64,000 bases of DNA from Tribonema minus (lineage: Eukaryota; Sar; Xanthophyceae; Tribonematales; Tribonemataceae): the NCBI GenBank assembly GCA_017506865.1, contig JAFCMP010000079.1, positions 806,001-870,000 of the forward strand, written 5' to 3'. The position numbers and the translations under genes were made by a program. The notes beneath the pieces are model-generated. The model ran no database searches. It was not told the origin of the DNA and saw only the letters and a list, made by a program, of their open reading frames with translations. Position 1 is the stretch's first letter. Every line of letters begins with the position of its first letter. This document shows positions 1 to 64,000 of the stretch, one piece after another.

Positions 1-130
1 GCCCTAATCCTAACCCTATCCCTGATTCTTGACAACCCCGACCAGCGCATGACCTAGGACGTGGACGAGGGTGACTAACCCTAGTTTTATTACCACAACC
101 CCAACCCCAACCCTACCGCTAACTGTCATT
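1..130. repeat. Degenerate CCCTAA/CCCAAC telomere-like tract
   Basis: Imperfect CCCTAA and CCCCAACCC units occupy 1-30 and 75-120. The exons of the ABC transporter that runs rightward need more 5' exons to the left, so this is more likely an intronic telomere-like tract than the chromosome end. A similar tract mixed with exon copies lies in a GH81 intron at 41.4-42.1 kb. Confidence 0.7.
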
Positions 131-240
131 TGAACCCCCTCCACCCCTAGTTTGCAGCAATGGCGGTAAGGGCAGGCTCACGCGCGATCGCCGATAACCC
201 TAGACAGCGCATGAGGATGGAGGGTGTGAATGATGAAGAC
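31..240 (+). pseudogene. Two decayed copies of the transporter's DNPDQR exon end
   Basis: At 31-71 the plus strand reads DNPDQRMT, a TAG stop, then DVDE. At 193-235 it reads a more diverged DNPRQRMRM. DNPDQR followed by a D-V-x-x-F sequence is the conserved segment just before the FT-E-T segment that opens the first intact exon (821-928) of the ABCD/YddA family. The stop codon and divergence show these are dead copies. The working exon must lie left of the window. Both copies end in a GAGGGTG string that resembles a donor site. Confidence 0.6.
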
Positions 241-820
241 GACATCGTAGCCCTAACTTCAACGCTGCTTGGGTGCTGCGAGTGTGCTCAAGATGGTATC
301 CGCAGTGTCTCGGCTAGTGTGCGTGATTGCGGAAGACCACCACGGCCTGCTGTATGGTCCTTGAAGCACTGCTGCCTTAGCTTCAGTCTCGCGTTCACAC
401 TGCCTGCCGCCCCTGCAAACGCGCATCGTTGCCTGTGAGCTCAGCCGTGACGCCACGCGCGAGACCTGGCGGCATCGTCTCAGCGCTGCATCATACTGCC
501 TGCCCGTCTTTGTACAACCAGCGCCAGTCAGCGTGCACAGGCAGTCATCACGCTGGGCAGGTCATAATCAAGAGCTGCTGAGCAAGTGCGGCATGTGGCC
601 AGCACTGGTTCGCCACAATGGCGTTCTTCCATCGTCACGCCACCTTTGACAAAGCGCTGCTGTGCCAGCGCGGCACACGCAAATCTATCTTCACTGACAC
701 GCTCTCCTGCGCAAATATGGAACGCGATCAATTTCTGATCACAGACGTGACGCCCCCCCCCCCGCGCGCCCCGCCGCCGCCACTCACCCCCCCTCCTCCC
801 CCCTGCTGCCATCGCTGCAG

Positions 821-3800
821 TTCACGGAGACGTGCGTGTCGTTCTTTGTCAGCCTGGGCGCGTCGCTGCTGGATCTGATCGCCTTCAGCGCCATCCTCTT
901 CTCCATACACCCGCCGCTCTTCCTCACGGTGAGAGAGTGCGCTTGGTTGAGCGCTGCTGCCACTGAGCGCTGCTGCTGCGCTCTGCCCTGCACTGTCAGC
1001 CCGGCATGACGCGCCATCGTGTTCTCCATACACCCGCCACTCTTCCTCACGGTGAGCGCGCGCGCTCGTGCGCGGTGTGGCTGTGCGCTGCTGCTGCTGC
1101 TGAGCGCTGCTGCTGTGCATTCTGCCCTGCGCCGTCTGCGCGGCACGGCGCAGCCGGGAGCAGGTTCGCTGATGTGCACCGCGTTAGGGGGTACTTCCGG
1201 CGAGAGGCCGTCGCTGTTGGCGACCCACTTGTGGCATATGATTGTTGTCAATCTTTGGACTGTTTTGCCGAGGAGCAACAGTCAGCCCTAGCTATAGGGC
1301 TTGGTCCCCCTGCTCAGGGCTGAAGCACCCGTCTCAACGCCACTTTCAACTCTCCACGGTATTCCTGCACACTGAAAGCATTTGCCAACAATGTCACTTG
1401 GTGGCGGTCACACATCTCGGCGCCCGCAGCAGGCACAGCCACTGCCAGGGTTAGGGATGAGATCAGGGTTGCCAACCTCTAAGGGTTAGGGTCAAGAAGC
1501 CCTGACCTAAGTGCCGGTACTACAAGCCTTTGTCCTTGAGTCGCACCCCGCATCAAGCGTGATAACGCCTTCTACTGCATAAGTTGCCTTCCACCTCGTA
1601 GGCCGCGGATCCTGCATGCTATGGCACGTGATTGTCCGCACCGTCACCCCGCCCGTTTCGTGCCGCCGCCACTCCATGAAGGCATTCCAATCGAATGGCA
1701 CGTCTGCTAACACGCACGAGCAATACCGACGCACTACTGACACTGCGGTCCCCTCTTTGCCGCCGTGTGCATAGAGTGCTTGACAGCGCTCAGCTCGATT
1801 ACGTTCCGGTGTGACAAACTTCGCGTCCGCATCATGACCACCTCACTCTCATGGCGCAGGCGCTGGCAGGCAGCTTTGCCACTGGCGTCTTCACGATACG
1901 CACCGGGATCAGATCATGCTGCTGGGGGCATCAGCGCCCATGTAGGCTAGGGTCAGGGTCAGGGTCAGGGTTACATAAGGCCAGACTTGCGTGTTGCGAA
2001 TGTAACGGTAGACATATTCGCAGGTGCCGCGCCGCACAGTCCCTTACGCCCCCATCATGTCACCGTCACACTGGTCAGGGTTGCATAGTGCCGGACTTGC
2101 GCGTCGCCAATGTAACGATAACCATCTCTGCGGGTGTCGCACTGCCTCACGACCTCTCCCGTCCCCACCGTGTCACCCTCGCGCACGCTGCGGTCACAGG
2201 TGCTGGCGTACAGCACCGCGGGCACATGCATCGCGCTCGCGCTCGGCCACCGCCTTGTGGGCCTCAACATGGGGCAGATCCGCAGGGAGGCCGACTTCCG
2301 CTACTCGCTCGTGCGCGTGAGGTGAGCGCTGCCGCCTCGCCTTTCCACCCTCGGCAGGGGTAGGTAGGTATGAGTGTAATGTGTACGTACATACCCCGCC
2401 CGTGCGCGTGTCAGGCGAGCGCTGCCGCAGGCGAGCGTCGCCGCCGCGCCTTCGTTCCAGCACATTTTGCCTGCTGTACAACCAGCTGAGGATAGTGAAC
2501 TAAGGGCGTATGCACCTGAACTGCCTGCGCCGGGGCGGACACCTGCATCGTCATTCAGGGCTTGTTCAGCAGCAAGATTTTAGTACCACAATGCAGTGTG
2601 CACGTGCGCAGACATGCCCCCCCTCCCCCTCACCGGGTGGGCACGTACCGGTCCGTCAGGGCCTGGCTAGGGTTGAGTGAGGCTTCGCGCCGTGATGAGG
2701 GCTACTGGTGTCGTGACGATGGTTCGGGTAATGAGATTTGGGGGTCGGGCTGCAAGCTTGGTGCCATTGACCGCTCTGCGCAGTCGCTATCTATCGTCTC
2801 GCAAAGCAGGCCATGGAGAAATGATTACGCAATGGGCAGAACCACGCGCCCCACACCGAACAGCGCTGTGCAACGGCACATGGTTGTATGTAGTTGGGTG
2901 GGGAAGTCTTGGGTGCTGTCTCGTCCTGCCCTAATGCGAACCCTGAACCTTACCTTGGGGCTTGCGTGCGTGTCATCAAGTGCAGAGTGGGGCCGAGGTT
3001 GTGGCACTTGCGCACTGCCGAAGCCTCACTGCTTCGTGGTTCATGCTGCAAAGACATTGCCCTGTGGCAGTGAGCGCGCTGGGCATTGGCTCGTACACCT
3101 GGCTGAGCACTGCTTCACATCCTGGTTCCATGCTTTTGCAGTGCATTCATCTTGAAATTCGGTGACCCATCGGCAGCGCCCGTCCTCCAGTCAAAGCTCA
3201 ACAGCACACTGTACATGAATGCACATAATCTGAGAAGAGCCGCTGCAGCCGCCACCGCCTACGCCACGAGAACATAACGCAGCTTCCCTCAATTCAAGGT
3301 GGCGGCGTCGCCGTCTCCTTAAATAATGCTTTTAATAAAATGTCATCCGAGAAGAGACGCTGCTGCCGCCGCCGCCTACGCCAGAAAAGCACAACGCAAC
3401 ATTCCTCATGTCAGCAGCGGCGGCGCCGCCACAGCAACAAAGCGCAGCACTCAAACGCACCGCTGCCGCCACCGCCGCCGCCGCCGCAGAGAAAACGCCG
3501 AGGCCATAGCGTTCTACGGCGGCGAGCGCGCTGAGCGCCGCCTCATATCGCGCCACCTGGACAGCGCTCTGGAGAACACGCGTCGACTCATCGCCACCGA
3601 GAGGAATCTTGGCTTTTTCACTGCGGGCTACGAGCTGCTTGTCGAGGTGCGGAGGCTCGCGTAATGAGTATCAACACCCATGCCTTGAACGCTGAAAGCT
3701 TGCACACAGAGGTCTTTTTGACTACTGTGGATGTGGTGACGCTGTTTGACTCGCGGCCAATGACTGCTGCCGCTGCTGCAGTCATTGGCCACGAGTCCAA

Positions 3801-6800
3801 CCACTGCTTGTCACCTAGACAAGCCCTACGATATTTTGATTTGTTTCTATGAAGAGTACACTTTTGGCGACGTCGTTTAGATGTGGTTGTAATTGAAAGT
3901 CTAAACACTTTCAGTTTGTCGCATGACGTGTAGGTTCTCTACTGTAAGCTTTGATATCGATCGTCTGGGCTTGTTTGCGCCCTCAGCGAGAATTGATAAA
4001 AAGTAAGCATGCTTCACGGATGTGGTGTGTACTGACAGATGTCTCCGTGCATGCCGTGCACTTGCGGCCGCGTGCGCTGTGGTAACGCGCGTTTGCTGCA
4101 TGGGCACACGTCCTCTCGCAGAGCGTGTGGCCGGATGATTGCTCGCTTTGCACACGGGTTTCTGGGCCTCACCCCTTTGAGGTAGCGGAGTCGGGGGTAA
4201 GGTTAGGGTTGGTGTGTAATGGGGGTAGGGCGTACAGCCGATGGCGCGCCATGCAAGCCACGGTGCTTGAACACACACAAAGTGCCTTTGGGAGCTTCTT
4301 AAGGCTACATCCCGCCCTGAACCCCCCCCCCCCCGCAGCTGAGTGCCGCAGCAGCACCGCAGTGCTCAGCACATTTGACAGGGCGCCAAGGCGCACTGAT
4401 GGAGCGGCAGCAGTGCTCGTTTGCACCTCAACATGCCGTCACATATGACAACGACGTTGCCCTGGGTCAGGGTCGGGGATCAGCTGTACATCCAGTCAAC
4501 GAGGGACGCGGTGGCGCTCTGGCTGAAGTTGAAGTTGCATGAGGCAGCCCGCACTAGCCAGCAACTGGTCGCGCAGTATCGCTTCTATGCAACAGCTGCC
4601 TCAGTGCAACTTCAACTCCAGTCTCAGCTCCGAGCCAGGTCGGACCTCTCAGAGGGCAAGCTTTGAACATGCGCCGGCGCCTGCACTGTTAAGCATCGCT
4701 GTAGCAAGATCATCCGCTGACTCGGCATCTTCTTGGACAGCGTGAGTGCTGAGACCAAGCACTATGGGCGTCGGTGCCACGTGCGCGCTGCTCTGTCCTC
4801 AGTGGTGACATAAACATAACCCTAAGCCGTGCCTCATGCCACACCTCACGCCGTCCTCACTCACAGCGCGCCCATCTGTCAGTTTCGAAAACCCGCCAAA
4901 TATGGTGGCATGCGCCATGCCGTGGCTAGATGCTCATTAATGCCTGAACGCAGGGCACGCGCTCCTCCACCGCTGGCTCCGCTCTGCCGCCGCGCACAAT
5001 GTTGCCGCTATGCATTGCCGCCATTGCCTAAGCTGCGCCGCACGCCCAGCTGCTCATCAGCGCCTTACACAGTTGTGCCTGGCACGCCCCTCTACATACC
5101 CCGTCCAGGGGCCAATAAGGGGAAGGGGAGGAGCCCGGGGGACAACTTGCACAGCACTCGCGGCTCTTCGGTTGACGCGCGTCTCCGCCACCGGGGGGTT
5201 CTCTGTCGTCGCTGTTGAGCGCTGCCGCAGGCTCCGCTCCGCCGCCGCGCACAATGTTGCCGCTGAGCGTTGCTGCTATTGCCTGAGCTGCATCGCGCGC
5301 CCAGACGCTCGTCAGTGGTCTTACACGTGCTCTTCACCTGACACGCCATCGCCGCCGCCGCCCGCCGTGCTGCTGCTGAGCGCTGCCGCAGGTCCTGCCG
5401 GCCCTGCTGGTGGCGCCCGTGTACTTTGCAGGGCGCATGGGCCTCGGCCAGGTCTCGCAGGTCTTCTCCGCGTTCTCGCGCGTCCTCTACAGCACCAGCA
5501 TCATCATCGACAACCTCGGTGAGAGAGGCGCTCGGCACTGCCTGATTTCAATGCTCACCGTACTATCAACAGAGTATTTGTAACAGGTTTCGAGGAGCGT
5601 ACATGTGCACCAGCATCATCATCGACAACTTCGGTGAGAGGGGCCCATAACTGCCTGACTTCAATGCCCACCGTATTATCAATAGAGTATTTGTAACAGA
5701 TTTCGAGGAGCGTACAGTGTAATGTGTACCTCTACATACGAGTGGTGCATGACGATGCGGTGCCGATGCGAGCTGCCGCGCGCTGAGCGCTGCCCTTTGC
5801 GCGTGCCCCTCTGGCGCCAGCGTCACCCGTGCGTGGCAAATTATTGTTTGCATTTTTGCAGCATCGTCGCAGTCGATGGTATTGCGCATGCCGCACGGCG
5901 CCAGCAGGGTTAGATAGCATGAGCTCCAGTTGAAGCACACCGCAGCCGCAGCGATGTGTCTACTGCAGCGCTACTTGGCAGATCGTGAGGAACGATGATG
6001 AATGAGGTCTAGCCCCAAACCTCGAACGTGTCAAGGAGCAATTACAGTGCTGCTAGACCCGCTCCCCCCCATGGGCTCCCGTCCCCCCCGTGCGGCCTTC
6101 ATGCCAGTGTAACGAATCAGGGTGTGGGGGCACCGGCATGGTGTGTGGACATGTGTTTCTTGTGTATTTGTTGCGTGTCGGCATTGTGGTTTGCCATTTC
6201 GTGACACACAGAGGATGAGTTCACTGGCACTGACCCTGGAGACGCGTTGGCAGGCGCCTACGGCGGCGTCATGCTTTGTTTTCCGGCAGCGTACAGAAGA
6301 GCTGAGTTCAGGCGGATCAACACTGTCAGGCCCCGGGCCCAGGTTGAAATTTGGCACTGTGAATCAGGGATGCGATTAATGGCACCGCCTGCAGACGTGC
6401 AGGGCCAGGTAGATATGGTGCAGCTGGCGAGGGCATGCAATCGCTGATCAGAGGAATGGCATTGCTATCGGCACACGATTGTGGGTACGATGAGCGATGC
6501 AGGTGCGTGACTCATGGCGCTGGGGCGTGCGCGTGCATGTGATGTGGACCGGCTGGGCCGGCTTTTGCGCCTGCGCAGCACGCGGGCGCGCCGCCGTCAC
6601 ACGCGTCCCGAAGCCACGCCGACCGATCACCAGCGAGAAACGCCATTCGTCCCCCATGTATCTATGTGTCATGCATGTAGGCCTCAGCTGCAAACAATAC
6701 TACCGATGCTGATTGAGTCCATCCCACGTACTTGAGTGCTCGCATTGCTGACACCTAGCGCATTCCAAAGCCGCACAAACCAATCACCATTGCGGAAGCC

Positions 6801-9800
6801 GTTCGTCCCGAGACTGCAGGCCTCAGCTGCAGACTGTACCAGTACTGACTGAGCCCATCCCATCGGCTTATATGCTCGCATTGCTGGCATTGAGGTCTGA
6901 GTAAACCTGACTCGCTACTTTCTGCAGAGGAGCTCAGTCAGCTCGGCGCGGGCGCGGAGCGCATCGGCGCGCTCATGGCGCTGCTGCGTGCGCGCGAGGA
7001 CGAGGCCGCCGCCGCCGAGCATCCGCCGCATCAGCAGCAGCAGCAGCAGCAGCAGCAGCGCGCCTTATGGCCGGAGCGCGGCGACGGGCACGTCTTGCAG
7101 CACGCGCTCGCCGCCGCCAAGAAGCAGCACGTGAGTGGCTACGTTGTCATGAGGCGTGATGATGGAGACTGGGCGCGACCTCTTTCCGCACTGTGTTCTG
7201 CCGTCGTGTGCGCCTGGGTGGCTGCTCTTGGTGGCCGCGCCTGAGACGCGATGCGTGCGCGTGACGCAGAGACGGCGACTCAGAGAGTTCAAACAAGAGA
7301 GCTTGAACAAGAAGGTGGCGCAGGGGCTGAGCGTTGAGGGCGGCACACATAAACGCCTCGTAGTACATGCATATCTCGCGGCATTGTACATGTCATTGCA
7401 GCTGCACATCTGCGCGCAGCACGGTGCGCTGACTCAAACTCTGACTCATCTGTGTAAGGCCAAGCGCTGATGCGGTGTCGTCCGCTCGTCACGTGCCTCC
7501 GCCCACGGCGGCATCACTCGTAGGCTTGCGCACGGCAGGCGCTGATGATGATGCGATGATGTCAGCGCACTGTGCAAGCGCGCAGCAGCGCGCTCACGCT
7601 GACGGCGGCCATAAGAGCGCACGCGCCACTTGGGCGAGCAAGCGAGCGCGCGTGCTGGGACGGAAAAGCCAGCGCGACAGCGCGCAGCCTCGTACGACCG
7701 TTGTGCGGCCTCGCTTGCTGCATAGGTGGCATGGTACGTAGGTTGCGGGCAGGGACGTAGATGAGTAGTAGGCGGTGGGCAGCGCGCAGGGGGCGAGGAG
7801 CTGGCGCCAGCGCGTATTGGTGCAGCTGCTGAATGAGCGTGGTGCTGCAGGCGGCGACTGCAGTGGGCGCCTTCTGCATAAGGCACCGCGCACATGTGTG
7901 GCTGCCGCGCTTGAATGTTGAAGTTGCCAGACGCCGACCGTGCAAGTTGTGCATACCATTGGAGTTGCGCCAGCCTCGCTGCCACTTTGCTGATTGCCCG
8001 CTGTGACGCAGTCCAGGATGAAGGGCGGGACTGGTATGAGCGTTAGCCTAAGGCGTGGCAGCAGCTGTCTGTGTGCACTCGTGGCCAGGCCAAAAACTAC
8101 GCTTAGCAACACCGCAAACCATGCCACTCCCCATCATCCTCCATAGCTTGCATCACCATCAGAGAGCCAGCACCCCCTTCAGGGGGGCGGCCCGCGCCCG
8201 CGCTGGGAACGTGCCTTGCTTGATGACCCGTGCTACCGCTCACACCACAACTTCAACTCCTCGCTGCCCATCATGCACACACGCGCAGCACTGGGCCGTG
8301 CGCGCGGGCCACAAGGCCGGCGCCGTGTCGCCGCACCCGCACTACCACCACGGCGCGATCAGCGGACGTCACATCAGCAGTGTGCACGGCGCGTCCGCCG
8401 CCGTCGCGCGGCCGCCGGGCGCGCCGCCCGCCGTCGCCGCCGCGCCGCTGCGCGATGCCCTGTCGCTGCGCCGGCGCGGGAAGGTGCGGTGCACAGCGCT
8501 CAGCTGATTGCTCAAATTTGAAGTTGGGTTCATTGAAGTTGGGGTCGTCTTGCGAAGCGCGAGAAGGCGCTGGCGGGGCGACGTGGATAGGGCAGTTACG
8601 GGGCGGCAGCTGTTGCTCAGGCAGCCGCAGCGGCTGGATTTGCGTGCTGCTGCGGCGCGCTCGTGCATTGCCATGCGCGCTGAGGCAGAAGGCCGCTGCG
8701 GCAATCTGTCTGGTTGATGGTTTGCTGATTGCTCGCATTTGAAGTTGTGGGTCGTCCTGCAGAGCGCGAGAAGCGGCTGTCGGAGCGATGTGGATAGGGT
8801 AGTTACGGGGCGGCAGCTGTCGCTTCGGCAGGCGCGGCGGCTGGGTTCGTGCGCTGTCGCAGCAGGCTCATCCATTGCTATGCGGGCCAAGGCAGGCGGG
8901 CATTGTGGGGCAATTTGACGTGCGTGCCGGTTGGGTAGCTGTTGCTGCCTCGGAAAGCGTACATAATGAATTCACTCGTGTCATCACTTGTTGCCAACGC
9001 CGTGGGCTTCGCTCAAAGTGACAATGCGCTTGAGTCATCCTCCGTGCCCAACGCGCAGTAACGCTCAGCGTCAGCTCGCTACAGTACTTGTGAATCAGCC
9101 GAGTGAGCAAGGGTTGTTGCTTGCAGGCCGTGTGAGTTGAGGGGGCACGCGCCGAATGCGATATGCCTTTGGCCGCTTGCGAGCCTGTTCGACCCACACA
9201 GACAGTGCGAGCAGCGCCTTGCTCGCGACTGCCGCGTGTCACGTCTCTCTCTGCACAGCACCTCTGCAGGTTCAAATGATATGCTTCGAAGTTCGTGGTT
9301 GTATAGAAGTATGTACTTCCAGAGTTATACTCAAGCCACGAATCAAAGTACACTGCCTGTACATATCCGTGCTCTGCATGTGCTGCTGTGAAGACCCTGC
9401 CATTTCACGGCCTGATCTCACGCCCTGCACCTCACCGTGTACGTGCGCGCGCATCGTCGGGCCCGCCAGATCCACCTTGCGTACCATGGCAGCGCGCACA
9501 ACAAAAACATACATTCATGGCCGTATATGCTTTGATACCGTACCATAACCACACTTCAAAGTGTGCTGCGGAGTGTGCAACCTGCATGTGCCGCATGAAC
9601 CAGCCCTCCCAATCAAGCCCTGACTCCACATCTGTGCTCGTCATTCACGCGTGCGCACGCAACGAACGCCCGGGCGGCCGCCAGATCCACCTGGCGTACC
9701 ACGGCAGCGCGCGCAACGCGTTCGACGGCGGCTACAGGCGCGAGCTGCTGCGGCTCGACGCCGTGACGGTGGTCACGCCCGATGGCTCCAAGACGCTCAT

Positions 9801-12702
9801 CAAGGACCTCAGGTGCGCGCACTCTTGTCGTGCCTAGAAGAGGGCGCTCATGACGTGCCCAGGAGGGGCGCACTGGTGCGCTCGCGTCGTGCTCAGTAGA
9901 AGGGGCGCGCAGGTGCGTGGCCGCCGTCGCTGCGCGCGCGGACGTGCCTGGGCCTCCCTCACAAGCTGCGCGCGAGCTGTTTGTGCACGCACTGCTGCGG
10001 AACGCAGGTCGCATTTACCCGTTGCCACCGCATCTGAAATCTGCCATCATGGTGCGCGGGGCGCACAGGCGGTGGCGGCGCTCATGAGTTTAGTCCATGA
10101 CGCCTGGGGGGGGAAGGGGGGGGGGCTGCTGCTGCAGTGCTCAGCGTTGCAACGGCGCTCATCGCTGACAGAAGCCGCTCGTGAGAGACTTCAGGGCCAG
10201 CGCTGTGCACAAGCGCGCCGCGCGTCTGCACCGCTACTGAGGGCGGCGATGGCGCTTTGGGGCGGCTCGCCGGCGGTGATGACGCGCAGCAGCGCTCAGG
10301 CGATGTCTCACAATTAGCGGAGCGTCAGCCGCGCAGAGGGCGTGCTTGTAGGGCAACAGCACGCAACCAACACCACCCCGCAACCGCAGTGGTTTTTATT
10401 CCCGCATATGCAGCAGCACAGTACCAGCCAGGTGCCATACGCTCTTCCTGACCGAGTGGCAATCAAGTTCGCACTGGATGTAATGTGATGGCGCAGTTTA
10501 CTGAGCATCGCAGGGGGTGTCGCTGGTGGCACGCTGGCCCCATTCCAACCTTGAGTCTTGCGGAACCATTCTGCACGGGGGTCGCAGGCGATAGTAGTGG
10601 CAGCACGTCATGTGAAGCCTCCCTGATGAATCCCAGAGCGCACCTGCTGGTGTGAGCATGCCTTTGTAGCGCAGGCTTGTACGGCTGAGCGCTGTGCTGG
10701 TACATATTGAGGGTTAGGGCTAACATACACACCCAGTGACTTTCCGGTTGCTTGAAGATACCCTCAAACGCCTTTTCCCACAAGAAAAGAAAAATCAAAA
10801 ATGACGGGGCGTGAGGATCCTGGCTGCCTTGCTGTCAAACTCGTGCTGTGCAACGCATCTCACCGTCTCATGTCGGGTGCGTGCTTGCCTCAGTCTGACG
10901 CTGGCGCCCGGGGATCGGCTGCTCATCGAGGGCCCAAGTGGCGCCGGCAAGTCCAGCCTCCTGAGGTAAGACCCAGTGCAGCACTCCTTCTTCACTGCAC
11001 ATTTGTGTTGTCGACTTCTTCATGCTTCCCTCTGAAACGTCTGCTCCCCCCCATCACCACGGTGCCGGCAAGTCACTTTTGCTGGTGGCACCATACTTGA
11101 AGTTTGACTACAGTGCTATAACAATGATAAACTGTCGCGGTGTAGTACATGACTTGAAGTATGTAACACCTGCCCTGCTGACCGCAGCACTTGGTAGCCA
11201 GTCATGGCCAAGGCCAGCAGTTCAGCGCAATCGCGACGCAAGGGGTGCCAGCGTGGCTGGGAGCTTCAACAGCGGCCAACACAGGGCGCCATTGCCGACA
11301 CAGCGTGCAGGCGGTCTAGGCGCGCATTTTGTGCGCGCGCTGGGAGGAGCTCCAACCACCCACCGCTCTTGCCTGTCTAGAAACACTGCTTGTAACGGCT
11401 TCTGCTGTCAGCTGTGGGCGTTTGCGCACGCAAAACGTGCCTGCAGTACTGCCCTGCCATACCATACATGTAGGGTAAGAGTTAGGGTTAGGTCCAATCT
11501 GCCTCTCTCGCTTCGTTGCACGCTGTTCGTGCATATTTTAGAGACCCATGAACCTGCCTCCCCATGTCCCTCCCATTCGGAGGCGGGGGCTTTCGATCCT
11601 GAATGCCGGACGCATTTCTTGATGCACTGGGCCATTCGCACTCCTGCTACGGTGGCATGGCCACCGCAAGCAAGCGCACACGCGGCAGCAGCACCTGCCC
11701 ACCTAAATCACCCCTCACCTTAAACCAAAACTCATGTCTACCCCATAAAATCCGCTCTTCCACGGTGTCCCCAACGCATTCCCCCTCTCGCCCCCTGACG
11801 CATCGAGCACGCGCACCTGGCCGTACATGTGACGCACCGCCCCCCTTCCCCCCCCCATGCCCCCACATGCCCCCCCTCACCCCCCCCCCAGGGCCATCGC
11901 GGGCATGTGGACGCGCGGCGCTGGCGCCATCTACCGCCCCTCGCCGCAGGACACGTTCTTCGCGCCGCAGCGCCCGTACTGCGCCGCCGGTTCGCTGCGC
12001 GAGCAGCTCATGTACCCGACGCCGCCCGCAGACCGCCCCGGCGTGACGGATCGCGAGCTGGTCGCGCTGCTGCGGCGCGTGGGCCTCGGCGACCTGCCGC
12101 TGCGCGCGTACAACCGCTGCCGCGTCGCCGCCGCCGCCGCTGCCTCTGGAGGCGCTGATGCCGTTGACGGCGCTGCGGACGCCGCTGGCGCCGGCGACAT
12201 CGGCAGCGGCGGTGCTGCTGCCGATGCGCAACCGGCGGTCATGGGCGCGGCGATGACAGCGCCTCTCACAGGAAGTCATGAGGGCGTACTGCAATGCGCA
12301 GAGGCAGCAGCCACAGCGCCGCCGCCGTCGCTGCCGCGCGCGCTGCCGTTCCTGGACGGCGAGGCGGCGCTGGAGGCGGACGCCGCGGCGCTCGCGCTCG
12401 CGCTGAGCACCGCCGCGGTGGACTGGGAGGACGCGCTGTCGCTCGGCGAGCAGCAGCGCCTCGCGTTCGCGCGCCTGCTGTTCAACGGCGCCGCGCTCGC
12501 GCTGCTCGACGAGGCGACGAGCGCGCTCGACGCGCACGCGGAGGCGCAGCTGTACGCGCTGCTGCGCGCGATGCCCGGCCTCACGCTCGTGAGCGTCGGC
12601 CACCGCCGCTCGCTGGCGGCGCACCACGGCGCCGTCCTGACGCCCGATGGCGGTGGGCGGTGGTCCCTCGGCGCTGCCGCCGCCGCCGCTGCTGAGGGAT
12701 GA
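821..12702 (+). CDS. ABC half-transporter, ABCD/YddA-like (5' exons missing)
   Basis: Membrane ABC exporter-type protein of the family of bacterial YddA and plant plastid/peroxisomal ABCD proteins; substrate unknown. Exons: 821-928, 2200-2321, 3490-3646, 5392-5518, 6928-7130, 8289-8483, 9685-9812, 10894-10965, 11892-12702. All are GT-AG and in phase, giving 640 C-terminal residues. Exons 1-5 encode the membrane domain, with SIHPPLFLT, the EADFRYSLVRVRENAEAIAFY region split over two exons, and VAPVYFAGRMGLGQVSQ. The exon at 10894 holds the Walker A (GPSGAGKSSLLR). The last exon holds PQRPYCAAGSLREQLMYP, the signature SLGEQQRLAFARLL, Walker B LALLDEATSALD and the H-loop SVGHRRSL. The exon at 8289-8483 (His/Ala-rich linker) and the start at 9685 are the least certain. 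The NBD has an Ala/Gly-rich insert of about 100 aa before the signature motif. Stop TGA is at 12700-12702. Confidence 0.9.
893..1150 (+). repeat. Tandem duplication of exon end plus donor
   Basis: The exon end at 893-928, followed by GTGAGA, recurs at 1015-1051 followed by GTGAGC; the copies are near-identical over FSIHPPLFLT. The downstream intron sequence, with GAGCGCTGCTGC motifs, is duplicated as well. Unit is about 123 bp. The phase-0 join to the exon at 2200 works from either donor, but using the second would retain the first intron segment. Confidence 0.85.
1440..1510 (+). repeat. TTAGGG-like tract in transporter intron
   Basis: Several GGGTTAGGG and GATCAGGG units end in AAGCCCTGAC. 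A closely similar string, with GATCAGGG then TCAAGCCCTGAC, occurs in a ThiC intron at 17545-17592. A second short tract, (GGGTCA)n, is at 1944-1972. Confidence 0.7.
1971..2190 (+). repeat. Intronic tandem duplication, unit about 105 bp
   Basis: The segment GACTTGCGTGTTGCGAATG near 1984 recurs as GACTTGCGCGTCGCCAATG near 2094, with matching flanks that include TGTCACCGTCACACTGG and TGTCACCCTCGC. It lies directly before the exon at 2200. Confidence 0.7.
3227..3420 (+). repeat. Intronic tandem duplication before exon 3490
   Basis: GAGAAGAG(C/A)CGCTGC and CCTACGCCA occur twice, near 3231 and 3349, period about 118 bp. The second halves resemble the acceptor region CGCAGAGAAAACGCC at 3487, so these may be decayed acceptor copies; that part is inference. 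Confidence 0.6.
3748..3800. repeat. Short perfect hairpin in transporter intron
   Basis: GGCCAATGACTGC and GCAGTCATTGGCC flank a loop of about 10 nt, and the stem extends outward to GACTCG/CGAGTC with one mismatch pair. It lies about 100 nt after the donor at 3647. Function unknown. Confidence 0.7.
5490..5715 (+). repeat. Tandem duplication of exon end, donor and intron start
   Basis: The exon end CACCAGCATCATCATCGACA with its donor (exon end 5518) recurs at 5608-5633, followed by GTGAGAGG. The next 80 nt of intron, including ATAGAGTATTTGTAACAG and TTTCGAGGAGCGTACA, are repeated almost unchanged. Period is about 115 bp. The high identity marks it as recent. Confidence 0.92.
6590..6895 (+). 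repeat. Intronic tandem duplication, unit about 135 bp
   Basis: CGTCCCGAAGCCACGC, GGCCTCAGCTGCA and TGATTGAGTCCATCCCA near 6600-6725 recur in diverged form near 6770-6862. The array lies before the exon at 6928. Confidence 0.6.
8506..8935 (+). repeat. Intronic tandem duplication, period about 221 bp
   Basis: GATTGCTC..ATTTGAAGTTG at 8506 recurs at 8727. The blocks GTGGATAGGG(C/T)AGTTACGG and GGCGGCAGCTGT follow in both copies. It begins 20 nt after the donor of the exon ending at 8483. Confidence 0.8.
9451..9730 (+). repeat. Copy of acceptor and start of exon 9685
   Basis: CGCCAGATCCACCTGGCGTA at 9680-9699 marks the proposed acceptor and exon start (IHLAYHGSARN). A diverged copy, CCGCCAGATCCACCTTGCGT, with GGCAGCGCGCACAAC after it, lies at 9466-9507. 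It is an acceptor-side duplicate lying upstream in the intron. Confidence 0.75.
11467..11492 (+). repeat. TTAGGG-like tract in last transporter intron
   Basis: GTAGGGTAAGAGTTAGGGTT occurs between the Walker A exon and the last exon. About 400 nt upstream (11058-11085) a weak echo of the Walker A exon end, GGTGCCGGCAAGTC, is visible. Confidence 0.55.
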
Positions 12703-15700
12703 GTGGGGTCGCCTCGCCGTTGCGTGCAGCACGCAATGCGCCGCGGCCGCCGCCGCCCCGGCGTGAGGAGTGAGGCCGCCCCGCCGCTGCGTGCAGTGAC
12801 GTGGCGGTGGAGGGCTACGCACAGTGCTCAGCTATGTGCGGCGGTATGCTGCGATGGTATGCTCAGGCTCGTAAGGGCGCTGCAACACGCGCTTGGGGCC
12901 AAGGGCAGTGGGCCGCCTGCCGCTGACTCAGGGCCGCAGCTATGGGGGGGCAATAGGGGGGGTCTGGGCTGCCGCTGCCAGGCTGCATCGCCAATGATCA
13001 TCTCAGTTAGCGCCACCTCATGCGCATCCATTGTGGAGCCAGCACATCTGCTCGTACCCTTCAACCTGATCATCACGACACCACGGCATGGGCCACCGAG
13101 CGCAGGGCGGTGCAGAGGCGCGTTCATAGCCGACGCGTGCTGCCATGCCGCATACGCAGCGTTCCGTTAGCTCAAGGAAGCGGAGTTCACTGTATGCAGT
13201 TCTGCTAGCTCAAACCTCTCTACAGACGGGGGGCACTCTCAAACAATTCAGGTGAACACGCCCGTAGGCAATGCTGGTCTGCTGGGTGGGTGCAGCAGCT
13301 GTGGCGGAATGGGTCTTGCATGCACACGGCGACACGCTGCGCACAAGAACGCCCAGCACTACGGTCACATCTAGTCTCACCATGCAAGGTCAGTGGGCAC
13401 GGTCGCCGTTGTGCGCGTCAATGCTGTCTTTGGGCTGCGCAGCTTCATAGGGCGCGCATGCCGCCGGCGGGCTCGTCACACACACATCTTGGAGTGGGGG
13501 AGACCACCGCGTGCTCTTGCCACCCACCTATGTCATAATCTCATGAACTTTTTGAGGCGCTGGAAATGTGCATCAACAACAAGCAGCACATGTCTCCGTC
13601 GTGGTCACTGGCCCTATGTCGAGCTCTTGCAGCTCTACCATGAAGAGCTGAGTTTGAGGAGCCTCTTTTTGCATGAGTTGCAAGTTCTGGGCTGTGGGTC
13701 CACTGGCTCCTGTTCTTGGAGTCGCCGTGTGATGCTACTACAACGCGCTGCCACACGCACACTTTTCCCTCTGATCATTCAGCGCCCCCCCGTTTTCAAG
13801 ATCTCAATGAACGCTTCGTCAAAGCCTCTGCCGCCAGGGCAGGTTGAAGTTGAAGTTAAGATTCCCTGAACTTTCCGTCCTCTTTCCCGGACTGTTCCAA
13901 CTGTAAAGAGCTCCAAAGCCTCCGACCGCTCTCGCTGCTGCGGGTTTTCACAACAACACACTCACTGAACAAGCCCTGCATTCCACGCCCAGCCGCATTC
14001 CACGTTCAGCCGCTATCATTGCAGGTAGAATCCTCAATCTGTGCCAGCAGCCTCGAGCCCGAGATGGTTAGCCCGACACGCGCGACGTTGGCTGTGTTCG
14101 CCCTATGCTGGTCGGCCAGTCGAGAGGCGTACGCAGCTCATCAGCTCCTCAAGCGCGGAGACGACTGCAGCAGGCAGGATGCGCAGGAGTACGTCGTCGT
14201 CAGGCAGCTGGAACTCGAAATGCTGGGCGTCTTGATCGCAGGTGAGCCGATGATACACAAACGAAGCGAGCAGCAAGCTGCACAAGTGTGCTGATCAGTC
14301 ACCCAGACAGAACTCACCAACGAAGCTGCCACGCGCCCGCCTGCGCCCCGTACTTCTGCGTGAGCAGGATACAGTTGCTTCTTTGTTGCACCCCGTGCAG
14401 CTGCCGATTCACCTTGATCTGCACACCTGCGGTTCCAGCAACATGCACCATTGCAAGGCATCTGGCCAACCCTGCATCTTGACTGATGTTTACCTGTTTT
14501 TCACACTCCAGCACCCATCTGTCATTGGCAATGCGGCTGATGTTCGGTGGTTTTCGCTGTGCAATGAGTCCTTGTGCACAGGTATGGGCTGCGTCTCTGT
14601 GCTGCTTGGCATCATATAGCTGCCGTCAAGTGCCGCACGTTCCTACGCGCATGCGACAACGCAGGCCTGACGGATCAAACACGGCACCTCCTCGTGCCTT
14701 CAATGGCATCACGCCTCTATCTGGGCACAACTTAGAGCCCACTTTTTTGCAGTCTATCAGTTCGCAGCGAGCTCGTGACGTGCATCCATCATTCATTTAC
14801 GCCCGCCGGCACTCTTCTGCTCAGTGCAATGGGAGTACGCCGGCGCGCGGCAGCCGCAACAGCTGACGCCGCGGCCGGCAGCAGCAGCGCCAGCTCCACC
14901 TGAAGCTTGGCGCAGCTGCCCAGGCACTGGGGGCGAATGCATACTGTCTGAGCAGCCAGAGATCGAAGACGCGGTCGGTGTGCTGACGCAGGCACTGACG
15001 GCATAGACTGAGGGACTTCGGCGCGGCTGCCGCGACGGCATGCAGGCCGGGCATGAGCGACCAGTGGCAGTGCTCAACAATTTTTTTGTAATACACGTTG
15101 ACAGTGGTGTACGCAGTAGATTTGTGGTTTGCGCAACGCGCTGTCGTGGTATGCAGCACGTGCTGCCGGGTAGTTTGATGAAGCGAAGGCTGTCCCCTGT
15201 GTGTGTACACACATGAGCCACATGTGGCTCATGAGCTTCCACCTGCGTCCGCATTTACATGTAAATGCTAACTACATCAAAAGCGTTCTGGCCGGCATCC
15301 GTGTTTGCTTCACTGTTTTTTGCCGTGCTGTGCCCTTCTTGATGTTGAGATGGCAATTGTTGCATGACATGTTAGCAACTTGCTTGGTGTTTCCCAGCAA
15401 ATGGTACCATGCTGCCAGCTGCACAACAGCGTTGAGTGTCTGTGAGGGCAATGCGGCTTGCATGCAAGTCAAGCGACTGCAGTGTGGCGTCCGAGCAGAA
15501 AGTAATGATTTTGCTCGCTATGCTTTCTTGGCGTGGGGCACCAGGTCTCTACCACAACAGTTGCAGGCAGTCTCATGCACTTGTGCAACATTCGCTCTGT
15601 ATGGCGAAGTTTAAAACCGAGCGCTTGCCAGGGTGTACCATGTCAAATACGTCCGCATGCCTAATTTCGTTGGCGCGCCGGATTGATCACACTGCCCTTG

Positions 15701-16585
15701 CTTCCTACTTGATTGGAGGGCCAGGCTCTGTAGCTGCACTTGACGAGCAACGGTGTGGTTGCCTAACGGTTTATGATGAGTGAGCCGGGCACGTACAACT
15801 TTGGGGTGCCATGTGACGATGACATACAGCGTGGTTGAGCACAGTCATGTGTGCACAAAGTGTGTGTTGTCATCATTGCTCATCTGCAGAAGGCCACTAC
15901 AGGAGGCATGCGACAAACCTTGAGATGGCGTTGTGTCGCAGTCATGCAACAGTGCTCCAAAAAGAACAGCGAAGCGAACTAAAACAGATGCATCAGTGCG
16001 CTTACACAGGTTCCCAATAAGGTTTGGTACCATTAGGAGGGGGCCACTGGCCCCTGGGCCAGCAGCTTTGCTGTAAATCAGAAAATGCAGCTTTGTCAGC
16101 CTGTGTTCACCGCCCCATATGTAGCTGTGATATGGAGCACTGAATAACGCCACTGCCGACTCTCCATCAGTGGCCCTCAAAAAGTACTGCCCCCCCCCCC
16201 CCCTGCCTCCCCTCTGTCCCTTCTTCGAGTCATCGAGTCATACTCTTAGCTGTAGCTTCAGACAGTTCCCAGAGCTCTGATTCAGCGACGCCATGGAACG
16301 GGACAGAGGGGCGCTATACAAGAGCGGCAAGAGAGCAGCGCCGCCGGCACTCGCGCACACACGCAGCGAAATGGCTCATCTCAACATAAAAGCCCCCCCC
16401 CCCCCCCCCCCCCTGCGCCCAGACACACGCTGCAGAGACGCACACCGCAGCCATTAGTGACTGGGGGTTTCGCAAGGGGGGGCGGGGGGGGTGGAAGGCC
16501 CTGGATCAAAGCAGCGTACGTATGCGCACACGCGTCAGCAGCGCTCAGCAACACGCGCGGCAGCGCTCCGCGGCGCGCGCGCGCC
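12703..16585. other. Intergenic region between convergent genes
   Basis: Holds the 3' ends of the transporter (+) and ThiC (-). Open frames exist on both strands near 14.0-15.0 kb, but no pair of exons could be joined in phase and no family was recognised. A C-run lies at 16189-16203 and another at 16394-16414. GTTGAAGTTGAAGTT occurs at 13844. No confident gene is seen. Confidence 0.5.
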
Positions 16586-24429
<7,844 letters not shown>

Positions 24430-26800
24430 GGATTCTGGGGAGGAGGAGAAGATGTGACGCGAGCTTGTGAGTTGAGGGATCGACGGCTGTCGAAGCACGC
24501 GGATGGCAGCGGAGCAGGATTGACGTAGCGGTGTGATAGGCAATCGCAGCTGCGGCAGCCGATCTGACTTGAGCTTACCGTGGGGCCGGAGGAGAGTGCA
24601 GCCAACACTGCTTTTTTTTGGCTTTTCGCCCGCGCCCTGAACAGGGGCGGAACTCATGGGGGCGTTTTGCCACATTTGAAGTTCACACGACTTGGAAAGC
24701 CGTTCGCGTGTTCTAGCCCTGAAGATCCGGCGGCAACCATCGTGAACTGATTGACCGCAGCTACTCATTTTTTTAAGCATGGAGAAAACGCCAGAAGTGA
24801 GGATTGGCAACTACCCGAACAACGGAGCACAGCAGTTGTTCAGCTAGTGTCGGCTCAGACAAAATTGTGACGACCCACGACCGCCTGGCCCTCTGCGTGG
24901 ACTAAGGCCACATGCACTCCTCTGCGGAGTACGCCCTCTGATCACCATTGTGGCCACTGCTGAGATGCTGTAACGTGACGCTGGAGTTCAACGCGGGGCA
25001 AAGCACATGCTGAAGTTTCAGTCAGTGGCAGAGTTGTTCTTGTGAAAACACCATCCTTCACCGCGTGACTGCAGTCACCTGATGGTTGTTGGCTCCAGTC
25101 CCACTCATTGGCAACATCAACGCTGCACAACGAATTGCGCAACATGCAACCAGCTTTGTGCATAGCCGTCACGCACCAATGATCCAGGCTTGCCAGCACT
25201 GCCCTCTCTTGAGCGAGGTGCCGCAAATGGTCACACATCTGCACAACACAAGGTGACGCTGTGGCCCATCCTGTTACAGTGCTACAGCCACAAGCCCAGC
25301 TAGGTGCGCTGTGGACGTCTGCTTCAACCAAGTCGGCGACCAGTCAATGCGTCGCTCCCAAGTACAGCATCCGCTGTAGCGAGACTATAGATCTGCGGAG
25401 TGCGCAGTCACTGCGCCACCGTCATGCCGAGCGTCGAAGCATGCTTTGTAGGCGGCGCTGCTCAGGAAAGCGCCGCTGCAACGGCTATTGCGCCTGTAGC
25501 ACAACCGCTGCCCGCCGCCGATGGGGCATGCAGGGCTTGGTTGGAGTGCCCAGGTGCGTCAGCGGACACGCCGCTGACGCCGCCGTCAGCAGGCACGGAT
25601 GCTGAGCAGCAGCGCTCTGACGCGGTGGCGGTGAGCGCAGCGCAGCAGCAGCAGCCGCTGCGGCGGCGGCGGCGGCGGCAGAGCTGCAGCAGTAGGTGCG
25701 GGCAATGGGGGGGGTCGGAGTCGCGTCGGCATGTAGCAGTGGCAGGTGGGCAGCGATGGCGGTGGTGGTGCAGTAGCGGCGGCTGCAGTGGCGGCGCTGT
25801 TTGGGTTCATCGGCACCCCTTGCAACTATACATATGCCATATCAGCCACTAGCAAGCTGCTGCATTCGAGATTGGGTATGCAGAAATCGGGGTTTGCTGC
25901 AGCTGCACTGCTCGCATGCTCCAGCAGCAGTCTGTCATGCATGAGCACTGCAGGGGTTCGCGCACTTGTTCAACAGGCGTGCTTGTCATCATCAGCATAC
26001 ACAGTCCCATTCAAACAGGCATGCCGGCAAGCAGCAAAACCTGTGAGAGGTGCGCGGCAGCACGCGTACACCATTACTCGTGAGATGCGCTATGGAACAG
26101 CACCACGGCATGCATTATGTGGCTCTGCGTAACCGGCTGCAGCGCCCGTGATGCACCAGTCATAAACAAGCTCAGGCGCAGGCGCAGGCGCCACCGCCGC
26201 CGCAGCTGCTATGTAGACACGGATAGTAGTGATACGGGGAGGAGGTCGCAGCTGTACAGGGGACCCTTGTGTCCTCTCTGCGCCTCCGCTTCTGTCTGCC
26301 CTATCGATGTCAGTAACAACGCAAAACGCCGTTGCTGGCGCTGTACCAAGCTGGGCCTCTGAGCCTGAAGGCCGTGGAGCGTTGCTGCGCAAACGCCTAC
26401 TAGTCGCTCTCTCGTGCAGCCGCGCGTGGGCCAATCAGGAGCAGCGTGCTGCAGCAGATGGAGCCTACCGGGGCGGGATGCGGGGGGGGATGGGGGGGAA
26501 TAGGCTAAGGGAAGGGATGGACATGAAAGGGCAGGAGCTTATGGGCGGCGGAGAGGCAGCGGTTTTAGCACACTGCCTGCCGCTCAACTCTCAGGGGGGG
26601 AGGCGGAGCTGTGCACACCCTGTGCGCGACGCGTTCGGACGCTGTTCGCAGCCCAGATGCTGACTGCCGCCAACGGAGCACCCCCTCTTGCACTGCGGTG
26701 TCGAACTGGCTGCGCCTCCCCCCCACATCTGAAAACAAAGGCAGTGCTCAAACAGAATCGGCGCGGCGCCGCTGCGGCGCGCGCGCCCCCCGCCGCCGCG
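24430..26800. other. Intergenic: ThiC upstream region and fusion-gene 3' side
   Basis: Includes the ThiC 5' flank. The open frame extends upstream of the chosen ATG, but the signal peptide fixes the start at 24429. From 25.4 to 25.8 kb GCA/GCG-rich low-complexity sequence dominates. No gene is recognised on either strand. Confidence 0.5.
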
Positions 26801-29800
26801 CTATAGGCACGACGCCGTGACCACGCTCGCCAGCGCCTGCTCCGCGCCGACCGCCTCCTCGCACGGCGCAAACTCTGCCTCCGCCGCGTCCATGCTGCTG
26901 CGGCTGCTGCTGCTGGGGCTGCTGGTGCTGCCGCTGCGCAGCGCGCCCCCCCCCTCCTGCCCCCCGCCGCCTTTGTCCGGCTCGAGCCCGAGCGCCGCCC
27001 TGAGGAGCCCGTGCTTCTTGAGCTTGAGGACGTCGTCGCACGTGCCGACGTAGCGGCCGTCGACAAAGAGCTGCGGCGTGGTGTGCGTGCCCGTCACCTT
27101 GGACAGCTCGTGCTGCAGCGAGACGCCGTGCACGCCGCGGTCGAGCTCGACGACGCTGAACTGCACGCCGAGCGCCATGAGCACGCCCTTCACCTTGTGG
27201 CTGTAGCTGCAGTACGTCTGCGGGGGGGGTGGAGGGGAGGGGGGGGGGGGGGGCTTCTGCTTGTCAGAGGCTGTTGTGTGACACAGGCTGTGTGTGTGTT
27301 TTTGAGGTTGCGACGGTGCTCGTCGCGGAGGCACCTGCAGTTGCGCAGAAACGCTTCTTGAGGTGAGAGCAGGGGAGTTGTAGAGGAGGCTGTGAGCAGT
27401 GTTTACCACACGGCAACAGCCGACTGGGGGCACGACAATGTGCACAACCTCTAGTCTGCCACCCGTACCTTGCGTGGTAACGCACATAGCTTACCAAGTC
27501 ATGCAGACACTGATGCGCTCACTGACCGGGGCGCGCTAATGCATGCCAGCCACTCAGAGACTACAGTTTAAATGTAAGCAGCATTCAGCTCATGAGTTTT
27601 TCAGGAGCTCGCTGCTGCATCTGATCTGTTGATGGGCCCTACACTTCTACCACTGCATACTATCTACCATTCCATGCTCTCAGTCTTCAGCCATTGCATA
27701 CTATCAGTCCTCGTGACGAAGTGTAAATGGTGCGAATGTTATGTTGAACTTCAAATCTAATGCGCGAGTCAGGCAAATGATGTGCAGCGCAGAACGCCTC
27801 GCAGAGCGCCGCTGCACGTTGCCGGCGCCCCTCCTCTATTGACGCAAACCTCAACGGTCTAACTTCAACTTCAACATAAGCGCGGGAGCGCGAGACGCAC
27901 GCACCTTGGAGAACAGCGTGATGCCCGGCTGCGCGAGCAGGCGCATGAGGTGCTCGCGGTGCGCGCTGGGGTCCGCCTGGTGGAGCGTCGTCGCAAAGCG
28001 CTGGCTGACCTGCGCCCAGCCCTCCGCGTTGAGGTGGTGGCCGTCGCCGTCGCTGAAGTCCGTGAGCTCCGGCTCCGCGGCCTCGTTGCGGATCGACGCG
28101 ACAAAGTCGGCGCGGTCGCGCAGGCGCCGCACGGCCTTGGGCGCGCGCTCGAGGGAGTCCTGGCGGCAGTGGTGGATGATGATGATTGGTCAGTTGTGTT
28201 GGTATGCTGCTGCAGAGCGCTGGGTAGTGGGGTGGTGCGACACGCATGCTCTTGCCATGGGGGGAAATGCATGTCCAAGAGTCAGAGGCACTTCTTGAAG
28301 TGCTTGTCCCAGGGGAGTTCCCTACTGCAAACGCGCATGCATGTTGACCTCCAAGCTGTCGACCGACTTGTGTCGCGTGCGGCACGAGCAGTGTGCATAT
28401 GCCAGCAGCATGCGCACGTGAGCGGCAACGTACAGCACCAGCATCCCACAAAAGGTCAATGCCGACATTGGAGACCTCAACACCACACTCACACAGCGCA
28501 AACGCGCACAGATCACAACCCTGACCCCAACTCACACGTCGCCCCGATTCGCGCGTACTTCAGCCATGCTGAGCAGCAGCAAACAGATCACAACGCCGAC
28601 CCTTGATCAAGTTCAACTCCAGCGATGCCGAACGGCACACCAGCGCTCCCCATTATCTCCGCCTCGGGGACGTGCCGGCCCGTCTCCTCGCCCCCCCCAC
28701 CCCCCACCTCCGGCCAAGCACGCACTCCTGAATACTTCTATGCACGAACGCTACAGGCTGCACACGAGCGGCCAAACTTCAAGTTCAACTCCATCGCTCA
28801 CCAGTATCTCAGCCTCGGGGACGTGCCGGCCCGTCTCCTCGCCGCGCCGCCGCGCGCGCGAGAACACCGTCTCGCGGCTCGCGTACACGTACAGTATCGC
28901 GATGGAGTAGTGCGGGTGAAACTCGCGAATGCGCGAGAAGACGCGCTCGTACCACTCGGCGTCGCGCAGCGAGCCGTCCACCCACACGTTCTTGTTCATG
29001 CGCATCGCCGCCTCCTGCGCGATCTGCAGAGGGGGGGCGAGGGGGGGTGGGGTGAGGGGGGTGAGCAATCGCGTTGCATGTTGGAAGCCAGGGATTGGGT
29101 GGTACGAGCTGGTGCGGTGGGGTCGCCGCCGTCGATGAAGTGTTCAGCAGCGGGGAAGGATTTGCAAGATGCTGGTCACAGAGAGTGCGCGAAGGATGCA
29201 CGCCAATGAAGTTGCCTGTTGGCGAATCGAATGTGCCCACAGAGGCAGCAGCTATTGCACGCAGGCAGCGGCAGCGGCATGGATGGCAGGGCCACAGTGA
29301 TGCCGCGCGCTGCCGCAACTTCAATCAGGCTTGCAGATCTGTCATTCATGACGACATGATGAGCAACATGCAGCACTGCTCAACTTGCAGCACTGCTCAG
29401 CGTGCCGTGCCTTCCAATGTGCTGTCTGCTGCGCTCAAGACTGATACAGAAGCGACGCCCTTTCATCTCAGGTCACTTGTGCCTCGGGCATGCTGCGACG
29501 CGTGAGCAGATGGGGCGCCCAAACGCGGCAGCGCGCCTGCTGCTGCTGCTGCTGCGTGAGAGGGCACAGTCACGCGCATGACACGCATTTGTCACTGTGT
29601 TCTGAACGGCTGCCGCAGCAGCGGAGATTCGCCTAATGCAACGCGCTGCACTACTAGAAGTCGGGTACAAGAGTGTGTTGTCATCTGTACGCACCTCCAC
29701 CAGGTAGCCGGACTCTCTCCGCGTCTTGGACCCAGCCTGCGCAGCACGTACGCGCGCATCAAGAGGTGAACGGTCAGCTGCACTGCGCTGCTCAACGCAT

Positions 29801-31903
29801 GGAGCTAGTACACCAGCACGACAAAAAGTTGACCAGCACAGAGGGAGGGCACAGGTGCCTGCACTGCGGCAGCAAGTGCCTGCATTTGCGGTGGTGATTC
29901 TGGTGAGTCATGCCGTTTGTGAGTGGGCCGATAGCGCTTGCAGTTTCGCACGTCATATCATCAAGTGCGCACTTCCAGCAACTTCACGAGGCAGCGCGCG
30001 AATGCTGTAACGGCTGGCAGCTTGTGAGCGCAGCACCTGTGGCCGCCGAGCCGCCGTGTGCACTCTACATGTGCTCCCACACACCACGCGTGTGCCAAGG
30101 GCAAGTCGGACCGCGCGCACCCACAGTACACAAGATTGACCGCCAGCAGCGCACGGGATTTGCATGCATTGCGGTGCATCACCCGTCCGACTCGCCGCGG
30201 GCAATGATCATATCGTGCCGCAGATGCTTCAGCGCGGGCTGGCTGCCTGCGCCCCGCCCCCTTGTCTGGGTCACAGCGAAACGAGCGGCACTCTGCGGGA
30301 TCGACAGTACTCAACTTCATCCTCCGAATGAACTTCAACGATGCAGGGCGCGGAGGCGACGTGCAGGGCGCGCAGGCGCGAGCGCTGGCGGCACGCCCCA
30401 GGCGGTACATGCACTGCGTGTGCAGTGCGCGGGTCGCCTACCGGAGGTCAACTTCCTCATCGCTCTCGTCTCAGTGCGCAACGCCTAGGCGTGCAGCAGC
30501 TGCGTGCGCGTCCCGCATCCGCCCGCAGCCCCCCCCCCAGGCCCCTCGTGTACACAGTCCAATCTGTCATTTCCTTCTTCGACCACCCCCCCCCTCCCCC
30601 CCCCAGGCCCCTCGTATTCGCAACAGCCAGCTCTGCTGTGTTTCTCCAATTATCGCGTGGTCACTCGCCTGCAGGGGGTCGTACGCGACGTACTCCTCCC
30701 ACTCCGGGAACCCGCACTTGAAGAGGTCGGGGTCTATCTGCACAATGTCCGGCAGCGGGAAGTAGCCGCGCTGGCTGATCCAGTTGATGACGTGGCTCTT
30801 GCCCGCGCCCATGGCCCCCGCCGTGAACACTATCCAGGGCCCCTCCTTCTCCACCGCCGCGCCCACCACGTTTCGGATCAGCGTGTCCTGGAATTGCTGC
30901 AGGGGGCGAACGCGGGGGGGGGGGGGGGGGGGGGGGGGCTCGTGTTGAGCTAGGTAGAAATTGGTGGCAAAGCGCTCGGAAAGCATGCCAGAAGGTGAAG
31001 GTCACAGTGCCCCCAAAGCATGTAGATGTTTGACGTTGAAATGCTGCAGGGCGCGGAGCGCATGGCAGTCGTACAGGTTGAGTGTTTCAGCCACAAAAAC
31101 GTGAGCATGTAGTAAAGACACCTGGACAGCATCTCTACGAACATTGTTGATGGCAGTACAGTGCTGGCGGGGAGAGCAAGGCTGCCAATACACCAGCAAC
31201 AACTGCCCTGTCTGTCTTGCATTTGAAACCCCTTACAGTTTGAAAATTGTGGCGTACCTGTTGCAGGGTATGAATACAAAATGCACCATGAACTGAGATG
31301 GGCCACCAAACGAGGCACAGATTTGCTCTAATCGGCTGTATCACAGGGCCACTCCACTTGAAGTTGGCGGCAAAAACAAATCACTAACCATGTACTGGTG
31401 ACAGCCGTTGTCTCGAAGCGTTTCAGCGCTGACATGAGAGATTCTCGTGAAGCAGGTGTCAGACAGTCAGAGAGTCTGGCAGCAGCACGCCTTGTAGGCA
31501 CTGCTTGAAAGATGCCAACACACATGCCTGCAAGAACGGTGTATGAATCATACCAGTCCCCAGCCTTGGAACTTCACAAGGCAAATCACCGGGTACCCAC
31601 CTGTCTCTTGCGGTTGTAGTTGCCATGGTACTCGAAGTCCAGGCTGGCTCGTATGTCGGCATACGGCCCATAGAAGTGCTTGTTGTTCACGCCATAGTTC
31701 GCCTTGGTGCTCTTGGTCACGTCAAAGCCTGGCGGTATGGCGTGTTCATCGTAGCAGAACAGCAGGTGCTTCACCAGCTTACAGGGCTGCTCCTTGCCAT
31801 CGATCACCCTTCTCTCAATGTTGTAGAAAGAGCTGCCCCTCTTGTGCACTCCCTGCTGCGGCGGCGGCGATGCCACCCTCAGCGGCGACTCCACTCCTGT
31901 CAT
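26801..31903 (-). CDS. Zeta-toxin/GlcNAc-kinase-like P-loop domain fused to glutaredoxin
   Basis: Exons in coding order: 31601-31903, 30669-30896, 29695-29736, 28802-29023, 27905-28159, 26801-27217. The sum is 1467 nt, 488 aa, all phase 0. Exons 1-5 match the eukaryotic P-loop kinase family related to zeta-toxin/UDP-GlcNAc kinases: LLFCYDEHAIPPGFDVTKST, KHFYGPYADIRASLDF, Walker A GAMGAGKS (about 128-135), VQIDPD, NVWVDGSLRD and TGRHVPEAEI. Exon 5 ends in PGITLFSK and exon 6 begins TYCSYSHKVK, so one glutaredoxin strand and its active site (CSYS, C353) are split by the last intron. TTPQLFVDGRYVG supplies the cis-Pro loop, and a Ser/Gly-rich tail ends in SCL. Intron 2 has a GC donor (GCGAGT). 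The kinase substrate is unknown; no antitoxin-like partner is nearby, so a toxin role is not implied. Two separate genes remain possible but would leave both incomplete. Confidence 0.87.
28630..28802 (-). repeat. Copy of fusion-gene exon 4 end
   Basis: The exon 4 end (28802-28845; GRHVPEAEIL, then GTGAGC) is repeated at about 28650-28692 on the same strand. The CTCGGGGACGTGCCGGCCCG block is identical on the plus strand. In the copy the donor GT has become GG. GTTCAACTCCA follows both. Confidence 0.88.
30916..30940. repeat. Poly-G/C tract before fusion-gene exon 2
   Basis: Over 20 G on the plus strand, all C on the sense strand, ends about 20 nt before the acceptor of exon 2 (30896). Similar tracts lie before exon 6 (27228-27254) and before GH81 exons 14 (39660-39683) and 17 (37077-37090). 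Confidence 0.8.
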
Positions 31904-32681
31904 GATCCCTCCTAAGCCGCTCCTTTAGTAATCACCAGGCATGAGCCAGACGGGTGAAGGATATGTGCGGTGCCCAAAGCGGGCTGTGAATGCGGCCGAC
32001 AACGACAAGAGTGATCCGCGCACGCTTGCTCTCCGCCAGTTTGGCTGCCTGGTTACAAGGCTTGTATTTGGCGCGCGATTGCTCTGTCCTCAGCGGCGGT
32101 CTCGCTTCGCACTGATCTCTCGCCTGCGCCTTTCACACCTGGCTTCACACACTTTTCTCTCTCCCAAACTGCAAGTGAAAATTCAAGTCTGACCAGCCGA
32201 TTTGTGCCACCGGTGAGGGGGGCGCTAGTAGCACAGCAACAGCGGTTGGAGCTTGCCTAGCCAGCAGCAACTTGTGACATCTGTGCAACCGCAGCGAGCT
32301 GACGGCACTCACTGCTGCGGCGCCCACAACACGGTTCTGATTGATGACACAGCGTGAATTCCATTCGCAGCTTGGATCCATTCCCTAAGCGCTTTGCGTG
32401 CGGGCCGCTCGTAGCATTACGTTTGCAACAATCGTTGCTGGCACTAGTGGCCGCACTTCGGCTGCCGGCTTGCTCTCCACAGGCGTGCGCCACGCAGAAA
32501 AAGAAATCCCTTGCCATGCCGAACATGAACTTCCTGCTGGTCTCGTCGCCGCTTAGCTGTTCTTACAAGACGAGACCTGGGCGTCAATCTCAGCCGCAGC
32601 CGACGCTGTCACGCAAACCAACTCTCGGATATGCTGGTAGCACCCCAGTGGGTCCTCGCCAGGATTCGTAGAACACAATAG

Positions 32682-33720
32682 CTACTGCTTGGGTGCCTGG
32701 ATCAGGGCTACGCGGTCCCAGCGCTCGAGCAGCTGCTGGAGCGTAGGCTCAAAGTCGGCTACTGTGGTCTTGGCGGCCAACTTACGCGCACCGCCGACAG
32801 CGGCGCTGGCGGCGGCGAAGGTGCGCCTGCTTGTGGCGGAGAGCTGTTCAACGCCCCCCCGCGCACAGGCCACAATGGCGGCGGCGGCAGTGGCAGCGGC
32901 TCGGCTTGACCGGAGGCGGCAGTGGCGGCGGCTCGGCTTGACCGGAGGCGGCGCTGGTAACAACGGCTTGCCTCGCGTCCAGCCGCGTGGAGAGTCCCTG
33001 CGACGCGAGCGCAGCGGCTCCGCGCTCAGCAATGGCGGCAGCGACAGCGGCCATTTTTCCGAGTCATGCATGCGGCGCAGGATGAGGGCGCTGCACGCGC
33101 AAAGATGGCCACAAGCGCTGCGGCCGCCGCAGTGACAGCGGCAGCGGCGATGACGGCGGCCGCAGCGGCGGTGGTGACAGCAGCAGCAACGACAGCAGCA
33201 GTGGCAACGGCGGTGCTAGTGGCGGCTGTGACAGCGGCAGCGGCGACAATGCGCAGGCAGCCTCGGAGTGCTGGAGCAACGCTGCACTCAGGATCACCGG
33301 CAGGTGACATCCGCTGGTGACCTCAAGCTGGTACTGGAGCATGCCGTCCTCAACAACATGAAGAACTGCCCGAAGGGACAGCCGCAGATGCGGACGGTGT
33401 GGTTTTGGACGAACACAGGGTCACAACTTCACTGGACATGTGCATCGCTGGTAATCGGTGCACATTTCTATGAAAGTCGTGACCCCGTCCGTGTTTATCC
33501 GGGAACCGCGACGCCCGTACCTGCTGTTCTTCCGGGCAGTTCTTCATGTTGTTCTGTACGACATGCTCCAGTACCGGCTTGAGGTCACCGGCGGAAGTCA
33601 ACCGGTCCTGAGCGCAGCGTTCCTCCAGCACTCCGGAGCTATCTGCGCAGCGGGCGTTGCTGATGTCAAGCTGCAGCGCGATGCCCCTAAGGACGCCTTT
33701 GCGCTTGGTAACTGACGTGG
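32682..33720 (-). pseudogene. Coding-like relic, probably from a mobile element
   Basis: On the minus strand about 33720-33530 reads GVLRGIALQLDISNARC, then a frame continuing to NNMKNC. A second piece ends TTVADFEPTLQQLLERWDRV..PKQ and a stop at 32682. Between them is a GCGGCAGTGACAGCGG-type low-complexity stretch (33.1-33.25 kb). I recognise no family. The frames are not continuous, and part of the first piece is palindromically duplicated, which argues for a broken element rather than a live gene. Confidence 0.4.
33264..33636. repeat. Inverted repeat, arms of about 110 bp
   Basis: The left arm at 33264-33375 and right arm at 33529-33636 are reverse complements with moderate divergence. 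Shared blocks include GGAGTGCTGGAG, GGTGACCTCAAGC, GGTACTGGAGCATG and AACAACATGAAGAACTGCCC. The spacer is about 150 bp. The arms encode LTSAGDLKPVLEHVV-like sequence in both orientations. Confidence 0.85.
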
Positions 33721-36700
33721 CGGAGGGCCGACCGGCAGAGCGACGTCACGCTCTTTGACTGGTGCGCGTGCTCCGCCATCTGCTGTCTCTCTGACACATA
33801 TGGCCCCTCGCGGGCCTGGTATCTTGTTGACGCCTGTGGCCCCATTCTGGCCTGGTGTCTCGTTGGTGGCTACTAGTACGGCCCCACTCTGGCCTATTAT
33901 CCCACCGGTCTCTCCGGCCTCCCTTGGCCCTGCTAGCTCATCATGGAGTCATCAATGTCCAGGGCTCCCTGATTCCTCGGTTTTCACACCGTCGCGGCGC
34001 GCGCCCGTCACTCTGGCACAGCGGCCATCGCTGTCCTCCACCCAGCGGCGGCTGCTACATGTTAGTGACGTCCTGCTCACTTCAGTTGCGGCTTCTACAC
34101 GCGCTAGATGAGCGATGCTTCTCATGACATGGTGAAGTTGAAGCTCCGCAACGAACGCCCAACGCTTGTGCTGGGGACTGCCTGTCGCACAATCTCCACG
34201 TGCGCGCCATTCTCTAGAACGTTCTGTGCAGCAGTCACCACTCTGGTGGTATGTCTAGGGCAAGCTTGGAGTCCTGCTCTGGGCGGGCATCCCAAGTACT
34301 GAGGCTCACAGAGATTGCGTACAGTGTGCCTGCCGCGTCTGCTGCTTGTAGTGCCACCTTTGCTGCTTGTGGCACGACTAGATTGGCAATTGATTAAATC
34401 ATGAGGCTGAGCTGGCTTTTGGGCACTTTTTTTAGCAAGAGTCTTGTCATATATGACATCATGGCTCTGGCTAGCTGATCATGCGTGGGGCACAGTCGCT
34501 TCCGCGACTGGACCGTCATCCCTGAACACTGCGCACGTATTCACCGCCGCTGTTATTCTGGCTGGTTGCAAAGCAACAATAAGAGCATGCATAAAGCCAC
34601 ACCCTGGGCTACAGTAGGGTCATTAACAGAGGTCATCTACTTCAACGTCGCATGAGACTATGTGTGACTTAAATTCCACCATGTACATCTTCAAATTTGT
34701 CGTGCTGCTCGCTGTCTCAGGCTGCTGCAAGAACTTGTCGTGGTGCTCGCTGTCTCAGGCTGCTTCAAGAACATTTCCCTCCTACAACAACCATCCGCCT
34801 CACGACCGAGCTGCATGCACGTTGCATGTAAACCATACCAGTAGTCACCTACGCTCTGCTCTATGCGTCGCGGTCCACATTGGCATAGCTCCTGCAATTA
34901 CATTGCAACCCATGGGCTGAATCGAGTGGGGTTGGACAGTGGTGGCGAGGCTGTTGCAATGGGCAGTACTACATGCAAATTACAATTTACGTTTTGTGTG
35001 GTCGAGCGCTTGGTGCGCCGCCATTCCTTTTTAAAAAAGTTATGCATTCTGAAGTTGAAGTAGCTGCCTGTGGTGAACCTCCGAGTTTGTTTGTTCGCGC
35101 CCACAAGAGTCAATGCAAATTCACTTCTTAAAATATATGGTCTTTTAAAGGATGCACGTGGAAAAGACTTGCGTCGTCTTCACAAGCTTCAATTAAAAGC
35201 AAGTATGGACAATTTTCCTCGTGGTTTCGGGTTTGCCACTATAAACTATTATGCACTTTCGTACTTGGTTTCCCTACGCTTTCACAATTGCTTATGCTTG
35301 CTTATAGTGTCAACTTGCTGACCCGGAAGCTCGCCGACATGCAGATGGCGCAGCTTGCATGAACGTGGCGCAGCTCACACTGCTGCATCATTCACAAGTC
35401 AACAATTTGACTTGGTCACCCTCACGCATTCATTGTCGACCAGCACCCTGTTATGGCATGGCATCAGCCTTAATGGTAAGCAGCCTCTCCTCTCAAACAT
35501 GGCATTTGTGTGTGTGGGGGGGGGGGGAGTCAATCAAATCGACGCTGAAAGATGAGTTGCAGCGTATACCTCATGATGCCATGGCGACACTCACACGATG
35601 CTTGTGAGCATTTTAGTCGTCATTGGCTCTCAGTTGGATCCACAGCCTTGAGCACGCCATTGCTGCCGGCCAGGTTGACTTTCTTGGCTACCCTGACCAT
35701 GTGAATGTAGAGTTACGCCAGTTTTTGCGGTCTAACCCTGAGACGAACACGTGGCGACCAATGATTGATGGATTGCAAGGAGAAGCGATGCTATTAGCAC
35801 CGGCAACCATGGGCGACACACGTAAACATAAAAGCCTTGTGACCGCAGGATGATGCCACCAGTTGCAGGCTGCAGCAGGACGCTCCCGGCAGCTCGTTGG
35901 CCAAGTACACATGTCATGCGGTGTGCACAACAGTACAGAGAGCCTCACCTCAGTGACAGGCAGCTGCGACGAATGTGTTGCAAGATGTAAGATCGTCCCG
36001 ACATGACAAGGCGCCACAAAAATCCAAATAATAAAATTACTCCAGAGCTGCAGAGAGTGGTAGCGGCACTCAACCGCTGCGCTGCTCTGGCTAAACGTAA
36101 AAGAAAAGCGATGTTGGACGCTCACACTTGTCACTGACTCCGAAACCAGCACAGATAAGGGTCCCATGGACCTCTACCATTGCCCAGGGGCTCCGCCTCA
36201 CCCATCTCAACCCCGCTTTACCCCCCTGTAGTGGACGGATACCTGGCCCCTTGTGTTGGAATCCCCCTCTGGGATCATAAAACTCACACGTTGACTCCAC
36301 TTGCGTGTGAACGGCTAGGCGCGGCGGCAGCAACGCAGCAGCGCGCACAGCCGCCGCCGCGCACGCACGTGTGATGTGTTCTCTTCTGTAGCACAGCACC
36401 AGCTCTGTCGCCGTTCCGTGTGTGTGAGTCCGTGTATGCCTACGTGTGCCTGTGTGAGCGCGCGTCTGTACCGAGCGAGGGACGCTCTAGACGTGCCCCG
36501 CGCAACAACGCGGTTTTGTAGGGGTGCGTCGCAGCGCGCAGCCCCTTGCAAGTTCAACATGCAAGTCTTTCTTCTACGTCTCAGCGCTCAGGTCCCGCAC
36601 ACACGTATCCACGGCGCCTCCGTATGGGTGATCCGTCCTTTGATCCAGGCCTCAAGCACACACACACCGCTGCTGTTCCCCCACGCCAGGGGGCCGCGGC

Positions 36701-36894
36701 GGTTCGCGCGATTCAGCCATTGAACCGCTTCCGCCGCTTTTTCGTTTTGATACGCTTTGTAGCCGCCCCCGCTGACCTGATCTCAAAAACACAGCGCGTG
36801 AAAAAGGCGAGGCGACGTGAGCTCACGCCGCGCGCGCACGACGCTGGGAGGACGGTGTCGGAGGGCGGGGCGAGCGCTGCTGCTGCTGCACTGC

Positions 36895-39800
36895 TCAGGA
36901 GCAGCAGTTGAGCATCACCCCCTGCGACGTGGGGCAGCACTCGCCCACGAGCGCGTGCGCGGCGCACGCGGCGTTCGCGGAGCACTTGGCGCCGTTGGAG
37001 CTCGCGGCGGGCGCCTTGGCAAACGCGATGTCGTGCTTGGGGCGCGTGGCTGACCAGTCTGCAACAGCAGCAGGAGGGGGGGGGGGGGTGATGAGGTCAG
37101 TCACTCTGAAAAAGGGGGGGGGGGGGGTGATGCGGTCACTCTGCGTGCAGCAGTTTGTGTGCGGTACAGTGGGGTCGGGGGTAGAGCAGCGCGCGGTGCG
37201 ACGAGCAGCACTGCTCAGCAGCATGAGGGCGACGTTGCCAATGCCACAGATGCGTGTTATGCTCTGCTATATGGCGTCAGCGGGTGGCGCGTAGCGTAAC
37301 GCGTGGGCTGCGGTGGGGTCAGGCGTAGAGCAGCGAAGTGCGACAGGCAGCGCTGCCCAGCAGCGCGTGGGCGACGTTGCTGCTGCAGCGACGTGCCATC
37401 AGCCGCTGCCACAGTTGCGCATGGTGCTTTGCTATATGGCGTCACCGGGTGGCACATAGCTTATGGACGGTGCTGAAGCGATGTCAGCAGTGTGCAACGG
37501 GCTCCGAGCGAAATGTGAGAGTGAGGAAGATCAGGTGCACTCCCTCAGATACCAAGAGCGCACCGAGCAGCCATTCAGGCCACAGACAAATCCAAGCAAG
37601 CGACGCGCCGCACAATAAAAGTCGGACAAGTCGGCGTGCTCAACGCGTTAGCTCACGGGCACTTGAAAGAGGTTGCGCTGCCGACCGCAGGCACCCCGAA
37701 GCGTTGAAGTTCTTCGAAACGACTTGTGCGCATATGCTCCCCCACAATGAGCACAAGCCGCATAGCTCAGGCACGTGACGCGCTGCGCCTGACGCGCGGC
37801 GTAATGCAGCGCGTACGCGCGCGTGCGCTCGCGTGCTGTACTATCACACCTACAAGATGTCCTCGGTGCCGAGCGCCGCTGCTCTGTTCAGCGCCAGATA
37901 CCGCCCGCGTCGCATGCGCACGGTGCCACCTTCAGTGCTCAATGATCAGCAGACAAGCGTCATATACCATGCACCATGAAACGCAAACAGCAAGCGCAGC
38001 ACGCGGAACCGGGCAGGCAGCGCGCACTCACATAGGCCGTTGGTGAGGGAGTTGCCCGAGTCGAAGATGCGAAGCGACAGGAGGTCCGCCCACGACTGGT
38101 TGGGGTCTACAATGGCCTGGTCCATGTAGACAAAGCCCAGCCACTCCTGCGCGACGCCGTCGCCGTGCGCGAGGGCCCTCGCCTGGCAGGTCGCGAGGCA
38201 GGCAATAGTGCGCATGTGAAGTGGTGCAGGTTGTGAGGTAGGTATGTGAAAACTGCATCTGCATACTAGTGTGAGGTGAAAGTTGATGGCGTGCGCCAGG
38301 GCCCTCGCCTGGCAGGTCGCGCGACGGGCAACAGGGCGCATGTGAAGTGGTGCAAGTTGTGATGTCTGCACTACATCTGCATGCTCCGTGCAGTGCTGCT
38401 CTAAGTGACCAAATATTGGCCGTTGTTGAACAAAGTTTGCAGTGCTGGGGCAGCAAGACTTGGCCGACAAGGATTGCTGTCCAAACCCCCATCATGATCT
38501 GTCGGATCCACTCAAGGGCCTACTTCACGTAAAATCGCCTTCACTCCACAGAAAGGTCACAGTGCAACAAAAAGTTTGCTGTTACCTGGCTGGTGGCATG
38601 TGATCCACCTCCTCGACAGTACGCGCCACACCCTCACTAGGACCTGAACCAAGTCATGGCGCCCACTTGTAGTGCAACTACAGGTCGAACAAGGCAAAAA
38701 CAAGAGGCAGTACAGAAGGCAGTACAGGAGGCAGTACAGAAGGTGTACTCACCAGTACAGGGTACTCCTCCGCGACGAACGGCGGCCGCAGCAGCGCCTC
38801 CGTGATGGGCGTGAAGGGCATCATGTTGATGGCATGGATGTACTCAAACTTGTCGCCGAACCACGTGTTGCAGATGACGTCGAGGGCGCCCACGACGCCG
38901 GCCATCTGCGGCGGCGGCAGGCAGCACAGGGGGGCAAGATAGGTAGGCGTAAGCGGCACAGTTGACATACCCATGAGATGCTCTTGGTGGTAACAGTGAC
39001 GACAGTGGTGCTTGACAGAACGGTGATGTGCTCTTGGTGGCCACGATGACGACAGTGCTGGCTCGTGAACGCAAATGCGCAGCGTTGACAGAGTGCGATG
39101 CGGCCAGGTGGAGGCGCCGGCAAGAACCGCTGCTGCCGTGAGACGCTCGACAGTGCTGGCTCGCGAACGCAAATGCGCAGCGTTAACAGAGTGCGATGCG
39201 GCCAGGTGGAGGTGCCGGCAAGAATCGCTGCTGCCGTGAGATGCTCGCTTCTGCGACGGTGACAACTGCTGTCGCTTTGCTCAAGCACAGACACTGAGCA
39301 TGGGCGCAGGTGCGCTGTGAATGCGCACAACTGCTGCACATCATCATGAGCCAGGGGCAGTGGAAGGGGGGGCTGCCGGTCCAGAGCGCAACCTCACAGC
39401 GACTGCTACGAGGGTAAGTGCTGGCAGCCTTGCATGCGCAGCGCGGCGCCGCGAGCGCACCTTGTTGGACGCAAAGTTGCTGTCGTAGATGGGCGTCCCG
39501 GAGGGCATCTGCCAGTATGTGTGGCCCGCGCGCAGCTCCATCTGCGCGAGCACGCGCCCCCAGTCGCGCAGCGCGTCGTTCTTGGTCGCGACGCCGTACA
39601 GGTGGACGGCGTAGTACGCGTTGATGGCCTGAGATCGGCGAAAGGCGCGCGTGAAGGGCGGGGGGGGGGGGGGGGGGGGGGGGAGGGTGAGCGATGGCGC
39701 GGTATGTAGAGGCAGTGCTCGGCGATGAGGGGGACACCGCAATGTGGATGGCATGCGATGACTGTGTGATACAGTCATACTCAAGTGCCTCCATGTAATT

Positions 39801-42800
39801 TGACATCGCAGGCACTTTCATGCTGCTGCTCCCAGAGAAAAAAGTGCGTGCCGTGCAGCATGTCGGCATACGCTGGCGCTGCGTAAATGCGCAGCCGATG
39901 TCGCTCCCACCAATGCGCACAACCTGCTTTTGATATGTTCATTGCATAGTGCCCCCCCCCCCCCCCCCCCCCTCCCCCACACACACGAGTCCCCGCCTCA
40001 AGCATCCACGACCGTCAAGGTGCAAGCATCTGGTGCAGGTCGGGGCCAACTTGGAGTCAGCATCAGCATAGAGTCAAAGTCAGAGTCGACGCCGCGCGTC
40101 GCACCTCGCTGATGCTCTCCTGGCTCTTGCCGTTGGACTGGGGGAAGAGCCCGCTGGCCCAGCTGTGGAAGTCGTACATGTCCTTGTGGCGCGCGAAGGG
40201 GAACAGGTCGGAGTTGGTCTGCGTGTTGGCAATGTCGGCCACCAGCAGCTCCAGTTGCCTCTGCAGCGGGTGAAGGCATGAGGAAATAAGCGGCTGCCCG
40301 ATGAGGAAAACTGCTGCTGATGAATGATGAGTAGAAGAGTGGCTGCTGGTGAAGCATGGCAGGATAGCGTGACGTTCGTGAGGTTCAAAAAAGGTGGGCA
40401 TCACACGATCGATTGCGCACCGCTCTCTGACTGCAGCGCACGGTCCGGGCTCAGCCGGTTGCAGTCAGGGCATGATGGGCATCGTGTGTGTGTTTCAGCT
40501 CTGCAGCGGGACGCATGGGCTAGGCTCCCTCCAGCGTTGAATGGCCAAGGGACAGCATCGCTGGTTCAAGCCTGTCTAGCGCAATTTGCACATGCCAGCA
40601 CTCAGTACACAACGCTGAATCCCCGAATGACAGAGGACGCGCCTTGCCACCTACACCGACACGGAGGACAGTTGTCCATTGGCAATGAACGTCATGGGCG
40701 AGCATACATGACGCTGGCCAGCTTGTGGTGTTGTTGAACTATTGCGGCGGTGTTGCACGATTGCGCGCTGGCGACGCATTCGCCGTGCGATGGACAAGCT
40801 GTCAGAGATACTATCTCCGGCATTATGGGCAGTTTTGGTTGATGAGCACCTGACAAGTCACCACTCATCCTGACAAGTCACCACTCATCCACCTCAGCAC
40901 TGGCGCAACTGCTTGTCGTACCCTGAACAAGTGGGCAGGTATCTCGGTGATTGGCATAGAAATAAGTATTTTGCACATGCGCCTGTTCAGCTGCGTACCC
41001 TGTATTGCGTGTAGAAGGAGGGGTCGTACTTAATGGCGACCGCTGCGCCGTAGATGAAGTAGCCGTAGTGGAAGTGGTGGTCATTGTACCTGGGGCGCGC
41101 GACAACACAACACACAATGGGAAGTGTAGGCTCAGAGTAAGCAATGTGTGAGCAGCATCGCTGGCATCGGATGCCGGGCCTCCAAGTGATAACAGGCATA
41201 CAGGGTAGGCATAGGCATGCTGCTATCCATGAACATACCCACGGTGGATGCACTTGGTGGCAGAGCTCATGTATATGGGTCAGCACCACTTGGCGCCCTG
41301 GGATGAATGCCCCAAGAGGTCACATCGCCACAACAAGCGTATTGATGCAGACGTGTGTCGTTATCGAACAGAGCAAGCTCACCAGCCACTGCCGAAGTCC
41401 TCCATACTGTCCTAACCGTACCTAACCCTACCTTTAACCTTAACCCTAACCCTAATTGGTGCGAGCTCACCAGCCATGGTCAAAGTCCTCCACATCGTCC
41501 AAACCCTACCTAACCCTAACCTTTGCCCTACCCCTAACCCTATCCTATTGAATAGTGCGAGCTCACCAGCCGTTGCCAAAGTCCTCCATCTTGTCCTCAC
41601 CCTAACCCTTACCCTACCCCTAACCCTGAACAGTGCGAGCTCACCAGCCGTTGCCCAAGTCCTCCATTTGTCCTCACTCTGACCCAAACCCTACCCCTAA
41701 ATAGAAGCTCACCAGCCAGTGCCGAGAACCCGTACTAGCCCTAAACCTAACCCTAAATAGTGCGAGCTCGCCAGCCGTTGCCAAAGTCCACCATCTTGTC
41801 CTCACCCTAACCCTAACCCTAACCCGTCCTAGCCCTACTTCTAAACAGGGCAAGCTCACCGGCCGGTTGCCGAAGTCCTTCACATCGTCCCAACCCTACC
41901 TAACCCTAACCCTAATCCTACCCCCTAAACAGTGCGAGCTCACCAACCGTTGCCAAAGTCCTCCATCTCGTCCTAACCCTAACCCTAATCCTACCCCAAA
42001 CCCTACCACCCTAATCCTTATCCTACATAGTGCGAGCTCACCAGCCGCTGCCAAAGGAAACCACCTCATCCTTGCTCTAACCCTGACCCTAACCCTAATC
42101 CTAACTCTACCCCTAACCCTAATGCTAAAAAGCGCAAGCTCCTCAAGCTCACCAGCCGTTGCCGAAATCCTCCATCTCGTCCTCCAGGCCGCGCTTGGAC
42201 ACCACCTGCGGCACGCGCAGCAGCAGCAGCGTGCACGACGCCACTCAACACGTCAGGTAGGCAGAGTGCACATACATGCTTGTATTTGACACCCTAGCGG
42301 GTGAGCAGTTCGTCGTGTGTGGTTTGCACAAGCCACGGCAGCGCTTGTCACTTCCTAACAAGGTGGCTGCGTCGCGCAGCAGCGCCCGCCATCGGGCCAT
42401 GACCCTTTCTCTTCTTCAAATCAAAAGCGTACATGTAGACTGACGCCTCTGAACAAATGCTGAGCCCAAAAAAACACACCAAAACCTGACAAAAATAGTA
42501 CAGCCCTCAGCAGTGCTCACCCCTCCCCACGCGGTGTCGTACAGCAGCGCGTCTGGGTTCTCGCCGTCCAGCCAGGGCGCGAGGTAGGGCCCCAGCGCAT
42601 CCGCTGCCTCCTTGCTTGTCTCTTTGTCGCCCAGCTGGTCGGTGATGAGCGCTGCGGCAGAGTACAGACGGATTATACAGAGGTACACTGAGTGCAAGTT
42701 TGCAGTGTCTTCACCAGCAGCAGCGGCAGCAGCAGCAGAGGCAGCACTACCAGCACCGGCAGCAGCAGTAAGTAGCACCAGCAGCGATAGCACTAGCAGC

Positions 42801-45800
42801 AGCACCGGCGGTAATGACGTGTGCGATGACACGAACGCTGCAGACTGTCTGCACTGTCCACAATGAACTAACTGCCTGCGCAGGCAGCGCTCAGCAACCA
42901 GACTGCACCCCACCTTCACGAAGGCACAAGCAACAGGCAACGGAGATCATCCGAGCCACAGCAAAGATCAGACGCCAGCGTTGCAAAGGCCTACATGCGC
43001 CATGCGCACCTCATGGCAGCTGCTGAGCAATGCTACCTGAAAAAGAGCGAAGAGCCGCGCTTGCTGACCGATGCCGTCCATATTTGAGATAGATAGGTAC
43101 GTACCGATGCGCGCGAGCCTGCCGAGGGCCTTGCCGTAGGCGTACGGGTCCGATGCAAGGGGCCAATCATCAAAGGCAGGTATATCTTAAAGGCGGATAC
43201 ATCTATCAGATGCAGGTATATCTGTCAGAGGCAGGTATATCAGGTATATCTATTGCAGGCAGGTAGGTACGTACCAATGCGCGCGAGCCTGCCGAGCGCC
43301 TTGCCGAAGGCGTACGGGTCAGGCGCGACGGGCGGAACCGACTTGACGTCCAGCCGCGCCTGCTCTAGTATGTCCGCCGTAAGCAGTTCGTCGAGATCCG
43401 CGCCGGCCGTACTGTGCCATTCGATGCCCGGCAGCTTGTCCTGCGTCGTGGCAGCGGCGAAGTTCCGTGTTGAAGTTGCAAGTTGAAGTTGGGTGTGAGG
43501 GCGACGGGCGCAGTGCCGGTGTGCGCAAGCGTCCAAGGTGGAACAGCGGGCGCGGACGGGGATAATGCGCAGCGAGCACCACTACTTCCGCTGCCTGGCC
43601 GCCCCTTTGGGCGACTTGCCCAATGCAGTCAGCGCCGCAGCACAAGATGTGCACAATAAGAACTATCAGGAACCACCCCGAAACGTGAGGCAGTGAACAA
43701 CAGGCCATCGAGTGGAGTGGGTCACGCCAGTGCGATGCGCGCGACGGCGGCCGCATCGCTCGGCGATCGCCATGACTGCCAGGCCAGCCTCGACTGGCGT
43801 TCAGAAGCGCTTCACGCGCAGGCGTGTGCCCAGTGCGAACAGCGAGCTGCTGTTCGACAACGCAAAAGAAACTAAGTGCTTGAGAGCAAAAGCGCGTATG
43901 CCCACCTGCATCTGCCACGTCGTCCCGATGATGGGGGTCATGGCGCCCTTGATGCACTTGAACTTGCCGGCGAGCCCTTCTTCAACTTGCGGTTTGCCCG
44001 CGAAGACGTCCATGTGGTGCGGCAGCGCGAGCATGAGCAGCTGGTCCTGCGTCGCCTGCGTTACGGCACGCAGAGACGGCACCACGTCAATGCGAGATGG
44101 CATGAAGACGCGTGCGTGTCAGGTGACGCTGACGTCACACCGCTCAGCAACGGCTCTTGAGGCGTGCCACGACGTTGAGCGCACGAGCGCTCCCGAGCGT
44201 TGCGACTAGTTCTGCTGCGTGAGCTCGCGCCGGTCGACAGTTGGAGCACATAGAGGTGTACCGTACTTACATGCCTTTGTTGATGCGGCCGCTGAGCGCA
44301 AACAATGTGCGCGCTCACCCTCCTGTACAGCCCATGGGTTGAGCATCGTAAGATCAACTGCCGGCAGAGGGTTGCTGGGATTAACACAGTGCGTCGTTGC
44401 TCCAAGGGGGGGAGGGGGCTATCGAATCTGTAGCTGCTCTGTAGCTAGTGACGATGAGAAACCCGAGTGCCTCTACATGGAACGCCTGCGCTTTTCATCA
44501 CTTGCATGCATGACTGGTCACATGTTCACAGACCACTCTACAGTCCTGATCCAATAAAGTGCACGTTACCCCTTCCCGCAGACTGCAAACCACATATCGT
44601 TATGTGCCTATTTAGGCCGACCGGACCAACATTTGGAGCGTTCCGGGCAGCAATCCTAATTATGCCTGGGTGTTTTTTTGGGCATTCCCAATTAGGCCTG
44701 GTGGCACATTTTGCGTGCGTTTTTGTTATTGCCCTGGCCCGGTTGTGGGCTCGCACGGTCAAGTAAATGAACCGGAACGCCATAGCAGGCAAGCAGATGG
44801 CGACTGCCATGCTCACGAGCGTCCTGATACTGGTGCACAGACTATTTGCAGCCGCACAATGATGGCCTTCCCCCCGTTAACGACACCCGTTTCGCGTTTC
44901 GAAATCAACTTCACCGGAAGTTGAATTTTGTGCCAATACTGTTGCGAAGACACAACGCGCTCATGGATGGTCATTGTATGCTTATTTGGGGTGTTCCTGA
45001 TGCTCTGTCCTAAATAGGCCTGGTGCTTTTTTCGTGTGATCCTAAAGCAGTGTCCGAGTGCTTTATTTGACGATGCTTAATGTTGGTCCGGTCGGCCTAA
45101 TTAGGCACATGACGGTACTTCTTTGGCGCCTCCATCCAACAGCAGCAACATGCTACACCAGTGCTCAACAGCACAACACATCACCCCCGTACCTCTGGGA
45201 GTTGTTACGTTTTGTTTTTCAGGCATTATTCTACAACAAGTTTTTTCTCACCTTCGCCTTTGACGCCAGCTCCATTTCGCCCAGCGTTGCAGCAGGCGTG
45301 TCGGCCGACTGTCCCTCCACATCTGCAGCAGCAGCGCTCGGCTTCGCGCCAGCGTGCTTCTTGGCCCGTGGCGTCCAGCTCGACGTCTTCCACTGGTAGC
45401 TGCGCGGGGGGGTACGCAGGTATGATGTCAGGCCGTGGTGAGAACGACAGCGCTCAACGAGCCTGCGCCCCGTGCTCATTGCGCAGCGGCGACACGAAGC
45501 AGCAGCTCCTCTTGGCGAGCACGGCGACACGGATCAGCGCCCTTGTCTTAATCTAGCCATTGTGAGTACGATCACACAGTCGTAAGACAGCACAAGCAGT
45601 GTGCTCGGCGTGCCAATAGTTGCGCTACGTCTTTGATGAGCACCACAAACGCGGCGATAAGCAGCACCCCTATTTGTAACCGCCGCTGAGAGTGCGATCG
45701 TGGCGCAGCGCTCGCAGTGTCGGGCGTCCCGATGGTAATTGCAGCGTCCGTTTGCGTGTCGTGACGCGCCTGATGTGGAATGAGCTTCAAGTGGTGACAC

Positions 45801-48800
45801 TCCAACTATCCAACTCTGAAAGCTTGAGCAAAGATCAAGCTGCTGCAGTCCGTGTCGGCAGGGGCAGCCGTATATTCTCTGCACAGAGTGCGGATGTCTG
45901 AGGTTGGTGGGGGCGTGCAGCAGCTGTGGCGTGCGCTGTGCAGAGGGGCCTCGAAATATCCATCCGCTGCGGAGGCAAGGCGTTCAAAATTGGACGCAGC
46001 TCTAGCCGGGGATCGAATCGTGGGAGAACTAGGGAAAGGACGCCAGCATCCTGCGGCGGCTCGTGTGTGAACGAGAGGCGCCCAACGCGGGTGGCGGACG
46101 AGGCGCAGCAGGAGCGCACAGTCCACGCGGCGCGAGCCGGGGTGCTGGCAGGGAGCGGCGAGCTGACGCGCTGGGTGCCGCTGGCGTGGCGCTTCACAGT
46201 CGTCGGTGCGGCAGGCGGCAACTACTTTCTGCGCTGGATACAGATCCAGGGGGGTTAGCGGGCTCCTGAATACTGCGTAGATGCCTCCTTCATCTCGTGT
46301 CTGGCACGGAAAGGGGGGGGGGTGGGAGAAATGGGACTGGCTCAACCGCATGAAAGACGGCAAGCCCCAGGTCGGCCTCTACGGCGTAGACAGCTGCCGG
46401 AAAGGGGGCTCCGCGGCGGTGGCGGAGCATCTCAAGGAGCGCCTCGGCCTGACCTTTGAGGTCCTCCACGAGCTGACCGGCGCGCAGGTGTCGGGAGACG
46501 AGTGGCAGCAGCTGGTGCGGCGGCGCATGGCGGCCTGCGAGCTGCCGTTCACGTCCAACCAGCAGCGTTACTTCTGGCAGATGGAGGGGGGGGGGCGGAC
46601 CGCTGCTGGAGAAACCAACGCGCGACCCCCTGCTGCTGGTGCTGCTGGCGTTCGGCGTCGTCGCGGCGCGTCCGCAGGCCGACGCACTCTGCTGGCTGGA
46701 CGTGAAACGGCAGCTCGCAGGCCACCATGCGCCTCCGCACCGGCTGCTGCCACTCGTCTGCCGACACCTGCGTGCAGGTCAGCTCGGGGGGGACCACGTC
46801 AGGCCGAGGCGCTCCTTGAGATGCTCCGCCACCGCCGTAGAGCCCCCTTTCCGGCAGCTGTCTGCGCCGTAGAGGCCGGCCTGGGGCTTGCCGTCTTTAA
46901 TGCGGTTGAGCGGGTCCCATTTCCCCCACCCGCCCCCCTTTCCGCGCCAGACACGAGATGAAGGAGGCATCTACGCAGTATGAAGGAGCGCGGTAGCCCC
47001 CCTGGATCTGTACCCAGCGGAGGAACAGCCTGCCGCTGGGCGCCCTCACGAGCAAGAATCGCCGTGCGCCCCAGCCCCCCCCGCTTCTGTGCAAGGCACC
47101 GTATAAACGAGGCATCTACGCAGTATGGAGGAGCCGTGCACACATCCAGCACAGTCGTGGTACAGCACAAGCAGTGTGCTCGGCGTGCCAATAGTTGCGC
47201 TACGTCCGTGGTGAGCACGTCGGCACGACGATATGAAGCAGCGCCTCTGTCTGTTACCGCCGCTGAGAGTGTGATCGTGGCACAATGCTCGCAGTGCCAG
47301 GCGTCGCGATGGTCATCGCAGCGTCCGTTTGCGCGCCGTGACGCGCCTGACGTGGAATGAACTTCAACTGGTGACACTTCAGCTCGAGGCAGCAGAATTG
47401 TCTACCAGCCATTCGTTTGAGCTCCCAACCCTTTGTGAACCATATCTTCTGTGAAACGACCACGCCGGTGATACCAACTTAATCCAACAACTCATCAAGC
47501 CAGCGGTGCATGTGCGCACAATGAGCCTAACACTATCCCCAGCCGTTGCCGTAAAGCTGTCCCCTTTTGTGTAAGATCAATAAAGCCCCCCAGCTGATAC
47601 AAGCAGCCCTCTAAATCAGCAGTACATGTGTGCACAAGGCCGCAATGCAGTTGTACTTGTGATATGATGCTAATTGCTGGCGCCGAGTGCATGACATTGT
47701 GATGCTTTTTACTCACATCAAGTGCATGCACAGTGTCATGCTATCTTCACGTCAAGGTCGCGCGCGCCGAGTGCACGACATTACGATGCTGTCGACTCAC
47801 GCCAACTGCATGACATTGTCACTTCAACATGTACGCTAGAAGTACTTCATTTACTCACCTCAAGTGCCTGGTGTCAACCTCAACGCTCTGACTCACTCAC
47901 GCCAACTGCGTGACACGGCGATGCTGTTCACATGCGCCAGCTGCATGACGCGTTCACTTCGATCATTACACTAGAAGCAGTACACTAGAAGAACTTCAAT
48001 CACCAACCTCAAGAGCATGGTGTCGTCCTCAACGCTCCACGCCACGTCGCCGCCGGTGGGGTACACGTGCGCGTACTGTGCGAGCAGCGCCTCGTCCTGG
48101 TGCCATCAACGCGGCAGCGGCAGGGTGAAATGAGAGGGCAATGGCGCAGAAGGATGTTTGTAGTGTTGGTCATGGTGATGCTGCAGGGTGATGCTCAGCG
48201 GTTGCCCGAGGCATGTATGCCCTGAAGCGCGAGCAGCGCCTCATCCTGGGCAGCGCGTCAACAGAAAGCAGCGAGGTCAAATGAGACGGCCATGATGCGG
48301 AAGTGTGTTTACCTTTGGGTGCAGCAGCACCGCCGCACGCAGCACGCCATTGAATGCCTCCCGACGCCATCGCCAGATATAGTTCCACAGAAGTATATAG
48401 TCAAGTACAAGTATAAGTCAAGATCGGCGTCGTCATGGCCGGCGTCGGCGCTGACGCTGAGCACTGCGTACCTTTGGATGCAGCAGCACTGCCGCGCGCA
48501 GCACGCCCGTGAACGGCGCCGTCATGGCGAGCTGCATGTTGTTGTACTCGTACGTGACCTCCTCGCTGGTGAACAGCAGCCACGTCTGGCCGCTGCTGAG
48601 CTCCAGCTTGAGCTGCGTGCCGGTGGCGGAGTCTGTGCGCCAGTTCACCGGCGCCTGCAAACACATACACATACATACGCAGCGGCGATGGGACGGGGGA
48701 GGGGGCAACGAGGCCTGTCAGCTCTGTGTGGGCTGAGGCCAGGAGACTGCGTGTTGTCGCCGTGAGAATGGGACTCTTCATACGAGACGAGTTGCTGAGC

Positions 48801-51800
48801 GGTGTGGTGTGTGCAGCGCCTGAGCGCTGTGGCGGCACCAGCTGAGCACTGGCACTGGCTGCGCGTGTGCGGACACATTGCGGAGAGCGCTGCCACCAGA
48901 ACATGCGATGCGGCTTGCCACACAGCCGCTCTTAAATGTATCAGTTCACGTTGCGCCACAGAGCCTTTCTGCTCTTCTATGTGCTAGCGGCTCACATCGC
49001 CCGCCCCAGTAAAAGCGGAATTCGGCGACCATGGGACTGACGAAGCGTGAGTGAGCGAGTCACACGCCACCAGTCACAGAGTCTGAGAGTCGCGATCCGA
49101 GTCAAAGAGTCGCAAGGGAGACTCACCTCGCCGTTGACGGCGCTGAACAGCGCCAGCGGCTTGAGCTGCACCTGGCAGTTGGTGAACTCAAACGTCACGT
49201 AAGGGGACCCCTTGACAAAGAGCAGCTTGTACGACCCCCCGTCCTCCGTCTCATACGTCTCGGTCACGCTGAGCTGGTCGAAGGCGTCGACGTAGTGCGC
49301 GACGGCGGGGCTCGCCGTGGTGACGCTCAGGTCTGCGCGCGTGCGCAAAACAGTTTCGTCGCGGATTGTTGTGTATGAGTTGAGCGTTGCTGCAGCGAGC
49401 AGTGGCTGAGAGGCTTGAATGCTAGCCGCGCCATGCTTGTATGCTTTTCGAGCATGCACACGGCATGTGCTGGACTGCTCATGCACGCGCGTGTCACATG
49501 CACAATGCGAAGGAGGGACTCGGGTAACAAGGTTCGTGTGGCTTCTGCTGGCGAGCTTCACATCAACATCAACCACTAAAGCTGTTCTGCGCCCTGAGCA
49601 AGAAGTACTGCGTACTACACAGTGAAGCGCGCTCTTGAGACTAAGGGACGCCCGCAGTGCTCAGCGCCACGGCAGCGGCAGCGGCAATGACCTTTCACAG
49701 CAGCGCTCAACCCAAGAATTTCAAGAGCTCCAAAGCACGCAACTACTTGGTGACACCTGCCAATTTTCTACGTACACTACAACACGACTGCTTTGGGGGA
49801 ACACGACGCTTCTGACGGCCACAACGCCCACGCACCGGGTGCGAAGATGTCCGCAAAGATCTTCTGCTCCACGAGGCGCCGGGTCGCGCTGTAGCTGACG
49901 AGTGGCCCCTCGGGGCGCGCCTTGACGGCGTAGGGGTACGCGACGGCGGGCTGCGGCTCGCCCGGCAGCGCAAAGTTGAGCCACCAGGCGCCCGTGGGGT
50001 ACGGGCGCTGGACGTTGCCCCAGAGGGCCGCGTCGGGCGACATGGGGTGCTGCGCCGTGTTGAAGTTCGCCTGCGCCATGAGGGCGGTCGCTGCGTCGCG
50101 AGGTGGAAGCGGTGGTGCGGCGCGGTGAGAGGCGGCGCGAGAAGAGATGTGGCGGGCGGAGAGGAGTGGTGCGTTGGGTGTGGCATGGCTCGACGTGCAG
50201 TGTGTGTGCTGCCGCGTCGCAGCAGCTGCTGCATGATTTGTGCGCTACGCTTGTAGGCATGTGAGAATTTAGTGTTGGAGTTGGGGTTAGGTGTGTCACT
50301 TTGAGTCAAGGTGTGATGTATACCTCAAACTATGCGTGATGGCCAACTTCCATTACAGCATCACTTCAGAGCATTTGTTGACTACCGTGACAAGGCACGT
50401 GGGCACTGAACTAGCAGGGCACACGGATATTGGCGTGCGGGGCCGCTATGAGGCTCTCCAACGCACGTACACGTCTTGACGGTGTAAGCGTCGTGACAAT
50501 GTACGGTTTAACGACGACGCAAATTGTGCAAACTAAACACAAGATCGTCCTATGTGTGGGGGCGGTCAGCAATGAGGGGCGAAAAACTTCTTGTATGCGT
50601 TAAAGCTTTCAGTGCCCTACTTCCTTGCAGCGTTGCGGCTTCAATGGAAGGGCTTATTCAGTTGTGAGACATGACGTGTATCCTGGCTGGGATGGGCCCC
50701 ACAGGGCTGAAGCGAATGACAGTTAAACTGTAACTATGGCTCTGCTTAAAGCTGCCGGCGTTGTTGCTGTGAGCTCTTGAAAGAGGAGCACGCTGGCAAT
50801 GATTGCCTGATCAATGTTTGCCAGAATTGGATTGCACTCAGTATGGGTAACTTCTTCTGATCTGCGCAACATTCAAGTCAACTCAACTAGCAGTCTGAAG
50901 CACAATACAACAGGCAACTTTTGCCAATTCACAGTAGACCACTGCTACATATATGTGAAGCAACACTTTATGTTGGCAAATGAGCTAACAACAGTTCTGG
51001 CGTACGCTGCAGTGCAAGCCAAACAGCTGCATACCGCGGTGCAAATCATGTGAGTTGCCATTGCATCAGGACACGCAATCAGATATCGAACACTAGATAT
51101 TTGGATTCCGCAACAGCGTACACTTGAAGCAGCAGCAAATTCGGGCATCGAGATGCGCTGTTTGCAACAGTAAAACTTCTGTGTGCCTTCATGTCTGTAT
51201 GCATTCAGCACCTGCAGTGACTCTAGTGCTGCCCGAATCTGCAGCCTGCCCTGTGTGCAGATCTGATGCTTGAAACTGTGCATTTGACGTGTACAAGTTG
51301 ATCACTTTCGAGAGGTTCTTGTCAGCAAATTGCAGGTTGCATCGGTGGCTGCGGCATCCTGAAATCTGTGTGAGCAATTCTATGACAAAGATGTTTTGCT
51401 AGCGTCAACCGCAATGGGCCCCAATAATAATAGTTGGACTGAAATATAAGAGCGCTTGTAATCACAGAGCGAAGTGATATACTACTGTACCCACGTCCTC
51501 AGAGTAACAATCCGGCTGATCAAGGCATTTCCGCTCGACAGGTGTGTGAAACATACACCAATTAAGAAACTCACCAGAATCGGCAGGTGGCAACACTGCT
51601 GAGAAACCAGCTCTTACTCTATAGCCTGCCACAGCAGCTATCCCCACAACTGCTGCACCTAGACCTGCCAGCCCGACCAGCAAGCCTCGTTTCCTCCGGG
51701 ACCTGGCATTGTAGCGGACACACGGGTCAGCGGATAGTTCCAGCTCAGGCGAGGATGGACATGCAGGTTGTCAATTTATACAGTCTCTCGTTGGCCGAGA

Positions 51801-52021
51801 AGTATCGAAGGCTGCGATGGGAACCCGCAGCACATCTCCTGTTTCTGCTCGTCATGCGAAGGCCCCTTGGGCACGATCACAAATAACGCAGCGGCCACAT
51901 CAGCAAGCATCACTGCTGCCGAGTTGTCATTCACTCACCTGTTCTCCACAGCAGGATCGATAACGCTCACAGCAACGCGCTCCAACGCGCCGTACTCGCA
52001 AGTCTCAGCCTGATAGGCCAT
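36895..52021 (-). CDS. GH81 endo-1,3-beta-glucanase, membrane-anchored
   Basis: Inverting hydrolase of beta-1,3-glucan. Seventeen exons in coding order: 51939-52021, 51575-51702, 49836-50090, 49127-49332, 48472-48654, 48008-48096, 45252-45399, 43906-44046, 43275-43440, 42521-42651, 42153-42205, 40999-41089, 40105-40260, 39461-39628, 38753-38905, 38032-38182, 36895-37058. The sum is 2466 nt, 821 aa, and all phases agree. About 30 N-terminal residues and a basic SRRKR stretch precede one transmembrane segment ([20 protein letters not shown]), so a type II anchor with the enzyme outside is inferred. GH81 marks: [37 protein letters not shown] (about 528-539), [27 protein letters not shown] (catalytic Glu region, about 602-610) and [13 protein letters not shown]. 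The tail [24 protein letters not shown] is Cys-rich. Introns carry numerous splice-junction copies and two insertions. Confidence 0.95.
38163..38365 (-). repeat. Copy of GH81 exon 16 acceptor and exon start
   Basis: The acceptor region and exon start (AGGGCCCTCGCCTGGCAGGT and GTGCGCATGTGAAGTGGTGC, plus strand) at 38170-38230 recur almost unchanged at 38300-38355. The copy lies upstream in the intron. Period is about 125 bp. Confidence 0.92.
38985..39250 (-). repeat. Intron 14 tandem duplications
   Basis: CTGGCTCG(T/C)GAACGCAAATG begins at 39058 and again at 39156 (period 98 bp), with near-identical following sequence. An older pair, TGCTCTTGGTGG, is at 38980 and 39030. A short GGCAGTACAG(A/G)A micro-repeat lies at 38704-38745, just inside exon 15's donor. 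Confidence 0.85.
41371..42205 (-). repeat. Nine GH81 exon 11 donor copies with TTAGGG tracts
   Basis: The real exon 11 end ([11 protein letters not shown] split after TG, then GTGAGC; 42153) is followed in intron 11 by copies at about 42029-42072, 41932-41976, 41849-41890, 41759-41802, 41704-41740, 41634-41672, 41557-41596, 41459-41502 and 41371-41412. Each has CGAGCTCACCAGCC(G/A) on the plus strand followed by a TTGCC(A/G)AAGTCCTCCA-like block. Between copies lie CCCTAACCCTAA tracts, TTAGGG on the sense strand. Unit is about 75-100 bp. Most copies keep the GT of the donor. Confidence 0.95.
43100..43320 (-). repeat. Near-intact copy of GH81 exon 9 end with donor
   Basis: The exon 9 end ([15 protein letters not shown], junction at 43275) recurs at 43105-43150 with only about three base differences in 46, and with the same GTACGTAC donor. 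The sequence between them contains GCAGGTATATC repeats. The copy is 170 nt inside the intron. Confidence 0.95.
44602..45110. mobile_element. MITE-like element with 32-bp TIRs in GH81 intron 7
   Basis: The terminal inverted repeats at 44602-44633 and 45079-45110 match at 31 of 32 positions. They begin ATGTGCCTA and contain GGCCGACCGGACCAACATT. The element is 509 bp and has no coding capacity. Subterminal TAGGCCTGGTG occurs twice inside. No clear target-site duplication is seen. It is non-autonomous, superfamily undetermined. Confidence 0.85.
45577..47382. mobile_element. Compound element: direct repeats around a long palindrome
   Basis: Direct repeats of about 225 bp (45577-45801 and 47151-47382) share CAAGCAGTGTGCTCGGCGTG, AATAGTTGCGCTACGTC and ACCGCCGCTGAGAGTG. 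They flank an inverted repeat with arms 46231-46565 and 46688-47020. Both arms encode the same protein-like frame, [18 protein letters not shown] and [17 protein letters not shown] (+ on the left arm, - on the right). The family is not recognised. The element sits in GH81 intron 6 and looks like a fold-back or rearranged transposon. Confidence 0.75.
48055..48355 (-). repeat. Copies of GH81 exon 6 acceptor and exon 5 donor
   Basis: In the intron between exons 5 and 6, the start of exon 6 (GCGAGCAGCGCCTCGTCCTGG, plus strand, 48080-48100) is copied at about 48229-48250. The end of exon 5 (GTACCTTTGGATGCAGCAGC) is copied at about 48306-48345 as TTACCTTTGGGTGCAGCAGC. Both junctions of this one intron have therefore been duplicated inward. 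Confidence 0.88.
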
Positions 52022-52898
52022 GGTGATGAGGCTTTGGCTCCCGGCTGTGGCTGTGATGTATCTGTCAATGAACCTGCCGGCTGTCAGCAGTTGTAGAACC
52101 TCAGCTGCAATGATGGCAGCCACAAGAACCGCAGAGTACACACTACGAGTGTCTGATGCAAAAAGCGCCGACGTCGACTGATGCATACCTACCCTGCCTG
52201 AGCAGGTGACTCTCCACTTGGAAAGATGATGTGAATTTGTGTGTTCCAGCTTGTGCAGGTGTTGCCCCCACACTGAACAAGCACTGCATGCACAGGCTGC
52301 TCTCAGTGCTTGCTCGCAGGAAAGTCCTGTACGGTCGATTTACAAGTAATTGCTGTAGTCATGTACGGTCCACAGTCAGCAACGGCAGCACACACTCAGG
52401 CTGCCATAAGGAGGACAACCTCAAGCAGACCAGGGGCAATGCATGGGCACAGACACCGACATTGAAGTTGAAAACCACAGAGGTGATGCTATGGCAGGTA
52501 TATTTATGATGCTGAACGCCATGTGCATTAAAGGATGCATCTATCTACTTCAAAACCCCAATGGCAGTACACCACCGGACTGTGCGCAAGGGATGTCACT
52601 CACAGCCGGCTTTGAAGTACTGCGGTCGCTTCCGCCACGCAATTCTGGCAATGCTAACTCATGTGCAGCCGCTGTCTAAACAACTACGTGCTGAAGGCCT
52701 ACAGTAGCTACGTGCTGATGGCCTCTTTGCATACCCAACAACCTATTTGTCAACGGCACGCCCCACACCAAGAACACCCATGCCCCCATCGTCATGTACA
52801 AAGTCGATTGCTATGCAGCGTTACTGTGGATTGTTGCTGTGATGGCTGGACTGATTCCCGCAGCGGCAATCAGGCAGCAGCTCGAGCGGCAGCAGAGC
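52022..52898. other. Short intergenic region, GH81 promoter side
   Basis: Head-to-tail spacing of 877 bp between the DUF1995 stop (52899) and the GH81 start (52021). It must hold the DUF1995 3' end and the GH81 promoter. No TATA box or other clear element is recognised. Confidence 0.5.
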
Positions 52899-55800
52899 TC
52901 AGGCTGCCGCTGATGCCTTCGCCTCCAGCAGCTTCTCGCACTCCCTGTAGGTGCGTGGCAGCGCGACAGCATGACAACTTACGGTCACTCGCTGACCAAC
53001 ACACGCTGATGTGGGGGGTGTGCCTGAGCTCATGCATGGATTCTGAATGTGGAGAAAACAAGGCACCATCACCATGAGACGTCTGACATGTAGACGGGAG
53101 ACGTGTGCGGTATGCCATAGAACAAGTGGCTTCTTCAACACGCTGCAAAGGATGGGTACCTGTCATAGCCATCACGCAAACAATGCTGACTCATATAAGC
53201 TTTTGGCGAATCGCATCTAGTGCGCCACTGCATACCTACATGCAGGTGCCTCACTTTGAGCACTGCCACCTCGCCCTTGCACGTATGTACTGCTACAATG
53301 TAGCCTTGCTACATACTTCCCTTGAGCTGATAGCCATGCCATTCGAGCGGTCGCGCAAGGGGTGCTTTTGCACGGTGCGCGCAGGGAAGCGCTGTCACTT
53401 GAGACCGCGTGCTTGTTGCACCGCACCCCTCGCGCCTCACATTGTACCCTGTGCTCCGCTCGTGGCAGTGCCACAAAAGCAGGCGCGCCCACCAAGGCAT
53501 TATGTACACCAACTGAACCTTGCTATGGGGTGCTGCCATTGAATCGCGGCTTTGCCCACATACACTCCAGTGCTCGACCATACACTTCATGAAACGTCAG
53601 CATACAATGCCACTAACGCCGACGGCCGCACGCCTGCACAGAAAAGAAATGCTTGAAAGCCGCACCTGTACGATGGCCGGTCCTCGCGGTCGAGCACTGC
53701 CACCTGATCCCACTTTGTGGCCGCCCCCCGGTCCTCCCCCGCCATTGCGTACAGCATCCACGGTCCCGGCCACGAGCGGAGCAGCGCCACCTTCTGGCTG
53801 CGGCATGTGAGCTTGACCAGCGTGTACGTTTCCAGGAACGGCGCCAGCAGCGTCTCTGCGCGGCGCCGCGCGAAGAAGCCAAAATCCGCTGCATTGCGGG
53901 CGAAGCGAGAGGAAGGGGGGTGTGGGGGAGGGGTGGGGGGGGGGTGGGGGGTCAGGAAGCGGTGTGTGCAATTGGCGCAGAGAGTGAAGCATGAATTGGC
54001 AAAGTTGCTGCGACGTGCCAGCACCTGCTGGTGAGCTGCAATGGTTTGGAGGCAGGTGCAGAGGGTCTGCAACGGCAGTTGACTAAACGAGTAAACCTGG
54101 CCTCGCCTGAGAACTTCCAAATGATGCTTGGACTCGCCACACTTCACTGTGCCTGCACACCAGCTGTTCGATAGCAGCAGCATCACAGAGTACCGTTGAG
54201 ACAAGAATGGTCCTGCTGATGCAAGCAGCGGCACCCAATCTGTGGGGCACGAACGCTGCTGCCCGCCCACCTGGCGCTGCGTCCGCCACGTTCATCAAAC
54301 GCCACGAGCCCGCAGGAGCCGTTGCACGATGGCGTCACGCAGTCGTGCACGACACATACAAATCCGTTGTCTACAACAGTGGCGCTCGCTTGACGCTCTC
54401 TCTCGTGGTTCGACAGTTCATCAGCAGCAGCTACACATAGCCGTTCGCCAGGCCATCCTGCGCCGCCTCCGCTGTCGACTTCATCTGTCATCGTGCAGAG
54501 CTGCCAGGCAGGTGGCATCAGGACGAGTCTCTGGCACATGCGTAGGTTTAATTGTAGCAGTCGTCGCGCAATCACCTAAGAGTTACACGATAGCACATGC
54601 CTGGGTGTGATCGAGGGTGAGCGTTGTACTTCCACTCCGCAGCGGCCCTCATGCGACGCAGGGATCATTCCGCTTCGAAACTTCACAATCGAGCACTCAC
54701 ATGGCGCGTTCCACCCCGGGTTCACCAGCACCACGAGCCGCGGCCCCATCTCCTTCAGGAACGCCGCTGTCTGCGCCTCCAGCGCCGCCTCCGCCGTCAA
54801 GTTCAGTATCGCCGCGCAGTCGTCCTTCCTCTCCGGCGCCTCCGACAGCACCAGCGCCGTGTAGTCCTCGCGCGACGTGACCTGCGTCTTGAGCCGGCTC
54901 ACGACGCCGCCGTTGGCGGCGCGGTCGAGCTTCCGCAGCAGCGCTCGGACGAGCGGCTCCGCGACCTCGTACTGCTGAGCCCTGCCGCCGGGCCACTCGC
55001 TGACGCCGGGGACGGCAAACTCGGCGGGGAGCGCGAGGCGCTGAATCTGGCGCGCGTGTCCGGCCGTCGCGGCTGGAGCAGTTTCGGGTCAGGAGGGGGG
55101 GTGGGGGGAGGGGGGGTTTGGAGCAGGGGCGAACGGGTCAGTCAGCGGATGATTGATAAGGAGTGGTACAAGGCAGAGGTGCTGGGGGCAGAGGCAGCAG
55201 CGCCTGCAAATAATGATGCGCTGCAGCGGAGAATCCTGTGTGAAACAGTAGCTGACTGATAGTTGCTTGTAGGCCACTGCAGCGCAAGCACCGACACCAC
55301 TCGTGTCATGGGCCATGACATCTGCATGCACTTGCATCTCTCATGTTGTACAATTCAGAGTTCTACAAGGAGCTCAATTTCTCGTGGTGTGGACTTGTTG
55401 CCACTTCACTGAAAACGACACTATGGCACAACTGCGCCAAAAGTGGACGCTCGTGGAAGCCAAAACGACATACTTCAAGTACATCTAATGCTAGAGTGCA
55501 AGAACATGAAAATCAAAACCCCATATATTCAAATAGCGTGTACCATTTCTCAAAAAGCACGCATGCACTTGTTGCACGCTTGCGGTAGTTTGACGTGGCA
55601 TATACTTCACAAAGTACCAGTTTCACCAAGAGCACGCTTATACCGTTGCATGGACACACGCTGACGGTATTGCGCTTTCAGCCCGCCAACATCAGCCATG
55701 AAATGAATTCAAGGTGCCTTGTTCAACATGAAATGGTTTTCAAGGTGCGTTGTTCAACACGTATTTACCACTCCGCGCCGCAGACATCCTACTGTGCATT

Positions 55801-56540
55801 CGTTGGATGTCAACTCAGTGCAGTACCATCTTTCCCCAACCCTGAAATAGGCATGTCAGCACTGACACTTGACACAAGGAATAACAGCTTCACTGTGTAA
55901 CTAGAAACGTCTAGAATGGAGGCGATGAGGCAGCCTCATCTCAGCTTATGTTGCAAGAGGAGCTTGATGTGCAACAGAGTTGGCGTCTACGGACGGCACC
56001 TTGTACAGCACCGAAGCTTGCCATATAGACAAGAATCAGGCCCAATTAAACTGGTGAGCTGCAATGCTCGTCGAGAGGATTCTGAACAAACAGCAGCCTT
56101 CAATTCTTTGTCACATAATAGTACCTTGCAACAGCATAAGGGCATTTCGGGGCCTAACTCCGGCCCTTCAAGACAGTTGTAGACGCCAGGTGAATTATGC
56201 AACGTTACACACCGGAATACACTGTCACCTGCTCAACAAGCTCCTGTGTCGACCGCTCACCTCGTCGGGCTGCATCCGCAGCCTGTGCCACCATCTCATC
56301 AGATTGCCTGGGCATCCTGCACAGCTGTTGTTCCTCTTGCCGATCCTGGCTCTCACTGAGTATTTCGGCTCTGGTCACGTCTTGCTCGATAACGCCTCTG
56401 ACCATGCTACTTCGTCGTGCCACACGACTGCTAGAACAAGCTGCACATGGCGCGCTGTAGAAGCCCATCACCGGTGCAGCCAGAGCACCCAGAATAATCG
56501 TTCTGCACAGGACCGTCATGGCGCTTTTTGATGCAGTCAT
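52899..56540 (-). CDS. DUF1995 domain protein, plastid-targeted
   Basis: Exons in coding order: 56229-56540, 54701-55046, 53666-53888, 52899-52944. The sum is 927 nt, 308 aa, and all phases agree. The start gives a signal peptide (MTASKSAMTVLCRTIILGAL..VMG) followed by FYSAP, the Phe motif for secondary red plastids. Domain features match DUF1995: AADAARRGERSTQELVEQ|IQ with LALPAEF, then LVVLVNPGWNAP|SDFGFF, FLETYTLVKLTCRSQKVALL, SWPGPWMLYA and REDRPSYR. Plant members include LPA3-like proteins linked to photosystem II assembly; that role here is inference. The last exon adds only 14 residues, ECEKLLEAKASAAA, and is supported by phase and acceptor only. Confidence 0.87.
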
Positions 56541-56689
56541 CTACTGGTGCCGTTGCGTTCGATATTCTGGCAGAGCACCACTGCTCGTTCAGGTGCCTGC
56601 GCAGCTACAGGCAGAGCTTGTCAGGTGTTCTGACGCGGCGGTGAGCAGTTGGGATTAGGGTTTGAAGTTGCACCTGCGGCAACGACCCG
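56541..56689. other. DUF1995 upstream region
   Basis: Short 5' flank between the DUF1995 ATG and the LINE relic on the other strand. GGGATTAGGGTTTGAAGTTG at 56650-56669 is the only telomere-like unit seen outside a gene. A promoter is expected here but none is recognised. Confidence 0.4.
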
Positions 56690-57840
56690 CGGTGGCCGTT
56701 GCACTACTACTCCCCTCTGGTACCGGGACTGGCGCCAGGACGACGACGCATGGCGGGCGCTGCGCGATCTGCTGTAACGAGCAGGCGGAGCTGCGGGGCT
56801 GGCTGGGCATGCGGACTCGCGCCGGCGTGCGCCGCGCTGCTGCTGCAGCAACGCCAGCCGCCAGCGGTGGCGCGCGAGACGGGCTCTGCCCAGGCCCCCC
56901 CAGTCGCCGTGCTGTCGCGGCGTCAAGCGGTGCTATCGCGGGTGCTGGACAAAGCGCTCGCCGCCACGCAGCTGCGCCGGCTTGAAGCAGCAAATGCGTT
57001 GGAAGCAGTCGCGGCGTGGCGCAGCGGCGCCTCTAAGGGGGGAATGGTTTCTTGCGCAATTGCCGAGCACTGACCCAGCGAAGACCATGTCGCCGCCAAA
57101 ATCCCGCGAGATGCTGCGGCGCCACCTGGGCGTAGAGCACCCCATCCCCGCTGCCGCGCGGTGCCCCAAGTGCCATAAACCAATGGACTCAGGCGCGCAC
57201 CTGCGCCGCTGCACACAAGGGCTTAACGTCACGCGACACAACGAGCACGCGGATACGCTCTTTCAGCTGCTCAAAGCAAGTGGTCCACCTCCGCGGTCTC
57301 CACCGGGACACCCTTGCCCCCTTCCGCCGCTACGCGGCGCTCCACAGGTTCACAAGTTCAGGGACATCGTCTTCGGCAGCAACCAGGCCTGCAGGTTTGC
57401 CTTCCAGTCCCAAAAGTGCAGCCGAGTGGAGAAGCGGTAGCGGCAGGCCGGTGCACTAAACTGCACGGCGGCTTTGAAGTAGCTTGTTGCATAGACGACA
57501 CCATACGTGACAGCTCTTGCCCTTCCCGCCTCCGTCAGGCTCAGGGGGGCATGCGCGATGTGCAGCGCGTGCTTGAATCGGCTTCGCAGGAAAACATTGA
57601 CACATGCATGCTTAGTCTCATGGGCCTTGGACTCCCACTACACACACCCTATCTTCCGCAGCCTTTGACCACTTCGGCGCCATGGCACGCGACACCCAGG
57701 CGCTGCTACACGCACTCGCCGAGCAGAGCTCGCAGGGCAGCTACAATCTTGTGCAGCGCGTTGCCTTCTGGCGCCGCTGCACCTCCCTCGCGCTACAGTG
57801 CGCGCTCGCACGAGTCGTGATTGACAACTGGAAAAGTTAA
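56690..57840 (+). mobile_element. 5'-truncated LINE (non-LTR retrotransposon) relic
   Basis: The plus-strand frames match the region after the reverse transcriptase in LINE ORF2. ALEAVAAWRSGASKGG (to 57040) continues after a frameshift in a G-run as EWFLAQLPSTDP, MLRRHLGVEHPIP and the Cys/His knuckle CPKCHKPMDSGAHLRRC (about 57160-57212), then NVTRHNEHADTLFQLL. A further frame change leads to DHFGAMARDTQALLHALAEQ..VVIDNWKS and a stop at 57838-57840. No RT catalytic domain is present. It is dead, truncated at the 5' end as is usual for LINEs. Confidence 0.7.
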
Positions 57841-59677
57841 CACAAGCAAGTCCCACTCTGGGTATTTCTGTTGAAAGTGGGGTGGCTCGGGGTCTTCAGT
57901 GGTCCACCGGTGAAGCCCCCCCCCCCTCCCGGGGGCGGGGCCTGGGTAAGCTGCGCTCAAAGCATTTTGCTGCAGTGCACGCAAGCATGATACTGTCTGA
58001 AAAGTGCCTAATCGGCATGACATTGTATGGTGCATTCCAGGCCATCTGTCAATTATGAACAAACTCAGCATGAATGAAACGTGTACAGGTCGAGACACCT
58101 GTGCCAGCCTGAGGTGACAGCGCCGTAGACAAAGCAACGCTTTGCATTGATGCACCAAAGAAAACAAATTTGGTTAACATTACAAATTTGGTTAACCTTT
58201 CCGATATGTGATGGCATGAGACGTAACGCTGTGTGTCATGTGCCAAGTAGTACGCGACAAAATGCCACACAACAAACTGAATGTTATCTTAGCACCAGAT
58301 GAAGCTTCAAATTGAGTCACTGCCTCATTGAAAAAGAATGCGGAACAAACGCATCACAGGCACTGCCATCACAATAAAATTTATTGAGCCATGAAAGTGT
58401 GCCTTTTTGAATTCCTGCATGGGATCGTGGACCCTTGCAGGAGAGCGTTGCTGAGCATCAACTTGACCCATCGTGTGCCACACTGCCTGGCACATGCAAT
58501 AACTGCAATCCATGATCGCCGATCATCGCAGAGATCATCACAGTTCGTGAATATATAAAGCAGCTCCTGCACCAGCGCATTGTGCTCCAGATGACCATGC
58601 AGCATAAAAGGTCAAACATATTAATACCATCATCGCCACAAACCCAAAGCCCAGATTGTGCAGAAGACGTCGACCAGTGCTGCTGTGCCACCAGCCTAAC
58701 CAGTACCACCACCACTGCTGCAACGCCACCACCTGCGCTGTTATCATCACTTGGCTCGGCCCGCCAACACTGCATCTTGCACTGCATCTGTCAAATCGCC
58801 GCTTCAACCTGGACTGCGTGCACTACTGCATCTGTCAAATCGCCAATTCGACTGTCAAAACCAAGGCCATGATGTAGAGTATACATGTGCCTCGTACCAC
58901 ATCTAGATCCCAACCGGCGGTTGACCCGTCTGTCACCCCCCTGTGTTGACCAAAATAACGTGCAGATAATATCACCTGCAGTCTCTTGCACTGTAGGTGT
59001 ATGACGCAAGCCACTGACACAGGCCACTGGCAGATGGTCTGCTTCATCTGTAAATTTGAGCAGTGCAAAAGCTCAGATCACAACCATGAAAAAGTACATT
59101 TGCGCTCGAGAGCTGCAGGACGCGTGTCAGCATCAACTTCTCGTGTGCCTCGCTGTCACATGTGTCGTTACCGCGTCATGTGCCATACCTGCGAAATGCT
59201 GTTGACGGAAATCATCGTTGCACGATAACACCAGTGTCTGCTGTGCCCCGTCCTAGTCTTCTCCTGACAGCTGCTGAGGTACTGTTGCTTCTGAGTAAAC
59301 TTTCATCCAGCTCTGCCCCAGCAAGCGGGGCATTTTTCTGCCCAGCAAGCGGGCACCTTCGCTGTTCTGCGCTGTGCCTTGCCTTGCTCCCACCCCTGCA
59401 CCTGGCTTCACGTGGGCACGCCTGGTGCAAGTAGTCAGAAGCCTTGTTGCTGCTGCGTTCTAGACCAGCAGCACGCGCTGAACCACTCTGGTCTATGCAT
59501 GAGCTTTCCAGCGTCGCCACTTGAGGTTTCGTCACTTCATTTGTGCCATTATTTGTGCTGCCTGGATTCGGCACGGCCGTCATCAGCACCACAAGTCCCC
59601 CGACTGAATCGCTCCCGAACCCACAAGCCGGCACACCCAAATGTGCAGTGGTTCGCGCTATCAATACCGAACTCGGC

Positions 59678-59995
59678 CAAATACTTCAAGTCTTAAACTT
59701 AAAGTTCACGTGGAAAGTTCAACAAATGTACATCCCTTGAAAAATGGCCCAGAACACTACGCACGCGCGGGATGTCTAAGAAAGGCTCCCGGCCTGAAGA
59801 CCCCTCGCCAACAACCGGACGCTGCACGGCCAAATACTTCAAGTGGACTTCAATATTCAACAAAGAGTTCACGTGGAAAGTTCAACAATGCATCCCCTTG
59901 CAAATATGGCCCAGAAACAGTCCCAGAAGCCACGCACGCGCGGGATGTCTAAGAAAGGCTCCCGGCCTGAAGACCCCTCGCCAACAATTCTAGCC
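59678..59995 (+). repeat. Tandem duplication, period about 165 bp
   Basis: GGCCAAATACTTCAAGT, AAGTTCACGTGGAAAGTTCA and ACGCACGCGCGGGATGTCTA then AAGAAAGGCTCCCGGCCTGA occur in both units (59676 and 59829 on). The second unit reads on into a frame MSKKGSRPEDPSPT..VSAYRRIAGL of about 70 codons to 60154. Its ATG is inside the repeat, so the possible 5' end of a short gene is duplicated. Confidence 0.85.
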
Positions 59996-60145
59996 CCTGA
60001 TGGCGACGTCAGCGCTTACCGCCGCATTGCGGGGTTGCAGGTGCCGCGGCTCTCGCCGGCCAGCGCCGAACCGCTCCCCCCCCCCGTAGATATAGTTGTT
60101 GCAAGGCCCGTTTTATTGTGTGCTCAGCCCGACGGCGTGCGGTCC

Positions 60146-60479
60146 AGGACATAGTGTACTTTTTATTAATTCTCGCTCAGGGCGCGAAAAAGCCCAGATG
60201 ATTGGCATCTAGCTGTAAGGAATCTACATGTCGTATGACAGTCTGAAAGTGTCGCAAAGACAACCACTCAAACGCCGCCGCCGCCAAATGGCATCTTGGG
60301 GTCCTCCCCATATAGTGTATTTTTATTAATTCTCGCTCAGGGCGCGAAAAAGCCCAGATGATGGTCCAACTTGATGCTGCTGTACGGAATCTGCATGTCG
60401 TGTGACTTCTGAAAGTGTCTCAACGACAACCACTCAAACGCCGCCGCCGCCAAATGGCATCTCGGGATCCTCCCCTACG
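60146..60479 (-). repeat. Duplicated 3' end of a possible minus-strand gene
   Basis: Two units of about 165 bp share TTTTTATTAATTCTCGCTCA, GGGCGCGAAAAAGCCCAGAT and CAACCACTCAAACGCCGCCG. On the minus strand each ends a frame (EDPKMPFGGGGV or EDPEMPFGGGGV) with a TGA stop at 60268-60270 or 60434-60436. Each is followed about 100 nt later by AATAAA. This looks like a last exon plus 3' UTR copied in tandem. The upstream exons of such a gene were not found. Confidence 0.5.
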
Positions 60480-61584
60480 TCCTCCTGCATGTGCCCCCCC
60501 CCCTGGATTCTGCCATGTGTGTCATGACACGGCCAGAGTACGCCATGTGGAGCGCTGCCGACAGTGCCGAGCGTAAGCGCATAGTGTACAACTTCAAAGT
60601 GATCAAAGCTTGGTCCACAATGTATGACTTCCATCTACAGTTGTGCTGTGCATTGCTCAGAGGGGGTGGATCACGTCATGTCGAGCCAGCAAGCCGATGT
60701 ACTCAAACAGTCAGATAATCTGCTTGCAAGCTGTCAGTCTGTTTTTTGCAAGTGAGAGCAGTATTCCTAGGGACGAAGTCACTAGGTCTCCGTTTGCACA
60801 TCGTGCAAACCACCCAAAATCGCAATAACTTCTGAACTAGCAACTTGTTTCTCATTCTGTTTGGTGCGTGGTACATGCAATACTGTTAGGTATAAAGATC
60901 ATGCGACAGATCTGCAGCAGACCAGTTGTGTGATGCTGTGGGTAATTACAAAGCCTCAAAAATGAGGTTTATTCCGATTAAAAGAGTTTCTGTGTCTGTG
61001 TGTGCACCGAAAACCCGATATAATCGCCGGTATTTCATGTCACATCATGAATCAATCACGCTGCTCGCACTACGCGAGGAAGAGCAGAGACTGTGCAGAG
61101 GAGAGGATGATCATGAGACAGAAGCAAAGTGGTGAGGCTAGCTCAAAGAGTAGGTGTGCGCAGCAAGAAGAAGGAGCAGCCGTGCGGTACAGCTCGCGGA
61201 GGGCAAGTCTGTGGCAACACAGTTAGAGAGGCAAGGCAGCACGCGATAACTAGTGCCGAGTGAGGTGCAGCAACATATGGTAAGCAGTGCTGAGCCACGT
61301 GTGGCAGCAAGTGCTGGCGCTGACTACGGCAAATACAACCCATGCATGGCGGGGACGCAGCAACTTGGTGTGGCTTATGAACTGATCATGTCAAGGCTCT
61401 GCTATACATGTCTGCCAGCATAAGCCCCAGTGCTGCAGCAGCTGTTGAGCAAGCTGTACCCATGCATGGGCTGCCTTGACGGACGAAGCGCGTCGTGTTC
61501 CGACGATGGGCTGCTGCAGAAAAGACCAAATTAAGCTACTCGACGAGCAGGAGGAGCACGACACTGGTGGCCAAGGTGACATGC

Positions 61585-62222
61585 AGATATGCAGCAAATT
61601 GTGGTCGGTTGACTTGGTGACCCGTCAGCAATCAACCTCCACAACTGGTACTTGCCAACAGTTCTCAACGGCAACTGGCCTGGCTGGCTGAAGTTGATGC
61701 CATGAGTAAACATAAAGCCCGCGTCTTGCAGAGCTTCATGCTGTCAAATTGGGCAGTGAGTGGGCAGTGAGCATGCAGCAGACTGCGATCGATTGACTTG
61801 GCGATCCATCAGTCATGAACTTCCGTGCCTGATGCTTGCCAACTGTTTGCAATGGCGACTGGCATGGTCTGGCTGTAGCTGAAGACATGTGCAACATGCG
61901 AGGCTTGCAGAGCTGCCAGTGCATGCTGTCACACTGGGCCGTGTATGCAGTGAGCACGCACCAGGTTGCGGTCCGTTGAATTGGCGACTCATGAGCATTG
62001 AAATGCCATGGCCGGTCCTTGCCAACTGTTTACGATGGTGACTGCCTTGGGCTGACTGCAGTTGAAGACATGTGCGACATGCGAGCCTCCTCAGGCTTGC
62101 GGAGCTGCATGCCTGTGCATGCTGTCACACTGGGCCATGTATGCAGTGAGCACGCAGCAAGTTGTGGTTGGTTGACTTGGCGACTCGTGAGCATTGGACT
62201 GCCATCTGGCAGCAGGTGCCAT
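61585..62222. repeat. Tandem array, unit about 190 bp, 3-4 copies
   Basis: The recurring blocks are GTTGACTTGG(T/C)GA then C(C/T)CGTCAG or CATGAGCATT; CTTGCCAACTGTTT.CAATGG; GAAGACATGTGCGACATGCG; and CATGCTGTCACACTGGGCC. They are phased near 61585, 61770, 61930 and 62130. Diverged, with no coding potential. Confidence 0.8.
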
Positions 62223-63011
62223 GGTAATGCATTCTTCATGAGGCCAGATGATACCAACAACGCACTGGTGTCAACAGCATCATGTGGTATGAGAGCAGCT
62301 GAGGCGCAGACCAAGCTGGCACAGCAGGACGTGATAGCACACTTCTGATACTGACATAAACACTGCATGGAGTAAGTGCATTCCTCTGGACAGTGTATGC
62401 GTTTGAAGCTACATAATGTGGTATCAACAGCCATGACATACAAAGTTGCCATGCTTGCCAACAGACACATCTGCAGTGTGCAACGAAGCAGCGTCGGGTA
62501 TGGTTATGCCTGCGATAACCCCAGGCGGTGGAGCAGTCACAACAGAACTCAGTGGAGTCGCGCAGCCCTCCAAACGCACGAAATGGCTGCTTACCTGCAG
62601 CTCAGTGTGGCTGACATTCAATGAAGTTCGCGCTTGAAATCTCTCAAGTTTAGGGGAAGGTTATGCTCCCGTGTTGTTTTGCGACCAGCGTCTCGGCATG
62701 TGCATGGCTAGCATGCTGTTGTTGCTTTTCGTAGCACCATGGTGCACTCTATCTGCTTGCGTCCCTAGGACTCTTCCCCAGCCCGCAGGGCTATTATACT
62801 TCATGTAGCAAAGCAGTCTGCAATACTTCTGTTTTCACAGCTGGGTGTAGTGCTAAAGTTGAAGGATGACATTGAACGCGCTGATTGCTTTCAGGACGCT
62901 GATACCAAAAAAAGTGATGTTACATACAACAACAACAAATGTGTGGTGCGTCTGTGCATTCACAGCAAAGAAAAAAAACGTGCGGTTCCGCTGAAAGGAA
63001 AAGGGAAAATG

Positions 63012-63083
63012 TACTTCGGATGGGTTTCGAACCCACGACCTTGTGCATGTCAAGCACACGCTCTACCGCTGAGCTACCGTAGC
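63012..63083 (-). tRNA. tRNA-Val (anticodon GAC), nuclear type
   Basis: The minus strand folds as a 72-nt cloverleaf. The acceptor stem is GCTACGG/CCGAAGT with one A-A mismatch and a terminal G-T. The D arm is GCTC-AGCGGTA-GAGC. The anticodon arm is TGTGC-TTGACAT-GCACA, with T33 and anticodon GAC. The T arm is GTGGG-TTCGAAA-CCCAT. Box A (TAGCTCAGCGG) and box B (GGTTCGAAACC) are perfect, and a TTTT terminator follows within 4 nt. CCA is not encoded and there is no intron. The stem mismatch leaves a chance that it is a pseudogene. Confidence 0.85.
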
Positions 63084-64000
63084 TTGTCGACTTTCACGTG
63101 CAATCCTTCTGTCCTCCCGGTACCTGGGTGCATTTAACGTGTTGCACTGCCCCTCTTCCACGTTTTGGTTACTTCTTCAGTTTCTACATGTTTTCTCTGC
63201 CCTGGGGTATCTGACACTATTGTTTACTTCGCAATTCAACAAGCTTCTCACAGGAGGGGTTTATTAGGGGGGGGGGATTTGGGGGGGGCCCGGGTAGTAT
63301 TTGGGGGGTCATTCTATCATGGGATTTGAGCATCAACCCTTACATTGGACAAGTCTCGGCGTCTGCCGTCGGGAGTCCATGTGGATTGCCCTAGTCCAAG
63401 GAGTTCTCCTACTAGTAGAAGAGTCAATTCATGAGTATTTCGGGTGTGATCTTGGCCCTGGCTCGATTTGCTGTGGAAGCATGCACTCCCACACCTCTGT
63501 GTGATGCACTACACACTAGCGAGGCACATCCAGACGCTTGATGTCCGCATCTAACGCACTACGGACGCCTGCTGACCAAATCTAACGCCAGAAAAGCATC
63601 ACCAGTGCGTGGAATGCTGCATTCACTTCAAGTTGCACTGGCAGAGTCTCTAAAGGGGGCGGACCATTTGGGTGCAATTGAGCTGTGATGTTGGCAAATG
63701 ACTGCCGAACTTGTGTGGTCAACCGCCAACAACGGCAGGTACACTCCGCTGTTGCTTTTACCAGTGTGCGTAGTGCCGGCGAGGATGGTTGAGTCATGTT
63801 TAGGGGTGGGCGGGTGTACGTGCGCGTGTGTGTGAGAGAGAGAGACTGTACGCGCAAAATGACAGCAAGGTGCACATTGACCATATGGCACCAAAGATCA
63901 GGGAGTGGTGAAGCATGGGACAAGGACCTGCCAGTGATAGCCTGCATGCCACCACGTCTCACAAGGAAACCTCCGGGATACACCAGTAGCAACTCCTAGC
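63084..64000. other. Right end of window, no gene recognised
   Basis: Contains a G-rich stretch (63268-63308) and a GAGAGAGA micro-repeat near 63835. Frames on both strands are open for up to about 135 codons, but none resembles a known family. Confidence 0.4.

What the first reader, a model, noticed from the sequence alone, without database searches (positions are those of the whole stretch)
821..52021. Genome-wide-looking rule: exon-intron junctions are tandemly duplicated into introns
The same architecture occurs in four unrelated genes: transporter (1015, 5608, 9466), ThiC exon 3 (both sides), fusion gene exon 4 (28650), and GH81 exons 5, 6, 9, 11 and 16. Exonic parts of copies are diverged, while the real exon keeps family conservation and phase. 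The chosen splice sites are always the outermost, so introns lengthen by absorbing junction copies. This would be a mechanism of intron growth, possibly also giving redundant splice sites. Intron gain by tandem duplication is a known idea; serial junction amplification as a habit of one genome is not something I know to be described.
Basis: partly seen in the sequence, partly recalled or inferred. Interest (0 to 1): 0.92.

Follow-up and report, generated by a model that had tools for sequence, protein, structure and literature searches.

The report
Splice-junction copies inside algal introns
In the yellow-green alga Tribonema minus, introns seem to have grown by repeated short tandem duplications, and because many of these straddle the edge of an exon, the introns carry decayed copies of real splice junctions that the known proteins and transcript skip.

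Summary
The window is Tribonema minus (Xanthophyceae). Annotated proteins (ThiC, ABC) or a closely similar transcript (GH81) fix the splice sites; diverged junction copies lie in the adjacent introns at all named places but one (9466, inconclusive). The real sites are outermost.

It extends beyond the window: four other Pfam-supported genes, three of seven fetched chaperonin (PF00118) genes, two kinesin places.

A junction rule is not supported. In 96 introns, coverage by local direct duplications is flat: donor exon edge 19/96, intron edge 17/96, 150-200 nt inside 19/93; acceptor 15/96, 15/96, 20/93. Intron-only duplications decay alike. I read it as pervasive local tandem duplication (110 direct vs 3 inverted hits; 50 of 64 periods 80-199 nt), junction copies being by-products.

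Open: 29 of 50 loci touch a junction against 17.1 expected (z 4.0), though 5 of 12 vs 4.1 in the unselected set; load differs between genes (11 of 15 introns in three chaperonin genes, 0 of 15 in four). A single boundary-crossing case is in print; my searches listed no genome-wide one.

The parts
821..928 (+). ABC transporter exon (real); donor after 928
   Evidence: spliced alignment to annotated T. minus protein P0172
1011..1051 (+). copy of the end of exon 821-928, followed by GTGAGC
   Evidence: 38/41 identical; E 4e-27 with intron part; read
5392..5518 (+). ABC transporter exon (real)
5607..5633 (+). copy of the end of exon 5392-5518 plus donor; intron part 74/85 identical
9442..9502 (+). 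possible copy of the start of exon 9685-9812 (exon ab initio only, absent from annotated protein)
   Evidence: inconclusive
21249..21659 (-). ThiC exon 3 (real)
   Evidence: annotated protein P0001 skips all copies
20707..21154 (-). four tandem copies of the ThiC exon 3 end + donor (exon parts end at about 21116, 20995, 20846, 20707)
21781..22195 (-). three tandem copies of acceptor + ThiC exon 3 start (copies start at 21827, 21999, 22195)
28802..29023 (-). exon of the zeta-toxin-like kinase/glutaredoxin fusion gene (ab initio exon, Pfam-supported protein)
28651..28692 (-). copy of the end of that exon; its donor reads GG instead of GT
   Evidence: 40/42 identical
48472..48654 (-). GH81 exon 5 (real)
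   Evidence: transcript P0121
48313..48354 (-). copy of GH81 exon 5 end + donor
   Evidence: 37/42 identical
48229..48310 (-). copy of acceptor + GH81 exon 6 start (exon part 48245-48229; real exon 6 starts at 48096)
47859..47888 (-). copy of GH81 exon 6 end + donor (real donor at 48008)
   Evidence: 26/30 identical
43105..43163 (-). copy of GH81 exon 9 end (real donor at 43275) + GTACGTAC donor
   Evidence: 51/59 identical
41362..42184 (-). array in GH81 intron 11: six further copies of exon 11 end + donor (real donor at 42153) in telomere-like CCCTAA-rich repeats
38290..38365 (-). copy of acceptor + GH81 exon 16 start (real exon starts at 38182)
   Evidence: 18/19 exon, 50/57 intron identical
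39050..39247 (-). purely intronic 98-nt tandem duplication, 95% identical, in GH81 intron 14 (same process away from a junction)

Best explanation
The Tribonema minus genome accumulates short local tandem duplications: same orientation, mostly 80-199 nt per unit, often repeated or nested. In introns and across exon edges they stay. When a unit starts or ends inside an exon, one copy of the junction stays as the real one and the other lands in the intron. The protein is unchanged as long as splicing keeps using the outermost site, so the intron grows by one unit and carries a junction copy that then decays. Repetition gives arrays (up to seven copies counted at one donor). SHOWN: copies, orientation, period, non-use of copies in the known proteins and transcript, level coverage across junctions, like behaviour of intron-only duplications. 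INFERRED: that duplications inside exons are purged by selection, that the copies are neutral, and the DNA-level event (slippage, unequal exchange or repair of staggered breaks; not resolved).
For: Local direct duplications occur in 16 of 20 other places: 41 clusters in 200 kb, 23 in the 64-kb window; period 80-199 in 50 of 64 clusters, 60-219 in 55; inverted pairs within 1 kb were 1 and 2. In 96 introns 110 direct against 3 inverted hits. 29 of 64 clusters are head to tail. Coverage (pairs with at least one copy 70% intronic) is flat across junctions and falls to 2/90 and 1/93 at 75-90 nt into exons. Mean core identity is 0.84 in 25 intron-only pairs and 0.905 in 57 junction pairs: divergence 1.7 times larger, near the 1.6-2 I expect if only one member of a junction pair is free to change. 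Donor GT kept in 29/35 copies, near the neutral 81%; copies of one array are not independent. Annotated ThiC and ABC proteins and a GH81 transcript skip the copies.
Against: Junction-spanning loci are 29 of 50 where uniform placement predicts 17.1, z 4.0 (window z 3.0, chaperonin set z 2.9, unselected set z 0.6). A separate simulation predicted 245 of 899 detected events (27%; 16 more unclassified) to span a junction. In 50 of 60 copies the intron part has decayed more than a simple neutral model predicts from the exon part, and in copy-copy pairs the exon-derived part is the more similar in 54 of 67; the matched intron-only control shows the same contrast, but only 4 control pairs have a core above 0.90. 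Duplication load is very uneven between genes. In the first 66 introns no exon coverage went beyond 60 nt where simulation expected half of exon parts above 65 nt; one search had one of 105 nt in a locus later dropped, and other genes showed parts of 85-140 nt.
Confidence: 0.72

Rival explanations
1. Junctions are a preferred site: a transcription- or splicing-linked process, or chromatin at exon edges, makes duplications start there, at least in some genes.
For: 29 of 50 duplication loci span a junction against 17.1 expected, z 4.0; 11 of 15 introns of three chaperonin genes do; 4 of 11 introns in the held-out 40 kb do, against 1 with intron-only duplications; serial arrays on both sides of single exons.
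Against: Flat coverage profile; no excess in the unselected set (5 of 12 vs 4.1); the window was chosen for its copies, and copies in two of the seven chaperonin genes were known before they were fetched; junction pairs stay recognisable longer (61% vs 15% detected at 0.2-0.3 divergence).
Confidence: 0.12
2. Copies are kept by selection or gene conversion as spare or decoy splice sites (redundancy), so the exon-derived part and site stay intact while intron flanks decay.
For: Exon parts average 90% identity while flanking intron parts are far more decayed; GT/AG present in 54 of 60 copies.
Against: Intron-only duplications show the same core-flank contrast (core 0.84-0.90: 0.22, n=8, vs 0.18, n=14; above 0.90: 0.29, n=4, vs 0.23, n=33); donor retention 29/35 is near neutral; acceptor 25/25 is biased because the alignment rule requires intron bases; real-copy differences by codon position are 23/19/35, only somewhat more at third positions, as expected if the real exon changes silently (20 of 60 pairs used, 27 dropped for ambiguous frame and 13 for gaps); the copy at 28651 has lost its GT.
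Confidence: 0.1
3. Mobile elements (introners or similar) inserted at junctions with long target duplications; the spacer between spaced copies is the element.
For: 35 of 64 clusters have a spacer of more than 15 nt between copies, mostly without residual similarity.
Against: Of 22 spacers of 40-200 nt searched against 264 kb, 7 matched only elsewhere in their own locus, 1 a dispersed repeat, 14 nothing. One stretch with real exon end, spacer and copy matched only itself in the whole genome. Some spacers hold nested short tandem repeats (GH81 exon 9). Only one spacer was searched genome-wide.
Confidence: 0.03
4. Assembly or gene-model artefact.
For: All exon edges outside the window come from a gene finder written here, guided by Pfam matches in the 30 chaperonin introns; it also took copies for exons.
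Against: Exon parts of copies are 74-100% identical, mean 90%, a divergence that assembly errors do not create; ThiC, GH81 and ABC junctions are fixed by deposited sequences.
Confidence: 0.03

Closest known systems
Tandem duplication across an intron-exon boundary in a potato RdRp gene (Ma, Lan, Niu 2016, PMC4974935; abstract read)
   Same: A tandem duplication crosses the boundary and copies splice signals with part of the exon.
   Different: There the duplication created a new intron, one case; here an existing intron just grows, the real sites stay at the outer edge, and it recurs in many genes, with up to seven copies at one donor.
[quoted passage not shown] Drosophila PMC2891723; passages read)
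   Same: Short tandem duplication interacting with splice sites.
   Different: Needs a duplication inside an exon and yields a new intron position; not what is seen here.
Intronic tandem repeats enriched near intron-exon junctions in 31 plants and green algae (PMC3887541; abstract and passages read)
   Same: Tandem repeats dense in green-algal introns, more toward intron ends.
   Different: The passages list mainly short motifs counted inside introns; copies of exon edges are not mentioned in what I saw.
Exon duplication / mutually exclusive exons (recalled)
   Same: Exon sequence duplicated next to the original.
   Different: Those copy whole exons with both sites and are spliced in; these are one-sided fragments that are skipped.

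Membership tests
Intronic tandem repeat (minisatellite-like) | same-orientation copies close together, head to tail | tested here: met
   110 direct vs 3 inverted hits in 96 introns; 29 of 64 clusters head to tail, 35 with a spacer
Intronic tandem repeat (minisatellite-like) | unit placed without regard to splice junctions | tested here: inconclusive
   coverage flat but loci 29 of 50 vs 17.1 expected
[quoted passage not shown]
   units span existing junctions; proteins and transcript keep the outer sites; absence of the intron in relatives was not tested
Introner elements | same intron sequence dispersed at many loci | tested here: inconclusive
   21 of 22 spacers had no dispersed match in 264 kb; one stretch is unique in the genome; the rest of the genome was not searched
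Duplicated / mutually exclusive exons | copy is a complete exon used in transcripts | tested here: not met
   copies are one-sided; ThiC and GH81 sequences skip them; minor isoforms not testable here
Habit peculiar to this genome | rate higher than in other algae | not testable with these tools
   no other eukaryotic genome is held

The most novel reading that the evidence does not exclude
Exon-intron junctions are true hotspots: in some T. minus genes a transcription- or splicing-linked process repeatedly copies the junction and its exon edge into the intron, so that splice-site arrays drive intron growth and supply spare or decoy sites.
Probability: 0.13. Interest if true: 0.88.

Novelty: new variant of a known kind. 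Interest (0 to 1): 0.57.

Why it matters
Why introns of many algae are long is open. Here a sizeable share of intron DNA is recognisable local duplication (15.9%, 9.1% and 28.2% of intron bases in three sets), and the exon edge serves as a slowly changing reference that shows events otherwise lost. The genome is also a natural experiment on splice-site choice: near-identical sites lie in tandem and, where known, the outer one is used. Gene finders can mistake the copies for exons, as mine did in ThiC and chaperonin genes, so annotations of such genomes need care.

Tried and rejected
Exon-part limit of about 60 nt, which I first read as selection against copies long enough to count as exons: rejected when other genes showed exon parts of 85-140 nt. 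A milder shortening remains (coverage halves about 50 nt into exons).

Special protection of exon-derived parts: dropped after the matched control on intron-only pairs.

Introner or element origin of spacers: no support. Green-alga origin: dropped; the ThiC match names Tribonema minus and its contig length equals C79.

Rows dropped: locus L011 (repeat-rich) and introns with an exon score under 15 or shorter than 60 nt left the strict set (36 of 72 kept); introns over 3000 nt were not counted outside the window; predicted exons under 50 nt, under score 8, or resembling a neighbouring exon were removed before introns were drawn; in the chaperonin genes exons without a Pfam match were dropped and only introns between consecutive matched exons kept (30), one of which (L036 269-1146) joins pieces that overlap in the profile and is doubtful. 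One search counted 74 of 76 introns. In the PF00176 and PF00227 tables (75 and 45 matches) I saw no clear repeated exon piece by eye. My note 5 gives 12 of 15 chaperonin introns; the recount is 11. Script errors ended.
Full report
WHAT THE WINDOW IS. The window is G000:C79:806001-870000 of a 158-Mb, 554-contig genome. The ThiC model finds an annotated protein 'ThiC family-domain-containing protein [Tribonema minus]' on a contig of 1,396,252 bases, the length of C79. T. minus is a xanthophyte, not a green alga. The genes are an ABC transporter, ThiC, a fusion gene with zeta-toxin-like kinase and glutaredoxin domains and a GH81 glucanase.

CHECKING THE OBSERVATION. Spliced alignment of P0001 (ThiC), P0172 (ABC) and P0121 (a EukProt Trinity transcript of unnamed source, 91% identical to my GH81 draft) gives the exons: ThiC 8 exons, GH81 17 exons from 52021 to 36997, ABC exons 821-928, 2200-2321, 3490-3646, 5392-5518; other ABC exons are uncertain. 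In 30 introns (26 supported that way, 4 of the fusion gene ab initio) copies that include exon edge, splice site and usually some intron were found at the donor of ThiC exon 3, ABC exon 1, GH81 exons 5, 6, 9, 11 and the fusion exon ending at 28802 (weakly ABC exon 2), and at the acceptor of ThiC exon 3 and GH81 exons 6 and 16. I read the sequences at ThiC exon 3, ABC exons 1 and 5392-5518, the fusion exon, GH81 exons 5, 9 and 16 and the acceptor of exon 6. ThiC exon 3 has four donor copies and three acceptor copies. The GH81 intron 11 array, rich in telomere-like CCCTAA, is itself an amplified exon 11 junction with six copies. The copy at 9466 rests on an ab initio exon and is inconclusive. 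Exon-edge 30-mers hit their intron in 7/74 and 6/74 cases at score 28, with 0 in all four control sets; at score 24 they do so in 9/74 and 8/74 and the controls in 3/69, 2/69, 0/73 and 3/73.

BEYOND THE WINDOW. In 200 kb from 20 other places there are 41 clusters of local direct duplications, none in 4 of the 20, against 23 in the window's 64 kb; inverted pairs within 1 kb are 1 and 2. Among 72 ab initio introns there, junction-spanning copies occur in genes whose predicted proteins match proline dehydrogenase (L018), protein kinase (L014), peptidase M1 (L002) and rRNA dimethylase (L020) models, and in others not checked. A held-out 40 kb gave 11 introns, 4 with junction copies, all in one gene without a Pfam match in its first 270 residues. 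The chaperonin family PF00118 has 56 exon matches in about 10 genes; repeated profile pieces at C51 (two), C5 and C135 betray junction copies, which the DNA confirms (these three were fetched because of that sign); seven copies were counted at one donor. Seven of the ten genes were then fetched. Of 30 introns between Pfam-matched exons, junction copies are in 11 of 15 introns of L034, L035 and L036 and 0 of 15 of L030-L033 by the rule used (two short near-misses in L030 and L031). Among 132 kinesin matches two places show an exon end repeated just downstream, read by eye from the table.

IS THE JUNCTION SPECIAL? Four tests. (1) Coverage. In 96 introns (30 window, 36 strict ab initio, 30 chaperonin) the share of positions inside a local duplication (pairs with at least one copy 70% intronic) is, on the donor side, 19/96 for the last 15 exon bases, 17/96 for the first 15 intron bases and 19/93 at 150-200 nt; on the acceptor side 15/96, 15/96 and 20/93. 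Into the exon it falls to 3/95 and 2/94 at 60-75 nt and to 0/44 and 0/61 at 150-200 nt. There is neither a peak nor a dip at the junction. (2) Placement. Of 50 duplication loci 29 span a junction; uniform placement predicts 17.1 (z 4.0): window 10 of 17 vs 4.9 (z 3.0), unselected sample 5 of 12 vs 4.1 (z 0.6), chaperonin set 14 of 21 vs 8.0 (z 2.9). The excess lies in sets picked, wholly or partly, with copies in view; simulation also shows junction pairs remain detectable longer (at divergence 0.2-0.3, 61% vs 15%). It is not fully explained. (3) Decay. In 60 junction copies exon parts average 90% identity; the intron part is recognisably homologous in 41 (z above 2.5) but more decayed than a neutral simulation predicts in 50; in copy-copy pairs the exon-derived part is the more similar in 54 of 67. 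That looked like protection of the exon part. The matched control does not bear it out: intron-only duplications show the same contrast between best core and flank (core 0.84-0.90: 0.22, n=8, vs 0.18, n=14; above 0.90: 0.29, n=4, vs 0.23, n=33). (4) Splice sites. Donor copies keep GT in 29/35, as expected at 90% identity; the 25/25 for acceptors is biased by the alignment rule.

MECHANISM. Same orientation, period 80-199 nt in 50 of 64 clusters, head-to-tail order in 29 of 64, nested shorter repeats in some spacers and a spread of divergence point to repeated local tandem duplication over time. Because the coding exon must stay intact, the surviving arrangement has the real site outermost. The molecular event is not resolved.

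LITERATURE. Boundary-crossing tandem duplication is known as a single case in potato (PMC4974935, abstract). Intron gain by tandem duplication is reviewed in PMC3443670 and discussed for Drosophila in PMC2891723 (passages). Tandem repeats are denser toward intron ends, especially in two green algae (PMC3887541, passages), and Chlamydomonas relatives have long introns without a known reason (PMC8226300, passages). Searches listed (capped lists, titles and abstract starts) no paper that I could recognise as describing serial junction copies as a genome-wide feature; the library holds open-licence papers only.

LIMITS. About 0.35 Mb of 158 Mb was read, including the window. No other alga could be compared. 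All exon edges outside the window come from my gene finder, guided by Pfam matches only in the chaperonin genes.

Noticed in passing
window:60151-60580; copies in L009, L011, L020: A dispersed repeat of about 160-260 bp, tandemly paired here and 85-98% identical in other contigs, seen by eye also in L027; probably a mobile or satellite element.
   Followed up: partly
L030-L036: Duplication load differs sharply between PF00118 chaperonin genes: 11 of 15 introns in three genes, 0 of 15 in four. No explanation.
   Followed up: partly
window:31903-26811 (-): Gene just upstream of ThiC encodes a zeta-toxin-like kinase domain fused to a glutaredoxin; exons ab initio.
   Followed up: partly
window:41362-42184: Interstitial telomere-like CCCTAA-rich DNA inside the GH81 intron 11 array.
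   Followed up: no
L003:2746-3407: A 331-bp tandem duplication 99.7% identical, the most alike of the 64 clusters, or an assembly duplicate.
   Followed up: no
window:24429-24149 (-): ThiC begins with a hydrophobic stretch then A-FVAPSG, like the bipartite plastid signals of algae with secondary red plastids (motif recalled).
   Followed up: no
window:9685-9812 (+): Likely ABC transporter exon missing from the annotated protein P0172; by eye the paralogue P0182 has a matching stretch.
   Followed up: partly
whole sample: About 7% of the 121 confident predicted donors are GC rather than GT despite a penalty.
   Followed up: no
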